From NCBI RefSeq assembly GCF_017837635.1, contig NZ_JAGJRS010000007.1, positions 1 through 64,000 of the forward strand: a stretch of 64,000 bases of DNA, in the 5' to 3' direction. The notes under the pieces were generated by a model. It worked only from the letters and a program-made list of their open reading frames with translations. It had not been told where the DNA came from and ran no database searches. This DNA comes from Frateuria flava (GTDB lineage Bacteria > Pseudomonadota > Gammaproteobacteria > Xanthomonadales > Rhodanobacteraceae). A program made the position numbers and the translations under genes. This document shows, in pieces, positions 1 to 64,000 of this stretch; position 1 is the first letter of the stretch; the number at the start of each line of letters is the position of its first letter.

Positions 1-205
1 CCCAAGGGCGCTCCTACAAAATTGTCACCCTTCCTGACGCACCGGCAGGCTGCCCGGCCTCGACGCCTGCACCCATGGCTGCTGTAGGAGCGCACGTACC
101 GTCAGAGCGCACTCGGCGCGACCGTACTGCGCGGTCGCACCCAAGGGCGCTCCTGCAGGGCGTACGTCCCGTAGGAGCGCCCTTGGGTGCGAGGTCGCGC
201 CGTGG
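1..205. repeat. Cluster of REP-like elements (GTAGGAGCGC family)
   Basis: Several copies of a short element with the core GTAGGAGCGC lie in both orientations near 1-17, 84-95, 140-156 and 171-187. Some extend to CCCTTGGG followed by GCGCGACC-like sequence. The same family recurs at 44890-44950 and 45920-45975. The elements are palindromic in pairs and lie just beyond the 3' end of transketolase, as expected of REP elements that act as transcript ends or bind nucleoid proteins. No gene is supported in this stretch. Confidence 0.8.
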
Positions 206-214
206 ACGCGTGAA

Positions 215-2224
215 TCAGCCGATTGAGCGCTTGACCGCGTCCACCACGTGGGTGACGGTGAAGCCGAAGTGCTCGAACAGCTGCGGTGCCGGCGCCGATG
301 CGCCGAATCCGGTCATGCCGATGACTTCGCCATCCAGGCCCACGTACTTGCGCCAGTAGTCGGCCGTGGCCGCCTCGACTGCCACGCGCGCGCGGCACCA
401 GGACGGCAGGATGCCTTCGCGGTATTCCAGCGGCTGCTCGTCGAACACCTCGGTGCAGGGCATCGACACCACGCGCACCGGCACGCCCTGCTGGCCCAGG
501 GTGCGGGCCGCTTCCATCGCCAGTTCCACTTCCGAACCGGTAGCGATGATGATCGCCTTGAATTTGGTATCGGCCGGATCGGAAAGGACATACGCCCCGC
601 GCGCGATGTCACGCACCTGCTGCTCGCTGCGCTGCTGGTGCTTGAGGTTCTGGCGCGAGAACACCAGGCACGCGGGGTTGCCCTTGCGCTCGATGGCAGC
701 CTTCCAGGACACGGCCGATTCGACCGCGTCGCACGGGCGCCACACCTGGTTGTTCGGGATGTAGCGCAGGCTGGCCAGGTGCTCGACCGGCTGGTGCGTC
801 GGGCCGTCCTCGCCCAGGCCGATGGAGTCGTGGGTGTAGACGTGGATGGCGTGCGCCGGGATCAGCGCGCTCATGCGCACGGCGTTGCGGGCGTAGTCGG
901 AGAACACCAGGAAAGTGGCGTCGTAGGGAATGAAGCCGCCGTGCAGCGCCAGGCCATTGGCGATCGCGGTCATGCCGAACTCGCGCACACCGTAGTAGAC
1001 GTAGTTGCCCTGGCCGTCGCTGGCGTTACCGTTGCCGGCGTCCTTGCTGCCCTTCCACTTGGTGAGGTTGGAGCCGGCGAGGTCCGCCGAGCCGCCGATC
1101 AGTTCCGGCAGCAGCGGGCCGAAGGCGTCCAGTGCCATCTGCGAGGCCTTGCGCGAGGCCACTTCGGGGCCCTCGGCCTGCATTTTCGCGATGTAGGCCT
1201 GCGCCTTGTCGGCCCAGTCGGCCGGCAGCTCGCCGGCGAGGCGGCGCTTGAACTCGGCGGCCAGTTCCGGATGCGCCTTGGCGTAGGCGTCCAGCGTAGC
1301 GTTCCACTCCTGCTCGCGCTCGGCGCCCTTGGCCTTGGCGTCCCAGCCGGCATAGATCTCGGCCGGGATCTCGAACGGCGGGTGGGTCCAGCCGAGCTGT
1401 TCGCGCGCGGCGGCGATCTCGTCCTTGCCCAGCGGCGCACCGTGGCTTTCTTCCTTGCCCTGCTTGTGCGGCGCGCCGAAGCCGATGATGGTCCTGGCGC
1501 AGATCAGCGTGGGTTTCTCGGACTGCGCGGTCGCCTGCGTGATCGCGCGCTTGATCGCCTCGGCATCATGGCCGTCGACGCCACGGATCACGTTCCAGCC
1601 GTAGGCCTCGAAGCGCTTGGCGGTGTCGTCGGTGAACCAGCCATGGACTTCGCCGTCGATGGAGATGCCGTTGTCGTCGTAAATCGCCACCAGCTTGCCA
1701 AGGCCCCAGGTGCCGGCCAGCGAGCAGGCCTCGTGCGAGATGCCTTCCATCAGGCAACCGTCACCGAGGAACACGTAGGTGTGGTGGTCGACCACGGTGT
1801 GGCCCGGGCGGTTGAAGTGCGCCGCCAGCACCTTCTCGGCGAGCGCGAAACCGACCGCATTGGCCAGGCCCTGGCCCAGCGGGCCGGTGGTGGTTTCCAC
1901 GCCCGGGGTGTGGCCGTATTCGGGATGGCCGGCCGTCTTCGAGTGCAGTTGGCGGAAGCGCTTGAGCTCGGCCATCGGCAGGTCGTACCCGGCCAGATGC
2001 AACAGCGCGTACTGCAGCATCGAACCGTGGCCGTTGGAGAGCACGAAGCGGTCGCGGTTGGGCCACTTCGGATCGGCCGGGTTGTGCCTGAGGAAGTCGT
2101 TCCACAGCACTTCGGCGATGTCGGCCATGCCCATGGGCATGCCCGGGTGGCCGGACTTGGCCGCCTCGACGGCGTCCATGGCGAGGGCGCGCACGGCGTT
2201 GGCGAGTTCGCGGCGGGTGGTCAT
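215..2224 (-). CDS. tkt: Transketolase
   Basis: Thiamine-diphosphate enzyme that moves two-carbon units between ketose and aldose phosphates in the non-oxidative pentose phosphate pathway. The 669-residue length is normal for bacterial transketolase. Visible family features are the N-terminal KSGHPG with His26, the [17 protein letters not shown] segment, the TPP/metal motif GDGCLMEG near residue 155 with a downstream DDNGISIDG, and the pyrimidine-domain segment YYGVREFGM near residue 410, which carries the expected catalytic Glu. An upstream extension to 2299 is possible, but its residues do not look like transketolase, so the start at [11 protein letters not shown] was chosen. It sits near aldolase, pyruvate kinase and GAPDH. 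Confidence 0.96.
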
Positions 2225-2637
2225 CGGTCGGATCTCCGGGCAAGCGGCAAAGCGCCAATTGTCGCCGATCGGGGGGACGGCTGTCGCGTTGGCGCACACC
2301 GGGCCTTGCCGCGGCGATTAATTTCGCCTTAACCGGAACTCCCGCGATAACGCGGATCTTCAGGTAACGCCCGCTCCAATAGTGCTGCGCACAGTTCATG
2401 CGCGACACCTGGAGGCCGCTGTTTTTCTCTGAGCGCGCCTGCGGCCCCTCCAACGAGAAGGACGTCCAGGCGTTCATGAACTGGACGCGGAACTTAACCG
2501 CAAATTACCGGGTTTCTCATGCGCATTGAATCTTTCGCGCACCGGCCGCATCCAAGGAACCGCGTGTCGCCATCCCCTTATCTGGTGCACGCAAGCGATC
2601 GATCCCCGCGATCGCTACAACAACAGGAGAATCTCCC
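2225..2637. other. Intergenic region with nested inverted repeats
   Basis: About 410 bases separate transketolase from the outer-membrane protein gene. No convincing ORF is seen. The region holds a nested inverted repeat: CAGTTCATG at 2392-2400 pairs with CATGAACTG at 2475-2483, CCTGG at 2408-2412 with CCAGG at 2466-2470, and GGAGGCCGC at 2411-2419 with GCGGCCCCTCC at 2441-2451. It could be a structured 5' leader, a small RNA or a decayed repeat. Promoters for the two divergent genes should also lie here, but none is clear. Confidence 0.5.
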
Positions 2638-3231
2638 ATGAAAAAGACGCTGCTTGCCCTTGCCTTTGCTTCCGCCGGCCTGCTGGCCGTTCCCGCCGCG
2701 TTCGCGCAGAGTGCGCCGACCCATACCGACGGCTGGTTCGTCAACGGCAACGTGGGCCGCACCTCGATCGACAAGGGCCCCTACGACAACCATGACACCG
2801 GTTATGCAATCGGTGGTGGCTACCGCTGGTCGTTCGATCCGTTCGTGGCGATCGGCGTGGAGGTCGGTTACAACGACCTTGGCAACATCCACGTCAAGAA
2901 CATCTTCAACAGCAACGACGTGGTCGAACAGGGCCGCTCGCAGCTGCATGGCTGGACCGCCGGCGTCAACGGCCACTTCAACGTCGGCCAGAACTGGTAC
3001 GTCAGCGCGCGCACGGGTCTGTACAGCTGGAAGGGCCATGGCCTGAGCAACGACATCGACCCGGTCCGCAAGAGCCTGGACGACACCAGCTGGTACGCCG
3101 GCGCGGGCGTGGGCTACGACTTCAGCAACAACGCCAGCATCGGCCTGAACTACGACCACTACGATGCGTCGAAGGACAACGTCAACCTCGACACCAACAT
3201 GGTGTCGGTCAGCGCCGAATACCGGTTCTGA
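2638..3231 (+). CDS. Small outer-membrane beta-barrel protein (OmpW/Ail-like)
   Basis: A 197-residue protein with a clear Sec signal peptide (MKKTLLALAFASAGLL to the cleavage site AFA-QS near residue 23), followed by alternating amphipathic strands rich in Gly, Tyr and Trp. It ends in YRF, the terminal aromatic signature that the Bam machinery recognises. The glycine-tyrosine strands (GGGYRW, GAGVGYDF, GLNYDHYD) suggest an eight-stranded barrel of the OmpA/OmpW/Ail superfamily. AGGAG lies just upstream of the ATG. The specific role cannot be told from sequence. It is a stand-alone gene followed by a strong terminator. Confidence 0.8.
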   Translation: MKKTLLALAFASAGLLAVPAAFAQSAPTHTDGWFVNGNVGRTSIDKGPYDNHDTGYAIGGGYRWSFDPFVAIGVEVGYNDLGNIHVKNIFNSNDVVEQGRSQLHGWTAGVNGHFNVGQNWYVSARTGLYSWKGHGLSNDIDPVRKSLDDTSWYAGAGVGYDFSNNASIGLNYDHYDASKDNVNLDTNMVSVSAEYRF

Positions 3232-3270
3232 TCGCACTGGCGCAGGGATGCGCCGTCAGTGAAAACGAAA

Positions 3271-3296
3271 GGGCGCCCTCAGGCGCCCTTTTTTTG
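3271..3296 (+). terminator. Rho-independent terminator of the outer-membrane protein gene
   Basis: GGGCGCC-CTCA-GGCGCCC forms a perfect seven-base-pair stem at 3271-3288 and is followed by a run of T at 3289-3295. It lies 40 bases after the stop codon of the preceding gene. Confidence 0.93.
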
Positions 3297-3546
3297 GCTC
3301 TTGCCCGGAAAGGAAGCAGGTACACCGCAAGCTGACGTCCGCGCGGTTTTCTCAAGTCAACTCCCGAGGGCTTTAGGGAAGGCGAAGAAGTGACCGCGCG
3401 CCGACAGGTGATCAACGCCGCCGCATGCGAGCCCAATCGCGGGGAGCCCTCGCAAGAAAGGGCAACCAAGGCACTGCTCTAGCAGGCATCCCGGCGAGCT
3501 CCGGCCCCTCACCCCAGCCCTCTCCCCGGAGGGGAGAGGGAGCAGA
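3297..3546. repeat. Repeat-containing spacer between two convergent terminators
   Basis: No gene is seen. The segment carries a CTCTCCCC-GGA-GGGGAGAGG palindrome near 3517-3541. It also has words shared with the spacer at 12000-12192, such as GCGCCGACAGG and CGCAAGAAAGGG. It appears to be a composite of short dispersed repeats. Confidence 0.6.
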
Positions 3547-3576
3547 GCAAAAAAAGGGCGCCTTGCGGCGCCCTTT
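3547..3576 (-). terminator. Rho-independent terminator of fructose-bisphosphate aldolase
   Basis: Read on the minus strand, AAAGGGCGCC-GCAA-GGCGCCCTTT forms a ten-base-pair stem followed by seven T residues (the A run at 3549-3555 on the plus strand). It lies about 20 bases after the aldolase stop codon. Confidence 0.92.
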
Positions 3577-3598
3577 CTCACAAACGCGGGCTGGAGAC

Positions 3599-4603
3599 TC
3601 AGCCGTTCCACTGCCCCAGCGCGGCCAGGCCATTCTCCTTGGCGCGCGCGGCGACGGTCTTCTGTGCCTCGGCGTAGTTGGCCTTCATGTCCTTGGACCA
3701 CAGCTTGAGCGCGGCCTGCTGCATGGCACGGCCGTAGGAGAACGACAGCGGCCACGGGTGCGGGCCGATGTGGTTCATGGCGTTCAGGTGCGCGGTCGAC
3801 TGCTCGTCGGTCTGGCCGCCGGAGAGGAACACGATGCCCGGCAGCGAGGCCGGCACGGTGCTCTTGAGCACGCGCACGGTCGCCTCGGCCACTTCTTCCA
3901 CTTCGGCCTGCTCGTCGCAGTTCTTGCCGGGGATGACCATGCTGACCTTCAGGATGGTGCCCTCGAGCATCACGTTCTGCTCGTACAGCGCGTTGAACAG
4001 GCTGCGCAGCACCGCCTCGTGCACTTCGTAGCTGACCTCGATCGTGTGGTCGCCGTCCATGATGACTTCCGGCTCGACCATCGGCACCAGGCCAGCTTCC
4101 TGACACAGCGCCGCGTAACGGGCGAGCGCGTGCACGTTCGCTTCGATCGCGGTCGAGCTGGGGTTTTCGTCGGAGATGTTGATCACCGCGCGCCACTTGG
4201 CGAACTGCGCCCCCAGCTTGACGTACTCGGCCAGGCGGTCACGCAGGCCGTCCAGGCCTTCGGTGACCACGTCGCCCGGGAAGCCGGCCAGCGGCACCGG
4301 GCCCTTGTCGACCTTGATGCCGGGGATGATGCCGTTCTTCTTCATCAGCTCGGTGAACGGCACGCCGTCCCTGGTCTTCTGGCGGATCGTCTCGTCGAAC
4401 AGGATCGCACCGGAGATGTGCTCGGAAAGGCCCGGCGCGGTGAGCAGCAGCTCGCGGTAGGCGCGGCGGTTTTCTTCGGTGTTCTCGATGCCGACCGCCT
4501 CGAAGCGCTTCTTGATCGTGTTGGTCGATTCGTCGATGGCGATGATGCCCTTTCCGGGCGCGACCATCGCCTGGGCGATGCTTTCGAGATCTTCGATGCT
4601 CAT
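3599..4603 (-). CDS. Class I fructose-bisphosphate aldolase
   Basis: Reversibly cleaves fructose 1,6-bisphosphate to dihydroxyacetone phosphate and glyceraldehyde 3-phosphate. The 334-residue protein is of the Schiff-base (class I) type rather than the metal-dependent class II. Visible motifs are GKGIIAIDEST near residue 18, WRAVINI, and the lysine-bearing strand EGTILKVSMVIPG near residue 217, followed by FLSGGQTDEQST. These are family hallmarks, and the Lys in LKVSM is the expected imine former. It is transcribed away from a small secreted-protein gene and ends at its own terminator. Transketolase, pyruvate kinase and GAPDH lie nearby. Confidence 0.95.
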   Translation of the reverse strand: MSIEDLESIAQAMVAPGKGIIAIDESTNTIKKRFEAVGIENTEENRRAYRELLLTAPGLSEHISGAILFDETIRQKTRDGVPFTELMKKNGIIPGIKVDKGPVPLAGFPGDVVTEGLDGLRDRLAEYVKLGAQFAKWRAVINISDENPSSTAIEANVHALARYAALCQEAGLVPMVEPEVIMDGDHTIEVSYEVHEAVLRSLFNALYEQNVMLEGTILKVSMVIPGKNCDEQAEVEEVAEATVRVLKSTVPASLPGIVFLSGGQTDEQSTAHLNAMNHIGPHPWPLSFSYGRAMQQAALKLWSKDMKANYAEAQKTVAARAKENGLAALGQWNG

Positions 4604-4730
4604 GAAACGACTCCGTACAGACGGGCGGGGTCACCGCAATGGATTAACGCCGCCCCGGACGGGACGGCAGGTCAAAGAACCGCCGATTATAACGACTTGG
4701 TGTCAACGCCGTGGTGACGGCGCGGCAAGG

Positions 4731-5162
4731 CTAGTTTTCGTAGCCCGGCAGGTGGCACGGTGCCATGACCTTTTTCTGGCCGGCGGCATCGGAGGGGGCG
4801 TTGAACGGCACCACGTAATAGGTGTTCACCGGATCGTGGTTGCCGTTGGACAGCGCCGGGCCGTAACGGAAGTTGGACACGGCGCTCATCGCGATCTGGC
4901 CGAAGTCGCCCTCGGGCGCCACCTTCTCGACCTTCAGGTTACGCGGCACGCCGTCGGAACCGATCATGTAGCTCACCGCGGCGCAGCCGGGCTGGTTGAC
5001 GTTGCGTGCGCTGTTGGGCACGTCGACGGCGACGTTCTGGTTCAGGAGGATCCAGTAGTCGTACAGGTGCTGCGGGTCGACTCGGTGCTGCGATTGCGCC
5101 GCTGCCGGCAAGCCGGCGGCCAGCAGCGTCGCAAAGAGGAGACGGCGGACGGTCGGGTTCAT
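4731..5162 (-). CDS. Periplasmic protein with a TonB-C-terminal-like fold
   Basis: A 143-residue protein with a signal peptide (MNPTVRRLLFATLLAAGLPAAAQS). The segment GCAAVSYMIGSDGVPRNLKVEK (given here as its key residues: V-Y-I-G--G-P-N--V) resembles the TonB C-terminal beta-alpha-beta pattern found in energy-transducer-like proteins without a TonB membrane anchor. AGGAGG sits seven bases before the ATG. Partner and function are unknown. It stands alone between aldolase and pyruvate kinase on the same strand, with about 110 bases of repeat-containing spacer on the pyk side. Confidence 0.6.
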   Translation of the reverse strand: MNPTVRRLLFATLLAAGLPAAAQSQHRVDPQHLYDYWILLNQNVAVDVPNSARNVNQPGCAAVSYMIGSDGVPRNLKVEKVAPEGDFGQIAMSAVSNFRYGPALSNGNHDPVNTYYVVPFNAPSDAAGQKKVMAPCHLPGYEN

Positions 5163-5276
5163 GGCAACCTCCTGGCGTGGGGGCTGGCCAGTGTAGCGCC
5201 GCGGGGACGGTACGACCCGTGACGCTACGGCTCCCTCTCCCCGGCGGGGAGGGGAGACGAACGCAAAGAGCCATGT

Positions 5277-6749
5277 TTAAAGGTCGCGCAGGCTCTCGAC
5301 GATGCCCTCGGCGCCCACCAGCAGCAGCTTGAGCGTGTTGGTGCCGCCGCCGGCGCCGACGCGGTCGCCCTGGGTCAGCACTACGCGGTCGCCTTCGGCC
5401 AGCTTGCCCAGCGCGAACAGCTGGCGCACCGCTTCGCGCGCGTTGGCGGCCGAACTCTGGCTGACCTCGGTGAAGGCGACCGGCTGCACGTCGCGCAACA
5501 GCAGCATGCGCCGGCGCGCATCGGCGGCCGGCGAGAGGGCATAGATCGGCACCGCACTGCGATAGCGCGAAAGCCATTGCGCGGTAGCACCGGATTCGGT
5601 CAGCGCGATCAGCGCGCGCACCCCGAGCTGCCCGGCCAGCACCATCGCGGCCAGCGCGATCGCCTGGTCGGCGCGGTCGAGCCGGTGCACTGCGGTGGAG
5701 AGGTCTTCCTTCGGCTCGAACTGGCGTTCGGCGCCCAGACAGATGCGGCGCATGGCGGCCACCGCCACGTCCGGGTGCGCGCCGGCGGCGGTTTCCTGCG
5801 AAAGCATCACCGCGTCGGTGCCGTCGATCACCGCGTTGGCGACGTCGAGCACCTCGGCGCGGGTGGGGATGGGCGCAGTGACCATCGATTGCAGCATCTG
5901 CGTGGCGGTGATCACCGCGCGGTTGCGGGCGACCGCCTCGCGGATGATCTTCTTCTGCAGGCCGGGCAGTTCGGCATCGCCGATTTCCACGCCCAGGTCG
6001 CCGCGCGCCACCATCACCGCGTCGGAAGCGTCGATGATCTCGCCCAGAACGGGAATCGCATCGGCGCGTTCGATCTTGGCAACCAGTGCGCCCTGGCCAT
6101 CGGCCTCGCGCAGGAGGCGGCGGGCCTGTTCCATGTCGGCGGCCGAACGCACAAACGAGACGGCGAGGAAGTCGGCACCGATTTCGGCGGCTAACTGGAT
6201 GTCCGCGCGGTCCTTGTCCGACAGCGCGGACACCGACAAACCGCCACCCTGCCGGTTGAGGCCCTTGCGGTCGGACAGCTTGCCGCCGATCAGCACCTCG
6301 CAGCGTACCTGCGCGCCCTCGACGGCAACCACGCGCAGTGCCACCAGGCCGTCGTCCAGCAACAGGACGTCGCCGGCGGCCACGTCCTGCGGAAGCTGGT
6401 GGTAGCTGACCCCGACGCGGGTGCTGTCACCGGCCGGCGCGTCAGGCGAGCAGTCGAGCACGAAGGGATCACCCGGGTGCAGCTCGATCGGGCCGTGCGC
6501 GAATTTCTCGATGCGGATCTTCGGGCCCTGAAGGTCGGCCAGGATGCCGACTTCGCGCCCCGCCGCCTGCGCCGCCTCGCGTACCGCCATGGCGCGCGCG
6601 CGGTGATCCTGCGGCTGTCCATGGGAGAGGTTGAGGCGAACCACGTCCACACCCTCGGCAATCAGCCGCGCGAGCATGCCCGGCGCGTCGGTGGCGGGGC
6701 CTAAGGTGGCGACGATCTTGGTGCGGCGCAGGGGGTTTTCGGCATTCAT
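5277..6749 (-). CDS. pyk: Pyruvate kinase
   Basis: Last step of glycolysis: phosphoenolpyruvate plus ADP to pyruvate plus ATP. The 490-residue protein has the full family layout. The N-terminal TKIVATLGPATD segment is followed by VVRLNLSHG near residue 37. The ILADLQGPKIRI segment and the PK-like lid domain come next (about 75-170). The active-site block AKIERADAIPVLGEIIDASDAVMVARGDLGVEI starts near residue 225 with its catalytic Lys and metal-binding Glu and Asp. The segment TATQMLQSM and a C-terminal allosteric domain follow. No truncation is seen. It may be co-regulated with the nearby aldolase, but a spacer separates them. Confidence 0.97.
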   Translation of the reverse strand: MNAENPLRRTKIVATLGPATDAPGMLARLIAEGVDVVRLNLSHGQPQDHRARAMAVREAAQAAGREVGILADLQGPKIRIEKFAHGPIELHPGDPFVLDCSPDAPAGDSTRVGVSYHQLPQDVAAGDVLLLDDGLVALRVVAVEGAQVRCEVLIGGKLSDRKGLNRQGGGLSVSALSDKDRADIQLAAEIGADFLAVSFVRSAADMEQARRLLREADGQGALVAKIERADAIPVLGEIIDASDAVMVARGDLGVEIGDAELPGLQKKIIREAVARNRAVITATQMLQSMVTAPIPTRAEVLDVANAVIDGTDAVMLSQETAAGAHPDVAVAAMRRICLGAERQFEPKEDLSTAVHRLDRADQAIALAAMVLAGQLGVRALIALTESGATAQWLSRYRSAVPIYALSPAADARRRMLLLRDVQPVAFTEVSQSSAANAREAVRQLFALGKLAEGDRVVLTQGDRVGAGGGTNTLKLLLVGAEGIVESLRDL

Positions 6750-6886
6750 GCGGCGAGGCTAGCAGATGCCGGTGAGGGGACGGACCGGGTGCAATCGTAT
6801 GCAGTGTGACGGGAAACCCAACCCCGCCCTGCCCGGCCCGGTCGCTCCGCCCTCATGCGCCCTTCTCGATGAGACGGGCGCGACAC

Positions 6887-7684
6887 TTACCCCAGCGTGC
6901 GATTGAGCAACTGCGCCAGCCGCCGCCCCGCCTGCCGCAGGCGCTGCTCGGCCAGCGGCAGCTCGGCCTCCAGGTAGGAGGCGCCAACCGTATGGCCGTC
7001 CGGATAAAGGTCGCGGGTCATCCGGCACGATTCCTCCGCCCAGGCCACGAACGGCGTGCCGCCATCGGGCGGCAAGGCAACCATGGGGCGCGCATCGAGC
7101 TTTTGCGCGTAGTGCTGCCAGTCCAGCCCGCGCGTGCGCAGCATCCCCGAATCCCACACGCGGTGGAGGTTGCTGCCCTTGCCCTGGAACTGCACCTGGT
7201 AAGTGTTGCCGCCCTTGTCGGGACGGTAGCCGGCGTGCAGCGGCTGGTGCACGTCACCGACGAGGTGCACGACGAATTTCAGCGCCTCCCGGCGCGCCGC
7301 GTCGCTCTGGTTGCGGTCGCCAAGCACCGCCACGTAGTGCTGGAGGCCTGCGACGACGCAGCGCCCCTGCCGGCAATCGCGCGGAGGTTGGTAGTCGCAG
7401 TCGCGATTGGCGAAGTTGATGTAGTGCATCGCGCGCGTGGCCTTCCACAACGCCTGCTGCGAAGGGTCGTCCTGAACGTCGTCCGCCCAGGTGGCCACGT
7501 CGGCCAGCCGCCCGGTGTGCTCGGGCGCCAGCAGCCGCTCGACCTGTGCCTCGGCGGCGGGACTCAGGTGGCGCTGGGCCAGTTCGGCCACGATGCGATG
7601 GCCATCCGGCCCCCAGGCGTAGGCCTTGGGAACCAGCAGGAGACAGGCGAGCAGGAAAACGGCGTTACGGCGCAGGGCGGTCAT
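6887..7684 (-). CDS. S1/P1-type nuclease, secreted
   Basis: Zinc-dependent nuclease of the S1/P1 family, which cuts single-stranded DNA or RNA and 3'-nucleotides. The chosen start (MTALRRNAVFLLACLLL) gives a signal peptide whose cleavage after AYA would expose Trp at the mature N-terminus, which ligates zinc in this family. Further expected ligands are visible: GPDGHRIVAE, WADDVQDD, HYINFAN, and HLVGDVHQPLHAGY followed by NLHRVWDSGML. The length of 265 residues is typical. The protein should act in the periplasm or outside the cell. A 14-residue longer start at 7726 would place a poor sequence before the signal peptide, so it was rejected. Confidence 0.93.
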   Translation of the reverse strand: MTALRRNAVFLLACLLLVPKAYAWGPDGHRIVAELAQRHLSPAAEAQVERLLAPEHTGRLADVATWADDVQDDPSQQALWKATRAMHYINFANRDCDYQPPRDCRQGRCVVAGLQHYVAVLGDRNQSDAARREALKFVVHLVGDVHQPLHAGYRPDKGGNTYQVQFQGKGSNLHRVWDSGMLRTRGLDWQHYAQKLDARPMVALPPDGGTPFVAWAEESCRMTRDLYPDGHTVGASYLEAELPLAEQRLRQAGRRLAQLLNRTLG

Positions 7685-7732
7685 CGACGGCAGGTGCGGA
7701 CTTGGGAGGGCTGGCGAGTGTGCCACAGCGCC

Positions 7733-9825
<2,093 letters not shown>

Positions 9826-9865
9826 CAGGCTCCGGCCGGCTTCCCTCCGAAGCCGGCACGCAGCG

Positions 9866-9897
9866 AAGGCCGGGACTGTCGGGTTCCGGCCTTTTTT
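9866..9897 (+). terminator. Terminator after gap
   Basis: AAGGCCGG at 9866-9873 pairs with CCGGCCTT at 9886-9893, and a T run follows to 9897. It sits 40 bases beyond the GAPDH stop codon. Confidence 0.88.
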
Positions 9898-9987
9898 GTT
9901 GCGGAAGAAACGGTGATGGATTTTCCGCCGCTGCGGCATGCGGACACGCCTCGCTCCGGCGGTGCGGTTCCAGCCTATACTTACGCA

Positions 9988-11949
9988 ATGATAGGCATTC
10001 TCAACAAGGCGACGGCATGGATGCTGGCCTGCACCCTGCTGGCGGCCGGGTGCCCTGCCTTCGCCCAGGCCCTGCCCGCGAACCCCGCCGCAGCCGCCAC
10101 GACCGCCCAGCCGGCGCCGGCCACGGTCAGCCAGACCTGGCAGATGCTCGACTACCTGGCCACCGATTACGCCGGCGCAGTGCACGACGGCCACGTGGTC
10201 AGCGCGTCCGAGTACGCCGAGATGCGCGAGTTCGCCGCCACCGCGCGCCAGCGCCTGGCCCAGCTGCCGGCGAGACCGACGTCACCGGCGCTGCAGGCGC
10301 AGGCCGGGGAACTGGTGCAATCGATCGACGCCAAAGCCCCCACCGCCGATGTCGCGCGCCAGGCCCACGCGCTGGCCGACGCCTTGCTCGCCGCCTACCC
10401 GGTCCCCACCGCGCCTTCCCACCTGCCCAACCTGGCGCGCGGTGCGACGCTGTACCAGCAGACCTGCGCCGCCTGCCACGGCGCCAACGGCCAGGGCAAC
10501 GGCCCGGCCGCGGCGACGCTCGACCCGCCGCCGATCGATTTCACCGACCGCACGCGCGCCGACCAGCGCAGCGTGCTGTCGCTGTACGAGGCGATCAGCC
10601 ATGGCGTGAACGGCACCGCGATGAGGAGCTACGCCGACCAGCTGTCGGTCGACGATCGCTGGTCGCTGGCCTACTACGTCGGTTCGCTGGCCTACGCGCA
10701 CCGCGCCGGCGAAGGCGTGCACGCGTGGCAGGACAACACCCTCGCCCAGCAGCGCCTGGGCAACCTGGAGGAGCTCTCGCGCGCCCGCGTCGCCGATCTG
10801 GCTCCCGCGCTGGGCGAGCAGCAGGCCCGCGCGATCCTGGGTTACCTGCGCGCCTATCCAAACGCACTGCCGCAGTCGCGCGCCGGCCTGGCGCTGGCGC
10901 GCGAGAAACTGGATGCCAGTCTCGCCGCGTGGCGCCAGGGCGACCGTGGCGAGGCCCAGCGGCTGGCGCTCTCGGCCTACCTGGACGGCGTGGAGCCGGT
11001 CGAGCCGCAACTGAACGCGCGCGACGATGCGCTGCGCTCGCAACTGGAAACGGCGATGGGCGCCTACCGCACCGCGGTCAGCAGCGGCCAGGCCGACGTA
11101 GAGGCCCGCGCGAAGGCGGCCGACGCCCTGCTGCAGCGCGCCCAGGCGACCCTCGCCGGCGGTTCGGCGGACGCTGCGTCCGCGTTCCTCGGTGCCTGGA
11201 CCATCCTGGTGCGCGAGGGGCTCGAAGCGCTGCTGGTAGTAGTCGCCCTGCTCGCCTTCCTGCGCAAGGCCGAGCGTCCGAAGATGCTGCGTTACGTCCA
11301 CGCCGGCTGGAGCCTGGCGCTGCTGGCCGGCCTGGCCACCTGGGCGGTGGCGAGCTACGCGGTGGCGATCAGCGGCGCGGGACGCGAACTGACCGAAGGG
11401 TTGTCGTCGCTGTTCGCGGCGGCCGTGCTGCTATGCGTGGGCCTGTGGATGCACCGCAAGAGCGTGGGCGGCCGCTGGCAGGCGTATCTGAAGGCCAAGA
11501 TGGCCGCCACGCTGGACCGCTCGGCCTGGTTCCTGTTCGGCCTGGCCTTCATCTCGGTCTACCGCGAAGTCTTCGAAACGATCCTGTTCTATGTCGCGAT
11601 GTGGAACGAAGGCCCGCGTGCCTGGCTGCTCGGCGGCATCGGCACCGGCGCGCTGACCCTCGCCGCGATCGCCTGGTTGTTGTTGCGCACCAGCCGACGA
11701 CTGCCGCTGGGCAAGTTCTTCTCGGCCAGTTCCGCACTGATCGCGCTGCTGGCGGTGGTACTGACCGGCAAAGGCATCGCCGCACTGCAGGAAGCCGGCT
11801 GGATCGGCGTGCACGTGGCGCCGCTTCCGCGTATCGAGTTGCTGGGGATCTATCCGACCTGGCAGTCGATCGCGGCGCAGGCGGTCGTCGCGTTGGTGCT
11901 GGCGATCGGCTACGCGCTGAACCTGCGACGGGTGCCGCAGCAGGGTTGA
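9988..11949 (+). CDS. Cytochrome c-FTR1 family iron permease fusion
   Basis: A 653-residue protein. It begins with a signal peptide (MIGILNKATAWMLACTLLAAG), then has a long periplasmic part containing one haem c site, CAACH near residue 163, inside GATLYQQTCAACHGANGQG. The C-terminal half (from about residue 400) has several membrane helices with two REXXE motifs, REGLE and REVFE, which are the iron-binding signatures of the yeast Ftr1/EfeU permeases. The family therefore predicts high-affinity iron import in which the haem domain may oxidise or pass electrons from Fe(II). No EfeO or EfeB partner is adjacent. The start at 9988 was chosen because the upstream 25 codons do not look like a signal peptide. 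Confidence 0.9.
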   Translation: MIGILNKATAWMLACTLLAAGCPAFAQALPANPAAAATTAQPAPATVSQTWQMLDYLATDYAGAVHDGHVVSASEYAEMREFAATARQRLAQLPARPTSPALQAQAGELVQSIDAKAPTADVARQAHALADALLAAYPVPTAPSHLPNLARGATLYQQTCAACHGANGQGNGPAAATLDPPPIDFTDRTRADQRSVLSLYEAISHGVNGTAMRSYADQLSVDDRWSLAYYVGSLAYAHRAGEGVHAWQDNTLAQQRLGNLEELSRARVADLAPALGEQQARAILGYLRAYPNALPQSRAGLALAREKLDASLAAWRQGDRGEAQRLALSAYLDGVEPVEPQLNARDDALRSQLETAMGAYRTAVSSGQADVEARAKAADALLQRAQATLAGGSADAASAFLGAWTILVREGLEALLVVVALLAFLRKAERPKMLRYVHAGWSLALLAGLATWAVASYAVAISGAGRELTEGLSSLFAAAVLLCVGLWMHRKSVGGRWQAYLKAKMAATLDRSAWFLFGLAFISVYREVFETILFYVAMWNEGPRAWLLGGIGTGALTLAAIAWLLLRTSRRLPLGKFFSASSALIALLAVVLTGKGIAALQEAGWIGVHVAPLPRIELLGIYPTWQSIAAQAVVALVLAIGYALNLRRVPQQG

Positions 11950-12397
11950 AGCTCCCTGTCTTGATCAGGGCGTCGCCGTGGTCCCGACGCAGGAGCCTCC
12001 TCGCGTGCCCTGGCCACTCCTCCCCGCAAGAAAGGGAAGGCAAGGCATGAGCGCCGACAGGCGATCGGAGGCGCGTCGCAGGCGAGGCAGGGCGCGCAGA
12101 GGCCACGCAAGAGCGACAAATACAGCCCGCGCCTGCGGGAAGCATTTCCGCGAGCCCGTCCCCTTCAACCCAACCCTCTCCCCGACGGGGAGGGAGCCCA
12201 GGTGCGGCGCTCGTGCACACAAGCCCGCAAGGCCGCTGCCTCAGCTCCCGAGCGTCCGCGGTAAAGCGGCAGCTCACCAAGGCGAAATGGATTCCCGCTT
12301 TCGCGGTAATGACGCGGGTGAAATGGGGGCGACGTTCGTCTATCGAGGCTCGATGCCCATCAGGTCCCCGAGGGCGAGGGCACCGGCGGCAGTGGCA
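11950..12397. repeat. Intergenic spacer made of dispersed repeats
   Basis: No gene is supported in these 448 bases. Recognisable pieces are words shared with 3389-3541, a CTCTCCCC-GAC-GGGGAGGG palindrome near 12176-12192, and an ATTCCCGC-TTT-GCGGTAAT element near 12291-12310 of a kind common in Xanthomonadales. The terminators of the two converging genes are not obvious. Confidence 0.6.
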
Positions 12398-12721
12398 TCA
12401 GCGCTTGAGCAGCGGCAGCTTGTCCGGGACGCCGTCCCAGCGCTCGGCCTCTTCCATCGCGGGAACCTTGGTGGTGATCACCGGCCACTCGAGCGCCAGT
12501 TCGGCATTGATCGCCAGAAAGCCCTCCTGGCCGGCCGGGATGTCCAGTTCGGGATAGATCGCGCCCACCGGGCACTCCTCCACGCAGAGCGTGCAATCGA
12601 TGCATTCGTCCGGGTTGATGACCAGGAAATTCGGCCCCTCGTGAAAGGCATCGACCGGGCACACTTCCACGCAGTCGGTGTGCTTGCAGTTGATGCAGTT
12701 CTCGGTGACAACGTGGGTCAT
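12398..12721 (-). CDS. fdxA: Ferredoxin FdxA (7Fe type)
   Basis: A 107-residue seven-iron ferredoxin carrying one [3Fe-4S] and one [4Fe-4S] cluster. The cluster motifs are [18 protein letters not shown] near residue 9 and [13 protein letters not shown] near residue 40. The remainder ([20 protein letters not shown]) is the usual FdxA tail. The start at MTHVVTENC is unambiguous because the longer frame upstream is non-homologous. An Fnr/Anr-like site is centred about 61 bases upstream, which suggests induction at low oxygen. It diverges from the cbb3 oxidase operon. Confidence 0.95.
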
Positions 12722-12775
12722 GGGCGTGCGCGGCTTTCCTTGCCGCAAGCATGGCCGCGCGCACCGGCGCTCGCC

Positions 12776-12789
12776 CTGACCCAGATCAG
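12776..12789. promoter_or_regulatory. Fnr/Anr-like binding site for fdxA
   Basis: CTGAC-CCAG-ATCAG has the 5-4-5 dyad layout of the Fnr/Anr consensus TTGAT-N4-ATCAA, with the TGA/TCA core intact. Its centre is about 61 bases from the fdxA start codon. Confidence 0.7.
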
Positions 12790-12957
12790 GCCTGCCGGAT
12801 GCAGCCGGATCATCCACAGGTTCACCGTGCGGCGACGCGCCAGCCGGAACATGCGGCACGAGGCTTCTGCAGACGCCAGCCCAGACCCGGCCACCACGTG
12901 CGAATGGCCTGTGCGACAACCGACCGCATCGCTGGCGCGTCCGTTTGCCGCGGCGCT

Positions 12958-12971
12958 TTGACTCAGGTCAA
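12958..12971. promoter_or_regulatory. Fnr/Anr-like binding site for the cco operon
   Basis: TTGAC-TCAG-GTCAA is a symmetric dyad close to the Fnr/Anr consensus. Its centre is about 60 bases before the ccoN start codon, which fits a class II position near -41.5 plus a short leader. Confidence 0.85.
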
Positions 12972-13024
12972 GCGAAGTGAACGGCCGCGCCCGGAAAATA
13001 GGCGGCATTTCCCGGGAAACATCC

Positions 13025-14491
13025 ATGCCCAACACCGAGTATTACAACGACAAGGTCGTGCGTCAGTTCCTCTTGGCGGCGGCCGTGTGGGGCATCGTCG
13101 GCATGTCGGTCGGCGTGCTCGCCGCCGCGCAGCTGGCGTGGCCCCTGTTCAACTTCGACACCTCCTGGCTGACCTTCAGCCACATCCGCCCCGACCACAC
13201 CTTTGGCGTGATCTTCGCCTTCGGCGGCTCGGCGCTGATCGGTACCTGCTACTACGTGGTCCAGCGCACCGGCCACACGCGGCTGGCCTATCCGAAGCTG
13301 GCCGCATTCACCTTCTGGGGCTGGCAGGTCGCCTGTCTGGCAGCAATGATCACCATGCCGCTGGGCCTGACCCAGAGCAAAGAGTACGCCGAGCCGGAAT
13401 GGTGGGTCGACATCATCATCGCGGTGGTGTGGGTGAGCCTCGGCGTGGTGTTCTTCGGCACGCTGGCGCGCCGGCGCATCCGCCACATCTACGTGGCCAA
13501 CTGGTACTACGGCGCGTGGATCATCGCGGTCGGCCTGCTGCACATCGTCAACAACCTGGTGATCCCGGTCTCGCTGTCGAAGTCCTACCCGATCTACTCC
13601 GGCGTGGTCGATGCGATGGTGCAGTGGTGGTACGGCCACAACGCGGTGGCGTTCTTCCTGACCGCCGGCTTCCTCGGGATGATGTACTACTTCGTGCCGC
13701 GCCAGGCGCAGCAGCCCTTGTGGAGTTACCGCTTCTCGATCGTGAACTTCTGGGCACTGATCTCGGTATACATGTGGGCCGGCGCGCACCACCTGATGTA
13801 CACCGCGCTGCCGGACTGGGTGCAGTCGGTCGGCATGGCCTTCTCGCTGGTGCTGCTGATGCCCAGCTGGGGCTCGGCCGCCAACGGCCTGATGACCTTC
13901 AACGGCTCCTGGCCGAAGCTCAAGGTGGACCCCGCCGCCAAGTTCATGGTGCTGGCGCTGGTGTTCTACGCGGGCAGCACGTTCGAGGGCTCGATGATGG
14001 CGGTCAAGACCGTCAACCAGCTCTCGCACTACACCGACTGGACCGTGGCGCACGTGCACAACGGCGCGCTCGGCTGGGTGGCGATGATCACCATCGGCTC
14101 GCTCTACGCCATGGCGCCACGCGCGCTCGGGCAGCCGAAGATGTATTCGCAGAAGGCGATGGAGTGGCACTTCTGGCTGCACTGCTTCGGCGTGGTGCTG
14201 TACGTCGGCTCGATGTGGGTCGCCGGTGTCACCGAAGGCCTGATGTGGCGCGCCACGCTGCCCGACGGTTCGCTCACCTACCCGTTCATCGACAGCCTGC
14301 TGGCGATCCAGCCGGCGTACTGGACGCGCTGGTTCGCCGGCGTGGTGATCCTCGTGGGCATGGTGCTGATGGCGTGGAACCTGTGGCACACCGCGGCCGA
14401 TGCGCGCGCGCGGCTGATCAAGCCGATCCCGGTGCCGATCCCCGAACCCGACCCGCACCAGGTACCCGAACCGCTGCCGAGTGTGGGCTGA
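13025..14491 (+). CDS. ccoN: cbb3-type cytochrome c oxidase subunit I
   Basis: Catalytic subunit of the high-affinity oxygen reductase that carries low-spin haem b and the haem b3-CuB centre. The 488-residue protein has about a dozen hydrophobic helices. The His ligands expected of the family appear in [16 protein letters not shown] near residue 53, [17 protein letters not shown] near residue 204, [13 protein letters not shown] near residue 255, and [14 protein letters not shown] near residue 338. The start at MPNTEYYND was taken over a frame-extending ATG 48 bases upstream. It is the first gene of a tightly packed operon with ccoO. Confidence 0.97.
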
Positions 14492-14504
14492 GGAACACGA
14501 CCAG

Positions 14505-15158
14505 ATGGCTTACAAGCATTTTGAAATCATCGAGAAGAATGCCGCGCTGCTGGGCATCCTCACCGCGATCATGGTGTCGATCGGCGGCCTGGCCGAGATC
14601 ACCCCGCTGTTCATGGAAGCCCATGCGGTGAAGGCGCCGGTGGGGGTCAAACCGTACGATCCGCTGCGCCTGGCCGGCAAGGACATCTACGTGCGCGAAG
14701 GCTGCTATCTGTGCCACTCGCAGATGATCCGCGCGCTGCGCGCCGAAACCCAGCGCTACGGGCACTTCTCCACCGCGCAGGAGTCGGTCTATGACCGGCC
14801 GTTCCAGTGGGGCTCCAAGCGTACCGGGCCGGACCTGGCGCGCGTGGGCGGCAAGTACACCGACGAGTGGCAGCGCCTGCACCTGGAGAACCCGCGCCAG
14901 GTCGTGCCGCAGTCGAACATGCCGCAATACGACTGGCTCGAGCACAACACCATCAATGCCGAGGACATCCAGGCGCGCATGCGCGTGCTGCGCAAGCTGG
15001 GCGATCCGTACACCGACGCCGACATCGCCAGCGCCCCCAAGGCGGTGGCCGGCAAGACCGAGATGGACGCACTGATCGCCTACCTGCAGGGCCTGGGCAT
15101 CCAGAACGAGCCGGCGGCCACCGTGCCGGTGCCCGTCGGCCACGGAGCCACGCCATGA
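14505..15158 (+). CDS. ccoO: cbb3-type cytochrome c oxidase mono-haem subunit II
   Basis: Membrane-anchored c-type cytochrome subunit (217 residues). An N-terminal anchor helix ([18 protein letters not shown]) is followed by the haem site [12 protein letters not shown] near residue 67, and by the methionine ligand region ([11 protein letters not shown] near 143). These are standard CcoO features. It starts 13 bases after ccoN, and its stop overlaps the ccoQ start in an ATGA arrangement, which implies translational coupling. Confidence 0.97.
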
Positions 15159-15376
15159 ACCATCCCATGATGAATCCGTTCTGGGGCCACCTGACCGGCA
15201 TCGTCACGGTGGTGCTGATGCTGGTGTTCATCGGCATCTGGATCTGGGCGTGGCGCAAGCGTCACCGCTCGACCTTCAAGCGGATGAGCGAGCTTCCCAT
15301 GGAAGACAAACCAGAGGGTCCGGTGCCGGGCAACCGCACGGGCGCAGACAAGAACGACAAAGGTGGGCAGCCGTGA
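15155..15376 (+). CDS. ccoQ: cbb3 oxidase small subunit CcoQ
   Basis: A 73-residue single-helix protein ([19 protein letters not shown]) with a basic patch after the helix ([10 protein letters not shown]) and a hydrophilic tail, as in CcoQ/FixQ, which stabilises the oxidase complex. It begins by ATGA overlap with ccoO, and its stop overlaps the GTG start of ccoP. It is identified by position and topology, because the family is poorly conserved. Confidence 0.9.
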
Positions 15377-16290
15377 GCGCGGGTTGGTCGTTGTGGGTGA
15401 TGTTCCTGGTGGTGCTGAATTTCGGCATCACGTTCCTGCTGTTCCTGTGGGCGCCGCGGGCGAAGATCCCGACGCTGCCGGACGACACCAGCGGCCATGT
15501 GTGGGCGCACGGCACGATCCGCGAAGGCGTGCGCAACCTGCCGCTGTGGTGGCTGCTGCTGTCCGGCTCGATGTTCGTGGCCGGCGCGCTCTACCTGGTG
15601 TTCTACCCCGGCTTCGGCAACCACAAGGGCACGCTCGGCTGGACCGCGCACGGCGAGCTGGCGCGTGACGAGGCCGCCAACAACGCCAAGCTGGACGACC
15701 TGATCGAGCGCTTCCGCAAGTACCCGGTCGAGCAGCTGGCCGAGGACCCGGCCGCGCAGCAAATGGGCGAGCGCCTGTTCGTGGACAACTGCGCCGCCTG
15801 CCACGGTCGCGGCGGCTACGGCAACGTCAAGCTGGGCGCGCCCAGCCTGATCGACGACGACTGGCTCTACGGCGGCAGCGGCCAGGACATCCTCACCTCG
15901 ATCCGCGAGGGCCGCGCCGGCATGATGCCGCCGTGGTCCAGCCTGGGCGAGGACAACGTCAAGAACCTGGCCAACTACGTGCTGAGCCTTTCCGGCTCGT
16001 CGCACGACGAGGGCCGCGCGCACGCCGGCCAGGCCCTGTTCACCACCTGCGCCGCCTGCCACGGCCCGCAAGGCAAGGGCAACCCGGCGCTGGGCGCACC
16101 CAATCTCACCGACAGGATCTGGCTGCACGGCGGCAAGTTCGAGGACATCGTGCGCACCATCGGCGGTGGCCGCCAAGGGCAGATGCCCGCGTGGAGCAAG
16201 CGCCTGAACGACGACCAGACCCGCGTGCTCGCCGCCTACGTCTACCATCTCTCGCACCAGGGCGATGCAGCAGCACAAGCCTCCCGCTGA
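15373..16290 (+). CDS. ccoP: cbb3-type cytochrome c oxidase di-haem subunit III
   Basis: A 305-residue subunit that passes electrons to CcoO and CcoN. There are two N-terminal membrane helices (about residues 5-25 and 57-77) with the usual PLWWLLLSGSMFVAGALYLV segment. Two cytochrome c domains follow, with haem sites CAACHGRGGYG near residue 139 and CAACHGPQGKG near residue 226 and downstream methionines (GRAGMMPPW, GQMPAW). The start is GTG, read through the overlap GTGA with the ccoQ stop. The longer upstream frame is the shadow of ccoQ. Confidence 0.96.
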   Translation: MSAGWSLWVMFLVVLNFGITFLLFLWAPRAKIPTLPDDTSGHVWAHGTIREGVRNLPLWWLLLSGSMFVAGALYLVFYPGFGNHKGTLGWTAHGELARDEAANNAKLDDLIERFRKYPVEQLAEDPAAQQMGERLFVDNCAACHGRGGYGNVKLGAPSLIDDDWLYGGSGQDILTSIREGRAGMMPPWSSLGEDNVKNLANYVLSLSGSSHDEGRAHAGQALFTTCAACHGPQGKGNPALGAPNLTDRIWLHGGKFEDIVRTIGGGRQGQMPAWSKRLNDDQTRVLAAYVYHLSHQGDAAAQASR

Positions 16291-16561
16291 GACGTCCGCC
16301 GCGGCCGACGCCTGGTACCGGCAGCCCGTGCTGTGGCTCGGGGCGGTGATCTTCGCCGCCTCCCTGGCCGGTTGCATCTGGACGATCGTGCTCGGCGCGC
16401 GCCACGCGGACCTGCCGCTGGACATGACCGAGCGCCCGCATACGTTGCTGGACATGCCGATGCATGCGCCCGCACGGGAAACGCAGGGGACCGGCCAGCA
16501 GGCCGGCGCCAAGGCCCCGTCGTCGCGGGACGCGACCGCTACCCCCGGGCAACGGCCATGA
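16265..16561 (+). CDS. Small membrane protein in the cco operon (FixH/CcoH-like)
   Basis: A 98-residue protein with one hydrophobic helix (WLGAVIFAASLAGCIWTIVLG, about residues 23-43) after a WYRQP motif, then a Pro-rich hydrophilic tail. The position between ccoP and ccoI is where ccoG and ccoH/fixH lie in other bacteria, and the WYRQP-helix start resembles the beginning of FixH. It is much shorter than normal FixH (about 150-170 residues) and lacks its periplasmic domain. It overlaps ccoP by 26 bases and ccoI by an ATGA, so it is surely in the same transcript. Its role in oxidase assembly is inferred from position. Confidence 0.65.
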   Translation: MQQHKPPAETSAAADAWYRQPVLWLGAVIFAASLAGCIWTIVLGARHADLPLDMTERPHTLLDMPMHAPARETQGTGQQAGAKAPSSRDATATPGQRP

Positions 16562-18789
16562 ACGCTGCCGGCGCGCACGCGGCGTGGCTGCATCCGCGCC
16601 TCGCCGCGCAGGTGATCCGGCCGCGCCGCGACGGTCGGGCGGAAATCGCGCTGCGCGTGGAAGGGCTCACCGACCCACGCCAGGTGCTGCGCCTGGACGA
16701 GCGCCTGCATGCCCTGCCCGGCGTCGCCCGCGTGGCGATCGATGCCCGCGCGCAGCGCGCGCGCGTCGTGTGGAACCCTGACCGCCTGGGCCTGCCGCAA
16801 CTGCTCGACGCGTTCGGTGCCGAGCAGTGCAGCGCGCGGCCGCTGCGCCGCGAACACATCGACGATACGCGCAGCAGCGAGGCCAACGACGCGCTCAAGC
16901 GCCTGCTCGTCGCCGGCATGTGCGCGATGCAGGTGATGACCTACGCCTTCGTCATGTACATCGGCGTGGTCGACTTCGTCGACTTCACCACGCGCGGGCT
17001 GTTCCGCTGGCTCAGCCTGCTCACCACCGCGCCGGTGATCGCCTATTCGGCGCAACCGTTCCTGCTTGGCGCCTGGCGCGAAGTACGCACGCGCCGGCTC
17101 GGCGTGAACCTCACCGTGTCGCTGGCCGTGCTGCTGACCTTCGGCACCAGCGTGTGGAGCACCGTGCGCGGGCACGGCGAGATCTACTTCGATTCGGTCA
17201 GCATGTTCGTCTTCCTGCTGCTGGCCGCGCGCCATGTCGAACTGCGCGCGCGGCACGCCAGCGGCGCATTGGGCGAGGCCGCGCAGGACGCCACCCCGCT
17301 GCTGGCCGAGCGTCGCCGCGCCGACGGCAGCCTGGAAACCGTGGCTGCGCTGGAACTGGTTCCGGGCGACCGCGTGCGCATCGCCGAAGGCGGCACCGTC
17401 CCGGCCGACGGCGTGCTGGAAAGCTACGCCGTCGAGGTCGACGAGGCGTTGCTCTCGGGCGAATCGCGCCCGCGCCGGCGCCAGCGCGGCGAGCGCCTGG
17501 TCGCCGGCTCGGTCGTGCTGGGCAGCCCGGCCGAACTGCGCGTGGAGCACAGCGGCGAGGACACCACCGCCGCGCGCCTGGGTCAGCTGGCCGGCCGTGC
17601 GCGTCAGGCCCGGCCCGGCGACGAGGGCGCCGACCGGGATGCCACCCGCTTTGTGCTGCGCGTGCTGGTGCTGACGGTGCTCACCGCGCTTGCCTGGCTG
17701 TGGATCGACCCCGTGCGTGCCTTCGATGCGGCCGTGGCGGTGCTGGTGGTCGCCTGCCCCTGTGCCTTCGCGCTGACCCGCCCCGCCGCCGTCACCCGCG
17801 CGCTCGCGGTGCTCGCCAGGCGCGGCGTGCTGGTCACCGAACCGGCTGCGCTCGACCGGCTCGCCCGGGTCAACTACGCCCTGTTCGACAAGACCGGCAC
17901 GCTGACCACGCCCTGGCTCGAACCCGATGCGGTCGAGCCGCTGCGCGACGGGCTGGCACCGGAACAGGCGCTGCGCCTGGCCGCCGCGCTGGCGCGCGAA
18001 AGCACCCATCCGTTGGCGCTGGCACTGGCCGCCGCGTGGACGGGCGACACGCCGGCAGCACGCGATCTCATGGTCACCGCCGCCGCGGGAATCGATGCCG
18101 AGGTGGAGGGTCGCTCCCTGCGCCTGGGCCGTCCGGATTTCGCCCTGGCACCCAGTGGTTGCGCCGCCCCGACCAGCGTCGCCGGTGCCCTGCTGCTTGC
18201 CGATCGCCGCGGCCCGCTGGCGGCGTTTCACGTGAGCGAGGCACCGCGTAGCGATGCGGTGGACACGCTGCAGGCGCTGCGTAGCGAGGGCATCGTTACC
18301 GTGCTCGCCAGCGGCGACACCCGCGCCCGCGTGTCGCCGGTCGCCGACGCGCTGGGCGTCAAGCGCTGGTCGGGACGCCAGTCGCCCGCCGACAAGCTCG
18401 CGCTGCTGCAGGTGGCGCGCGCGCAGGGCCACGTCACGCTCGCGGTCGGCGACGGCAGCAACGACGCCCCGGCGCTCGCCGGGGCGGATGTGTCCGCCGT
18501 GCTCGCCTCCGGCACCGATCTGGCGCAGGCGCATGCCGACCTGCTGCTCGCGCGCGGACGCCTGGACGGCCTGGTGCAGGCCCGTCACGTCGCCCGCCAG
18601 CTCGCCCACGTGGTAACGCAGGGCCGTCGCTGGTCGCTGGCCTACAACCTGCTGGCGGTGCCGTTCGCTGCCGCCGGACTGGTGCCGCCTTGGCTGGCGG
18701 CGATCGGCATGTCGGTCAGCTCGCTGGTGGTCGTGCTCAATGGCCTGCGCGTGGGCCGCGTACCCGTCCGCCCGGCGCTGCGCGCATGA
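16558..18789 (+). CDS. ccoI: Copper-transporting P1B-type ATPase for cbb3 assembly
   Basis: Exports copper needed to build the CuB centre of cbb3 oxidase (CcoI/FixI group). The 743-residue protein has an N-terminal ferredoxin-like metal-binding-domain fold (about 15-90), then membrane helices. Visible ATPase motifs are SGES near residue 301, the intramembrane CPC in VACPCAFALTRP near residue 399, DKTGTLT near residue 444, STHPLA near residue 482, and GDGSNDAPAL near residue 631. The N-terminal domain has no CXXC, so the usual copper-binding cysteines are missing. It is coupled to the preceding and following genes by ATGA overlaps. Confidence 0.94.
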   Translation: MNAAGAHAAWLHPRLAAQVIRPRRDGRAEIALRVEGLTDPRQVLRLDERLHALPGVARVAIDARAQRARVVWNPDRLGLPQLLDAFGAEQCSARPLRREHIDDTRSSEANDALKRLLVAGMCAMQVMTYAFVMYIGVVDFVDFTTRGLFRWLSLLTTAPVIAYSAQPFLLGAWREVRTRRLGVNLTVSLAVLLTFGTSVWSTVRGHGEIYFDSVSMFVFLLLAARHVELRARHASGALGEAAQDATPLLAERRRADGSLETVAALELVPGDRVRIAEGGTVPADGVLESYAVEVDEALLSGESRPRRRQRGERLVAGSVVLGSPAELRVEHSGEDTTAARLGQLAGRARQARPGDEGADRDATRFVLRVLVLTVLTALAWLWIDPVRAFDAAVAVLVVACPCAFALTRPAAVTRALAVLARRGVLVTEPAALDRLARVNYALFDKTGTLTTPWLEPDAVEPLRDGLAPEQALRLAAALARESTHPLALALAAAWTGDTPAARDLMVTAAAGIDAEVEGRSLRLGRPDFALAPSGCAAPTSVAGALLLADRRGPLAAFHVSEAPRSDAVDTLQALRSEGIVTVLASGDTRARVSPVADALGVKRWSGRQSPADKLALLQVARAQGHVTLAVGDGSNDAPALAGADVSAVLASGTDLAQAHADLLLARGRLDGLVQARHVARQLAHVVTQGRRWSLAYNLLAVPFAAAGLVPPWLAAIGMSVSSLVVVLNGLRVGRVPVRPALRA

Positions 18790-18998
18790 ACGTCCTGCTG
18801 GTGCTGATCCCGGTCACCGGCCTGGTCGTACTGATCGCGGTGGCGCTGTTCTTCTGGGCTGCCAACCACCAGCAGTTCGACGACCTGGACAGCCCCGCCG
18901 TGCTGCCGCTGATGGAGGACGAAACCGTCCCAGGGCCGGCGGCCGACACGGCACCTGCACCTTCCCTTTCCCCCGATAGCAAAGGAGACACTCCGTGA
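18786..18998 (+). CDS. ccoS: cbb3 oxidase maturation protein CcoS
   Basis: A 70-residue protein with an N-terminal membrane helix ([21 protein letters not shown]) and the family pattern [17 protein letters not shown] just after it. CcoS is needed for cofactor insertion into CcoN. It starts by ATGA overlap with ccoI and ends inside the GTG start of the azurin gene. The Pro-rich tail is longer than in many homologues. Confidence 0.93.
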
Positions 18999-19447
18999 AA
19001 CGTCGTCTGTTCGCTTTCGCCCTGCTTGGCCTGGTCGCCGCGCCGACCTGGGCCGCCTCCAACTGCTCGACCACCATCCAGGGCAACGACGCCATGCAGT
19101 TCGACCAGAAGTCGATCGTGGTGCCCAACACCTGCAAGCAGTTCACCGTGACGCTCACGCACGTCGGCAAACTGCCCAAGGCCGCGATGGGCCACAACTT
19201 CGTGGTATCGAGCACCGCCGACGAGCCGGGCGTGGTGGCCGACGGCGCCAAGGCCGGCATCGACAACAACTACCTCAAGCCCGGCGACAGCCGCGTCATC
19301 GCGCACACCAGGATCATCGGCGGTGGCGAGAGTGCCTCGACCACGTTCAAGGTCGACGCGCTCAAGCCCGGCCAGGACTATGAGTTCTTCTGCTCGTTCC
19401 CCGGCCATGCCGCGCTGATGAAGGGCACGATCAGCCGCGCCAAGTAG
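18995..19447 (+). CDS. azu: Azurin (type I blue copper protein)
   Basis: A 150-residue periplasmic electron carrier. A signal peptide (cleaved after TWA) precedes the mature sequence, which starts [16 protein letters not shown]. The type I copper ligands can be placed: His in MGHNFVVS, Cys and His in [14 protein letters not shown], and the axial Met in the same segment. The two early Cys would form the usual disulfide. It begins at GTG inside the ccoS stop, with AAAGGAG upstream, so it is part of the oxidase transcript. Likely partners are the cbb3 oxidase and NirK. Confidence 0.96.
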
Positions 19448-19458
19448 GATGAAGAAAC

Positions 19459-19487
19459 GCCGCGCCGCGGACGTTCCGCGGCGCGGC
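19459..19487 (+). other. Strong GC hairpin between azurin and truncated haemoglobin genes
   Basis: A perfect 12-base-pair stem with loop ACGTT sits 12 bases after the azurin stop codon. No T run follows, so a classical terminator is unlikely. It may protect the 3' end of the oxidase-azurin mRNA or reduce read-through into the next gene. Confidence 0.7.
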
Positions 19488-19501
19488 CCACCGGCAAAGA
19501 C

Positions 19502-19906
19502 ATGCGCGAAACCACGCTTACCGAATCCGCGATCGCCCGGCTGGTCGACCGCTTCTACGACAAGGTCACCGCCGATGCGGTGATCGGCCCGGTGTTCAAC
19601 GCCGTCGTGCACGACTGGCCCGAACACAAGCGCCTGCTGACCCGCTTCTGGTGTTCGGTGGCACTGGGTGCAGCCAGCTACCGCGGCAACCCGATGGCGG
19701 TGCATCGGCCGCTGCCGATCCGCGCCGAACATTTCGACCACTGGCTGGCGCTGTGGCGCGCCACCTGCGCCGAGGAACTGGACGAGGCCGGCGCGGCACA
19801 GATGGCGGAGTACGCCGAACGCATCGGCCGCAGCCTGAAATACGGTCTGGGCTTGAATCCCGACGCCCGCGGCATCGGCGTGCCGTTGATTTCCGTCCGC
19901 CGCTGA
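19502..19906 (+). CDS. Group III truncated haemoglobin
   Basis: A 134-residue haem protein of the trHbIII family. It shows the IARLVDRFYDKVTADAVIGPVF start, the WPEHKRLLTRFW segment, MAVHRPLPI near residue 65, which carries the proximal or distal His pattern of this group, and HFDHWLALW with the second His. Group III globins are often linked to nitric oxide or oxygen handling in microaerobes. The gene follows azurin by about 55 bases and may share its transcript. No separate Fnr-like site is visible upstream. Confidence 0.9.
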   Translation: MRETTLTESAIARLVDRFYDKVTADAVIGPVFNAVVHDWPEHKRLLTRFWCSVALGAASYRGNPMAVHRPLPIRAEHFDHWLALWRATCAEELDEAGAAQMAEYAERIGRSLKYGLGLNPDARGIGVPLISVRR

Positions 19907-19974
19907 TCTGCCTGAAGGCGTGCGCCTGCACCCATCGCAGGTTGCTACTTTCAGAAACGCGGAGCCGCGCTCCG

Positions 19975-20098
19975 CTCTCCCCATCCGCCTGTCGGCACCT
20001 TCCCCGGTAAACGGGGGCGGTTCGTTCGTGAGAGTGCGCGACGGATCCTTCCCCCGCTTTGCGGCGGGAAGGTGCCCGACGGGCGGATGGGGAGGTCT
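19975..20098. repeat. REP-like pair (CCATCCGCC...CTTCCCC family)
   Basis: Two elements with the core CCATCCGCCTGTCGGCACCT and its inverted form GGTGCCCGACGGGCGGATGG lie in opposite orientation. The family recurs at 21178-21321, 21440-21493, 34747-34882, 37290-37466 and 43163-43276. Here it fills the space between two convergent genes. Confidence 0.85.
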
Positions 20099-20120
20099 TG
20101 CGAAAAGCTGCCGGGCTCGG

Positions 20121-20621
20121 TCAGCCCAGCGCCGCGAGCGCCGCGTCGTAGTCCGGCTCGTGGGTGAGCTCATCGACCAGCTGCGCGTGCAGCACGCGGT
20201 TGTCCGCATCCAGCACCACCACCGCGCGCGCCGCCACCCCGGCCAGCGGCCCGGTGGTGAGCGCCACGCCATAGTCGGTAAGGAACTCGCGGCCACGCAT
20301 GGTCGAGAGCGTCACCACCCGCTCCAGCCCCTCGGCGCCGCAGAAGCGCGCCTGCGCGAACGGCAGGTCGGCCGAGATGCACAGCACCACCGTGTCGGAC
20401 AGCTTCGCCGCCAGCTCGTTGAAGCGGCGCACCGAGGTGGCGCAGACGCCGGTGTCGATGCTGGGGAAGATGTTGAGCACCTTGCGCTGGCCCGCGTAGC
20501 TGGACAGCGCCACGTCGGCCAGGCTCTTGCCGACCAGCGTGAATGCCGGCGCCTGCGCGCCCTTGGCCGGGAAACTCCCGTTGACCTCGACCGGCTCGCC
20601 CTTGAACTTCACTTGCGACAT
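20121..20621 (-). CDS. tpx: Thiol peroxidase
   Basis: A 166-residue atypical two-Cys peroxiredoxin that reduces hydrogen and organic peroxides using thioredoxin. The peroxidatic Cys lies in [17 protein letters not shown] near residue 60, with the preceding Thr of the catalytic triad, and the resolving Cys lies in ARFCGAEGL near residue 94. The length is the family norm. It lies 24 bases after a CopD-like membrane protein gene on the same strand, so the two probably form an operon. Confidence 0.96.
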
Positions 20622-20645
20622 GACGCGTTCTCCTGATGGTGAGAC

Positions 20646-21083
20646 CTACAAGTAGAACATGGTCTTGGCCAGGAACACGATGCCGACCATCAAGGCCAGC
20701 ACCACCCGGTGGGTATGCCGGAAGCGGCACACGTTCATGCGCCCGCGCGCGCCGGCCCACACGGCGTTGACGAACACGCCCAGCACGCCGAACGCCAGCG
20801 CGACCTTGAGCAGCAGGAACCCGCCGAAGCGCGTGCCGACGCACGCAATGCCGTCGCAGCGGATGTCGAACAGCATGCCGCCGCTGAGGAAAAGCAGCAG
20901 CACCACGATGGGCATGAAGCGGCGCACGCGCGCCATCACCGCCTGCTCGATGGCGGCCATCGTGGTCACGTCAAAGCGCTTGTGCAGGCCTTCCAGCACC
21001 AGCACTTCGAACGCGGCGGCGCCAACGAACACGATCGCGCACGACAGGTGCAGCAGCAGGATCCAGGGATACCAGATGGCCAC
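20646..21083 (-). CDS. CopD-superfamily integral membrane protein
   Basis: A 145-residue protein with four predicted helices. Conserved-looking His residues lie at the start (LLLHLSCAIVFVGAAAFE) and near the end (RHTHRVVLALMVGIVF). This is the layout of CopD/YebZ-type four-helix proteins that may bind haem b or copper. It precedes tpx in a likely operon. A Fnr/Anr-like site is centred 69 bases upstream, linking it to the low-oxygen genes. Function is not established, and the CopD assignment is tentative. Confidence 0.65.
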   Translation of the reverse strand: MAIWYPWILLLHLSCAIVFVGAAAFEVLVLEGLHKRFDVTTMAAIEQAVMARVRRFMPIVVLLLFLSGGMLFDIRCDGIACVGTRFGGFLLLKVALAFGVLGVFVNAVWAGARGRMNVCRFRHTHRVVLALMVGIVFLAKTMFYL

Positions 21084-21145
21084 GCGCGAGGCCCTCGCAT
21101 GTTGCGGCGGAGGCTGCAGCTTGCGCCGGGCAGGTGGACAAGGCC

Positions 21146-21159
21146 ATGACCTGTGTCAG
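21146..21159. promoter_or_regulatory. Fnr/Anr-like binding site for the CopD-like/tpx operon
   Basis: ATGAC-CTGT-GTCAG keeps the TGA/TCA half-site cores in 5-4-5 spacing. The centre is about 69 bases from the start codon of the CopD-like gene. Confidence 0.55.
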
Positions 21160-21177
21160 TGCGGGTCCCTCGCAAGG

Positions 21178-21321
21178 CCTCCCCCATCCGCCCTTCGGGC
21201 ACCTTCCCCCGTGCAACGGGGGAAGGACCCAGCTGCCACGCAATGCCGGCCATTCGCGAGAAACCCCACCGACCCTTCCCCCGCGCAGGGGAAGGTGCCC
21301 GAAGGGCGGATGGGGGAAGCC
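21178..21321. repeat. Inverted pair of CCATCCGCC repeats
   Basis: Two copies of the TTCCCCCATCCGCCCTTCGG family lie in opposite orientation with a 40-base centre. Each copy also contains an internal palindrome, CTTCCCCCG / CGGGGGAAG. Confidence 0.9.
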
Positions 21322-21400
21322 TCGCCGAGCGCCTGAAGACTTGCCGAAAGCACCTGCCCCCTACGCTCAAGCACGCCATGTCCCAGCACCGAAGCCGGAT
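21310..21400 (-). pseudogene. Remnant of a DUF559 gene 3' end
   Basis: Read on the minus strand this segment gives VLERRGQVLSASLQALGEAS, which aligns with VLERTEQVLCAIPQALGEAS at the end of the intact DUF559 gene just upstream. DNA identity over about 60 bases looks near 80 percent. The rest of the gene is missing. Like the intact copy, the remnant is joined directly to a CCATCCGCC repeat that supplies the same PIRPSGTFP continuation. Confidence 0.7.
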
Positions 21401-21436
21401 CCATACGCCGCGCCCTGCCGGCCCTCCAGAGAGACC

Positions 21437-21829
21437 CTACCGATACTTCCCCCGCGCGCGGGGGAAGGTGCCCGAAGGGCGGATGGGGGAAGCCTCGCCG
21501 AGCGCTTGAGGAATTGCGCAAAGCACCTGCTCCGTACGCTCAAGCACGTCATCGTTCCAGAACCGGAGCACGCGCAGGTCACGCCCGCGCAGCCAGGCAT
21601 CACGCGCCCGGTCGGTGGCTGACTCCAGATGTTGCGAGCCATCCACCTCGACAACCAAGCGCCGCTCGACGCAGAGGAAATCCACGACGAACGGCCCGAC
21701 CGGATGCTGCCGCCTGAACCGGAATCCACCCCATTGCCGCCGGCGCAGATGGAACCAGAGCCGCTGTTCGGCGTCCGTCATGTTCCGGCGCAGTGCTCTT
21801 GCGACCGATCGTTTCGCGTGCTGACGCAT
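21437..21829 (-). CDS. DUF559 endonuclease-like protein
   Basis: A 130-residue protein of the DUF559 family, which has a VSR/restriction-endonuclease-like fold. The segments MTDAEQRLWFHLRRRQWGGF and FVVDFLCVERRLVVEVDGSQH show the usual Glu, Asp and Glu-x-Asp-Gly residues of the putative active site near residues 50-66, with VLRFWNDDVL following. About the last 17 codons (PIRPSGTFPRARGKYR region) are read from the adjacent palindromic repeat, which also supplies the stop. The start MRQHAKRS was chosen because the longer frame overlaps the SCO gene. Biochemical role is unknown. Confidence 0.8.
   Translation of the reverse strand: MRQHAKRSVARALRRNMTDAEQRLWFHLRRRQWGGFRFRRQHPVGPFVVDFLCVERRLVVEVDGSQHLESATDRARDAWLRGRDLRVLRFWNDDVLERTEQVLCAIPQALGEASPIRPSGTFPRARGKYR
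21440..21493. repeat. CCATCCGCC repeat forming the 3' end of the DUF559 gene
   Basis: A single copy of the repeat family with the internal palindrome CTTCCCCCGCG / CGCGGGGGAAG. It lies inside the coding frame of the DUF559 gene and encodes its C-terminus. Confidence 0.85.
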
Positions 21830-21998
21830 GAGCCTTCCATGGCTGACCGTGTCGTCGAAGTTTGGGCCGCCCCGTCGCACGAAGCAGCCAGTCGGCTGCG
21901 CCGGCTGCCGGTAGAGAAGTCCGTAACCCTGCGTAAGCGAACGGCGGCGGCGGAGCACGGGCTCACCCTCAGGCGGACCGCGCTCCCCCGGCGGCGTG

Positions 21999-22556
21999 TC
22001 AACCGCCCGTGGCCTTGCGCACCGCGGCGACGAATTCCGGATCGGTGCGGCCGATGATGTTGGTGCGCGCCACGATGCGCCCGTCCGCATCCAGCAGCAG
22101 CAAGGCGCTGGAATGGTTGAATTCGCCGTCGGGCAGCTTGCGGTATTGCACGCCCAGCAGCGCGGCGAGCGAGCGGGTGTCCTGCGGCGCGGTGCGCGCC
22201 AGCGTCCACCAGCGCAGGTCGAGCTTGTGCGCGGCGGCGTAGCGGCGCAGCGCATCCACATCGTCGCGCCCGGGATCGAAGCTCACCGCCAGCAAACGCA
22301 GGTCCGTCGGCTCGCCGGCGGCGCGGCGGGTCGCCTTCATCGTGTCGATGATCATCGGGCAGACCATCGTGCAGGTCGTATAGAACATGCTCACGATCTG
22401 CGGCGTGCCGCGACGTGCGGCGAAAGGCGCAGCGTGGCCGTCCTGGTCGGTCAGCGGCACCGACAGCTGGTAGAGCGAATCCGACGGCAGCGGCGAAGCC
22501 GCGTGGGCGGCGGCGCTGGCGAAAAGGATGAGCAGGAGAAGCAGCAATCGTTTCAC
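21999..22556 (-). CDS. SCO1/SenC family copper chaperone or thiol protein
   Basis: A 185-residue exported protein: a hydrophobic N-terminus (LLLLLLILFASAAAHA), then a thioredoxin-like fold with the SCO motif CTMVCP near residue 62 and the third copper ligand His in FNHSSALLLLD near residue 146. SCO proteins deliver copper to oxidases or keep their Cys reduced. Here it starts four bases after the NirV gene, so it belongs to the nirK block and may serve NirK, the cbb3 oxidase, or both. Confidence 0.92.
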   Translation of the reverse strand: MKRLLLLLLILFASAAAHAASPLPSDSLYQLSVPLTDQDGHAAPFAARRGTPQIVSMFYTTCTMVCPMIIDTMKATRRAAGEPTDLRLLAVSFDPGRDDVDALRRYAAAHKLDLRWWTLARTAPQDTRSLAALLGVQYRKLPDGEFNHSSALLLLDADGRIVARTNIIGRTDPEFVAAVRKATGG

Positions 22557-22560
22557 GGGT

Positions 22561-23340
22561 TCACTCCGGGCGGGCGCAGCGGAAGCCCAGGTTGGCGGTG
22601 GTGTCGGTGGCCTTGAGCGAGGAGAGCATGGCCACGCGCATCAGCGTGGCGTAGTTCTCTTTCTGCTCCATGGTGATGGCGCCGGCGCCACAGAACTTGA
22701 GCTTGTCGGCGCCGTCCTGCTCGCGGCTGTCGGCGCTGGTCATCATGGCGTTGAAGTCCTCCACCCACTCCCACACCAGGCCGTTGAGATCGCGCACACC
22801 GTGGATGTCCGGCTTGCCGCCGACCGGCGGCAGTGCCTGGCGGGACGGGCGCGAATACCAGGAGAGCACGCGCTCGCGCCAGGCCGGGTCGCTGCGCGCG
22901 TCGGCGCGGGTGGCGTCCGCCGCGGCGGCGTATTCCCACTCGTACCAGGTCGGCAGGCGGGCGTGCTCGCTTTCGCAGAACGCCTGCGCGGCGAACCAGC
23001 TCACCTGCGTCACCGGCTGGCGCGGCAGGGCACCAGGGCCGAGCTGGTCCGGCGCGGCCCACTGCGACAGGTAGCGGCCGTCGGCGAACACCGACGGCAC
23101 GCGGTCGCGCCGCCATTCCGGATGCGCTTTGACGAAGGCCAGGAACTCGGCGTTGGTCACCGGCTCGGCACGCAGGCGGAACGGTTTGAGGACGGCCGGC
23201 GCCGTCTTGCCGTCGGCCGGCAGCACGCTTTCGAAGCGGCCGCCCGGCAGCACCTTGTAGTCCGCCGCCAGAGTCGGCACGGCCAGCATCAGCCCGAGCA
23301 GCACCAGTGCGGACCTGGCAAAGGAAGAGCGCCGGCGCAT
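22561..23340 (-). CDS. nirV: NirV-like formylglycine-generating-enzyme-family protein
   Basis: A 259-residue protein of the FGE/SUMF1 superfamily with a signal peptide (SALVLLGLMLAVPTLA). Family segments are ALPRQPVTQVSWFAAQAFC, LPTWYEWEYAAAAD, DLNGLVWEWVEDF and the closing TANLGFRCARP. A protein of this family (NirV) lies beside nirK in several denitrifiers, including Rhodobacter sphaeroides, with unproven function. It begins three bases after the nirK stop. The Cys pair of true FGEs is not clear, so sulfatase activation is unlikely. A role in NirK maturation is only inferred. Confidence 0.88.
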   Translation of the reverse strand: MRRRSSFARSALVLLGLMLAVPTLAADYKVLPGGRFESVLPADGKTAPAVLKPFRLRAEPVTNAEFLAFVKAHPEWRRDRVPSVFADGRYLSQWAAPDQLGPGALPRQPVTQVSWFAAQAFCESEHARLPTWYEWEYAAAADATRADARSDPAWRERVLSWYSRPSRQALPPVGGKPDIHGVRDLNGLVWEWVEDFNAMMTSADSREQDGADKLKFCGAGAITMEQKENYATLMRVAMLSSLKATDTTANLGFRCARPE

Positions 23341-23343
23341 CGG

Positions 23344-24864
23344 TCAATGCTCCATGGTCTGGGCCGGGGCCGGCTGCGCGCGCACCTTGGCCACCTCTTC
23401 CTTGCTCACCTGGCCGCCCGGGTTGCCCCAGCTGTTGAGCACGTAGGTCAGCAGGTTCGCCACCTCATCGTCGGTCAGCTGCGACATCGGCGGCATCACC
23501 GAGTCGTAATCCTTGCCGTTGACGGTGATTTTGCCGGTCAGGCCATGCAGCGGGATCGAAATCAGGTGGTTCTTGTCCTGCTTGGACAGGTAGTCGGATT
23601 TGGCCAGCGGCGGGAACACGCCGGGCAGGCCTTCGCCGTTGGCCTGGTGGCAGACCGAGCAGGTGCCGGTGAACAGCTGCTTGCCCGCGGCGATCTGCTC
23701 CTCCTTGCTCAGGTGGCCGGCCGCATGCGCCTTCGCCGCGACGGTGACCGCCTTGAGGTTCGGTTCGGCGCGATCGCCCAGATAGACCGAGTCGACCTCC
23801 TTGCCCGAGTAGATCGCCTTGTTCTCCGGGCCATCGACCTTGAGGATCGCCATCGCGCCCTTGTTGAAGGCGCGGAAGATCGAGTGATCGACCATCACGT
23901 AGCTGCCGGGCACGTCGGTGTGGAACTCGACGATCGCCGCGCCGCCGGCGGGGATCAGCGTGGTCTGCACATTCTCCTGCGGATGGGTGCCGCCTTCCTG
24001 CTGTACGCGGTCGAAGATCTCGCCGATGACATGGAAGCTGGAGACCAGATTCGGGCCACCGTTGCCGATGAACAGGCGCACCGATTCACCCACCTTCGCG
24101 GTCAGTGCCTTGTCGCCGGTGAGCGCACCTTCGTGGCCGTTGAACAGCACGTAGGTGGGGTTTTCGTCGATGGCCTTGTCCATGTCGAAGGGCTGGTGGC
24201 CTTTCTCGCGGTACTTGCCGGTGGTGTAGAAATCACCCTGCATCACGTAGAACTCGTGGTCGACCTTGGGCAGGCCTTCCGGCGGCTCGACCAGGATCAG
24301 GCCGTACATGCCATTGGCCACGTGCATGCCCACCGGCGCGGTGGCGCAGTGGTAGACGTAGATGCCCTGGTTCAGGGCCTTGAAGGTGAACTGCGATTCA
24401 TGTCCCGGCGCAGTGAAGCTGGAGGCCGCGCCGCCACCGGGGCCGGTCACGCCGTGCAGGTCGATGTTGTGCGGCATCTTGCTGTCGGGCGCGTTCTTCA
24501 GGTGGAACTCGACCGTGTCGCCCTGGCGCACGCGGATGAAGCTGCCGGGCACCGTGCCGCCGAAGGTCCAGTAGGTGTAGGTGACGCCCTCGGAAATGGG
24601 CATCTCCTTCTCGATCACTTCCAGCTCGACGATCACCTTGGCCGGATAGTCGCGATGGATCGGCGGCGGCACGTTCGGCGGGCTGGTGAGCACCGCGCGG
24701 ATCGGCTCGCCCTGCGGCGGGCCGAAGTCGATCGGCGCCGACACCGACGTGGGTGCCGCCTTTGCGGTGGCCGCGGGGGTAGCATCGGCGGGCTTCTTGT
24801 CCGCGCAGCCGGCCAGGGCCAGCATGCTGGCGGCCGCGAGCACGAGGGACAACCGTCGTGACAT
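23344..24864 (-). CDS. nirK: Copper nitrite reductase with C-terminal cytochrome c domain
   Basis: Reduces nitrite to nitric oxide in the periplasm. The 506-residue protein starts with a lipobox-type signal (LALAGC), so it is probably membrane-tethered. Two cupredoxin domains follow. Type 1 and type 2 copper ligands are visible in [16 protein letters not shown] near residue 132, in [19 protein letters not shown] near residue 174, and in the later [11 protein letters not shown] His near residue 275. A third domain (about 390-490) is a cytochrome c with haem site [11 protein letters not shown] and a Met ligand in SVMPPM. AGGAG precedes the start. An Fnr/Anr-like site is centred 63 bases upstream. 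nirV and SCO follow in tight order. Confidence 0.97.
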
Positions 24865-24920
24865 GGGGAGATCTCCTGTGGTTCCCGGGGATCAGGCTAG
24901 ATTCCGGACCGTTGACGCGC

Positions 24921-24934
24921 TTGACCTGCGTCAC
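24921..24934. promoter_or_regulatory. Fnr/Anr-like binding site for nirK
   Basis: TTGAC-CTGC-GTCAC has one perfect and one near half-site in 5-4-5 spacing. The centre is about 63 bases from the nirK start codon. A second TTGAC lies just upstream at 24912. Confidence 0.8.
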
Positions 24935-24999
24935 GCCCACTGCCGGAACCGGCCTGATGCGTCACCCTGCCACAGAACGATGTTGCTGTGATGCCTAAC

Positions 25000-26280
25000 C
25001 TAGCCGGGTTTGCCGTCCACGCGCGGGGTCAGGTAGATCCAGGCCGAGCGGATCACCCAGGGCAGGAACGCTACCAGCCAGCCGCAGGCGGCCACGATCA
25101 GCCACAGATAGCTGTCGCGGGCCAGCTCCGCCCACACGCGCAGCAGCACCACGCCCTGCAGCAGGGCGAAGCAGGCCCACGGCACCGCGCCCATCTGCAG
25201 CGGGCGGCCGGAGTGGCCCTGGGTCACACGGGTCACCATCGCCACCAGCATCGAGCCGAAGTAGCCGATGGTCAGCACGTGCAGCGGCGCCAGCCCGAGG
25301 ATCGGGCCGTGCCCGGCAAACAGGCACAGGCTCTGCACTGCGTACAGCACGAACGCGATCGGCAGCCAGGCGAAGGCCAGGTGCAGCACCGCCAGGATGC
25401 CCGGACGCATCGCCTTCCACGGCTGCCAGGCGATCGCATGCCAGCCGAACAGCAGCGCCAGTGGCGCGTCCACCAGCCACAGCCAGGCCTGCGCGTGGGC
25501 CAGGTCCAGCGCCAGGTGGGCCAGCAGCAGCGGCCACATCAGCGGCAGGCTCCAGTCCGGCCGGCGCACCACGTAGCCCTTGACCACGTTGCCGCTGAAG
25601 AAGGCCACCATGCGGTGCGCCACGGTGAAGTACACCGGCACCAGCAGTCCGAACGTACCCAGCTTGATGGCGAAGCGCGCGCAGTGCGCCGGCGCGCCGA
25701 ACAGGAAGCCGAGGAACGCGGCCAGTCCCAGGGTACCCAGGCCCAACCCCGCCAGGCACGACCAGGCGTGCTGGTTGCGGTGCCCGGACGCGCGCAGCAC
25801 CCCGGCCAGCGTGGCCACCCCGACCAGGTAGCCGAAGAGCATCAGCGCGATGCCGGCACGCAGCACCCACCGCATGTCCAGCAGCCCCACGTGCGAGAGC
25901 AGGTAGCCGGCGAACACGGAACCGGCCACCACCACGTAACGGCGTGGCGGTATGGACGGCCGGGCCAGCCATTTGGGAAACGTCGTCAGCAGGAAGCCGA
26001 ACATGAACATCGGCAGCATGCCGTACTGGGTCAGCATCGCGTGCGCCCAGCCCGGCGGCACCGGCGGTTGCGGCCAGCGATGCCAGCCGAAGCGCATCGA
26101 GGCCAGCTCCAGCGCCCACCAGGCCATGCTGGTCAGCACCGCCAGTGCGCCGGCCAGGAACAGCGGACGGTGCGGTGCGGCGGCGAGCAGCGCGGCGATG
26201 GGTGCAACGGCGGGTGGGACGGTCTGGCTGGAGGAAGGGGACTCGCGCATGCGGGGCTCGCGGCTGGACATGCGAGCCAT
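25000..26280 (-). CDS. nnrS: NnrS family membrane protein
   Basis: A 426-residue polytopic membrane protein, about 12 helices, of the NnrS family. These haem- and copper-containing proteins protect cells from nitric oxide stress and are usually controlled by NO- or oxygen-sensing Fnr-family regulators. Family-like segments are PLFLAGALAVLTSMAWW, the HRMVAFFSGNV motif with His and Arg near residue 200, and LHVLTIGYFGSMLVAMVTRVTQGHSGRPL near residue 310 with conserved His. An Fnr/Anr-like site lies 27 bases before the start. It stands back to back with an SDR gene that has its own site. Confidence 0.93.
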   Translation of the reverse strand: MARMSSREPRMRESPSSSQTVPPAVAPIAALLAAAPHRPLFLAGALAVLTSMAWWALELASMRFGWHRWPQPPVPPGWAHAMLTQYGMLPMFMFGFLLTTFPKWLARPSIPPRRYVVVAGSVFAGYLLSHVGLLDMRWVLRAGIALMLFGYLVGVATLAGVLRASGHRNQHAWSCLAGLGLGTLGLAAFLGFLFGAPAHCARFAIKLGTFGLLVPVYFTVAHRMVAFFSGNVVKGYVVRRPDWSLPLMWPLLLAHLALDLAHAQAWLWLVDAPLALLFGWHAIAWQPWKAMRPGILAVLHLAFAWLPIAFVLYAVQSLCLFAGHGPILGLAPLHVLTIGYFGSMLVAMVTRVTQGHSGRPLQMGAVPWACFALLQGVVLLRVWAELARDSYLWLIVAACGWLVAFLPWVIRSAWIYLTPRVDGKPG

Positions 26281-26306
26281 TCTCCGACCGGCGCGCGTGA
26301 GGGGCC

Positions 26307-26320
26307 GTGATCTGCATCAG
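26307..26320. promoter_or_regulatory. Fnr/Anr-like site near nnrS
   Basis: GTGAT-CTGC-ATCAG keeps the TGAT/ATCA cores. It lies only about 33 bases (centre) from the nnrS start, closer than the other sites, so the nnrS start may be further in or the site may also serve the opposite strand. Confidence 0.65.
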
Positions 26321-26347
26321 TCCTGCGTCAATAAGCCCCGCAGGTGG

Positions 26348-26361
26348 TTGACGCAGGTCAG
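26348..26361. promoter_or_regulatory. Fnr/Anr-like site for the SDR-UspA-ATPase operon
   Basis: TTGAC-GCAG-GTCAG, centre about 65 bases before the SDR start codon. Confidence 0.75.
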
Positions 26362-26419
26362 CATCGCCCGCGCGCAGGCGCTCCATGCTCGCTTCACCCG
26401 CTACGAGGAGGATCCGGTC

Positions 26420-27181
26420 ATGGGCAGGCTCGATGGCAAGATCGCACTGGTCACCGGCGGCGCCGTGGGCATCGGCGCGGCCTGCGCGCGGCGCATGGTG
26501 GACGCGGGCGCGCGCGTGGCGATCGTGGACGTGCACGACGACACCGGCCAGGCGCTAGCCGTGGAGCTGGGCGAGCGTGCCCGCTACCTGCACGCGGACG
26601 TGTCGGTCGAGGCGGAAGTGGCCGCGGCCATCGCCGCCACCGTGGCCGCATTCGGCCGCCTGGACGTGCTGGTCAACAATGCCGGCATCGCCGGCCCCAA
26701 CAAGCCCACGCACGAGCTGACCGAGGCCGAGTGGGACCGTGTACAGGCGGTCAACGTCAAGGGCGTGTTCTTCGGCACCAAGCACGCGATCGCGCCGATG
26801 CGCGCGGCCGGCGGCGGCAGCATCATCAACCTGTCATCGATCTACGGCCTGGTCGGCGCGCCCGACGTGCCGCCCTACCATGCCTCCAAGGGCGCGGTAC
26901 GGCTGATGAGCAAGACCGACGCGCTGCTCTACGCCGCCGACCGCATCCGCGTGAACTCGATCCATCCCGGCTTCATCTGGACGCCGATGGTCGAGCAGCA
27001 CATCGCCGCGATGGGCGGCGACGTCGGACAGCACCGGCGCGACACCGCCGCGCTGCATCCGCTGGGCCACCTGGGCGAGCCGGATGACATCGCCTGGGGC
27101 GTGGTCTACCTGGCTTCGGACGAATCGCGCTTCGTCACCGGCAGCGAGCTGGTGATCGACGGCGGCTACACCTGTCGCTGA
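26420..27181 (+). CDS. Short-chain dehydrogenase/reductase
   Basis: A 253-residue classical SDR. The cofactor motif TGGAVGIG (a variant of TGxxxGIG) is near residue 13, the NNAG motif near residue 91, and the catalytic set is Ser in NLSSIYG near residue 140, Tyr-x-x-x-Lys in YHASKGA near residue 154, and IHPGFIWTP. The Asp in IVDVHDD suggests NAD rather than NADP. Substrate is unknown. It starts a run with UspA and a P-type ATPase, and the Fnr/Anr-like site upstream suggests it is active at low oxygen. Confidence 0.9.
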   Translation: MGRLDGKIALVTGGAVGIGAACARRMVDAGARVAIVDVHDDTGQALAVELGERARYLHADVSVEAEVAAAIAATVAAFGRLDVLVNNAGIAGPNKPTHELTEAEWDRVQAVNVKGVFFGTKHAIAPMRAAGGGSIINLSSIYGLVGAPDVPPYHASKGAVRLMSKTDALLYAADRIRVNSIHPGFIWTPMVEQHIAAMGGDVGQHRRDTAALHPLGHLGEPDDIAWGVVYLASDESRFVTGSELVIDGGYTCR

Positions 27182-27198
27182 CCTCCCTGGAGAGCTTC

Positions 27199-27636
27199 AT
27201 GTACACGCACATCCTGCTACCCGTCGACGGCTCGGACCTCTCGCTGCGCGCCGCCGACGCCGGCATCGCGCTGGCGCGCCAGCTCGGTGCGCGCGTGCAC
27301 GCCGTGCACGTGGTGGTGCCGCTGCCGGCGGTGCCGTTCCTCAACGAGATCATCGCCACCAGCGATGCGGAGTACGCCGACAGCGCCGAGGAGGCGGGCG
27401 CGCGTTACCTTGCCGCCGTGCGCGAGCGCGCTGATCCCGCCGGGGTCGCCTGCCAGTGCAGCCTGGAAACGAACCCGCGTCCGCACCGCGCCATCCTCGA
27501 GGTAGCTCGCCGCGAAGGCTGCGACCTGATCGTGATGGGCAGCCACGGCTGGCGCGGACTGGATCGCCTGCTGCTGGGCAGCGAGGCGCAGCGGGTGATC
27601 CTGGAATCGGACGTGCCCGTGCTGGTGCACCGCTAG
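27199..27636 (+). CDS. Universal stress protein UspA family
   Basis: A 145-residue single-domain Usp protein. It shows the N-terminal ILLPVDGSDLSLRAADAGIALA strand-loop-helix and the ATP-binding motif GSHGWRGLDRLLLGSEAQRV near residue 113, which fits the G-x2-G-x9-G-S/T pattern. The gene lies 17 bases after SDR with a GGAG ribosome site and is followed four bases later by a P-type ATPase gene. In denitrifiers and pseudomonads, Usp genes are common members of Anr regulons, which agrees with the site upstream. Confidence 0.93.
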   Translation: MYTHILLPVDGSDLSLRAADAGIALARQLGARVHAVHVVVPLPAVPFLNEIIATSDAEYADSAEEAGARYLAAVRERADPAGVACQCSLETNPRPHRAILEVARREGCDLIVMGSHGWRGLDRLLLGSEAQRVILESDVPVLVHR

Positions 27637-27640
27637 CGGC

Positions 27641-30157
27641 ATGGTCACCACCGAGCGCGCGCAGGCCGCCGTCCGCGAAGGCCTGGACCCGGCCGAAGCG
27701 GCGCGCCGCCTGGCCGCGCACGGTCCCAACCTGTTGCCCGGCAGCACGCCCAAGAGCTTCGGCGCGATCGTGCTGGGGGTGTTGTCCGAGCCGATGTTCC
27801 TGATGCTGCTGTGCGCCGGCGGCCTGTACCTGGCGCTGGGCGACCGCGCCGAGGCGGCGTTCCTGCTCTCGGCCGTGTTCGTGGTGATCGGCATCACCCT
27901 GCTGCAGGAGCGCAAGACCCAGCGGGCGCTCGAATCCCTGCGCGAGCTCTCCGCGCCGCGTGCGCTGGTGATCCGCGGTGGCGAAGAGCTGCGCGTGGCC
28001 GGTGCCGAGGTGGTACCGGGTGACCTGCTGTTGCTGCGCGAGGGCGATCGCATCGCGGCCGACGCCACTCTGCTGGAAGGCCGGCTCGAAGTGGACGAAT
28101 CGCTGCTGACCGGCGAATCGGTGCCGGTGGCGCGCGAACCCGGGGGTGAGGCCGCGGTACATGCCAGCACCGTGGTGACGCGCGGAGTCGGCATCGCCCG
28201 CGTCGGCGCGACCGGCGGCGCGACCGCGGTCGGCCGCATCGGCGAAGCCCTGGCCACGACGCAGGAAGCACCCAGCGGCCTGCAACGCGCCTCGCGCCGG
28301 CTGATCCGCCAGCTCGCCATCGGCGGCCTGGCGCTGGCTGCGCTGTACGCGCTGCTGTCCTGGCTGTGGGACGGCCGCGGCCCGCTGGAAAGCCTGCTCG
28401 GCGGCATCGCGCTGGCGATGGCGATCCTGCCCGAGGAGATCCCGGTGATCCTCACCGTGTTCCTCGCGCTGGGCGCCTGGCGCATCTCGCGGCGCAAGGT
28501 GCTTACCCGGCGCGTACCGGCGGTGGAGGCGCTGGGCGCCATCTCGGTGCTGGCGGTGGACAAGACCGGCACGCTCACCCAGAACCGCATGCAGGTGGCC
28601 GAACTGGCGGTCGACGGACAGCGCTTCGTGGACGCCGGCGCCACCGAGCTGGCCGAGACGTTCCACCGGCTGGTCGAGTTCGCGATGCTGGCCACGCCCA
28701 GCGACCCGTTCGATCCGATGGAGAAGGCCATCCAGCATTTCGGCCTGCACTGGCTGGTGCACACCGAGCACGTGCACGCGGACTGGTCAGCCGAGACCGA
28801 ATACGCGCTCTCGCCGCAGATCCTGGCGATGACGCGGGTGTTCCCCTGCGACACCTGCACGCGCCACCTGCTCGCCACCAAGGGCGCACCCGAAGCGGTG
28901 ATCGACCTGTGCCACCTGGCCGTCGACCGGGCCAGGTCGATACTCGCCGAGGTCGAGGCGATGGGCGCGCGCGGCCTGCGCGTGCTCGCCGTGGCCCGCG
29001 GCCACTGGACCGGCGAGGCCTGGCCGGCCAGCCAGCACGACTTCGACTTCGAGTTCCTCGGCCTGGTCGGCCTGGCCGATCCGCCGCGGCCGGACGTGCC
29101 GGCGGCGATCGCCGAATGCCGCGCCGCCGGCGTGCGCATCCTGATGATGACCGGCGACCACCCGACCACCGCGCGCGCGATCGCGCGCCAGGTCGGTTTC
29201 GGCGAGCGCACCGAGGTGCTCACCGGCGCCGACCTGGCCGTGCTGGACGACGCCACGCTGCGCGAGCGCCTGCGCCACGTCGACCTGTGCGCCCGGCTCA
29301 AGCCCGAGCAGAAGCTGCGCCTGGTGCAGTTGCTGCGCGCGGACGGCGACGTGGTGGCGATGACCGGCGACGGCGTCAACGACGCGCCGGCGCTGAAGGC
29401 CGCCGACGTCGGCATCGCCATGGGCGAACGCGGCACCGACGTGGCGCGCGAGGCGGCCGCGCTGGTTCTGCTGGACGACAGCTTCGCCAGCATCGTGGCG
29501 GCGATCCGCCAGGGCCGGCGCATCTACGACAACATCGCCAAGGCGACCGGCTTCGTGTTCGCCGTGCACATGCCGATCATCGCGCTGGCGCTGGTGCCCA
29601 CCCTGCTGCACTGGCCGGTGCTGCTGATGCCGGTGCACATCGTGCTGCTGGAACTGCTGATCGACCCGGCGTGCTCGATCGTGTTCGAAGCCGAACCGGA
29701 AGCGGGCGACGTGATGACGCGCCCCCCCCGCGGGGCGGGCGAATCGCCGTTCGCCGCCCGCGCGCTGGGTCGCGCGGTCGTGCAGGGGCTGGGCGTGGCG
29801 GCGGTGCTGCTGCCCGGCTTCGGCCTGATGCTGCACTACGGCGTGGACGCTGCCCAGGCACGCGGCGTGGTGTTCGCGTCGCTGCTGAGCGGGTTGTTCC
29901 TGCTGATCCTGGCCAACCGGCATCCGACCCGCGCGGTGCTGGCGCGGCCGGCGCGGGGCAATCGCTGGATCGTCCGCATGGCCGGCGCGCTGGCGCTGAT
30001 GCTGGCAGCCGCCTTCGGCGTGCCGTTCCTGCGCGCCGTGATGGACATCGCCCTGCCCGGCCCGGCCGCGCTCGGCGCCCTGCTGGCGATGCTCGTCGGG
30101 ATCCTCGCCTGGCTGGAGGCGTTGCGCTGGATGTCGCGGAGGCCTCCGCACGCGTGA
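27641..30157 (+). CDS. Cation-transporting P-type ATPase
   Basis: An 838-residue P-type ATPase of the P2/P3 kind rather than the heavy-metal kind. An N-terminal cation-ATPase domain (LDPAEAARRLAAHGPN) is followed by TGES in LLTGESVPVARE near residue 162, the intramembrane PEEIPVIL near residue 264, DKTGTLTQNRM near residue 307, KGAPEAV near residue 414, MTGDGVNDAPALKAADVGIA near residue 574, and six C-terminal helices. The substrate (Ca, Mg, Mn or H) cannot be told. It follows UspA by four bases, so it is in the same operon downstream of an Fnr/Anr-like site. Confidence 0.9.
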   Translation: MVTTERAQAAVREGLDPAEAARRLAAHGPNLLPGSTPKSFGAIVLGVLSEPMFLMLLCAGGLYLALGDRAEAAFLLSAVFVVIGITLLQERKTQRALESLRELSAPRALVIRGGEELRVAGAEVVPGDLLLLREGDRIAADATLLEGRLEVDESLLTGESVPVAREPGGEAAVHASTVVTRGVGIARVGATGGATAVGRIGEALATTQEAPSGLQRASRRLIRQLAIGGLALAALYALLSWLWDGRGPLESLLGGIALAMAILPEEIPVILTVFLALGAWRISRRKVLTRRVPAVEALGAISVLAVDKTGTLTQNRMQVAELAVDGQRFVDAGATELAETFHRLVEFAMLATPSDPFDPMEKAIQHFGLHWLVHTEHVHADWSAETEYALSPQILAMTRVFPCDTCTRHLLATKGAPEAVIDLCHLAVDRARSILAEVEAMGARGLRVLAVARGHWTGEAWPASQHDFDFEFLGLVGLADPPRPDVPAAIAECRAAGVRILMMTGDHPTTARAIARQVGFGERTEVLTGADLAVLDDATLRERLRHVDLCARLKPEQKLRLVQLLRADGDVVAMTGDGVNDAPALKAADVGIAMGERGTDVAREAAALVLLDDSFASIVAAIRQGRRIYDNIAKATGFVFAVHMPIIALALVPTLLHWPVLLMPVHIVLLELLIDPACSIVFEAEPEAGDVMTRPPRGAGESPFAARALGRAVVQGLGVAAVLLPGFGLMLHYGVDAAQARGVVFASLLSGLFLLILANRHPTRAVLARPARGNRWIVRMAGALALMLAAAFGVPFLRAVMDIALPGPAALGALLAMLVGILAWLEALRWMSRRPPHA

Positions 30158-30259
30158 GCCCGCCCGCGCAAGCGCACCCGCGCGCGGTCAACCGCCATCG
30201 CATCGGGCCAGGGGGACGGCGCAGCCGGCCGCAGCGCACGGTCGCGCACCGATTGGCTC

Positions 30260-31612
30260 CTACCGGCGCGCAGGCGCGGCGGCATGGGCACGCGGGAGAT
30301 CGAGCGTCACCCGTGCACCGCCCAGCGGAGCGCGGTCGAAGGCGAGATGGCCGTGGTGCAGCGTGGTGATCGCCTGCACGATCGACAGTCCCAGGCCGCT
30401 GCCCTCGCCGAGGCTGCCGGCCGGGCGATGGAAGCGTTCGCCCAGCCGCGAGGGATCGGCAAAGCCGCTGCCGCTGTCGTCCACGACCAGCCGCACGCCG
30501 GCGGCCGTACCGCTCACGCGCACCGCGATGCGGCCACGAACGGGCGCGTGGCGCAGCGCGTTGTCGAGCAGGTTGGCCAGCGCGATGCCGAGCAGTCCGG
30601 CGCTGGCGCGCAGGCGGGTGTCGCCCTCGCTGTCGAGGGAAAGCTCGAGCTGCCGCACGGCGGCCCGCTCGCTCGCCTCGCGCAGGGCGTCACCGGCCAG
30701 CTCGGCCAGGTCCAGTGGCCCGGCGTCGTCCAGTTCACTGGCCTGCTCGACGCGGGCCAACAGCAACAGTTGCCCAACCAGCCGCTGCATGCGCTCCAGC
30801 GCCGCCTGCGCGCGATCCAGATGGTGCCCGCGCGGGTCGGCATCGGCACGGGCGGCCAGGTCCAGTTCCAGCCGCAGCGCGGCCAGTGGGTGGCGCAGTT
30901 CGTGCGCGGCATCGGCGGTGAAGCGGCGCTCGCGTTCCAGCGCGTGGCGCAGACGCTCGACCAGCCGGTCCACCGCTTCGGTGAAGGGCGCCAGTTCGAG
31001 CGGCACGCGCGCGTCGGTGAGGATGGGCACCTGCAGCGCGTCGGCGACGTCCAGGCGCCGGCTCAACTGACGCAGCGGCGACAGTCCGCCGCGCAGGCCG
31101 GCGTAGACGATAGGCGGCAGCAGCAGCAACAGCCCGAGCAGTGCGAACAGCGCCGGCGCCGCGATCCGGCGCAGCATCTCGTCGCGCTCGTCCAGCGGCG
31201 CGGCGACCTGGATGGTGTAGCGACCATCGGCGTCAGCACGTTCGAGCACGCGCCAGCGGCGGCCGTGGTAATCGACGGTACGCAGCGGCCGCGCGGGATC
31301 GGGTGCCATTGCGGGAAAGGCGTCGCTGTCGACCAGCACGCGGCCGCCCGCGTCGCGCAGCACGATCGTCGGGCGGTGCGCCTGGCGGTCGGAATCGATC
31401 AACCGTTCCGGCAGGCGCGCGCCGCGGAGCGACGCCGGTTCGGCCGGCACCGTGGCGAGTACTGCGGCAGCCGTGCGCACCAGCATCTGGTCGAAGATCT
31501 CGTCGATCTCGTGCAGCGCGCGCCAGCCCATCCAGCCGGCCGCGGCCAGCCATACGGCGAGCACGCCGGCGGCCAGCCGCGCGACCAGGCGACGGTTGAG
31601 CGAAGGGCGCAT
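30260..31612 (-). CDS. Sensor histidine kinase (OmpR-system type)
   Basis: A 450-residue membrane kinase. A first helix (about 10-28) and a periplasmic sensor region are followed by a second helix (LFALLGLLLLLPPIVY near residue 155), a HAMP-like linker, then the phosphoacceptor box DAAHELRHPLAALRLEL near residue 235. The ATPase motifs NLLDNALRHAP, DDSGSGF and GSGLGLSI follow. It starts by an ATGA overlap with the response-regulator stop, which also settles the start codon. It is the last gene of a PepSY-cytochrome b561-regulator-kinase operon. The signal is unknown. Confidence 0.92.
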   Translation of the reverse strand: MRPSLNRRLVARLAAGVLAVWLAAAGWMGWRALHEIDEIFDQMLVRTAAAVLATVPAEPASLRGARLPERLIDSDRQAHRPTIVLRDAGGRVLVDSDAFPAMAPDPARPLRTVDYHGRRWRVLERADADGRYTIQVAAPLDERDEMLRRIAAPALFALLGLLLLLPPIVYAGLRGGLSPLRQLSRRLDVADALQVPILTDARVPLELAPFTEAVDRLVERLRHALERERRFTADAAHELRHPLAALRLELDLAARADADPRGHHLDRAQAALERMQRLVGQLLLLARVEQASELDDAGPLDLAELAGDALREASERAAVRQLELSLDSEGDTRLRASAGLLGIALANLLDNALRHAPVRGRIAVRVSGTAAGVRLVVDDSGSGFADPSRLGERFHRPAGSLGEGSGLGLSIVQAITTLHHGHLAFDRAPLGGARVTLDLPRAHAAAPARR

Positions 31613-32283
31613 CAGGGCGCGTCCACCGGGGAGGCGAGCGCGTAGCCGATGCCGCGCAGGGTGCGGATCCAGTCGGCGCCGAGCTTGTGCCGCAGGCGGT
31701 GGACGTGCACTTCCACCGCGTTGCTGGCGACCTCGCGGCCCCAGTCGTAGAGCGCCTCTTCCAGTTGCGCGCGGGAGTAGGCGCGGCCGGGGTGGCGGGC
31801 GAGCAGCTCGAGCATGGCGAACTCGCGCGCGGTCAGTTCCAGCGGCACGCCGGCCAAGGTGGCGCGGTGCGCGGCGGGGTCCAGCTCCAGCGCGCCGACG
31901 CGGATCACCGGCTCGGGCTGCCCATCGGCGCGGCGCAGCAGCGCGCGCAGGCGGGCGGCCAGCTCGTCCAGGTGCACCGGCTTGACCACGTAGTCGTCGG
32001 CGCCGGCATCCAGCCCGGCGACGCGGTCGGCCAGCGCGTCGCGGGCGGTGAGCAGCAGCACCGGCGTGGCGTCCTTGCGTCGGCGCAGCGCGGCGATGAT
32101 CGCCGGGCCGCTGCTGCGCGGCAGGTTCCAGTCCAGCACGGCCGCGGCGTAGGCGGTGTCCGCCAGCGCCGCGGCCGCCTGCGCGCCGTCGGTGATCCAG
32201 TCGACCGCGTAGCCGAGCTGGCGCAGGCCGTCGGCGAGCGCGCGGCCCAGCGCCAGGTCGTCCTCGGCCAGCAGGATGCGCAC
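31612..32283 (-). CDS. OmpR/PhoB-family response regulator
   Basis: A 223-residue regulator. The receiver domain (about 1-115) has the acidic pair in LLAEDDLALG, the phosphorylation Asp in AAVLDWNLPRSSG near residue 51, and the Lys in YVVKPVHLDELAARL near residue 101. The winged-helix DNA-binding domain (about 125-220) has LTAREFAMLELLARHPG and the recognition segment NAVEVHVHRLRHKLG. It resembles the QseB/TctD group. It is seven bases after the cytochrome b561 gene and overlaps the kinase gene. Confidence 0.94.
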   Translation of the reverse strand: MRILLAEDDLALGRALADGLRQLGYAVDWITDGAQAAAALADTAYAAAVLDWNLPRSSGPAIIAALRRRKDATPVLLLTARDALADRVAGLDAGADDYVVKPVHLDELAARLRALLRRADGQPEPVIRVGALELDPAAHRATLAGVPLELTAREFAMLELLARHPGRAYSRAQLEEALYDWGREVASNAVEVHVHRLRHKLGADWIRTLRGIGYALASPVDAP

Positions 32284-32289
32284 GCGCCT

Positions 32290-32856
32290 TTAGTCCAGCC
32301 TGCGCTTGCGCCCGGTGACCATCGCGCGCACCAGGTTCTCGCGGTAGTGGATGCTCTCGCCGATGGCCGCCAGCACATGCAGGCCGACCAGTGCGAGCAC
32401 GCCGTAGGCAAGTGCTTCGTGCACTTCCTCCAGCCACTCGGCGCCGAAGAACGCGTCGGTGGTCTGCAGCCAGCCGGTGAGCCCGACCAGGGACACGCCA
32501 GCGAGCAAGGCCAGGATCATCACCGCGGCAGCGGGGTTGTGCCCCAGCCGCCGCCGCGAGCGCCCGGCCAGGCGCTCGCGCAGGTAGGTGCGCACCTGGC
32601 CTGGCCGCGGCACCCAGTCGGCGAAGCGCGCGTGGCGGGTGCCGACGAAGCCCCACACCAGGCGGATGCCGATCAGGGCGAGCACCGCGTAGCCCATCCA
32701 GCGATGCAGTGCGTCGCCCTCCTCGGTGAGGAAGTTGCCCAGGAACAGCGCCGCCAGCGACCAGTGGAACACGCGTACCAGCGGGTCCCAGACCTTGACG
32801 GTGTCGATGTCCTTCGTGTCGCGCCCGGCGGCGCCGGTCTTGGCGATGGCGTTCAT
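32290..32856 (-). CDS. Cytochrome b561 family protein
   Basis: A 188-residue four-helix di-haem b membrane protein. Haem-ligand His residues appear in RVFHWSLAALFLGNFL near residue 28, LHRWMGYAVLALIGIRLVW near residue 49, and VHEALAYGVLALVGLHVLAAIGE near residue 145. Proteins of this group move electrons between quinones and soluble cytochromes or reductases. It follows a secreted PepSY protein by 16 bases and precedes the two-component genes, suggesting a redox-sensing or iron-stress module. Confidence 0.92.
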   Translation of the reverse strand: MNAIAKTGAAGRDTKDIDTVKVWDPLVRVFHWSLAALFLGNFLTEEGDALHRWMGYAVLALIGIRLVWGFVGTRHARFADWVPRPGQVRTYLRERLAGRSRRRLGHNPAAAVMILALLAGVSLVGLTGWLQTTDAFFGAEWLEEVHEALAYGVLALVGLHVLAAIGESIHYRENLVRAMVTGRKRRLD

Positions 32857-32872
32857 GGCTTTCCTCCGCGGC

Positions 32873-33145
32873 TCAGCCGCCGCGCTGCTTGACGATGCGG
32901 CCGTCGGTGGGGTCGAAGTAGATCTCGACCTTCTTGCCCTCGCGCGTCTTGCCGTAGATCTCGTAGCAGTTGCCCGAGACCTTGAAGATGTCGATGGCAT
33001 AGCCCTGGTCGAGAATCTTCTGTTTCATGGCCGCCTCGGTCATCCACTTCGCGCGCGGGGCGTCGGTGCACTTGGGCGAGGCGAGCAGAACGCCGGGCAG
33101 CACGGCGAGGGAGGCGATCAGGGGGAGGAGGGTCTTGCGGTTCAT
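32873..33145 (-). CDS. Secreted PepSY-domain protein
   Basis: A 90-residue protein with a signal peptide (LLPLIASLAVLPGVLLA) and a single PepSY-like domain, whose family pattern can be read as MKQKILDQGY, DIFKVSGNCYEIYGK and VEIYFDPTDGRIVKQ. There are two cysteines (PKCTDAP, SGNCYE) that could pair. It is the first gene of the operon with cytochrome b561 and the two-component system. The Fnr/Anr-like site at 33272-33285 lies 127 bases upstream and may not serve it. Confidence 0.88.
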   Translation of the reverse strand: MNRKTLLPLIASLAVLPGVLLASPKCTDAPRAKWMTEAAMKQKILDQGYAIDIFKVSGNCYEIYGKTREGKKVEIYFDPTDGRIVKQRGG

Positions 33146-33271
33146 GGCTTGGCTCCGTCGGCGGCGGGAGTGCCGTCGATGGCTATGGAAACGGCGGCGG
33201 CTTACGGGGAACTTACGGCGACTGGCCGGTTTTACGACCGCGCCAGTGTGCGGCGCGTGGCGCGCACCGTC

Positions 33272-33285
33272 TTGACGGCGGTCAA
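33272..33285. promoter_or_regulatory. Fnr/Anr-like binding site for the beta-CASP nuclease
   Basis: TTGAC-GGCG-GTCAA is a perfectly symmetric dyad, centred about 59 bases before the next start codon. Confidence 0.82.
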
Positions 33286-33337
33286 GCGCGCCCGCGCGCA
33301 CCGTGCGAGAGTTTCCCCACTGCCACGGAGCGATGCG

Positions 33338-34729
33338 ATGCTCGTCTACAGCTGCCACGGTGCCGCCAAGCAGGTCACCGGTTCGTGCCACCTGATCGAA
33401 TGCAACGGCCGCCGCGTGCTGGTCGATTGCGGCATGTTCCAGGGCGACCGCGCGGCCGAACAGGCCAACGCCGAGCCATTCGGCTTCGATCCGGCCACCA
33501 TCGACGCCTTGCTGCTCACCCATGCGCACCTGGATCACTGCGGGCGCATCCCGCGGCTGGTGCGGCAAGGTTTCCGCGGGCGCATCCTGGCCACCTCGGC
33601 CACCCGCGAGCTGGCGCGGCTGGTCCTGCTTGACGCCGCCGGCCTGCAGGAGGAGGACGCCCGCCGCGCGGCACGCAGCGACCGCCGCGGCGAGGAGGCG
33701 GTAGAGCCGCTGTACACCATCGACGACGCGCTGCACGCGATCGACTTCTTCGAACCGGGGCTGGGCTACGGGCATGACATCGACGTGGCTCCCGGGATCC
33801 GCGCGCGCTTCTTCGACGCCGGGCACATCCTGGGGTCGGCGCAAGTGCTGCTGACCCTGGGCGAGGGTGCCGGGCAGCGCACGATGCTGTTCTCCGGCGA
33901 CCTGGGCAACCCGGGCCGGCCACTGCTGCGCGACCCGGTCCCCGCGCCGGCGGCGGACTACGTGGCGATGGAATGCACCTATGGCGACCGTCCGCACCGC
34001 TCGGTGCCCGACTCGGTGGTCGAGCTGTACCAGGCGATCCGCGAGACGGTGGGGCGGCGGGGCAACGTGGTGATTCCCACCTTCGCGCTGGAGCGCACGC
34101 AGGAGATCCTCTATTACCTGCACCTGGGCCTGCGCGACGGTCAGGTTCCACCGCACGTGCGGGTGTTCCTCGATTCGCCGATGGCGATCTCCGCCACCGA
34201 GATCTACCGACGCCACCCGGAATGTTTCGACGCGCAGTTCCTTCAGGTGTTGCAGCACGGCGACCCGTTCGCGATGCCCGGCCTGCATTTCACCCGCAGC
34301 ACGCAGGAATCGATGGCGATCAACGCGATCGACGGCGGCGCGATCATCCTGGCCGGCTCGGGCATGTGCACCGGCGGGCGCGTGCGCCATCACCTGAAGC
34401 ACAACCTGTGGCGCGAGCGCAGCAGCGTGGTGTTCGTCGGCTACGCCGCACAGGGCACGCTGGCGCGGCGGATCATCGACGGCGCCGCCAGCGTGCGGGT
34501 GCTCAACCAGGAGATCCCGGTACGCGCGCAGGTGTGGACGATCAACGGCTTCTCCGCCCACGCCGGCCGCCCCGACCTGCTGGACTGGCTGGGGCGCGCG
34601 CCACGGCGGCGGGTGTTCCTGGTGCACGGCGAGTACGACCGGGGCATGCGCGGCATGGGCGAGGCGCTGACGGGGCTGGGCGTGGATTGGCAGATGCCGG
34701 GGATGGGCGAGCCCATCCGGCTGGACTGA
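33338..34729 (+). CDS. MBL-fold beta-CASP RNA-processing exonuclease-like protein
   Basis: A 463-residue metallo-beta-lactamase/beta-CASP protein (CPSF73/YsgB class). Metal-binding motif THAHLDHCGRIP near residue 59, GHILGSAQVLL near residue 164, the Asp in FSGDLGNPGRP near residue 187, the beta-CASP region from about 240, and the C-terminal FSAHAGRPDLL and FLVHGEYDRG all appear. Substrate could be RNA or DNA. The family includes nucleases under anaerobic control in pseudomonads. Here a perfect Fnr/Anr-like dyad precedes it. The start at MLVYSCHGAAKQVTGS is set by homology. Confidence 0.9.
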   Translation: MLVYSCHGAAKQVTGSCHLIECNGRRVLVDCGMFQGDRAAEQANAEPFGFDPATIDALLLTHAHLDHCGRIPRLVRQGFRGRILATSATRELARLVLLDAAGLQEEDARRAARSDRRGEEAVEPLYTIDDALHAIDFFEPGLGYGHDIDVAPGIRARFFDAGHILGSAQVLLTLGEGAGQRTMLFSGDLGNPGRPLLRDPVPAPAADYVAMECTYGDRPHRSVPDSVVELYQAIRETVGRRGNVVIPTFALERTQEILYYLHLGLRDGQVPPHVRVFLDSPMAISATEIYRRHPECFDAQFLQVLQHGDPFAMPGLHFTRSTQESMAINAIDGGAIILAGSGMCTGGRVRHHLKHNLWRERSSVVFVGYAAQGTLARRIIDGAASVRVLNQEIPVRAQVWTINGFSAHAGRPDLLDWLGRAPRRRVFLVHGEYDRGMRGMGEALTGLGVDWQMPGMGEPIRLD

Positions 34730-34746
34730 GGCCGGGTTTCCCCGCA

Positions 34747-34882
34747 GGGCTTCCCCGATCCGCCCTTCGGGCACCTTCCCCCGCGCGCGGGGGAAGGCTC
34801 GGCAGGTGATATCCGGGCGGCGGCATCTTGATCCTTCCCCCGTTCCACGGGGGAAGGTGCCCGAAGGGCGGATGGGGGATAC
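34747..34882. repeat. Inverted pair of CCATCCGCC-type repeats
   Basis: Two oppositely oriented copies of the TTCCCCGATCCGCCCTTCGG family fill the gap after the beta-CASP gene. Confidence 0.85.
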
Positions 34883-35007
34883 CTTGCGGGGAAGCTCGGA
34901 CCCCACACGGCACTAAATCCACCTTCCCCGGATCGCGCCCGCGAGCGCGCAGGCTGGCGACCAGCCACAGGCCCGGCAGCACCGCCGGCGGCGGGCAAGC
35001 CAGCGGG

Positions 35008-35769
35008 TCAGTCCGGCAGCAGGCTGCGGCCGATATGGTGCAGGCCGGCCGGGTCCAGGATCAGCAGCTGGCGCCCTTCCACCTGGATCAGGTTCTGCGC
35101 GCGGAAGCGGCTCAGCACGCGGCTGACCGTCTCGGCGGCCAGCCGCAGGTAGTTGGCGATGTCGCCGCGCGACATGCTGAGCTGGAACTGCGTGCCGGAG
35201 AAACCACGCGCGGCGTAACGCTGGCCCAGGTCGGTGAGGAACGCGGCCATGCGCTCGTCGGCGCTGTGGTCGCCGGCCAGCAGGCTGGCCGAGCCCAGCT
35301 CCTTGCTGAGCAGCCGGAACAGGTGGCTCTGCACCGCCGGCATGCGCGCGGCCAGCGCGCTCATCGCCGGGAACGAGAAGCGGCAGAAGTAGGAGGTCTC
35401 CAGCGCGATCGCGTCGCACGGGAAGTGCTCGGGGTAGATCGCGTTCAGGCCGATCACTTCGCCGGGCAGGTAGAAGCCGAGCACCTGCTCGCGGCCTTCC
35501 TTGTCGACCATGCTGGTCTTCACCGTGCCCGAGCGCACCGCGAAGATCGCGCGGAACGGGTTGCCGGTGCGGAACACGTACTCGCCCGCGCGGAACGGCC
35601 CGACGTGCTCGACCAGGCAATGCAGTTCGCGAAGCTCGAGCTTGCCGTAGCCCACCGCCTGGCAGGCGCCGGCGAACGCGCAGGTACGGCAGAAGTGGGC
35701 CTCGTCGCCGTCGTCGGCGATCGGGCTGGGTGGTTCAGGCAGGCGGCCCGCCTGGTTTTCCAAACGCAT
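35008..35769 (-). CDS. anr: Fnr/Anr-type oxygen-sensing regulator
   Basis: A 253-residue Crp/Fnr-family activator that binds DNA as a dimer when its oxygen-labile [4Fe-4S] cluster is intact. The N-terminal cluster cysteines are C-x2-C-x5-C in FCRTCAFAGACQ. The fourth is the Cys in LETSYFCRFSF, at the place of Cys122 in Escherichia coli Fnr. A cyclic-nucleotide-binding-like domain follows, then a helix-turn-helix whose recognition helix keeps the E-x2-S-R of Fnr in RLAAETVSRVL, so TTGAT-type sites are expected. The ATG at 35769 was preferred to 35850 because the longer form would overlap hemN. It follows hemN by 20 bases. Confidence 0.93.
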   Translation of the reverse strand: MRLENQAGRLPEPPSPIADDGDEAHFCRTCAFAGACQAVGYGKLELRELHCLVEHVGPFRAGEYVFRTGNPFRAIFAVRSGTVKTSMVDKEGREQVLGFYLPGEVIGLNAIYPEHFPCDAIALETSYFCRFSFPAMSALAARMPAVQSHLFRLLSKELGSASLLAGDHSADERMAAFLTDLGQRYAARGFSGTQFQLSMSRGDIANYLRLAAETVSRVLSRFRAQNLIQVEGRQLLILDPAGLHHIGRSLLPD

Positions 35770-35789
35770 CAGCAACGCCTTGTGGCCGG

Positions 35790-37190
35790 TCAGATCGTGC
35801 GCGAGAAGCGGCGCGGCGCTTCCTCGGCATGCAGGTAGGCATCGAAACACATCGCGATGCTACGCAGCAACAGCCGCCCTCGTGCGGTCACCCGGATCAT
35901 GCACCCTTCCAGCGTCACCAGACCGTCGTCGGCCAGCACGCGCAGGCGCGCCAGCTCGGCGGCGAAGTATTCGTCGAACAGCAGCCGGTGGCGCGCGCCG
36001 AACAGACGCATGTCGACCTCGCCGTGGCACATCAGCTCGCCGATCAGCGCGCGGCGGATGACGTCGTCCTCATCCAGTTGCAGGCCGCGGGCGATCGGCA
36101 GGCGGCCGGCGTCCAGCGCGGCGTAATAGCCGGTCAGGTCGCGCGCGTTCTGGCTGTAGGTGTCGCCCACGCGACCGATGGCGCTCACGCCGAGGCCGAC
36201 GATGTCGCAGTCGCCATGGGTGGAATAGCCCTGGAAGTTGCGCTGCAGGCTGCCTTCGCGCTGGGCGCGCGCCAGTTCGTCGTCGTAGCGGGCGAAGTGG
36301 TCCATGCCGACATAGACGTAGCCGGCGGCGGAGAGCCGCTCCAGCGCGCGGCCGAACAACGCCAGGCGCGTGGCCGGGTCGGGCAGATCGTCGGCGTCGA
36401 TGTGCTTCTGCGCCTTGAACAGGTCCGGCAGGTGCGCGTAGCCGTAGACCGCGACGCGGTCGGGCTCCAGCGCGATCACTTCGGTGAGCGTGCGGTCGAA
36501 GCCGTCCAGGTTCTGTTTGGGCAGCCCGTAGATCAGGTCGACGCTGGCCGAGACGAAGCCCGATGCGCGGGCGACCTCGATCACCTCGCGCGTCTGTTCC
36601 ACGCTCTGGATGCGGTTGACCGCCTGCTGCACGGCCGGATCGAAGTCCTGGATGCCGACCGAGAGACGGTTGAAGCCCATCTCGCCCAGGCCGCGCATGT
36701 AGCCGCCGTCGGCGAAGCGCGGGTCGATCTCGATGCCGAACTCGCGCGAGCGCTCGCTGCTGAAGCTGAAGTGGCGCGCCAGCGATTCCATCAGCTCGCG
36801 CATGCGCGGCAGGTCGAGGAAGTTGGGCGTGCCGCCGCCGAAGTGCAGCTGGCGGACCGGGCGGTCGCGGTCGAACAGCGGCGCGGTCAACTCGACCTCG
36901 CGGTAGAGGCGTTCGAGGTAGCGGTCGGCCTTGGCGATCTCGCGGGTGATCACGCGGTTGCAGCCGCAGTAGAAACACGGGCTCATGCAGAAGGGCACGT
37001 GCACGTACAGCGACAGCGGGCGCGGGATCGGTTCCTCGTTGGACTGGCGGATCGCCTCGCGCAGCGCTGCCTCACCGAAGCGCGTGTGGAACTGCGGCGC
37101 GGTCGGGTAGCTGGTGTAGCGGGGGCCGGCGGTGTCGTAGCGGGCGATCAGCGCCGGATCGAAGGCGGGAGCGGCAATGGCGTGGTTCAT
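35790..37190 (-). CDS. hemN: Oxygen-independent coproporphyrinogen III oxidase
   Basis: Radical-SAM enzyme that makes protoporphyrinogen IX from coproporphyrinogen III without oxygen, needed for haem in anaerobic cells. The 466-residue protein shows GPRYTSYPTAPQFH near residue 20, the radical-SAM cysteines in CMSPCFYCGCNRVI near residue 65 (C-x3-C-x2-C), GGGTPNFL near residue 113 and the C-terminal HemN extension. It starts after an Fnr/Anr-like site that is nearly consensus, and it precedes anr on the same strand, so Anr probably controls its own transcript. Confidence 0.96.
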   Translation of the reverse strand: MNHAIAAPAFDPALIARYDTAGPRYTSYPTAPQFHTRFGEAALREAIRQSNEEPIPRPLSLYVHVPFCMSPCFYCGCNRVITREIAKADRYLERLYREVELTAPLFDRDRPVRQLHFGGGTPNFLDLPRMRELMESLARHFSFSSERSREFGIEIDPRFADGGYMRGLGEMGFNRLSVGIQDFDPAVQQAVNRIQSVEQTREVIEVARASGFVSASVDLIYGLPKQNLDGFDRTLTEVIALEPDRVAVYGYAHLPDLFKAQKHIDADDLPDPATRLALFGRALERLSAAGYVYVGMDHFARYDDELARAQREGSLQRNFQGYSTHGDCDIVGLGVSAIGRVGDTYSQNARDLTGYYAALDAGRLPIARGLQLDEDDVIRRALIGELMCHGEVDMRLFGARHRLLFDEYFAAELARLRVLADDGLVTLEGCMIRVTARGRLLLRSIAMCFDAYLHAEEAPRRFSRTI

Positions 37191-37223
37191 GGGGCCAGTG
37201 TGCCGGGGTGGTGCGGAGGGCTC

Positions 37224-37237
37224 TTGATCCGGGTCAA
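37224..37237. promoter_or_regulatory. Fnr/Anr-like binding site for hemN-anr
   Basis: TTGAT-CCGG-GTCAA carries one perfect consensus half-site and sits 34 bases upstream of the hemN start codon. The short distance suggests a short leader. Confidence 0.85.
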
Positions 37238-37289
37238 GGCGCGCGCGGGGCGGGTGGGACAGAAGGTCGCGGGCGGGTGACACGCAAGG

Positions 37290-37466
37290 CCTCCCTCGTC
37301 CGCCTGTCGGCACCTTGCCCCGTGGGACGGGGGAAGGCTGCTAACCGCAGCATCAGCCAGGAACCCGCCCGACACGTGGAACGGGGAGAAGGCCCGGCGC
37401 GACAACGTTCCTTCCCCCGCCTGCGGGGGAAGGTGCCCGGAGGGCGGATGGGGGACGCCTTGCGGG
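37290..37466. repeat. Inverted pair of CCATCCGCC-type repeats
   Basis: Two copies, one CGTCCGCCTGTCGGCACCTT and one reversed GGTGCCCGGAGGGCGGATGG, separated by about 90 bases. They separate hemN from the small cytochrome gene. Confidence 0.85.
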
Positions 37467-37470
37467 GCGC

Positions 37471-37713
37471 CTAACCCTGCGGCGCGCGCTGCAGGTAGGT
37501 GCGTGCAGCCATCAGGTCGCGCACCTCGATCGCATCGCCACCAAGCGACGCCACCCTCCCGCCGCCATGGCAGGAGGCGCACAGGTTGTTCGGCAGGTTC
37601 GCCGCGCGGGCGGCCGGCGCATGGCCGGAGGCGTGCGTCGAGGCGGCGTGTACCGCCAGGCCGAGCAGCGGCGCGGCCACGACAGCGGCAAGGGCAGGCA
37701 ATGGGTGCGGCAT
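37471..37713 (-). CDS. Small mono-haem cytochrome c
   Basis: An 80-residue protein with a signal peptide (LPALAAVVAAPLLGLAVHA) and a single haem-binding CASCH in NNLCASCHGGGRV near residue 45. The C-terminal Met ligand may be DLMAART. It is shorter than class I cytochromes, so it may be a truncated or minimal form. It ends right by the repeat. It could carry electrons for the nearby low-oxygen system, but this is inference from location. Confidence 0.7.
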   Translation of the reverse strand: MPHPLPALAAVVAAPLLGLAVHAASTHASGHAPAARAANLPNNLCASCHGGGRVASLGGDAIEVRDLMAARTYLQRAPQG

Positions 37714-37787
37714 CGGCAGGCTCCTTCTGTGAACGACGGCCGGCAGGCCAGGACCGCCCAGGCGCCTGTGCGCCAGGGCGGAACCGA

Positions 37788-38774
37788 TCATGCCTTCAGC
37801 GGCGTGATGGTTTGTTCGATGGCGCCGAAGATCGAGGTGCCCTGCGCATCGGTGATCTCGATGCGCAGGGTGTCGCCGAACTTCATGAACGGCGTGCTCG
37901 GCTTGCCGTCGCGCAGGGTTTCGACGGTGCGCTGCTCGGCCAGGCACGAGGCCCCCTTGCTGGTGTCCTGGTTGGCGATGGTGCCCGAACCGACGATCGT
38001 GCCGGCGGTCAGCGGGCGGGTTTTGGCCACGTGGGCGACCAGCTGGGAGAAGCTGAACTGCATGTCCACGCCGCACTCGGCCTCACCGAACCACTGGCCG
38101 TTGAGCCAGGTGCGCATGGGCAGGTGCAGCTTGTCGTCCTTCCATGCCTCGCCCAGCTCGTCGGGCGTGACCAGCACGGGGGAAAGCGCCGAGCGCGGCT
38201 TGCTCTGCAGGAAGCCGAAACCCTTGGCCAGCTCGCCGGGGATCAGCCCGCGCAGCGATACGTCGTTGATCAGGCCGACCAGCTGGATGTGTTCGGATGC
38301 CTGCGCGGGCGTGGTGCCCATCGGCACGTCGTCGGTGACCACGATCACCTCGGCCTCCAGGTCGATGCCGAACTCCTCGCTCGGCACCACGACCGGGTCG
38401 CGCGGACCGAGGAAGCCGGCGCTGGTGGCCTGGTACATCAGCGGGTCGGTGTAGAAGCTCGCCGGCACCTCGGCGCCGCGCGCGCGGCGCACGCGCTCGA
38501 CGTGCGGCAGGTAGGCCGAACCATCGACGAATTCGTAGGCGCGCGGCAGCGGCGCGGCCAGGTCGGCCATGTCCAGGGCGAACGCGCCGACGACCTGGCC
38601 GGCGTTCAACGACTCCGCCAGCGTGTTCAGGCGTGGCGCCGCATTCGACCAGTCGTCCAGCGCCGCCTGCAGCGTCGGCGCGATGTGGGTGGCGGTGACC
38701 GCCTGCGTGAGATCACGGCTGACCACGATCAGCGTGCCGTCGCGGCCGCCTTCCTTGAGACTTGCCAGTTTCAT
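37788..38774 (-). CDS. Fumarylacetoacetate hydrolase family protein
   Basis: A 328-residue FAH-family enzyme that in this setting should split fumarylacetoacetate to fumarate and acetoacetate, the last step of tyrosine degradation. Family residues appear in VVVPSEEFGIDLEAEVIVV near residue 128 (the metal-binding Glu residues) and in DVSLRGLIPGELAKGFGFLQSK near residue 170, and GTIVGSGTIANQD follows. It lies between a small cytochrome and a lipoprotein gene, in the same direction as hmgA. The maleylacetoacetate isomerase gene is not in the window. Confidence 0.88.
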   Translation of the reverse strand: MKLASLKEGGRDGTLIVVSRDLTQAVTATHIAPTLQAALDDWSNAAPRLNTLAESLNAGQVVGAFALDMADLAAPLPRAYEFVDGSAYLPHVERVRRARGAEVPASFYTDPLMYQATSAGFLGPRDPVVVPSEEFGIDLEAEVIVVTDDVPMGTTPAQASEHIQLVGLINDVSLRGLIPGELAKGFGFLQSKPRSALSPVLVTPDELGEAWKDDKLHLPMRTWLNGQWFGEAECGVDMQFSFSQLVAHVAKTRPLTAGTIVGSGTIANQDTSKGASCLAEQRTVETLRDGKPSTPFMKFGDTLRIEITDAQGTSIFGAIEQTITPLKA

Positions 38775-38792
38775 GAGAACTCCGGATTGAAA

Positions 38793-39380
38793 TTAACCAC
38801 AGCCTTCCACGTAATCGATCTGCGGCGGCACGCCGGCGCGCCAGCGGGTCACCCTGCCCTGCGCGTCGGTCTCGAAGACCAGCACGCCCTCGCCCTGCGG
38901 CGCGGTCACGCGCCAGACCCTGGCGCCGGCCACGTACTTGTGCGGTGACTCGCCGGCCCGCGCACCGTACAGCGCCTGGATCTGTTCCGCGCGCATGCCG
39001 ACCTTGCCGCCACCGGGCGCGGTCTCTTTCGCGGTGCCCACGTCGTAGCGCACGAAGTGGCCGCCTTCGAACATGAAGGCGAACTCGGAGGGTGTCTTCA
39101 CCCACTTCGGCGTCTGGTAGTAGCACGCCGCGTCCGGCGGGCCGAGGCGCTCGAGTTCACCCTGCCAGGCGGCAGCGAAGGCGCTTTCGTCCATGCCGAA
39201 GCGGAGATCGCCGTAGCCGTCGTAGCGGGCCAGGCCGTCGGGGTCGGTTTCTGCCAGTCCAACGGTCGCGGGCGCGGCGGGCACGCTGGCCACGGTCGCG
39301 GGCGCCGGGGCGCTGGCCTGCTCGCCGCTGCCGCAGGCGGCAAGCAGCAGCGCGCAGGCTGGCGCCGCGAGCCGGCGCAT
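38793..39380 (-). CDS. Lipoprotein of unknown function
   Basis: A 195-residue protein with a lipobox (LLLAACGSG) and a low-complexity Ala/Pro linker, then a globular part starting YGDLRFGMDESAFAAAW. That start resembles small domains found in proteins of unknown function. Its start overlaps the hmgA stop as ATGA, so it is translated from the hmgA mRNA. Its place between hmgA and the FAH gene is notable, but a catabolic role is unproven. Confidence 0.75.
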   Translation of the reverse strand: MRRLAAPACALLLAACGSGEQASAPAPATVASVPAAPATVGLAETDPDGLARYDGYGDLRFGMDESAFAAAWQGELERLGPPDAACYYQTPKWVKTPSEFAFMFEGGHFVRYDVGTAKETAPGGGKVGMRAEQIQALYGARAGESPHKYVAGARVWRVTAPQGEGVLVFETDAQGRVTRWRAGVPPQIDYVEGCG

Positions 39381-40669
39381 CAACGGCCTTCCGGCTCGAA
39401 GTGCTTCGCAATGCCCTGCCAGCACTCGTAGTAGTTCTTCTGCAACTGCGGCGATTCCAGCGCCTGGCGTGTCGGGCGGATCACCTTGCGGGTCTCGAAC
39501 ATGAAAGCCATGGTGCCGCTGATGACGTCGGGCTTGGACAGGTCGGCGTTGGACGCCTTCTCGAACGTCGCCGCGTCCGGGCCGTGGCCGCTCATGCAGT
39601 TGTGCAGGCTGGCGCCGCCGGGGACGAAGCCCTCGGCCTTGGCGTCGTACACGCCGGTGATCAGGCCCATGAACTCGCTCGCCACGTTGCGGTGGAACCA
39701 CGGCGGACGGAAGGTGTGCTGCGCGACCAGCCAGCGCGGCGGGAAGATCGCGAAATCCATGTTGGCCGTGCCGGGCGTGTCGCTGGCGGAGGTCAGCACG
39801 GTGAAGATCGACGGGTCCGGATGGTCGTAGCTGATCGAGCCGATCGTGTTGAAGCGGCGCAGGTCGTACTTGTAGGGCGCGTAGTTGCCGTGCCAGCCGA
39901 CCACATCCAGCGGCGAGTGGCCGATCTTCGCCTGCCACAGCGCGCCCTGAAACTTGGCGATGAGGCGGAAGTCGCCCTCGACGTCTTCGTAGGCGGCGCA
40001 GGGGGTGAGGAAATCGCGCGCGTTGGCCAGGCCGTTGGAGCCGATCGGACCCAGATCCGGCAAGCGCAGGAATGCGCCGAAGTTCTCGCAGACGTAACCG
40101 CGCGCTTCGCCGTCGGGCAACTCCACGCGGAAACGCACGCCGCGCGGGATCACCGCGATCTCCTGCGGCTCCAGGTCGATGACGCCCAGCTCGGTGGCCA
40201 GGCGCAGGCGGCCCTGCTGCGGCACGATCAGCAGCTCGCCGTCGGCGTCGTAGAAGAAGCGACCCTCCATCGAGCGGTTGGCCGCGTACAGGTGGATGCC
40301 AATGCCCGCCTGCTCGGCGGCCCCCCCGTTGCCGGCGATGGTGACCAGGCCGCCGATGAAGTCGGCGGGCTGCGACGGCATCGGCAGCGGATCCCAGCGC
40401 AACTGGTTGGGTGTGGCCGGGGCCTCGTCGAAGCGGTTGTGGAAGCGCTCGTGCGCCAGCGGCTCGAACGGCTCATGCACCGCCGCCGGGCGGATGCGAT
40501 AGAGCCAGCTGCGGCGGTTGGCGTGGCGCGGGGCAGTGAAGGCGGTGCCGGAGAGCTGCTCGGCGTAGAGGCCATGGGCCACGCGCTGGGGCGAGTTCTG
40601 CCCCTCGGGAAGGGTGCCGGGAATCGCCTCGGTGGCGAATTCGTTGCCGAAGCCGGATTGGTAGTTCAT
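39380..40669 (-). CDS. hmgA: Homogentisate 1,2-dioxygenase
   Basis: Opens the ring of homogentisate to maleylacetoacetate in tyrosine degradation. The 429-residue protein starts [19 protein letters not shown] and shows the family segments [26 protein letters not shown], and the iron-ligand region [16 protein letters not shown] near residue 325 and [18 protein letters not shown] near residue 360. Its stop overlaps the lipoprotein start and its own start overlaps the stop of a GIY-YIG gene, so all three probably share a transcript. Confidence 0.97.
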
Positions 40670-41061
40670 GCGTCGCTTTCCTGTCTGGTCTGACGCGTGA
40701 TGGCTTCCCCCTCACCGTTCGCGCTGAGCGTAGCTCGCGCAGCGAGCGGAGTCGAAGCGCCCTCCCGCACACGTTGATGCTCGTGCTTGCCTTTGGCCAA
40801 AGCGCCAACCGCGCTCCAGTCACTGGCGATGTACGCCAACTTCTTTGCGTGGCTCCAACCCTTGAGCTTGCGCTCCATGGTCAGGGCTTCGTAGCGTGTT
40901 TCGAAGGCTTCCGTGTGGACCGGCTTCACCGGGCGGCGGGAGGCGGTGTACCGGCAACCTACGCCCTGGTCGTGCTGTTCCATGCGCCGGTCCAGATCGT
41001 CGGTGTGGCCGATGTACAGGCTGCCGTCGGCACATTGGAGGATGTAGAGGGTGAAATCCAT
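40666..41061 (-). CDS. GIY-YIG nuclease superfamily protein
   Basis: A 131-residue protein with a GIY-YIG type domain in [18 protein letters not shown], an Arg in DLDRRMEQH, and a Glu in [12 protein letters not shown]. These are the catalytic signatures of the small UPF0213/YhbQ group. The last 30 residues, read through a GAGCGTAGC-type repeat, look like an extension. It sits directly before hmgA by overlap, which may be accidental. Its biological role is unknown. Confidence 0.82.
40717..40766. repeat. GAGCGTAGC repeat inside the GIY-YIG gene end
   Basis: A copy of the element GCTGAGCGTAGC...GAGTCGAAGCGCC, which recurs at 41086-41376 and 41404-41452. It codes for the C-terminal tail of the GIY-YIG protein. 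Confidence 0.75.
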
Positions 41062-41085
41062 TTCCCCACCTCGTTTTCTTGTGGA

Positions 41086-41376
41086 CTGCCCTTCGACCCC
41101 GGCCCTTCAGGCCTACGCTCAGGGCGAACGGTTTTTTTGAAGCACTTTTCCGTTTGGGAACCGCCCTTCGACTTCGGCCCTTCGGGCCTACGCTCAGTGC
41201 GAACGAATTTTTTGAAGCACTTTTTCCGCTTGAGAACTGCCCTTCGACTCCGGCCCTTCAGGCCTACGCTCAGGGCGAACGGCTTTTTTGAAGCACTTTT
41301 CCGTTTGGGAACTGCCCTTCGACTTCGGCCCTTCGGGCCTACGCTCAGTGCGGCCGGTGTTTTTTTGTAGGGTCCT
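41086..41376. repeat. Four-unit tandem array with ABAB order
   Basis: Four units begin at 41086, 41161, 41237 and 41312, with spacings of 75, 76 and 75 bases. The units share CTGCCCTTCGAC-C-GGCCCTTC-GGCCTACGCTCAG followed by GCGAACGG-TTTTTTGAAGCACTTTTCCG. Units 1 and 3 read TCAGGCC and CAGGGCG, while units 2 and 4 read TCGGGCC and CAGTGCG, so the array grew by copying a two-unit block of about 151 bases. Several T runs make each unit a possible terminator. Confidence 0.9.
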
Positions 41377-41403
41377 GTGTGTTTCGTAAAGTCCCGTTTT
41401 TTT

Positions 41404-41452
41404 CAGCCGTTCGCCCTGAGCGTAGCCGCGCAGCGGCGGAGTCGGAGGGCCG
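41404..41452. repeat. Reverse copy of the GAGCGTAGC element
   Basis: GCCGTTCGCCCTGAGCGTAG followed by CCGCGCAGCGGCGGAGTCGG faces the tandem array just before the end of the HPPD gene. Confidence 0.75.
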
Positions 41453-41458
41453 CGATGC

Positions 41459-42553
41459 TCAAAGCACGCCGCGCTTCATCTGATCCCGCTCGATGCTCTC
41501 GAACAGCGCCTGGAAGTTGCCCTCGCCGAAGCCTTCGTTGCCCTTGCGCTGGATGATCTCGAAGAAGATCGGCCCGATGTTGTTCTGCGTGAAGATCTGC
41601 AGCAGCTTGCGCTGCTTGGTTTCCGGATCGGCGTCGATCAGGATCTTGTTCTTCGCCAGCCGCGGCACGTCCTCGCCGTGGTTGGGGATGCGCATGTCGA
41701 TCACGTCGAAATAGGTGTCGGGCGTGTCGAGGAATTCCACGCCCTGCTCGCGCATCTTCTCCACCGTCTCGTAGATGTCGTCGGTGAAGCAGGCGATGTG
41801 CTGGATGCCCTCGCCGTGGTAGGCGTCCAGGTATTCGTTGATCTGGCTCTTCGGATCGTTCGACTCGTTGAGCGGGATGCGCACGATGCCGTCCGGCGCG
41901 GTCATCGCCTTCGACACCAGCCCCGTCTTGGCGCCCTTGATGTCGAAGTAGCGGATCTCGCGGAAGTTGAAAAGCCGCTCGTAGTAGTCCGACCACTTCT
42001 GCATGTTGCCGAAGTAGAGGTTGTGCGTGAGGTGGTCGATGAAGGTCAGGCCAAAGCCCTTCGGATTCTGCTCGGCGCCCGGCACGGCTTCGTAGTCGCC
42101 ATCGTAGACGTCGCCCTTGGCGCCGTAGCGGTCGACCAGGTACAGCATGCAGTCGCCGATGCCCTTGACCACCGGCGCGTTCACCGCCTTGCTGGCGGCC
42201 TTGTGATCGACCGCCTCGCCACCGTTGCCAAGCACCTTCTGGCACACCTCGTCGGCGGGCATCTTGAAGCGGATGGCGAAGCCGCAGGCGCAGGGGCCGT
42301 GCTTGGCAGCGAAGTCGGCGGCGAAGGAGTCCGGATCCTCGTTGACCAGGAAGTTCACGCCGTTCTGGCGGTACACGGTGATCGCGCGGGTCTTGTGCTT
42401 GAGCACCGCGGTGAAGCCCATCTTGCGGAACAGCTCGTGCAGCTCGCCGCCGTGGCCGGCCGGCGCGGCGAACTCGACGAACTCGAAGCCGTCGATGCCC
42501 ATCGGGTTCTCGAAGGTGGTGACCTGCATGCCGAGGTTCGGTTGGGCGTTCAT
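41459..42553 (-). CDS. hppD: 4-Hydroxyphenylpyruvate dioxygenase
   Basis: Converts 4-hydroxyphenylpyruvate to homogentisate. The 364-residue protein has two vicinal-oxygen-chelate domains with the iron ligands in FIDHLTHNLYF near residue 173, GIQHIACFTDDIY near residue 250, and a Glu in GPIFFEIIQRKGNEGFG near residue 330. The start is MNAQPNLG, because the frame upstream is not homologous. A repeat array separates it from the GIY-YIG/hmgA genes, so it is probably a separate transcript. A MarR regulator is divergent. Confidence 0.97.
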   Translation of the reverse strand: MNAQPNLGMQVTTFENPMGIDGFEFVEFAAPAGHGGELHELFRKMGFTAVLKHKTRAITVYRQNGVNFLVNEDPDSFAADFAAKHGPCACGFAIRFKMPADEVCQKVLGNGGEAVDHKAASKAVNAPVVKGIGDCMLYLVDRYGAKGDVYDGDYEAVPGAEQNPKGFGLTFIDHLTHNLYFGNMQKWSDYYERLFNFREIRYFDIKGAKTGLVSKAMTAPDGIVRIPLNESNDPKSQINEYLDAYHGEGIQHIACFTDDIYETVEKMREQGVEFLDTPDTYFDVIDMRIPNHGEDVPRLAKNKILIDADPETKQRKLLQIFTQNNIGPIFFEIIQRKGNEGFGEGNFQALFESIERDQMKRGVL

Positions 42554-42652
42554 GGCGCTCTCCTCAAATGGCGAAGACGTAAAGTGGGCGGTGCGGCCAC
42601 GCCCACGAGCTTGCGCGGGGGCCACGAAGAAACCGGCTAGATCTTCGTTATA

Positions 42653-42666
42653 GTTACATATGAAAC
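42653..42666. promoter_or_regulatory. Palindromic operator between hppD and the MarR gene
   Basis: GTTACATATGAAAC is a 14-base dyad that is perfect except at positions 4 and 11. It lies about 100 bases from the hppD start and just before the ribosome-binding site of the MarR gene, so binding by the MarR protein could control both. The site includes an ATG that opens the MarR frame, so the MarR start was moved downstream. Confidence 0.6.
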
Positions 42667-42689
42667 CATTTGCAAGGAGCCGCGCTGCC

Positions 42690-43163
42690 GTGCCAGCCAA
42701 GCGCCAACCCGTCCGCCCGCCGGCCGAGCACGCACCGCTCGAACTGGAGCGCTTCCTGCCCTACCAGCTGTCGATCGTGTCCAACACGGTCAGCCAGGCG
42801 ATCGCCGACGATTACCAGCGGCGGTTCGACCTGGGGGTCACCGAGTGGCGGGTGATGGCCGTGCTGGCGCGCTTCGACGGCTTGTCGGCGCGCGAGGTGG
42901 CCGAGCGCACGGCGATGGACAAGGTGGCGGTAAGTCGCGCGCTGGCGCGGCTGGTCGAGGCCGGGCGCGTGGACCGGGCCACCCATGACGGCGACAAGCG
43001 CCGCTCGGTGCTGAATCTCAGCGAGGCCGGCTGGGCGATCCACGACCAGGTGGCGCCGATGGCGCGGGCGCGCGAGCGTGAGCTGCTGGAGAAACTCGAT
43101 GCCGAGGAACAGAGCTGGCTCGAGCGCATCCTGGACAAATTGATGCCGCCGGAAAGTCGCTGA
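42690..43163 (+). CDS. MarR-family regulator, divergent from hppD
   Basis: About 157 residues with a winged helix-turn-helix of the MarR type: LGVTEWRVMAVLARFDGLSA, then the recognition helix AMDKVAVSRALARLVEAG and the wing DKRRSVLNLSEAG. The GTG at 42690 was chosen because AAGGAG lies at 42674-42679 with good spacing. The upstream ATG at 42660 falls inside the operator. In related bacteria such a gene (HpdR-like) controls hppD. The ligand is probably an aromatic acid, by analogy only. Confidence 0.87.
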   Translation: MPAKRQPVRPPAEHAPLELERFLPYQLSIVSNTVSQAIADDYQRRFDLGVTEWRVMAVLARFDGLSAREVAERTAMDKVAVSRALARLVEAGRVDRATHDGDKRRSVLNLSEAGWAIHDQVAPMARARERELLEKLDAEEQSWLERILDKLMPPESR

Positions 43164-43276
43164 TCCTTCCCCCGCTCGCGGGGGAAGGTGCCCGGAGTGC
43201 GTATTTTTACCGAGGTACCCGGCAAGGCTTCCCCCATCCGCCTGTCGGCACCTTCCCCCGTGGGACGGGGGAAGGC
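43163..43276. repeat. CCATCCGCC-type repeat pair
   Basis: CTTCCCCCGC...GGGGAAGGTGCCCGG is followed by the reversed CCATCCGCCTGTCGGCACCT copy. It fills the gap between the convergent MarR and peptide transporter genes. Confidence 0.85.
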
Positions 43277-43288
43277 TCGGTTGGGTGG

Positions 43289-44797
43289 TTACTTGATGCC
43301 GTGCATCAGCCTGTTGATCGGCGGCGAGATCAGCAGCAGCAGCACGCCCGAGCCGACCAGCACCCAGAAGCAGAAGGTAAAGCCGGACAGCGCGGAGGCG
43401 ACGGTCATGCCGCTTTCGCCGCTGATCGAGCGGGCCACCAGACCGGAAAAATCGCCACCGGCCGCCAGCGACAGGAACCAGCCGCCCATCGCCAGGCCGA
43501 CGAACCGCGGCGGCGCGAGCTTGGTCACCATCGACAGGCCGATCGGCGACAGGCACAGCTCGCCCAGCGTCTGCATCACGTAGCACAGCACCAGCGGCCA
43601 GAACGGGATCAGGCCGGTCGGCCCGAGCAGCTCCTTGAGCGCGTACACCAGCACGACGAAGCCCAGCCCGTTGAAGATCAGGCCGAAGCTGAACTTGCGC
43701 GGGATCGACGGCTCGGCGTTGCGACGCGACAGCAGCGCCCACACCACCGTCAGCAGCGGCGCGAAGGTGAGGATCGCCAGCGGCGTCACCGACTGGAACC
43801 AGCCGACCGGGAACACCCAACCACCGAACATCTCGCGATCGACCCAGTTCTCGGCCAGGAAGTTGAGCGAGGTACCGAACTGGAAGTAGAACGTCCAGAA
43901 CACCACGCTGAAGACGAACACGATCAGCATGGCGATCACCCGGTGCAACTGCACCCGGTCATGGCGCATCGCCTCGACGATCAACGCGGCCGCCACGCCG
44001 ATGAACAGCACGCCCAGCAGCCACTGCAGACCCTCGGCGCCGACGTAGGCCAGCAGTGCGTAGATCAGCGGTACGGCCACCGCGGTGCCAATCAGCACCC
44101 ACAGCACACGCAGGCGGTTTTCCATGCCCGCCAGGGGACGGCCCACGCCCTTGAGGCCACGGCGGCCGAACCAGAACCACAGGAAGCTCAGCAGCATGCC
44201 CACGCCGGCGGCACCGAACACGATGCGGTAGTTCTGCTGCATCGGTGTGTCGGTGAAATGGGCCGCCATCCAGCCGGTCAGCAGCGGCGCGACGAAGGCG
44301 CCGGCGTTGATACCCATGTAGAACAGGGTGAAGCCGCGGTCGCGTCGCGGATCGTCGCGGCCATAAAGCTGGCCCACCATGGTCGAGATGTTCGGTTTGA
44401 ACAGCCCGTCGCCGGCGATCACCAACGCCAGGCCGAGCATCATCAGCGGCTTGCTCGGCACCAGCAGCGTGAACAGGCCGGCGGCCATCACCGCCGCGCC
44501 CAGCAGGATCGAGCGCTGGTAGCCGATCACGCGGTCGGCCACGTAGCCGCCGAAGATCGAGGCCGCGTAGATCAGCGCGGTGTAGGCGCCATAGATGCCG
44601 GCGGCCCAGCCCTGCCCCGACGGATCGCCGTTGAAGAACTGCGCCACGATGTAGAGCACCAGCGCCCAGCTCACGCTGTAGTAGGCGAAGCGCTCCCAGA
44701 ACTCGGTCATGAAGAGCATCCACAGCGGACGCGGATGGCCGAGCAACTGCGGATAGTCGGGCGCCGCGGCCGGCGTGGTTTCGGCGGTCTGGGTCAT
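43289..44797 (-). CDS. POT-family proton-dependent peptide transporter
   Basis: A 502-residue major facilitator of the POT/PTR group that imports di- and tripeptides with protons. The family signature GHPRPLWMLFMTEFWERFAYY at the first helix holds the ExxER motif. Further segments are GGYVADRVIGYQRSIL (helix 2-3 loop) and FTLFYMGINAGAFVAPLLTG near residue 155. Fourteen hydrophobic helices are plausible. The start at MTQTAETTPAAAP avoids a non-homologous 14-residue extension. It is next to tryptophan dioxygenase on the same strand, but a palindromic repeat separates them. Confidence 0.94.
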   Translation of the reverse strand: MTQTAETTPAAAPDYPQLLGHPRPLWMLFMTEFWERFAYYSVSWALVLYIVAQFFNGDPSGQGWAAGIYGAYTALIYAASIFGGYVADRVIGYQRSILLGAAVMAAGLFTLLVPSKPLMMLGLALVIAGDGLFKPNISTMVGQLYGRDDPRRDRGFTLFYMGINAGAFVAPLLTGWMAAHFTDTPMQQNYRIVFGAAGVGMLLSFLWFWFGRRGLKGVGRPLAGMENRLRVLWVLIGTAVAVPLIYALLAYVGAEGLQWLLGVLFIGVAAALIVEAMRHDRVQLHRVIAMLIVFVFSVVFWTFYFQFGTSLNFLAENWVDREMFGGWVFPVGWFQSVTPLAILTFAPLLTVVWALLSRRNAEPSIPRKFSFGLIFNGLGFVVLVYALKELLGPTGLIPFWPLVLCYVMQTLGELCLSPIGLSMVTKLAPPRFVGLAMGGWFLSLAAGGDFSGLVARSISGESGMTVASALSGFTFCFWVLVGSGVLLLLISPPINRLMHGIK

Positions 44798-44889
44798 GGA
44801 TTCCCCTTGGCGTGGAGGGACGCGCCAGGCGCGCGCCAACCGGTGACGTGTAACCGGCGCGAGGGCGCCACGTCAATGGCGGCTTTACG

Positions 44890-44950
44890 GTAGGAGCGCA
44901 CCCGTGCGCGACCGCCACGCATCACGGTCGCGCACAGGGTGCGCTCCTAC
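44890..44950. repeat. GTAGGAGCGC palindrome
   Basis: A 61-base inverted repeat with arms GTAGGAGCGCACCCGTGCGC and GCGCACAGGGTGCGCTCCTA around a short centre. It is the REP-like family also seen at the window start. Confidence 0.9.
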
Positions 44951-44957
44951 AGGTATC

Positions 44958-45800
44958 TCACGTACCCAGAACCGTGCGCACGTCCAGCAGCTCCGGGAAG
45001 AACTCCAGCTCCAGCGCCTTCTTCAGGAACGACACACCCGAGGAGCCACCGGTGCCCCGCCGGTGCCCGATGATCCGCTCCACGGTCTTCATATGGCGGA
45101 ATCGCCAGAGCTGGAAGCTTTCCTCCACGTCCACCAGTTGCTCGCACAGGTGGTACTCCGGCCAGAACTCGCCGCGCTGCTCGTAGATCCGCTTGAGCAC
45201 CGGCAGCAGCGCCTCGTTGCGCTGGTAGGGCCGGCTCCAGTCGCGCTCGACCACGCCAGCCGGTATCGCGTGGCCACGCCGGGCCAGGTAGCGCAGGAAC
45301 TCGTCGTACAGGCTGGGCGCCTCCAGCACTTCGCGCAGTTGCGCCTGCGCGGCCGGGTCGTAGGCGAACACCGCCAGCATGTCGGCGTGCTTGTTGCCCA
45401 GCGCGAACTCGATCAGGCGGTACTGCAGCGACTGGAAGCCCGAGGAGGGCCCCAGCATGTCGCGGAATTCCAGGTATTCGGCGGGCGTGAGCGTCTCCAG
45501 CACCGCCCACTGCTCGAACAACTGGCGTTGCACCTGCTTCACGCGGGCCAGCACCTTCAGGCAGGCGTCCACGTCGTCCCGGCGCAGGTCGTCGATCGCC
45601 GCCTTCAGCTCGTGGATGATCAACTTCATCCACAGCTCCGAGACATGATGCTGCACGATGAACAACATTTCATCGTGGTGGCTGGTGAGTGGCCGCTGCG
45701 CGGACAGCAGCGTGCCCAGCTGCAGGTAGCCGCCGTAGGTCATCTTGCCGTTGAGGTCCGTCTCGATGCCGGTTTCGAGATCGCGCTGGTTGTCGCCCAT
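44958..45800 (-). CDS. kynA: Tryptophan 2,3-dioxygenase
   Basis: Haem enzyme that opens the tryptophan ring to N-formylkynurenine, the first step of tryptophan degradation. The 280-residue protein has the family signatures [19 protein letters not shown] near residue 20, [19 protein letters not shown] near residue 40, and the C-terminal haem region [20 protein letters not shown] near residue 230, with the proximal His and Arg. The start at [11 protein letters not shown] was taken. No other kynurenine-pathway gene is in the window. Confidence 0.96.
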
Positions 45801-46195
45801 GGAGTGCTTTTCGTCCCTTCCGATCCAGGCGGCCATGGTAACGGGGGTGTTTCGCAGGCGCTCCTGATCCAGGACAAGCGCAGCGGCGGTCCCCACGGAT
45901 GCGACAGCAGCTGTCTGCCGTAGGAGCGCCCTTGGGCGCGACCGCGGGCCTCAGGTCGCGCCCAAGGGCACTCCCTGCGGGAACGCTGCAGGAGTGGGCG
46001 ATCCAGGCCCTTGCGCGGCGCCTCGCCGGACCTTCCACACGCCCGCGCATGTTGCACCGTACCTTGCAGCGCAACACGCGCGCCTGCTATCAAAGGCGGT
46101 CTTTTCGGGCCGTTTGCGCGTGCCTGGCCCCACTGGATGGGCCGCCGCCTCCCCCAACGTATCCCATCTCCACTCCACCTTCACGGGAGCGAGTC
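45801..46195. other. Divergent promoter region of kynA and pdhA with a REP element
   Basis: About 395 bases without a supported gene. A GTAGGAGCGCCCTTGGGCGC palindrome lies at 45920-45975. The remainder contains GGGAGCGAGTC just before the pdhA start, which serves as a ribosome-binding site. Promoters cannot be placed with confidence. Confidence 0.6.
45920..45975. repeat. GTAGGAGCGC palindrome
   Basis: Arms GTAGGAGCGCCCTTGGGCGC and GGTCGCGCCCAAGGGCACTC in inverted order, same family as 1-205 and 44890-44950. Confidence 0.9.
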
Positions 46196-47281
46196 GTGTC
46201 CATCGCCGCCAAGTTTGAAATCGAGTATCTGCAATACCTCGACGCCGAGGGCAAGCAGGTGCGTGACGATCTGCCTGCGTTCGCGCAGGACCTCGACCAG
46301 ATGGTCGAGCTGTACAAGCTGATGCTCTCCACCCGCGTGTTCGACGCCAAGTCGATCGCGCTGCAGCGCACCGGCAAGCTCGGCACCTACGCCTCCTGCC
46401 TGGGCCACGAGGCCGCGCACGTGGGCATCGGCAGTGCCATGAAGCCCGAGGACGTGCTGGCGCCGAGCTACCGCGAATACGGCGCGCAGCTCTACCGCGG
46501 CGTGCAGCCGCGCGAGGTCTACATGTACTGGGGCGGCGACGAGCGCGGCAACGACTACCAGAACGAGCCGGCGCGCCACGATTTCGCCTGGTCGGTGCCG
46601 ATCGCCACGCAGTGCCTGCATGCGGCCGGTTCCGCGCTCGCCTTCAAGATCCGCGGCGAGAAGCGGGTGGCGGTGTGCACCATCGGCGACGGCGGTTCGT
46701 CCAAGGGCGACTTCTACGGCGCGATCAACATCGCCGGCGCGCAGAACCTGCCGATGGTCGCCGTCATCGTGAATAACCAGTGGGCGATCTCGGTGCCGCG
46801 CAAGATCCAGTCCGGCGCGCCGACGCTCGCGCAGAAGGGCATCGCCGCGGGCCTGTACTGCATCCAGGTCGACGGCAACGACATCATCGCGGTGCGCAAG
46901 GCGATGGAGGACGCGCTCGAGCGCGCCCGCAACGGCGAAGGCGGCAGCGTCATCGAGGCGGTCACCTACCGCCTGGGCGACCACACCACCGCCGACGACG
47001 CGCGCCGCTACCGCGGCGAGCAGGAGGTCAAGGACGCCTGGGCGAAGGACCCGGTCAAGCGCCTGAAGAACTGGCTGGTGGCCAGGAAGGTGTGGGACGA
47101 CAAGAAGGAAGAGGCCTGGAAGGCCGAGTGCGACGACTGGATGGACAACGAGGTCAATGCCTACCTCGAGACCAAGACCCAGCCGGTCAGCGCGATGTTC
47201 GACTACACCTTCGCGGAAATTCCCGCCGACCTGGAAAAGCAGCGCGACCTCGCGCTCTCGCTGGAAAACAAGGCGCACTAA
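46196..47281 (+). CDS. pdhA: Pyruvate dehydrogenase E1 component alpha subunit
   Basis: Part of the heterotetrameric E1 that decarboxylates pyruvate with thiamine diphosphate. The 361-residue protein has the TPP motif GDGGSSKGDFYGAINIAGAQ near residue 163 and NNQWAIS, and the phosphorylation-loop-like YRLGDHTTADDARRYR near residue 258. It uses a GTG start after CGGGAG; the upstream frame is non-coding. It precedes E1 beta by three bases. The branched-chain oxoacid E1 is related, so pyruvate specificity is inferred from the gene set. Confidence 0.92.
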   Translation: MSIAAKFEIEYLQYLDAEGKQVRDDLPAFAQDLDQMVELYKLMLSTRVFDAKSIALQRTGKLGTYASCLGHEAAHVGIGSAMKPEDVLAPSYREYGAQLYRGVQPREVYMYWGGDERGNDYQNEPARHDFAWSVPIATQCLHAAGSALAFKIRGEKRVAVCTIGDGGSSKGDFYGAINIAGAQNLPMVAVIVNNQWAISVPRKIQSGAPTLAQKGIAAGLYCIQVDGNDIIAVRKAMEDALERARNGEGGSVIEAVTYRLGDHTTADDARRYRGEQEVKDAWAKDPVKRLKNWLVARKVWDDKKEEAWKAECDDWMDNEVNAYLETKTQPVSAMFDYTFAEIPADLEKQRDLALSLENKAH

Positions 47282-47284
47282 GTC

Positions 47285-48265
47285 ATGGCACAGATCACCC
47301 TTATCGAAGCAGTCACCCAGGCACTCGCCTACGAGATGGCGCACGACGAATCGGTCGTGGTGCTGGGTGAGGACGTGGGCGTCAACGGCGGCGTATTCCG
47401 CGCCACCCAGGGCCTGCAGGAGAAGTTCGGCGAGCTGCGCGTGCTCGACACGCCGCTGGACGAAACCACCATCGCCGGCGTCACCGTCGGCATGGCCGCC
47501 CAAGGCATGAAGCCGGTCGCCGAGGCGCAGTTCGAGGGCTTCATCTACCCGATGATGGAGCAGATCGCCTGCCACGCCGCGCGCCTGCGCAACCGCACCC
47601 GCGGCCGCATCACCGTGCCGGCGGTGTGGCGCGCCCCGTGGGGCGGCGGCATCCGCGCGCCGGAGCATCATTCCGAGGCGAACGAGCACCTGTTCACCAA
47701 CATCCCGGGCCTGCGCGTGGTGCTGCCCTCCTCGCCGGCGCGCGCCTACGGCCTGCTGCTGGCGGCGATCCGCGATCCGGATCCGGTGATGTTCTTCGAG
47801 CCCAAGCGCATCTACCGCCAGTACAAGGAAGAGGTACCGGACGACGGCGAGGCGCTGCCGCTGGACGTGTGCTTCGTGCTGCGCGACGGCACCGACGTGA
47901 CCCTGGTGACCTGGGGCGCGCAGGTGAAGGAGACCCTGGAAGCGGCCGACGCGCTGGCCGCCGAGGGCATCAGCGCCGAAGTGATCGACGTCGCCACGCT
48001 GACCCCGCTGGACTTCGACACGATTGCCGAGTCGGTGGCCAAGACCGGCCGCTGCGTGATCGTGCACGAGGCGCCCAAGACCGCCGGCTTCGGCGCCGAG
48101 ATCGCCGCGCGCCTGGCCGAGGAATGCATGTACGACCTGCTCGCGCCGGTCGAGCGCGTGACCGGCTTCGACACGCACATCCCGCTGTTCCGCCTGGAAA
48201 TGAAGTACCTGCCCAGCACCGAGCGCGTGGTGGAAGCGGCCAAGCGCACGTTGGCGGCAAGCTGA
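47285..48265 (+). CDS. pdhB: Pyruvate dehydrogenase E1 component beta subunit
   Basis: A 326-residue transketolase-like beta subunit. Features are LGEDVGVNGGVFRATQGL near residue 22, the DTPLDETTIAGVTVGMAAQG stretch with its TPP-contacting Glu, and APWGGGIRAPEHHSE near residue 118. The transketolase C-terminal domain includes VTWGAQVKETLEAADALA and DVATLTPLDFDTI. It follows E1 alpha by three bases. A repeat-rich 114-base spacer comes before E2. Confidence 0.93.
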   Translation: MAQITLIEAVTQALAYEMAHDESVVVLGEDVGVNGGVFRATQGLQEKFGELRVLDTPLDETTIAGVTVGMAAQGMKPVAEAQFEGFIYPMMEQIACHAARLRNRTRGRITVPAVWRAPWGGGIRAPEHHSEANEHLFTNIPGLRVVLPSSPARAYGLLLAAIRDPDPVMFFEPKRIYRQYKEEVPDDGEALPLDVCFVLRDGTDVTLVTWGAQVKETLEAADALAAEGISAEVIDVATLTPLDFDTIAESVAKTGRCVIVHEAPKTAGFGAEIAARLAEECMYDLLAPVERVTGFDTHIPLFRLEMKYLPSTERVVEAAKRTLAAS

Positions 48266-48273
48266 ATTGACGG

Positions 48274-48378
48274 CCGGGAATCGTCAATAGGAAATCGGGA
48301 ATGGCAGGAGCCAAAGCGCGCCCTTCCCGACCTCGCTCTTACGATTCCCCATTCCCCATTTCCCATTCCCGGATCTCC
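48274..48378. repeat. GGGAATCG/CCCATTCCC repeat between E1 beta and E2
   Basis: Words of the type GGGAATCGTCAATAGGAAAT and their inverse CGATTCCCCATTCCCCATTT lie in inverted order around about 30 bases. This form is common in Xanthomonadales spacers. It separates pdhB from pdhC without an obvious terminator. Confidence 0.8.
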
Positions 48379-48379
48379 C

Positions 48380-49768
48380 ATGGCTGACATCAAGACGTTC
48401 CACCTCCCCGACCTCGGCGAAGGCCTGCCCGACGCGACCATCGTCGAATGGCACGTGAAGGTCGGCGACACGATCAAGCTCGACGCCCCGCTGGCCTCGA
48501 TGGAAACCGCCAAGGCGGTGGTCGAGGTGCCCTCGCCCTACACCGGCAAGGTGACCAAGCTGTACGGCGCCGCGGGCGACGTGATCGAGACCGGCGCCGC
48601 GCTGGCCGACTTCGAGCCGGATCCGAACGCCAAGCAGCGCGCCGAGGCCGAGTCCACCGGCCACCATCACGGCCCGAAGAAGAGCGTCGGCAGCCCCGCG
48701 CCGGATGACGGCCACAAGGTCGTCGCCTCCGACGAGGGTGGCGAGGTCGAGACCGGCGGCAAGGACCGCGAGGACGAAGGCACCGTGGTCGGCGCCATGG
48801 TCAGCGGCAACACCGTGCACGTCGAGCAGGCCGCCAGCATCGGTGGCGTCAAGGCCGTGCCGGCCGTGCGCGCGCTGGCGAAGAAACTCAAGGTCGACCT
48901 CACCCGCGTCAAGCCCACCGGCGCCGACGGCGTGGTCACCATGAAGGACGTCAAGGACGCCGCCGCCAACGGCAGCGCCCCGCTCGGCGGCACTCCGGCG
49001 CGTGCGGTGCCAGCCTCGGCCGGCCGCCACCTGGCACCGGAACTGCCCGAGCCCGGCCCCACCCCGCAGCGCGGCCCGGTGTCGCTGGCCGGCAAGCCGG
49101 TGCGCACCGCGCCGCCGTCGCAGCCGGCCACCGGCCAGCCCGAGCAGTTGAAGGGTGTGCGTCGCAACATGGCCCGCGTGATGGCCGAGGCCCACGCCCA
49201 GGTCGTGCCGACCACGCTGGTCGACGACGCCGACCTGCACGCCTGGATCGGCAAGCAGGACATCACCGCGCGCCTGATCCGCTCCATCGTGGCCGCCTGC
49301 AAGGCGGTGCCGGCGCTCAACGCCTGGTTCGACGGCAAGAACCTCACCCGCACGATGCACCGCCACGTCGACATCGGCATCGCGGTGGACACCGACGACG
49401 GCCTGTTCGTGCCGGCCCTGCGCAACGCCGACGTGCTCGACGGCGCCGGCGTGCGCGCCGCGATCAAGCGCCTGCGCAGCCAGGTCGAGGACCGCACGAT
49501 CCCGTCGTCGGAGCTGTCCGGCTACACCATCAGCCTGTCCAACTTCGGCATGTTCGCCGGCCGCTACGCCACCCCCGTGGTGGTGCCGCCTTGCGTGGCG
49601 ATCGTGGGCGCCGGCAAGCTCAGCCACGACGTGGTCGCGGTGATGGGCGGCATCGAAGTGCACCGCCGCATGCCGATCAGCCTGACCTTCGATCACCGCG
49701 CCGCCACCGGTGGCGAAGCGGCGCGCTTCCTCAAGGCGTTGCTGGACGATCTGGCGCTGCCGCAGTAA
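48380..49768 (+). CDS. pdhC: Dihydrolipoamide acetyltransferase (E2), single lipoyl domain
   Basis: Core of the pyruvate dehydrogenase complex. The 462-residue protein has one lipoyl domain (about 5-80) with the lipoylated Lys in SMETAKAVVEVPSP near residue 45, a Pro-rich linker, a peripheral-subunit-binding domain (AVPAVRALAKKLKVDLTRVK near residue 155), and the acyltransferase domain (about 250-462). In the catalytic motif the usual DHRxxDG reads DHRAATGG, so the Asp is replaced by Thr. The E3 gene is not in the window. It ends with a strong terminator. Confidence 0.93.
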   Translation: MADIKTFHLPDLGEGLPDATIVEWHVKVGDTIKLDAPLASMETAKAVVEVPSPYTGKVTKLYGAAGDVIETGAALADFEPDPNAKQRAEAESTGHHHGPKKSVGSPAPDDGHKVVASDEGGEVETGGKDREDEGTVVGAMVSGNTVHVEQAASIGGVKAVPAVRALAKKLKVDLTRVKPTGADGVVTMKDVKDAAANGSAPLGGTPARAVPASAGRHLAPELPEPGPTPQRGPVSLAGKPVRTAPPSQPATGQPEQLKGVRRNMARVMAEAHAQVVPTTLVDDADLHAWIGKQDITARLIRSIVAACKAVPALNAWFDGKNLTRTMHRHVDIGIAVDTDDGLFVPALRNADVLDGAGVRAAIKRLRSQVEDRTIPSSELSGYTISLSNFGMFAGRYATPVVVPPCVAIVGAGKLSHDVVAVMGGIEVHRRMPISLTFDHRAATGGEAARFLKALLDDLALPQ

Positions 49769-49849
49769 CGACAAGAACCTCGCAACCACTCCGGCCGGGC
49801 CGGAGCGAGGCTTGCGCAGGTCGATGGGCGGCGAACGCCCATCATCAGG

Positions 49850-49887
49850 AAAAAGGAAACGGAGCGCCCGGCGCTCCGTTTCCTTTT
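49850..49887 (+). terminator. Bidirectional terminator after the E2 gene
   Basis: GGAAACGGAGCGC at 49855-49867 pairs with GCGCTCCGTTTCC at 49871-49883 in a 13-base-pair stem, followed by TTTT and preceded by AAAAA, so it can work on both strands. Confidence 0.9.
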
Positions 49888-49934
49888 CACACCACCGGGC
49901 GCACGCTCTGCCTCCAATTCAACGGAGGCCTTCC

Positions 49935-50318
49935 ATGCACCACAGCCGCCTCAGCACCATCGTGCTCGATTGCCAGCTCGACGACCTGGCGCCGGCCACC
50001 CGCTTCTGGAGCGCCGCGCTGGGCAAGCCCGTCGAGGATGCCGACCAGGACGGCGACGGGCGCTATGCCGCGCTCGCCACGGCCGACGACGAGCCGATCA
50101 TCCTGCTACAGAAGGTTGCCCACGAAAGCCGCGTACACCTGGACATCGAAACCGATGACCTAGACGCGGAGGTGGCACGCCTGGAAGCGCTCGGCGCGCG
50201 CGCCATCGCCTTCGTCCGGGAGCGCTGGTGGGTGATGCAGGCGCCGACCGGGCACCGCTTCTGCGTGATCCAGAAGCAGCGCGAGCGCTTCGGCCCGCAT
50301 CTCAATCGTTGGGAGTGA
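49935..50318 (+). CDS. VOC-family (glyoxalase-like) protein
   Basis: A 127-residue single-domain vicinal-oxygen-chelate protein. It starts MHHSRLSTIVLDCQLDDLAPATRFWSAALG (key residues: the Val/Asp/Cys strand then the ATRFWSAALG helix), with DDEPIILLQ in the middle, HLDIETDD near residue 72, and WWVMQAPTGHRFCVIQ near residue 100 as the second half. Typical metal-ligand His residues are partly present. Substrate is unknown. Confidence 0.8.
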   Translation: MHHSRLSTIVLDCQLDDLAPATRFWSAALGKPVEDADQDGDGRYAALATADDEPIILLQKVAHESRVHLDIETDDLDAEVARLEALGARAIAFVRERWWVMQAPTGHRFCVIQKQRERFGPHLNRWE

Positions 50319-50420
50319 GCCGGTAGCCTGGCCGTTGGCGGTCGTCCAGTGCCGGCCCCGGCCAGCGTCCTGCAATAGGACCGCCCCATCCGCGAACGCG
50401 GTCATGCGAGGTGCCTGAGG

Positions 50421-51065
50421 TCAGTAGTCGTGCACGTCGAGCGCGATAAGGCTACGCACGTCGTAGGCCTGCGCACTGGCGGGCCATGCCAGCCCCGCCA
50501 GTGCGCGGTCGGCGGCCGGCCAGGGCGCGTTGTCGAGCAGCACCTCGGTGGACACGGTGCCGTCGGCGGCACGGCGCAGGAACAAGCGGATACAGTGCAA
50601 GTGGGGAGCGAGCGATTCGCCCTTCAGCGCATTGGCCACGCTGGCCACGACGCCGGGCGGCACGGCGATGTCGGCGCCCTCCACCGCCAGGCGACCGATG
50701 AAGGCGTCCCATTGACGCAGGCCGATCGCCCATTGCGCCAGGTCGAGCTTGCGCTCGTCGGTGACGTACCAGCAGGCGGCCAGCAGCACCGGCAGGTCGC
50801 TGCGCGCGAACCGCTCCAGCGCATCGCGCCAGCCCGCCTCGCCCTGGCCGTTGCCGGCGTAGCTGAGCTCGATCTGGCGGTCCTCTTCCAGCACCAGGTC
50901 GAGGTCCAGGCGGCCGGGCTGATCCGGTGCGGACGCGTCCTGCCAGTGCGCACGCAACGCGGGGTAGTCGCCGTCGGTCAGCAACCAGTCCTCGTCCGGC
51001 TCCAGCTCCACCTCATGCCGCTCGAACAGGCGGGCCAGTTGGGCGTGCAGCTTTTCGGATGTCAT
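50421..51065 (-). CDS. Hypothetical protein, possibly DUF6348-like
   Basis: A 214-residue soluble acidic protein with no signal peptide. Segments such as GRLDLDLVLEEDRQIELSYAG, LLAACWYVTDERKLDLAQWAIG and HLHCIRLFLRRAADGTVSTE suggest an alpha/beta fold resembling a family of proteins of unknown function. The similarity was recognised from pattern only and is not certain. Its stop is 7 bases from the VOC-side spacer, and its start overlaps the stop-side of a small membrane protein gene, so the two may be co-transcribed. Confidence 0.6.
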   Translation of the reverse strand: MTSEKLHAQLARLFERHEVELEPDEDWLLTDGDYPALRAHWQDASAPDQPGRLDLDLVLEEDRQIELSYAGNGQGEAGWRDALERFARSDLPVLLAACWYVTDERKLDLAQWAIGLRQWDAFIGRLAVEGADIAVPPGVVASVANALKGESLAPHLHCIRLFLRRAADGTVSTEVLLDNAPWPAADRALAGLAWPASAQAYDVRSLIALDVHDY

Positions 51066-51072
51066 CGCAGCC

Positions 51073-51402
51073 TCATCGGCGCGCCGGGCGCCACAGCAGA
51101 AAGCGGAGCAGCATCGCCAGCACCAGCACGGCCACGCAGGCGCCGTAGCCGAGCAGGGCCGGCAACACCTGCTGCCAGATCGCGCCGCTGGCGCGGCCGA
51201 ACGCGTCGACCTGCGGCGGCGGCGCGGCCTCGAACCCCCAGCCGGCGCTCACCACTGCCGCGATGGCCGCCAGCACCAGGGCGAGCCAGTCGAACGCGCG
51301 ACGCGCGGCGGTGCGCGGCAGGCTCTTGGGGTAAGTGAAGTAAGCCCACCCGAGCACAAGCAGCCAGGGCGCAAGCAAAAGCAGCGCGAGATAACGAAGC
51401 AT
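51073..51402 (-). CDS. Small membrane protein
   Basis: A 109-residue protein with helices at LALLLLAPWLLVLGWAYF, DWLALVLAAIAAVVSAGWGF and LLGYGACVAVLVLAMLLRFL, and a basic tail. It is 10 bases from the trpS stop on the same strand and just before the acidic soluble protein gene, so trpS, this gene and the next form a probable operon. Function unknown. Confidence 0.7.
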   Translation of the reverse strand: MLRYLALLLLAPWLLVLGWAYFTYPKSLPRTAARRAFDWLALVLAAIAAVVSAGWGFEAAPPPQVDAFGRASGAIWQQVLPALLGYGACVAVLVLAMLLRFLLWRPARR

Positions 51403-51412
51403 CTTCAGGCCC

Positions 51413-52771
51413 TCAGGCGGCGCCGGCGAGCTGCGCGATCGCCTCGCGCAGCCGGCCCAGCGCCTGGTCGCGCGCCGCCTCGTCGGCATAGGCGGGCGTG
51501 CTGCCGACTTCGCTGCCATCGAGTTCGAGCACGACGCCGGTAGCCGTGGGCCGCAGGGCAACGGCGCCGCCGGCCTGTCTGAGCTGCTTCTGCGCCACGC
51601 CGGCCGCCTTGGGATCGTCGAAGGCGCGCGATAGCAACAGCTCTTCGCCATCGCCGGCGAACAGGCGGAAGCGGAAGCGGCCGTCCTCGTCGCGGAAGCT
51701 GGCCAGGCGCGGCGGCTTCTCTGCCCGCGGCCTGGATGCGTCGGCGGCGCTGGCGGACACCACGTGGCTGCCCAGCCCCACCGCATCGCGCAGGCGCGCC
51801 ATCTTCGGCGTGGCGATCGCGCGCGCCTTGCGTGCGCCGTCCTGCAGGATCGCCTCGATGTGCGCCGGCTGCGCGATCAGTGCGTCGTAGCGCTCGCGCA
51901 TCGGCGCGATCTGGCCTTCGAGCAGATCGAACAGCGCCTGCTTGGCCTCGCCCCAGGACAGGCCTGATTCGAGCGCACTGCGGAACGCGGCGGCGTCGGT
52001 ATCGCTGGCGAAGGCGCGGTAGAGCGTGTACAGCGAGGAGCTCTCCGGATCCTTCGGCTCGCCCGGCAGGCGCGAGTCGGTGACGATGCGCATCACCGCC
52101 TCGCGCAGCGCCCTGGCGCCGCCGGCGAACAGCGGAATCGTGTTGTCGTAGCTCTTGGACATCTTGCGCCCGTCCAGGCCCGGCAGCGTCGCGACCTGTT
52201 CCTCGATCTGCACTTCCGGCAGCACGAAGAAGTCCTCGCCGTAGATGTGGTTGAAGCGCTGCGCGATGTCGCGCGCCATCTCCAGGTGCTGGATCTGGTC
52301 GCGGCCCACCGGCACCTTGTGCGCGTCGAAAGCGAGGATGTCGGCGGCCATCAGCACCGGGTACATGTACAGGCCCGCGGTCACGCCTGCGTCCGGGTCC
52401 TCGCCGGTCTCGACGTTGCGGTCGACCGCCGCCTTATAGGCGTGCGCGCGGTTGAGCAGGCCCTTGGCGGTGACGCAGGTCAGCAGCCAGGTGAGCTCGG
52501 GAATCTCGGGGATGTCCGACTGGCGATAGAAGGTCACCCGCTCCGGATCGAGGCCGCAGGCCAGCCAGCTCGCCGCGATTTCCAGGCGGGAGCGCGCCAC
52601 GCGTGCCGGATCGTCGCTCTTGATCAGCGCGTGGTAGTCGGCCATGAAGAAAAACGCATCGACGTCCTCGCGCCGGCTCGCGGCGATCGCCGGGCGGATC
52701 GCGCCGGCGTAATTGCCGAGATGCGGAGTACCGGTGGTGGTGATGCCGGTGAGGACGCGGGTTCGGTTCAT
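51413..52771 (-). CDS. trpS: Tryptophanyl-tRNA synthetase (long type)
   Basis: Charges tRNA-Trp. The 452-residue protein has the class I signatures: the HIGH-like TPHLGNYAGA near residue 15 and KMSKS in DGRKMSKSYDNTIPLF near residue 195. The usual bacterial enzyme is about 330-340 residues. Here an extra C-terminal part (about 340-452), beginning after GLGSHVVSASA, forms a separate module as in other Xanthomonadales and pseudomonads. A TTG start at 52783 is possible but less likely than ATG. Confidence 0.95.
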   Translation of the reverse strand: MNRTRVLTGITTTGTPHLGNYAGAIRPAIAASRREDVDAFFFMADYHALIKSDDPARVARSRLEIAASWLACGLDPERVTFYRQSDIPEIPELTWLLTCVTAKGLLNRAHAYKAAVDRNVETGEDPDAGVTAGLYMYPVLMAADILAFDAHKVPVGRDQIQHLEMARDIAQRFNHIYGEDFFVLPEVQIEEQVATLPGLDGRKMSKSYDNTIPLFAGGARALREAVMRIVTDSRLPGEPKDPESSSLYTLYRAFASDTDAAAFRSALESGLSWGEAKQALFDLLEGQIAPMRERYDALIAQPAHIEAILQDGARKARAIATPKMARLRDAVGLGSHVVSASAADASRPRAEKPPRLASFRDEDGRFRFRLFAGDGEELLLSRAFDDPKAAGVAQKQLRQAGGAVALRPTATGVVLELDGSEVGSTPAYADEAARDQALGRLREAIAQLAGAA

Positions 52772-52891
52772 GGCTCGATTCAAAGGATGCGGGGACGCGG
52801 GCTGGGCGATGTCATGCCGCCAGCCGGGAGATGATAGGCGCTCAGGGATCGCGCCGGTATGCGCGGTTCTGCCGCAGTGACGCCAAGACGC

Positions 52892-53806
52892 TCAGCGGAT
52901 CAGCGTGGATTTGCCGAACAGCGACTCGACCAGTTCCACCGCCAGTTCGCCGGTCTGGTTGTGCACGTCATAGGCGGGGTTGAGCTCGACGATGTCCAGC
53001 GAGGCCAGCCGGCCGGTGTCGGCGATCATCTCCATGCACAACTGCGCCTCGCGGTAGGTCGGACCGCCGCTCACGGTGGTGCCCACACCCGGGGCGATCG
53101 GCGGATCGAGGAAGTCGACGTCGAAGCTGACGTGCAGGTGGGTGTCCTCGTCGAGGCCGGCCAGAGCCTCCTCCATCGTGCGCTTCATGCCGACCTCGTC
53201 GATATGGCGCATGTCGAAGACCTTCATGCCGTACTCGCGCACCAGCTTCTTCTCGCCATCGTCGACCGAGCGGATGCCGATCTGGCGGAACACGTCCGGG
53301 GTGGTGGAGGGCGTGTGGTTGCCGATGCCGACGAGCTCGGCCGGACCGTTACCGCACAGGCAGGCGACCGGCATGCCGTGGATATTGCCCGAGGGTGTCG
53401 CGTTGGAGGTGTTGAAGTCGGCATGGGCGTCCAGCCACAGCACGCGCAGTTTCTTGCCCTGGTCGCGGCAGTAGTCCGCGACGGCGGAAATCGAGCCGAT
53501 CGCCAGGCAATGGTCGCCACCGAGCATCACCGGGATGCGGCCGGCCTGCAGCTCCTGGCGCACCGCGGTATGGACGGCCATGTTCCAGGTCGCCACCTCG
53601 TCCAGGTGCCGATAGCCGTTGTCCGGCGGCAGCCAGGGATTGAGCGGCCCCTGCAGGTTGCCGCGATCGACCACCTTCAGGCCCCGCGCGACCAGCCGCT
53701 CACCCAGCCCGGCCACACGCAGCGCCTCCGGCCCCATCGAGGCGCCGCGATGGCCCGCGCCGATATCCGTGGGTACGCCAATCAGGCTGACTGTCTGCTG
53801 GGTCAT
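52892..53806 (-). CDS. rocF: Arginase
   Basis: Hydrolyses arginine to ornithine and urea. The 304-residue protein shows the manganese-binding motifs GGDHCLAIG near residue 96, LDAHADFNT near residue 124, and SFDVDFLDPP near residue 225, and a C-terminal ELNPAYD. The distribution of motifs and length fit bacterial arginase rather than agmatinase. It stands alone downstream of a tRNA gene. Confidence 0.92.
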   Translation of the reverse strand: MTQQTVSLIGVPTDIGAGHRGASMGPEALRVAGLGERLVARGLKVVDRGNLQGPLNPWLPPDNGYRHLDEVATWNMAVHTAVRQELQAGRIPVMLGGDHCLAIGSISAVADYCRDQGKKLRVLWLDAHADFNTSNATPSGNIHGMPVACLCGNGPAELVGIGNHTPSTTPDVFRQIGIRSVDDGEKKLVREYGMKVFDMRHIDEVGMKRTMEEALAGLDEDTHLHVSFDVDFLDPPIAPGVGTTVSGGPTYREAQLCMEMIADTGRLASLDIVELNPAYDVHNQTGELAVELVESLFGKSTLIR

Positions 53807-53852
53807 AAGGCCTCGTCCGTCCGGTGGGATGCCCGCGCGCGCTGGCGCGCGG

Positions 53853-53928
53853 TGGTGCCGGCAGCAGGAGTCGAACCCGCGACCTACTGATTACAAATCA
53901 GTTGCTCTACCAACTGAGCTATGCCGGC
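53853..53928 (-). tRNA. tRNA-Thr (anticodon UGU)
   Basis: Reading the minus strand gives a 76-base cloverleaf. The acceptor GCCGGCA pairs with TGCCGGC, the D-arm is AGCTCAGTTGGTAGAGC, the anticodon arm is CTGATTTGTAATCAG, giving anticodon TGT, and the T-arm is GCGGGTTCGACTCCTGC. CCA is encoded at the 3' end. Anticodon TGT decodes ACA threonine codons. Confidence 0.96.
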
Positions 53929-54002
53929 CTTGAGAAGGCATGAAGTCTAGCAGGCAGGGCGCCGACGCGCCCCACTGGCGGACGGGCCGCTGCCGGACGC
54001 GC

Positions 54003-54674
54003 CTAGAAGCAGGTCGTGCTGTGCGACCCGATCCCCGCGGTGCGGACCCGGCCCTGCCAGTCGAAGCGGGCACCGTCGGCGACGACCAGGTCGAGCCAGT
54101 ATTCGGGCACCTGCTCGGTGCGTTCCTGGATCTGCGCGGGAAAGCCGGCCGTGGTGACCTCGTCACGGCGCTTGCGCGCGTTGGCCGGGTCCTTGAACAG
54201 ACCCAGCGAGATGGCGTTGGACTGGTCGCCCGAGCTCATGACGAAGTAGTCGCCGACGTTCGCCGCTTCCAGCCGTCGCGCCAGCGCGAGTGCCTGGGCG
54301 CGGGCACCGGGCGCGGGCAGGTAGACCCACCAGGCGCGCGTCTCGGTGGTCTGCTCCTGGCGCGAGCGCATGCGCACGCCCGGCCCGGTCAGTGCGGTAC
54401 GGGCGTTGCGCAGGTCTTGCGGGGTATCGAACGGGCCGATCGCCAGGCAGCGCGTTTCCAGCGCTGCCGCCGTACTTGCAGCGGGCGCCGGGACGGTGGC
54501 CGGTGATGGGATGGCCGGCCGCGACGGTGGCGTCTGCTCGGACAACAGGTGCAGCATCGGCACGCCCGGATCGGTCACGCTGCGCCCGTGCGAGTCGTCC
54601 TGGCCGAGCACCAGCCAGGCACCCACCGCGATATTGAGCGCGATCAGCAGGACGAACAGCAGGCGCAGGAACAT
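54003..54674 (-). CDS. SPOR-domain protein
   Basis: A 223-residue protein with an N-terminal membrane anchor (LLFVLLIALNIAVGAWLVL), a Pro/Ala-rich linker, and a C-terminal SPOR-like domain (VGDYFVMSSGDQSNAISLG, LFKDPANARKRRDEVTTAGF). SPOR domains bind septal peptidoglycan. The single helix and periplasmic linker fit a cell-division or envelope role. It precedes CoaX's gene but is transcribed in the same direction with a short gap. Confidence 0.8.
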   Translation of the reverse strand: MFLRLLFVLLIALNIAVGAWLVLGQDDSHGRSVTDPGVPMLHLLSEQTPPSRPAIPSPATVPAPAASTAAALETRCLAIGPFDTPQDLRNARTALTGPGVRMRSRQEQTTETRAWWVYLPAPGARAQALALARRLEAANVGDYFVMSSGDQSNAISLGLFKDPANARKRRDEVTTAGFPAQIQERTEQVPEYWLDLVVADGARFDWQGRVRTAGIGSHSTTCF

Positions 54675-54700
54675 CGGACTCCCCCGGGTGGACGCCTATC

Positions 54701-55456
54701 TTAGGGCGTCGTGGCGGTACCTGACTGTGCCTGCGCCCACACGGCCAGGCCGTGCAACACGCCATGCTCGACCATCGTCGTGTGCAGGCCGAGCAGCGCC
54801 ACCAGGCCGGCGGCGTCACCGCCATCGAGGCGCACCGTCGGAACAGCGCCCAAGCGTGGCGTCATGCGCGCGACGAAGCGTTCGACCAGTGCGGCGGCCG
54901 CCTGCCAACAGCCGGAAACGACCGCGTCGGCCGTATTGTCGGCCGCGTCGACCAGTACGCCATCGCCACGCGGGCGCACTTGTGCGGTGGCACCGAGCAG
55001 CGCTTGTTGCATAAGCCGTGGGCCGGGGGCGATCAGGCCGCCCAGGTGCCGGCCATCCGCGGCCAGTGCATCGAGCGTGAGCGCGGTACCGACGCCGACC
55101 AGCACGCAGTCGCCCGCGCCCGCGGCGCGGGCCGCGACCATCGCCAGGAAGCGGTCGACACCGAGCCGTCCCGGCTCGGGGTAGGCATTGCGCACGCCGC
55201 AGGCCGTCGCCGGGGTGCGCAACCAGGTGACCTCGCACCCGAACAGCGCGTGTACCTGTGCCGCCACCGCGCGCTCGCGTTCGGTATCGACCACCGACGC
55301 GCCGAAAGCCGCCGTCGGCGCCGGCAGGGTCTGCCAGGTGGCGGCGAGCAGTGCCAGGTCCTCGTTCCAGGCCGCCGCGCCCTGGGCGTGCCAGCGAACG
55401 TGGTCCTCCAGCGCCCATTTCAGGCGCGTGTTGCCCAGGTCCAGCAGCAGCCTCAT
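54701..55456 (-). CDS. coaX: Type III pantothenate kinase
   Basis: First step of coenzyme A synthesis: pantothenate to 4'-phosphopantothenate. The 251-residue protein has the nucleotide-binding start LLLDLGNTRLKWAL, and the PYRAVGVGTALTLDAL-type motif as VLVGVGTALTLDALAA near residue 118. It overlaps birA by ATGA, the common gene pair in gammaproteobacteria. A separate coaA (type I) is not visible. Confidence 0.94.
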   Translation of the reverse strand: MRLLLDLGNTRLKWALEDHVRWHAQGAAAWNEDLALLAATWQTLPAPTAAFGASVVDTERERAVAAQVHALFGCEVTWLRTPATACGVRNAYPEPGRLGVDRFLAMVAARAAGAGDCVLVGVGTALTLDALAADGRHLGGLIAPGPRLMQQALLGATAQVRPRGDGVLVDAADNTADAVVSGCWQAAAALVERFVARMTPRLGAVPTVRLDGGDAAGLVALLGLHTTMVEHGVLHGLAVWAQAQSGTATTP

Positions 55457-56433
55457 GCGCGGCGGACCGTGACGTCCGCGCTGTCGATCGAGCGCAACTC
55501 GCCGTTGGCCAGGCGAACCTGCAGCGCGCCGCGCGCGTCGACGCCGGCACCCACGCCCTCGACATGGCCCTGCGCGCCGCTGAGCTTGAGCTGGCGCCCG
55601 GCGAGCAGGTCGTGCCGGGCGTAGTCCTGGGCGAAAGGCGCGAAGCCGTGCCGCTCGAATTCGCGCAAACCCTCCACCAGCGCGGCGATCAGCCGGGCGG
55701 CCACCAGGTTGCGCTCGGGCATCTCGGTGGCCAGCGTGGCCAGGTCGCAAGCCGGCTGCCCGGCCTGTTCCCGCAGCGCCTCGGTCAGGCGCAGGTTGAG
55801 ACCCACGCCGATCACCGCCGCGCACGGCCCTTGATACTCGCCGCTGAGTTCCACCAGCACGCCGGCGAGTTTGCCGCCGCCGGCCAGCACGTCGTTCGGC
55901 CACTTGAGGCCCGCACCCTCGATGCCGAGCGAGTCGATCGCGCGCAGCACCATGGTGCCGACCGCCAGCGACAGCCCCGAGAGCGCGGCGAAACCGCGAT
56001 CGAAACGCTTGAGGCAGGAGAGATACAGATTGAGTCCCGGCGGCGACAGCCAACTGCGCCCGCGACGGCCGCGACCGGCGGTCTGCGTTTCGGCGAGCAC
56101 CATGGACAGGTCAGCCGCATCGACCAGCCGACGCTGCAGTTCGCTGGAGGTCGAATCCAGTTCCCAATGCACCTCCAGCGCCCCCAGGCGCGAGGCGCAG
56201 GCACGTGGCAGCGCGGCGCGGATTCGCGCCGGATCGAGCAACTGCACCGGCCACGGCAGGCGGTAGCCGGCCGCGCCGCGCGCTTCGACCGGCAAGCCAC
56301 GCGCGCGCAACGTCTCGACCTGCTTCCAGATCGCCGCGCGGGTGACACCCGCGCGGTCGGCGAGCTGGGCGCCGGAGACGGCTTCGCCGGAGGCCAGGGC
56401 GGCCAGCAGTTGTTGGGCCTGCATCAGCCGCAT
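55453..56433 (-). CDS. birA: Bifunctional biotin ligase/biotin operon repressor
   Basis: A 326-residue protein. The N-terminal winged helix-turn-helix (about 10-60, SGAQLADRAGVTRAAIWKQV) represses biotin synthesis genes. The biotin-protein ligase domain has GRGRRGRSWLSPPGLNLYLS near residue 115 and KWPNDVLAGGGKLAGVL near residue 175. The ATG at 56433 (MRLMQAQQ) and a nearby Met three codons later are both possible. It overlaps coaX. Confidence 0.93.
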   Translation of the reverse strand: MRLMQAQQLLAALASGEAVSGAQLADRAGVTRAAIWKQVETLRARGLPVEARGAAGYRLPWPVQLLDPARIRAALPRACASRLGALEVHWELDSTSSELQRRLVDAADLSMVLAETQTAGRGRRGRSWLSPPGLNLYLSCLKRFDRGFAALSGLSLAVGTMVLRAIDSLGIEGAGLKWPNDVLAGGGKLAGVLVELSGEYQGPCAAVIGVGLNLRLTEALREQAGQPACDLATLATEMPERNLVAARLIAALVEGLREFERHGFAPFAQDYARHDLLAGRQLKLSGAQGHVEGVGAGVDARGALQVRLANGELRSIDSADVTVRRA

Positions 56434-56608
56434 GCTCCAGGGTCGGACCCGGCAACGCGGGCGGGGAAAGGGGTCTCGCGCATCGGGAGATTCTAGCCGT
56501 TCCGGCGCCCGGTCACGCCGCGGCACCGCTCGCGCCGGGCACTGGCAACCCCCTCGGGTTTCTGCGACGATCCGGAGCCTTGGCCGGTGGATCAAGGGGT
56601 TGATCGCC

Positions 56609-56920
56609 ATGGAACTGAAACGCAGCCTGTTCGGATGCCTACTCGCGCTTGCCAGCATCGGCACCGCGTCGGCGATGGGCGTGTCCACCCAGGATCCCAC
56701 CGCCCCGCACGCGACCATCGACAGCGGCAGCCACGACGGTGGCGGCGCGGGCAGCGACAGCTCGGGCGCCAACCACGATTGCATCCTGCCCGACGCTGCC
56801 GGCGACAGTGCCGACGACAGCAGCACCGGCGGCGGTGGCGGCGCCATGACGCCCCATCCGCGTGCCAGCCGCCGCAGCAGCCTGGGCTGGCAGTCGCTGT
56901 TGCCCGGTTCGATCCAGTAA
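56609..56920 (+). CDS. Small secreted Ser/Gly/Asp-rich protein
   Basis: A 103-residue protein with a signal peptide (RSLFGCLLALASIGTASA), and a mature part of low complexity rich in Ser, Gly, Asp and Ala (DSGSHDGGGAGSDSSGANHD, then SADDSSTGGGGGAM). A basic end SRRSSLGWQSLLPGSIQ follows. One Cys is present in HDCILPD. No family was recognised. Function is unknown, and it could be a cell-surface or pili-like accessory. Confidence 0.55.
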   Translation: MELKRSLFGCLLALASIGTASAMGVSTQDPTAPHATIDSGSHDGGGAGSDSSGANHDCILPDAAGDSADDSSTGGGGGAMTPHPRASRRSSLGWQSLLPGSIQ

Positions 56921-57106
56921 CCCGGGTCTGCTCCGTCGCCTTTCGGACAGTCTGATCAGCGTCGAGTCCCAGAGGAGAGCTTCGGCTGCCTCAACACCAC
57001 GCCATTCCGGCGCATGCGGGAATGACGGACGGAAAATGGCGGAACAAAGTTTTCACTGCGCAAAACCCGGCGCCAATCAGGCTCGCCGGAAGGGAGCCGG
57101 ACACCG

Positions 57107-58483
57107 CTAGCTCGCCGGCAGGTTCACGCTGAAGCGCGCGCCACCCAGTTCGGGCGAGCGGTCGACCACCAGTTCGCCGCGGTAGGCCTTGATGATGTCC
57201 TGCACGATCGATAGGCCGATGCCATGGCCCTGGACACGCTCATCGCCACGCACGCCGCGTTGGAGCACCTTCTCGATCTGGTCCTCGGCGATGCCGGGGC
57301 CGTCATCCTCGACGCTCAGCCACAATCCGGGACGCTGGCGAGCGGCCTGCGGCTGCGCCTTGACCACCAGCAACACACGGTGGCCGGCCCACTTGAAGGC
57401 GTTCTCCAGCAGGTTGCCCATCAGCTCCAGCAGGTCGCCCTGCTCGCCGTAGAACGCCGCGCCCTCGTCCATTTCGAACTCGCACAGCACGTTCTTGGCC
57501 GCGTAGACCTTCTCCAGGCTGCGCACCAGATCCTCGGCGTGGCCGGCGATCGGCACCGCGCTGGCGAAGGTTTGCCGGCCCGAGGTGGCAGCGCGGGCGA
57601 GCTGGTAGGCGACCAGTTCGTCCATCCGCCGCACCTGGTCGAGCACGTCGCCGCGCAGGCCGGGCTGGTCGCCGACCGATTCCAGCCGCGAGCGGATCAC
57701 CGCCAGTGGCGTCTTCAGGCTGTGCGCCAGATCGGCCAGGGTGTTGCGGGTGCGCGTGCGCTGCTCGCGCTCCGAATCGATGAAGGCGTTGATGCGGTCG
57801 GTCAGCGGGATCAGTTCCAGCGGGTACTGACTGTCCAGATGGTCGCTCTTGCCGCGCTCCACCCGCGCCATGTCGGTGGCGACCTTGCGCAGCGGGGTCA
57901 GGCTCCAGCGCAGCAGCAGCAACTGCAGCACGATCAGCATCACGCCGAGGATCGACAGCATGCCGACCAGGGTGCGCCTGTACACCGCGTTCTCGCCTTC
58001 GAACTGGCTCTCGGTCTGCGCGACCATGAAGGTCAGCCGCAACGGCTTCTTGTCGGGCACGTCCCAGGCCACGCCCAGCGCGTAGTAGTAGAGCCGGCCC
58101 ATGCGCGTGTCGATCGGACCGGCGAAACGGTTCTCGCCCGGGTCCAGCGTCTTGAGGAAGGCGAAGTCGCGACCGATCGCCGAGGACGACTCCCAGCGAA
58201 AACCCTTGTCGCCCAGCACCACCGCGTAAAGGCCGGATCCGGGCTGTGAAAAGCTCGGATCAGGGGGCGCGTCGGGCAGCAGCACCTTGCCGTAGCGCGA
58301 CACCTCGCTGCCGGCCAGGTAGGCGATCACGTAGTTCTGCAGGCGGTCGTGCAGGTTGTTGAGCGCGGTCTCGTGGTTGGCCCGCGAGAGCGTCAGCCCG
58401 ACCAGCCCGAGGAAGCCGGCCAGCACCAGGCCGGTGGCGATGGCCGCGCGCGCCGCCAGTGAGAACGGACGGGGCGCGAACAT
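57107..58483 (-). CDS. phoQ: PhoQ-type sensor histidine kinase
   Basis: A 458-residue kinase. The first helix (about 12-32) and an extracytoplasmic sensor (about 35-175) resemble PhoQ of Xanthomonas. The HAMP region follows the second helix (about 180-200), then the phosphoacceptor LADLAHSLKTPLAVIRSRLE near residue 250, GNLLENAFKWA near residue 355, EDDGPGI and GHGIGLSIV. It follows phoP with a gap of 79 bases that has a GC hairpin. In this family it senses divalent cations or antimicrobial peptides. Confidence 0.9.
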   Translation of the reverse strand: MFAPRPFSLAARAAIATGLVLAGFLGLVGLTLSRANHETALNNLHDRLQNYVIAYLAGSEVSRYGKVLLPDAPPDPSFSQPGSGLYAVVLGDKGFRWESSSAIGRDFAFLKTLDPGENRFAGPIDTRMGRLYYYALGVAWDVPDKKPLRLTFMVAQTESQFEGENAVYRRTLVGMLSILGVMLIVLQLLLLRWSLTPLRKVATDMARVERGKSDHLDSQYPLELIPLTDRINAFIDSEREQRTRTRNTLADLAHSLKTPLAVIRSRLESVGDQPGLRGDVLDQVRRMDELVAYQLARAATSGRQTFASAVPIAGHAEDLVRSLEKVYAAKNVLCEFEMDEGAAFYGEQGDLLELMGNLLENAFKWAGHRVLLVVKAQPQAARQRPGLWLSVEDDGPGIAEDQIEKVLQRGVRGDERVQGHGIGLSIVQDIIKAYRGELVVDRSPELGGARFSVNLPAS

Positions 58484-58562
58484 CGATCAGCGACCGCCCG
58501 TGGGCTGCGGGCGGCGCAAGGCGTGCATGCTCGGGAGCCGCCGCAGGGCCATGGACCGGGGC

Positions 58563-59255
58563 TCAGTCGTCGTCGCCGTCGCTGCGCGGAATGGCGAAGC
58601 GGTAGCCGCGGCCGCGCACCGTCTCGATCGGCTTGAGCGCGCTTTCCGGGTCGAGCTTGCGGCGCAGGCGGCCGATGAACACCTCCAGCACGTTCGAGTC
58701 GCGGTCGAAGTCCTGCTGGTAGATGTGCTCGGTGAGGTCGGCCTTGGAGACCAGTTCGCCGGCATGCAGCATCAGGTACTCCAGCACCTTGTACTCGTAG
58801 CTGGTCAGGTCGACCGGCTTGCCCTCGACCGTCACCGTCTGCGCGGTGGTGTCCAGCTTGATCGGCCCGCAGGCGAGCACCGGCTTGGACCAGCCGCTGG
58901 CGCGGCGGACCAACGCATTGATGCGCGCCAGCAGTTCCTCGACGTGGAACGGTTTGACCAGGTAGTCGTCGGCGCCGTGCTTGAGACCCTCGACCTTGTC
59001 CTGCCAGGAGCCGCGGGCGGTGAGGATCAGGATCGGATAGCGCTGGCCGGCCTCGCGCAGCGCCTTGACCAGCTCCATGCCGGACATCTTGGGCAACCCC
59101 AGGTCGATGATCGCCAGGTCGAATGGGACCTCGCGGCCCAGGTAGATGCCCTCCTCGCCGTCCTGCGCGGCGTCGACCGCAAAGCCGTCGCGCTTCAGCC
59201 GCGCGGCGAGGGTCTCGCGCAAGGGCGCCTCGTCCTCGACCAAAAGGATGCGCAT
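58563..59255 (-). CDS. phoP: PhoP-type response regulator
   Basis: A 230-residue OmpR-family regulator. The receiver has the acidic pair LLVEDEAPLR, Asp in DLAIIDLGLPKMSG near residue 51, and Lys in YLVKPFHVEELLARI near residue 101. The C-terminal winged helix (about 130-225) has LTSYEYKVLEYLMLHAGELV and VFIGRLRRKLD. It starts by an ATGA overlap with the stop of a PepSY gene, so the three genes form one operon. Confidence 0.94.
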   Translation of the reverse strand: MRILLVEDEAPLRETLAARLKRDGFAVDAAQDGEEGIYLGREVPFDLAIIDLGLPKMSGMELVKALREAGQRYPILILTARGSWQDKVEGLKHGADDYLVKPFHVEELLARINALVRRASGWSKPVLACGPIKLDTTAQTVTVEGKPVDLTSYEYKVLEYLMLHAGELVSKADLTEHIYQQDFDRDSNVLEVFIGRLRRKLDPESALKPIETVRGRGYRFAIPRSDGDDD

Positions 59256-59560
59256 CAGTGTTTCTCCTTCTTGCCTGCGCCGTTGCCGGCCGGTGGTTTG
59301 CCCGCGCCCGTACGCGGGGCGTCGGACGAAATCGAGATGGTCCGCACGTGGCCTTCCGGGGTGAGTACCTTGATGCGGTACTCGGTCCGCCGGCCGAACT
59401 TGCGCGGATCAGCCGACAATATCTTACCGCCGGTGTCCTGTTGCACCTTCGCCACCGCCTCTTCCAGCGTCATCGGCGTCTTTTCCTGCGGTGTGGCGGC
59501 ATGCGCCAGCACCGGCAGCAGCAGGGCCGGCAGGCAGGCGAGGAGGCGTCGGCGAAACAT
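59255..59560 (-). CDS. Secreted PepSY-domain protein linked to PhoPQ
   Basis: About 101 residues, with a signal peptide (LLACLPALLLPVLAHA) then a PepSY-like domain (MTLEEAVAKVQQDTGGKILS, EYRIKVLTPEGHVRTISIS). The C-terminal tail is Gly/Lys-rich. It overlaps phoP by ATGA. A similar gene lies in the other two-component operon in this window (32873-33145). A role in signal sensing is inferred only from gene order. Confidence 0.85.
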   Translation of the reverse strand: MFRRRLLACLPALLLPVLAHAATPQEKTPMTLEEAVAKVQQDTGGKILSADPRKFGRRTEYRIKVLTPEGHVRTISISSDAPRTGAGKPPAGNGAGKKEKH

Positions 59561-59634
59561 GGTCGGCAAGTCGGTGGCCCGGATTCAAATGCATACCAGC
59601 CTAGGCGGGCGGGGCTGAACATTGGCCGGCCGGG

Positions 59635-60618
59635 TCATGCCGCGTCCCGGCGGCCGCTGGCGGCCCGTTCGAGCAGGCTCCAGCCCGCACCAGGCAGGTG
59701 CGCGCCCTCGCTCAGCACGCGCCGGAACGTGCGCGCGCCGGGCTCGCCCTGGTATAGCCCGAGCAGGTGCCGGCTGATGTGCTTGAGCGCGGTACCGCGC
59801 CTGAGCTCCGCCTCCACGTAAGGACGCAGGTGCCCGAGCACCTCTTCGCGCGAGGGCATCGGCTCGCCGTACAGCGCCGCCTCCAGCTGCGCCAGCAGGT
59901 AGGGATCGTGGTAGGCCGCGCGGCCCAGCATCACGCCGTCGACCTGCGTCAGGTGGGCCTGCACCGCTTCCACCGTGGTGATACCGCCGTTGATGACCAC
60001 CACCAGCTGCGGGAACTCGCGCTTGAGGCGATACACCCGCTCGTAGTCCAGCGGCGGAACCTCACGGTTTTCTTTCGGGCTCAGGCCTTTGAGCCAGGCC
60101 TTGCGCGCGTGCACCACCAGCACTTCGACGCCCGCCGACACCATCGTTTCGGTGAAATGCTGCAGGTCGGCGTAATCATCCTGGTCGTCCACGCCGATGC
60201 GGCACTTGACCGTCACCGGCACGTCCACGGCCTCACGCATCGCCCGCACGCAATCGCCGACCAGTGCCGGCTCGCGCATCAGACAGGCGCCGAAGCGGCC
60301 GGACTGCACGCGGTCGGACGGGCAGCCGACGTTGAGGTTGATCTCGTCATAGCCGGCCCGCGCGCCCAGCCGCGCCGCCTGCGCGAGCTCGAGCGGATCG
60401 CTGCCGCCCAGTTGCAGGGCCACCGGATGCTCCTGCTGGCTGTGCTCGAGCAGGCGCAGCTGGCCGCCACGCACCAGCGCGGCGCTGGTCACCATTTCGG
60501 TGTACAGCCGCGCATGGGGCGACAGCAGCCGGTGGAAGTAGCGGCAATGCCGGTCCGTCCAGTCCATCATCGGGGCGACGGTCAGGCGGAAATCGACGGG
60601 ATCGGGACGCGCGGTCAT
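59635..60618 (-). CDS. dusA: tRNA-dihydrouridine synthase A
   Basis: Reduces uridine 20/20a in tRNA with FMN and NADPH. The 327-residue protein has the family start TVAPMMDWTDRHCRYFHRL near residue 15, the Dus signature NLNVGCPSDRVQSGRFGACLM near residue 96 with the catalytic Cys, VTVKCRIGVDDQDDY near residue 140, and FVVINGGITT near 213 (VVVINGGITTVEA). The length and motif content match DusA rather than DusB or DusC. Confidence 0.95.
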   Translation of the reverse strand: MTARPDPVDFRLTVAPMMDWTDRHCRYFHRLLSPHARLYTEMVTSAALVRGGQLRLLEHSQQEHPVALQLGGSDPLELAQAARLGARAGYDEINLNVGCPSDRVQSGRFGACLMREPALVGDCVRAMREAVDVPVTVKCRIGVDDQDDYADLQHFTETMVSAGVEVLVVHARKAWLKGLSPKENREVPPLDYERVYRLKREFPQLVVVINGGITTVEAVQAHLTQVDGVMLGRAAYHDPYLLAQLEAALYGEPMPSREEVLGHLRPYVEAELRRGTALKHISRHLLGLYQGEPGARTFRRVLSEGAHLPGAGWSLLERAASGRRDAA

Positions 60619-60635
60619 GCGCGTATTCTAGCCGG

Positions 60636-61268
60636 TCACTCCGTGGCGGCCCCGCGCCCGAGCCAGCGCCGCGACGCCGCCAGGCCCACGCCCACGGCCG
60701 CTGCAATCGCCGCGGCGATGATCGACCCGGCCTGCAGCAGACCGGCGGCGGCGATCAGCGCGGGAGCCATCAGCAGGCGCAGCAGCCAGACCAGCGCGAC
60801 GCGGCGCTCCAAGTCAGGCGCCAGCCTCGCCACAAACGCGAGGTAGGCCCACAACAGCGCCGCGCTCACATAAGTCGCGGCGGTCCCCACGAAATAGACC
60901 TGCATCGCCTGCGGATCCTCTTGCATGTGCTCCAGCGAGAAGCGGATCGCCACGGGCAGCAGCGCCACGAAGGCCAGCAGCAACAGGTTCAGCGCCGTAC
61001 CCGGCAGGTCGATGTCGCGCAGGTGCGCGAACATGCGCCGGTGGTTCAACCAGACACCCCCGGTCAGCACGAAGCTGATCAGGTACAACACCAGCGGGCG
61101 CGCCCATGCATCCCACAGGCCGTGCCCCGCGACCAGCGTCGGCTTGAGCTCGATGGCCGAGAGCGTGATCGCTATGGCGAACACGCCGTCGGAGAGCATG
61201 ATCACCCGGTCCAGGTGACGCTGCCCCACATGATGTTCTTCGACCGGCAGTTCGCCGCGCTTGGCCAT
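60636..61268 (-). CDS. TMEM175-like potassium channel (DUF1211)
   Basis: A 210-residue membrane protein with six helices. The family signature RVIMLSDGVFAIAITL near residue 21, with the FSDGVFAI-like core, is the gating-helix motif of TMEM175 channels. A second helix bundle has LTGGVWLNHRRMFAHL. It probably conducts K+ or other cations. It lies 17 bases from the dusA start on the same strand. Confidence 0.88.
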   Translation of the reverse strand: MAKRGELPVEEHHVGQRHLDRVIMLSDGVFAIAITLSAIELKPTLVAGHGLWDAWARPLVLYLISFVLTGGVWLNHRRMFAHLRDIDLPGTALNLLLLAFVALLPVAIRFSLEHMQEDPQAMQVYFVGTAATYVSAALLWAYLAFVARLAPDLERRVALVWLLRLLMAPALIAAAGLLQAGSIIAAAIAAAVGVGLAASRRWLGRGAATE

Positions 61269-61427
61269 GGTCTCCCCCGGGATTGGTCGATGTGATCGGC
61301 GGCCCCCGCGCTTGCGCGCTCGAACGCCTGCCGTGCCCGCGCTATGCTATGACGTTGCCCTGCCCCGCGCGCGGTCCTCGCGCCTGCCTCGTCCAGGGCC
61401 CCATCCCCGACAGAGAACGCAACGACC

Positions 61428-62204
61428 ATGGTGGCACTGGCGACCGAGCACGTGATCGACGTGCGGCACTGGAACGACAGCCTTTTCAGCTTCCGCGCCA
61501 CGCGCGATCCCGGCTTCCGCTTCGAGAGCGGGCAGTTCGTGATGATCGGGCTGGAAGTGGACGGCCGTCCGCTGATGCGCGCCTACTCCATCGCCAGTGC
61601 GAGCTGGGAGGAACACCTGGAGTTCTTCTCGATCAAGGTGCCCAACGGCCCACTGACCTCGCGCCTGCAACATCTGAAGCCCGGCGACCCCCTGGTGGTC
61701 AGCCGCAAGCCCACCGGCACGCTGGTGCTGGACGACCTCAAGCCCGGCAGGAACCTTTATCTGTTCGGCACCGGCACCGGGCTGGCGCCGTTCATGAGTG
61801 TCATCCGCGACCCGGCCACGTACGAGCGCTACGAGAAGATCGTGCTGGCCCACGGCGTGCGCCAGGTCAGCGACCTGGCCTATGCCGACTACCTCGAGCG
61901 CGAGCTGCAGCAGCACGAGTACCTCGGCGAACTGGTGCGCGAGAAGCTGATCTACTACCCGACGGTCACCCGCGAGCCGTTCCGCCACCGCGGGCGCATC
62001 ACCGATGCCATCGTCGATGGCGTGATGAGCCAGGCCACCGGCCTGCCGCCGCTCAACCCCAGCACCGACCGCGTGATGCTGTGCGGCAGCCCGGCGATGC
62101 TCGACGACCTCTGCGCCTTGCTCGACGGGCGCGGCTTCCAGGCCTCGCCGCGCACGCGCGAACCGGGCGACTACGTGATCGAGCGGGCGTTCGTCGAGAA
62201 GTAG
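61428..62204 (+). CDS. fpr: Ferredoxin-NADP reductase
   Basis: A 258-residue FAD enzyme that transfers electrons between NADPH and ferredoxin or flavodoxin. The FAD-binding motif RAYSIAS near residue 46 fits R-x-Y-S, and TGTGLAPFMSVIRD near residue 111, the NADP-binding segments CGSPAMLDDLC near residue 220 and the aromatic C-terminal YVIERAFVEK agree with the bacterial Fpr family. FdxA (12398-12721) is a possible partner but is far away. Confidence 0.95.
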   Translation: MVALATEHVIDVRHWNDSLFSFRATRDPGFRFESGQFVMIGLEVDGRPLMRAYSIASASWEEHLEFFSIKVPNGPLTSRLQHLKPGDPLVVSRKPTGTLVLDDLKPGRNLYLFGTGTGLAPFMSVIRDPATYERYEKIVLAHGVRQVSDLAYADYLERELQQHEYLGELVREKLIYYPTVTREPFRHRGRITDAIVDGVMSQATGLPPLNPSTDRVMLCGSPAMLDDLCALLDGRGFQASPRTREPGDYVIERAFVEK

Positions 62205-62252
62205 GCACCGGCAGGGCCGCCCTCTTCCCCCTACGGCACGTCTCCGCAACGG

Positions 62253-63308
62253 GGACGGTTAAGGTGTGGGTCCGCGCCGGAACCATTCCCGTCCGCGGTG
62301 ACGGCGCACAGGCGAACAGGGCAGCCCGCCGACAGCTTCAACAGCCCATCCACACGGACACCACTAGGCTTCCGACCCTTCGGCGCGCAGGCGATCCGTT
62401 GCGGAGACTCCGGTGGCATTCAGCACCCCGCCCCCAGTGCAACCAGGCCAGGCACGCGGCAGCGTCGTGTTGGGCGTGGGCCGCGACGCGGCGCATTCCA
62501 GCCACGAGGCGGCCGCGCACACAGCCATCGCGCAGCAACTGGCCGACCTGCTGCATTACGACTTCGCCGGTGCCTATGTGCCGGGCCAGCCTTATTCCGG
62601 CCCGCTCTACTTCGTGCCAGGCGACGTGTTGACCGGGCTGGATTCGGCCGCGGCCTGTGGCATCCGCAGCGCCTCGGACCTGTTCGGCGGTGTGGTGCCC
62701 GATCGCGTGGTGGCCTCCAAGGCGATCACCCATCCATTGGTCGACGCTCCCACGCGCGTGCCGCAGGGCTGGTCCGCGACGGACGGTTAAGGTGTGGGTC
62801 CGCGCCGGAACCATTCCCGTCCGCGGTGACGGCGCACAGGCGAACAGGGCAGCCCGCCGACAGCTTCAACAGCCCATCCACACGGACACCACTAGGCTTC
62901 CGACCCTTCGGCGCGCAGGCGATCCGTTGCGGAGACTCCGGTGGCATTCAGCACCCCGCCCCCAGTGCAGCCAGGCCAGGCACGCGGCAGCGTCGTGTTG
63001 GGCGTGGGCCGCGACGCGGCGCATTCCAGCCACGAGGCGGCCGCGCACACAGCCATCGCGCAGCAACTGGCCGACCTGCTGCATTACGACTTCGCCGGTG
63101 CCTATGTGCCGGGCCAGCCTTATTCCGGCCCGCTCTACTTCGTGCCAGGCGACGTGTTGACCGGGCTGGATTCGGCCGCAGCCTGTGGCATCCGCAGTGC
63201 CTCGGACCTGTTCGGCGGTGTGGTGCCCGATCGCGTGGTGGCCTCCAAGGCGATCACCCATCCATTGGTCGACGCTCCCACGCGCGTGCCGCAGGGCTGG
63301 TCCGCGAC
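62253..63308 (+). repeat. Two-copy tandem duplication, unit 528 bases
   Basis: The units 62253-62780 and 62781-63308 are nearly identical. I counted three differences, all in the coding part, at third codon positions and synonymous (CAA/CAG, GCG/GCA, AGC/AGT). The 160-base leader is identical. The copy contains the promoter-proximal sequence and the first about 120 codons of a DUF3182 gene. At the end of unit 1 the frame runs into the start of unit 2 and meets a TAA. Confidence 0.95.
62413..62790 (+). pseudogene. Truncated DUF3182 copy (5' part only)
   Basis: The first copy in the duplication starts GTG at 62413 and codes 125 residues (AFSTPPPVQPGQARGSVVLG onward) before the frame enters the repeated leader and stops at 62790. 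The GTG and its GGAGA ribosome site are identical to those of the full gene. It lacks about two thirds of the protein, so it is likely nonfunctional, though it may be translated. Confidence 0.85.
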
Positions 63309-64000
63309 GTTCGCCGAGCGGGTACGCGCCGTGGTACTGCCCGGCTACAGCGCCTACGCCCCCGCCGATGCGCGCCGCGCGGGGCGCGCGCTGCTGCACC
63401 TGGGCCCGGTACGCATCAAGCCGGCGCACGGCAACGCCGGTCGTGGCCAGCGGGTGGCCCGCGACATCGGCGAGCTGGACGCGATCGTCGCCGACGTCGA
63501 CGAGGACGCGTTCGCCAGCGACGGCCTGGTGCTGGAAACCGACCTGCTCGACCTGACCACCTGGAGCGTGGGCCAGGTGCGCGTGGATCACCACACCATC
63601 GCCTACTACGGCACCCAGTGGCTGACCCGCGACAACGCCGGCGAGGTGGCCTACGGCGGCTCCAGCCTGCGCGTGCATCGCGGTGGCTTCGACGCGTTGC
63701 TGCGCGAACCGCTGCCGCCGCCGGTCCGCGAGGCGGCCGCGCAGGCACAGCTCTACGACGAGGCCGCGCGGCAGTGCTTCCCGCGCATGTTCGCCTCGCG
63801 CCGCAACTACGACGTGGTGCAAGGCAAGGACCACCGCGGCCACGCGCACGCCGGCGTACTGGAGTCGTCCTGGCGTATCGGCGGCGCCAGCGGCGCGGAG
63901 GCCGCCGCGCTGTTGCGCTTGCGCGACGAACCGGGCCGCCGCTGGCTCGGCGTGCGCACCGAGGAACGCTACGGGAGCGATACCGAACCGCCGCCCGGCG
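62941..64000 (+). CDS. DUF3182 family protein, partial
   Basis: Starts GTG at 62941 with GGAGA upstream and is open to the end of the window, so about 353 residues are visible. Segments are GRDAAHSSHEAAAHTAIAQQ, YDFAGAYVPGQPYSG, YFVPGDVLTG, PVDAPTRVPQGWSATFAERV (with Val for the third residue) and LLHLGPVRIKPAHGNAGRG, GLVLETDL, the latter like ATP-grasp strands. I recognise the family as DUF3182 by overall pattern. Function unknown. Its 5' end is duplicated upstream. Confidence 0.85.
   Translation, partial: MAFSTPPPVQPGQARGSVVLGVGRDAAHSSHEAAAHTAIAQQLADLLHYDFAGAYVPGQPYSGPLYFVPGDVLTGLDSAAACGIRSASDLFGGVVPDRVVASKAITHPLVDAPTRVPQGWSATFAERVRAVVLPGYSAYAPADARRAGRALLHLGPVRIKPAHGNAGRGQRVARDIGELDAIVADVDEDAFASDGLVLETDLLDLTTWSVGQVRVDHHTIAYYGTQWLTRDNAGEVAYGGSSLRVHRGGFDALLREPLPPPVREAAAQAQLYDEAARQCFPRMFASRRNYDVVQGKDHRGHAHAGVLESSWRIGGASGAEAAALLRLRDEPGRRWLGVRTEERYGSDTEPPPG

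Follow-up and report, generated by a model that had tools for sequence, protein, structure and literature searches.

Linkage of fnr or anr to hemN, cco or other boxed operons has already been published (PMC6588701, PMC5934665, PMC7713065), and our comparisons draw on parts of these reports. The Pseudomonas Anr is, as here, an FNR-type regulator encoded near hemN, with azu in its core regulon; in the portion of that report used, hemN flanks anr downstream and apt flanks it upstream, whereas hemN lies upstream in our locus, with a gap of ~21 bp, and nnrS, nirK, SDR-Usp-ATPase and beta-CASP genes are also local (PMC6588701). In Herbaspirillum seropedicae, fixNOP (cbb3) lies near the regulator gene fnr1, as here, with ompW1 there too; the fnr1 promoter is itself class II with a box at -42, hemN2-fixIS is a direct Fnr1 target, and usp genes are regulated. 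This organism differs in having three Fnr proteins in a hierarchy, and the string "denitrif" is absent from the main text of the report (PMC5934665, in part). The Fnr consensus given for Sphingopyxis granuli TFA is TTGAc/t-N4-g/aTCAA (PMC7713065, in part).

Here, we analyze a 64-kb stretch of Frateuria flava DNA (the window) that we read, with a probability of about 0.86, as the anr neighborhood of this Rhodanobacteraceae branch, in which Anr would act on seven adjoining target promoters and on that of its own operon by class II activation at low oxygen. Protein motifs, boxes, -10 spacing, recurrence and the operon gap can be read directly from the DNA. All eight TGA/TCA dyads listed in an initial annotation are present before the genes it named:

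12398..12721, minus: fdxA, ferredoxin (Pfam Fer4/DUF3470)
12776..12789, minus: FNR box of fdxA, CTGATCTGGGTCAG in gene direction; -10 CATGCT; predicted transcription start site (TSS) ~12741
12958..12971, plus: FNR box of ccoN, TTGACTCAGGTCAA; -10 GAAAAT; predicted TSS ~13006
13025..16290, plus: ccoN, ccoO, ccoQ and ccoP, cbb3 oxidase (Pfam COX1, FixO, FixQ, FixP_N)
16333..18789, plus: ccoI-like heavy-metal P-type ATPase
18995..19906, plus: cupredoxin and globin genes (Pfam)
20121..21083, minus: tpx (20121-20621) and a CopD-like small membrane protein (20646-21083)
21146..21159, minus: FNR box of CopD-like/tpx, CTGACACAGGTCAT; -10 CAAGCT
21999..24864, minus: nirK (C-terminal cytochrome c domain), FGE-like nirV, SCO1
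24921..24934, minus: FNR box of nirK, GTGACGCAGGTCAA; -10 TAGCCT
25000..26250, minus: nnrS (Pfam NnrS)
26307..26320, minus: FNR box of nnrS, CTGATGCAGATCAC; -10 GAGAAT
26348..26361, plus: FNR box of SDR-UspA-ATPase, TTGACGCAGGTCAG; -10 CATGCT
26420..30157, plus: cassette of SDR, UspA and calcium-type P-type ATPase (Pfam/NCBIfam)
30260..32283, minus: histidine kinase and response regulator, owning none of the eight boxes
33272..33285, plus: FNR box of beta-CASP, TTGACGGCGGTCAA; -10 GAGAGT
33338..34729, plus: beta-CASP metallo-beta-lactamase nuclease (Pfam Beta-Casp/RMMBL)
35008..35769, minus: anr, Fnr-type regulator (C-x2-C-x5-C, fourth Cys, ETVSR recognition helix)
35790..37190, minus: hemN, first gene of hemN-anr; predicted leaderless, +1 at the A of the ATG at 37190
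37224..37237, minus: FNR box of hemN-anr, TTGACCCGGATCAA; -10 CACACT

The start of nnrS was set at 26250, as the upstream ATG at 26280 runs into the -10. The CopD-like protein has no Pfam or NCBIfam match, its CopD likeness being the call of the initial annotation, and the calcium-type ATPase scores 425 bits, below the NCBIfam PMR1 cut-off of 798. Pfam scans of wrong-frame ORFs (e.g., 15262-18609 minus, 26344, 30284, 31687, 34828, 19920, 20659) gave no matches.

The Anr translation carries every motif claimed for it: CRTCAFAGAC supplies C-x2-C-x5-C, ETSYFC contains a further Cys that aligns to the fourth FNR ligand, and the E-x2-S-R helix is present as AETVSR. We take the cysteines to be the FNR cluster ligands, and the recognition helix presumably makes the familiar DNA contacts. 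The protein matches Pfam HTH_Crp_2 and Crp and aligns at E ~1e-46 with the 5cvr-group Fe-S FNR chains. Its best listed NCBIfam match, Fnr (PRK11161), reaches 195.3 bits, below the cut-off of 228, though that model describes one Fnr subfamily rather than the whole family.

Each of the eight boxes is followed by a -10-like A-N3-T that places the box center at ~-41.5 from the predicted TSS, the class II FNR arrangement. Among 140 box instances that precede members of 8 gene families, the window's own sites included, A(-11) occurs with T(-7) in 95; the same pair 1 bp nearer occurs in 27, and the mean over all remaining offsets is 4.2. The consensus -10 TANNNT proved too strict (at most 11/140 at any one offset), leaving A-N3-T as the conserved part. 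In the window, 5/8 boxes have the exact class II spacing and 3/8 are one bp nearer. The distance from box center to start codon is 61.5 for fdxA, 60.5 for ccoN, 69.5 for CopD-like, 63.5 for nirK, 65.5 for SDR, 59.5 for beta-CASP (ATG at 33338), 40.5 for hemN and 63.5 for nnrS (33.5 or 42.5 with upstream ATGs). The clustering at 59-70 bases that had been described is thus upheld, with the count rising from six to seven of eight under the start codons chosen in our analysis. The boxes fall into two subtypes, grouped post hoc with the sites already seen: one has full TT..AA arms, while the other, which occurs at respiratory and NO genes, has relaxed arms and a CAG spacer.

The strict pattern TTGAY-N4-RTCAA fits only three of the eight dyads (12958, 33272 and 37224), the other five being looser. 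At the loose grade (at least 4/6 scored positions around a fixed GA/TC core), the 64-kb window contains 27 dyads, many within genes, so the eight are not singled out by the loose motif alone. Even so, TTGATN4ATCAA with up to 2 mismatches has 21 matches in the window, where shuffles average 4.0, and the boxes exceed the random background against which the initial annotation asked to have them judged. In the whole genome the strict pattern occurs 25 times and its reversed control twice. Box plus A-N3-T gives 27 matches at class II spacing (1 in the reversed control) and 41 at the spacing 1 bp nearer (3 in the control), many of which, outside the two islands described below, may be background. 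Taken together, the two spacings yield 68 matches across the 3.68-Mb genome, and the reversed controls yield 4; counted by eye, the 68 reduce to 63 distinct boxes. All eight sites are among them, so that 24.5 kb holds eight where 0.45 would be expected, which bears out the suggested local enrichment; apart from the eight, this contig yields just the opposite-strand reading of the beta-CASP box. The binomial P of 1.8e-8 for 8/67 in 24,462 bp is optimistic because the sites themselves fixed the interval's ends. Enrichment of the box alone is moderate (3/25 and 5/90 in the interval; P 6e-4 and 4e-4). Among family genomes, strict boxes do not outnumber the reversed control in 3/59.

Relatives were sampled by Anr similarity (the best 32 of 59 loci; 31 genomes), with G001 and G036, which have identical coordinates, treated as one genome, Frateuria terrea. 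A strict-grade box here means at least 9/10 arm bases within 150 bp, with near-identical loci (e.g., L017-L020) each counted and rows dropped if identity was below 45%, the match began beyond residue 12 or the upstream was short. Such a box precedes hemN in 39/40 loci, nirK in 6/9, nnrS in 10/28, SDR in 2/2, beta-CASP in 5/5, ccoN in 4/6 and CopD-like in 6/14. The case for fdxA is weak, with a count of 0/4 and class II -10 spacing in only 4/10 of its boxes. Control genes have none at this grade (fah 0/33, hgd 0/31, hppd 0/29, ccoO 0/11, tpx 0/11), nor do globin (0/12) and cupredoxin (0/1) have a box of their own in relatives. At a looser grade (8/10), boxes do turn up before some of the controls: fah (4/33), hgd (2/31), tpx (2/11), globin (1/12), nirV (5/10) and anr itself (10/42). 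For the histidine kinase/response regulator, 1/2 upstream regions has a 9/10 match but lacks the GA core.

Distinct upstream regions, counted only where identity reached 50%, the match began no later than residue 12 and coverage was not short (as also for leaders), carry a box in 10/10 cases for SDR, 20/39 for beta-CASP and 8/15 for CopD-like. The -10-offset and subtype counts were made on boxed upstream regions alone, identical regions counted once; n overstates independence because upstream sequences are related by descent. The proposed extension of the regulon thus holds, as a prediction, for SDR, the P-type ATPase and beta-CASP, while UspA was already a known class II Fnr target.

The gap between hemN and anr is below 300 bp in 54/56 loci with both on one strand (some loci overlap). 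In 39/41 distinct upstream regions the predicted hemN +1 lies within 2 nt of the AUG, with the start codon taken as the in-frame start nearest the homology-inferred one and the +1 free by ~1 nt because both -10 spacings were allowed. Most other targets have predicted leaders of roughly 18-44 nt. A leaderless hemN is predicted in Rhodanobacteraceae and in several Lysobacter/Xanthomonas relatives.

The boxes could instead be read mainly by another Crp/Fnr protein, with Anr minor. The candidate is the Fnr-like paralogue crp6 (contig C6), a Crp/Fnr protein without N-terminal cysteines that has a similar helix, HETVTR, and whose gene sits inside a denser box-rich island. Its orthologues (at least 60% identity) occur, however, in only 12/33 distinct genomes (34 searched, two identical), and CAG-type boxes are equally common with crp6 (16/25) and without it (19/29), which rejects it as their reader. 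Anr is found in 31/31 relatives, themselves picked through Anr, and on this balance we consider a main reader other than Anr unlikely. A recently acquired mobile island with its own regulator would fit the differing module content among relatives, but we reject it as very improbable given a GC of 0.66-0.74 throughout the interval and a position between gapdh and fah-hgd whose order is shared by F. terrea, G077 and G062. Chance or composition, by which functionless dyads would arise in a GC-rich region, might account for the 27 loose dyads and the moderate P values of the box alone, but is scarcely credible beside the shuffles, the reversed patterns (1 and 3 matches, compared with 27 and 41), and recurrence at fixed spacing before the same genes with none at strict grade before flanking genes.

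The reading of this stretch as an anr neighborhood does not make it a self-contained island, as it had been called: 22/25 strict boxes are found beyond the window, and 14 strict boxes (by eye) crowd into a second, denser island (C28/C6) that lies ~1.2 Mb away in a complete congener. That second island contains stress proteins, phosphoketolase and a second nirK; it has several universal stress proteins, phosphoketolase and OsmC, against one UspA in the window. norB lies near, not in, it. Homologous cassettes, at low identities, occur in the other island of Frateuria terrea. The neighborhood thus appears to be one of two box-rich islands, with boxed cassettes able to occur in either. The statement that most such genes are scattered elsewhere was also too strong, since anr lies on the same contig within ~30 kb of orthologous ccoN (at least 80% identity) in 14/23 relatives listed (read by eye; in G011 via a second anr), and fnr/anr linkages are published. 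The arrangement is also not unique to this genome: much of the gene order recurs in relatives, with the hemN, nirK, SDR-Usp-ATPase and beta-CASP modules present in some and missing from others. What stands of the initial annotation is a regulator gene among class II-type promoters, locally enriched and recurrent.

The model that we propose predicts that Anr senses oxygen, binds the boxes and activates transcription, with co-transcription and a leaderless start also predicted. When oxygen is lacking, Anr would carry a [4Fe-4S] cluster and dimerize; the dimer would bind each box at ~-41.5 and contact RNA polymerase. In this way Anr would increase the high-affinity cbb3 oxidase, thiol peroxidase and ferredoxin, promote both nitrite reduction with NO handling (nirK-nirV-sco, nnrS) and oxygen-independent haem synthesis (hemN), and bring up a survival set (SDR-UspA-ATPase, beta-CASP). 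With anr ~21 bp after hemN under an FNR box, Anr would boost its own level in positive feedback. A broader reading, which we advance tentatively and would not yet bet on, combines a conserved leaderless hemN-anr mRNA for the switch's own operon, boxed cassettes exchanged between two islands, and box subtypes setting different thresholds. Anoxia would then turn on a Shine-Dalgarno-independent hemN-anr transcript, and the haem enzyme and the sensor would be made while ordinary initiation falls. If true, the leaderless start would tie oxygen sensing to a special translation mode and is easily testable, and similar boxed cassettes in two islands make regulon growth by relocation testable as well.

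For a family of denitrifiers from soil and groundwater, the analysis offers an FNR-type regulon mapped at promoter level (box, -10, start). Among the literature matches listed, no title concerned such a map in this family, and those for Anr boxes in Lysobacterales were unrelated work; a Rhodanobacter genome paper contains no word beginning FNR or Crp (PMC8809349). In the parts of the reports used, the low-oxygen-activated (lxa) locus of Burkholderia cenocepacia, with several universal stress proteins and a link to low-oxygen persistence, may resemble, when likened by description, our second island (C28/C6) and not the window (PMC9104464). In S. granuli TFA, as here, ccoN, hemN2 and uspA have class II boxes at -41.5 or -42.5, and several boxed operons, SGRAN_3843 to 3862 by gene number, surround the regulator gene fixK (SGRAN_3861); this organism is an alphaproteobacterium, and its local set comprises nitrate respiration and nrdZ, not cco, nirK, nnrS or beta-CASP (PMC7713065). 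What appears new in our locus is the predicted leaderless hemN-anr transcript, the two putative box subtypes and the apparently homologous cassettes in the other island of F. terrea.

Promoter architecture, read from sequence, settles whether the eight FNR-type sites proposed in the window are real. All eight dyads that the initial annotation placed in 12776-37237 are present, before fdxA, ccoN, CopD-like/tpx, nirK, nnrS, SDR-UspA-ATPase, beta-CASP and hemN-anr, and three reach the strict form, TTGAY-N4-RTCAA. With the box alone, the interval is enriched only moderately. The genome (3.68 Mb, 40 contigs) holds 25 strict boxes vs 2 with the reversed pattern, three of them in the window and all within the interval (3/25, P 6e-4), and 90 looser boxes vs 11 reversed, five within the interval (5/90, P 4e-4). 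Strict boxes outnumber reversed-pattern matches in 56/59 family genomes; the two counts tie in G051, and strict boxes are the fewer in G053 and G084.

The -10 region is more discriminating. For 140 boxes taken from eight gene families, with positions counted from a box centre set at -41.5, A stands at -11 in 75% and T at -7 in 71%. The pair is complete in 95/140, compared with 27 at the second-best offset, 1 bp nearer, and a mean of 4.2 at the others. This spacing is that of class II FNR promoters. A genome scan for box plus A-N3-T gives 27 matches vs 1 reversed at the main spacing and 41 vs 3 at the shorter one, and recovers all eight sites (five main, three shorter), the contig's sole further match being the beta-CASP box on the opposite strand; because some of the window's sites helped to define this -10 form, the scan is mildly circular, though the reversed controls are unaffected.

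Gene order and features of the two islands (window genes in plus-strand order; (-), minus strand)
Window, first part: gapdh, ftr1, fdxA(-), ccoNOQP, ccoI, cupredoxin, globin, tpx(-), CopD-like(-), DUF559 protein(-)
Window, middle: sco(-), nirV(-), nirK(-), nnrS(-), SDR, UspA, calcium-type ATPase
Window, last part: histidine kinase and response regulator(-), beta-CASP, anr(-), hemN(-), then the tyrosine breakdown genes fah, hgd, hppd
21437 to ~21815, minus: DUF559 (endonuclease-like) domain (E 8e-36), encoded between sco and the CopD-like gene; missing from the initial annotation's gene list
20646-21083: small membrane protein that precedes tpx and matches nothing in Pfam or NCBIfam; adjoins tpx in 11/17 stretches compared, window counted
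C28 end (L003) and C6:1-36000 (L001, L002), preceded by C28:343001-361000 (L164): second, denser FNR-box island
L001:17198-17920: Cys-less Fnr-like regulator, inside the second island
L164:6495-8816: boxed norB, shortly before the second island

Anr itself (253 aa; cNMP-binding and Crp HTH domains) carries the C-x2-C-x5-C motif and ETVSR, and a further cysteine aligns with the fourth FNR ligand, as had been claimed. In NCBIfam it scores highest against Fnr, with 195 bits where the subfamily cut-off is 228, and the closest named Anr sequences among the matches listed are from Frateuria (91% identity). A Pfam Crp scan of the genome yields two further such proteins, on C5 and C6, the latter without N-terminal cysteines. 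In two relatives (G008:C25, G016:C34) a second anr, ~64% identical, lies within a few kb of the first.

The description of the island as self-contained fails. Eleven strict boxes lie at C6:1771-31749 and three near the end of C28. We infer that C28 joins C6, because the complete genome of the congener G077 has the corresponding boxes in a single block (1.746-1.790 Mb; 14/22 strict boxes), ~1.2 Mb from an anr island with two. Besides a second nirK and the Cys-less regulator, the second island encodes several universal stress proteins, a phosphoketolase, OsmC, a hybrid kinase and an RND pump; norB, with its own box, lies ~14 kb ahead of the first second-island strict box on C28. NirK of the window (23344-24864) has a C-terminal cytochrome c domain, and the second island encodes a NirK with a similar fusion (L003:11862-13436).

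Comparison with 31 relatives reached via Anr (28 with a ccoN match, 23 with orthologous ccoN) indicates that the anr neighbourhood is not unique to this genome, but modular. Anr lies within ~30 kb of ccoN on the same contig in 14/23 (in G011 via its second anr) and on a different contig in the other nine. A core of gapdh-fdxA-cco-globin-tpx-CopD-nnrS-anr recurs without being invariant: G003 is rearranged, and G024 lacks globin, tpx and CopD within the stretch seen. Variably present are hemN, nirK-nirV-sco, SDR-Usp-ATPase, the two-component pair and beta-CASP. The Frateuria terrea anr island (G001; G036 coordinates are identical) lacks SDR-Usp-ATPase and beta-CASP, homologues of which (SDR, Usp, ATPase, beta-CASP: 77, 50, 63, 76% identity to the window's) lie among boxes in its stress-protein island near crp6, the Cys-less paralogue. 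Since Rhodanobacter copies adjoining anr are equally close or closer (SDR 86-91%, beta-CASP 74-80%), replacement from another lineage would be as possible as relocation. Beta-CASP adjoins anr in 5/34 relatives; in the other 29, anr was not seen within the 11 to 20 kb fetched around it. The beta-CASP protein (33338-34729) matches type VII CRISPR Cas14 (366 bits, cut-off 800) and archaeal aCPSF1 (266, cut-off 580) best in NCBIfam, both far under cut-off; matches at E <= 1e-100 occur in 127/233 family genomes, some merely ~50% identical.

Boxes recur before the predicted targets. At 9/10 arm bases within 150 bp upstream, they precede hemN in 39/40, nirK 6/9, nnrS 10/28, SDR 2/2, beta-CASP 5/5, ccoN 4/6, CopD-like 6/14 and fdxA 0/4. 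None precedes the control genes fah (0/33), hgd (0/31), hppd (0/29), ccoO (0/11), tpx (0/11) and globin (0/12), or ccoI (0/5), nirV (0/10), sco (0/4), usp (0/3), ATPase (0/2) and cupredoxin (0/1); the response regulator has one match in two, without the GA core. Relaxing to 8/10 brings nnrS to 27/28 and fdxA to 3/4, with controls also matching (fah 4/33, hgd 2/31, tpx 2/11, globin 1/12, nirV 5/10). Over 200 bp in a wider sample of distinct upstream regions, boxes precede hemN in 41/41, ccoN 16/16, SDR 10/10, nirK 11/12, nnrS 24/27, fdxA 10/12, beta-CASP 20/39 and CopD-like 8/15. Just 4/10 fdxA boxes have class II spacing, and fdxA is the least secure predicted target among the eight.

The boxes divide into two subtypes. 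A CAG or CTG spacer (47/69 vs 5/71) and relaxed outer bases are frequent in the fdxA, ccoN, CopD-like, nirK and nnrS boxes, whereas full outer bases (64/71 vs 16/69) mark the hemN, beta-CASP and SDR boxes; this grouping was made post hoc, after the data were seen. In the window, the SDR box is of CAG type, against its group. The Cys-less regulator, tested as a cause, does not explain the subtypes.

We propose that the hemN-anr transcript (37190-37237 and relatives) is leaderless. Only in the hemN family is the box consistently ~41 bp from the start codon, and the predicted +1 lies within 2 nt of the AUG in 39/41 distinct upstream regions: at the A of ATG in 22, 1 nt ahead in 15, at -1 nt in one and 2 nt in one, the remaining two having no -10 or a 30-nt leader (L072). 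The window's run, CACACT-GGCCCC-ATG, has no space for a Shine-Dalgarno sequence; anr follows hemN after ~21 bp. Predicted leaders of the other seven families are mostly 18-44 nt, with nnrS the exception (5/14 values from -8 to 0; in the window the start is ambiguous and the leader 1 or 22 nt). A literature search for leaderless transcription together with hemN gave a sole match, listed as a paper on mycobacterial methylomes.

In the portions of the literature consulted, Pseudomonas has Anr boxes before hemN, with anr adjoining it (PMC6588701); Herbaspirillum has cbb3 genes near fnr1, whose promoter is class II (PMC5934665); in Sphingopyxis, ccoN, hemN2 and uspA have class II boxes, and operons with boxes surround the regulator gene fixK (PMC7713065); and denitrification genes carry DNR boxes (PMC1274295). 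This kind of system is therefore already known; what is new is the set of genes gathered here, the leaderless start predicted for hemN-anr and the two subtypes of box.
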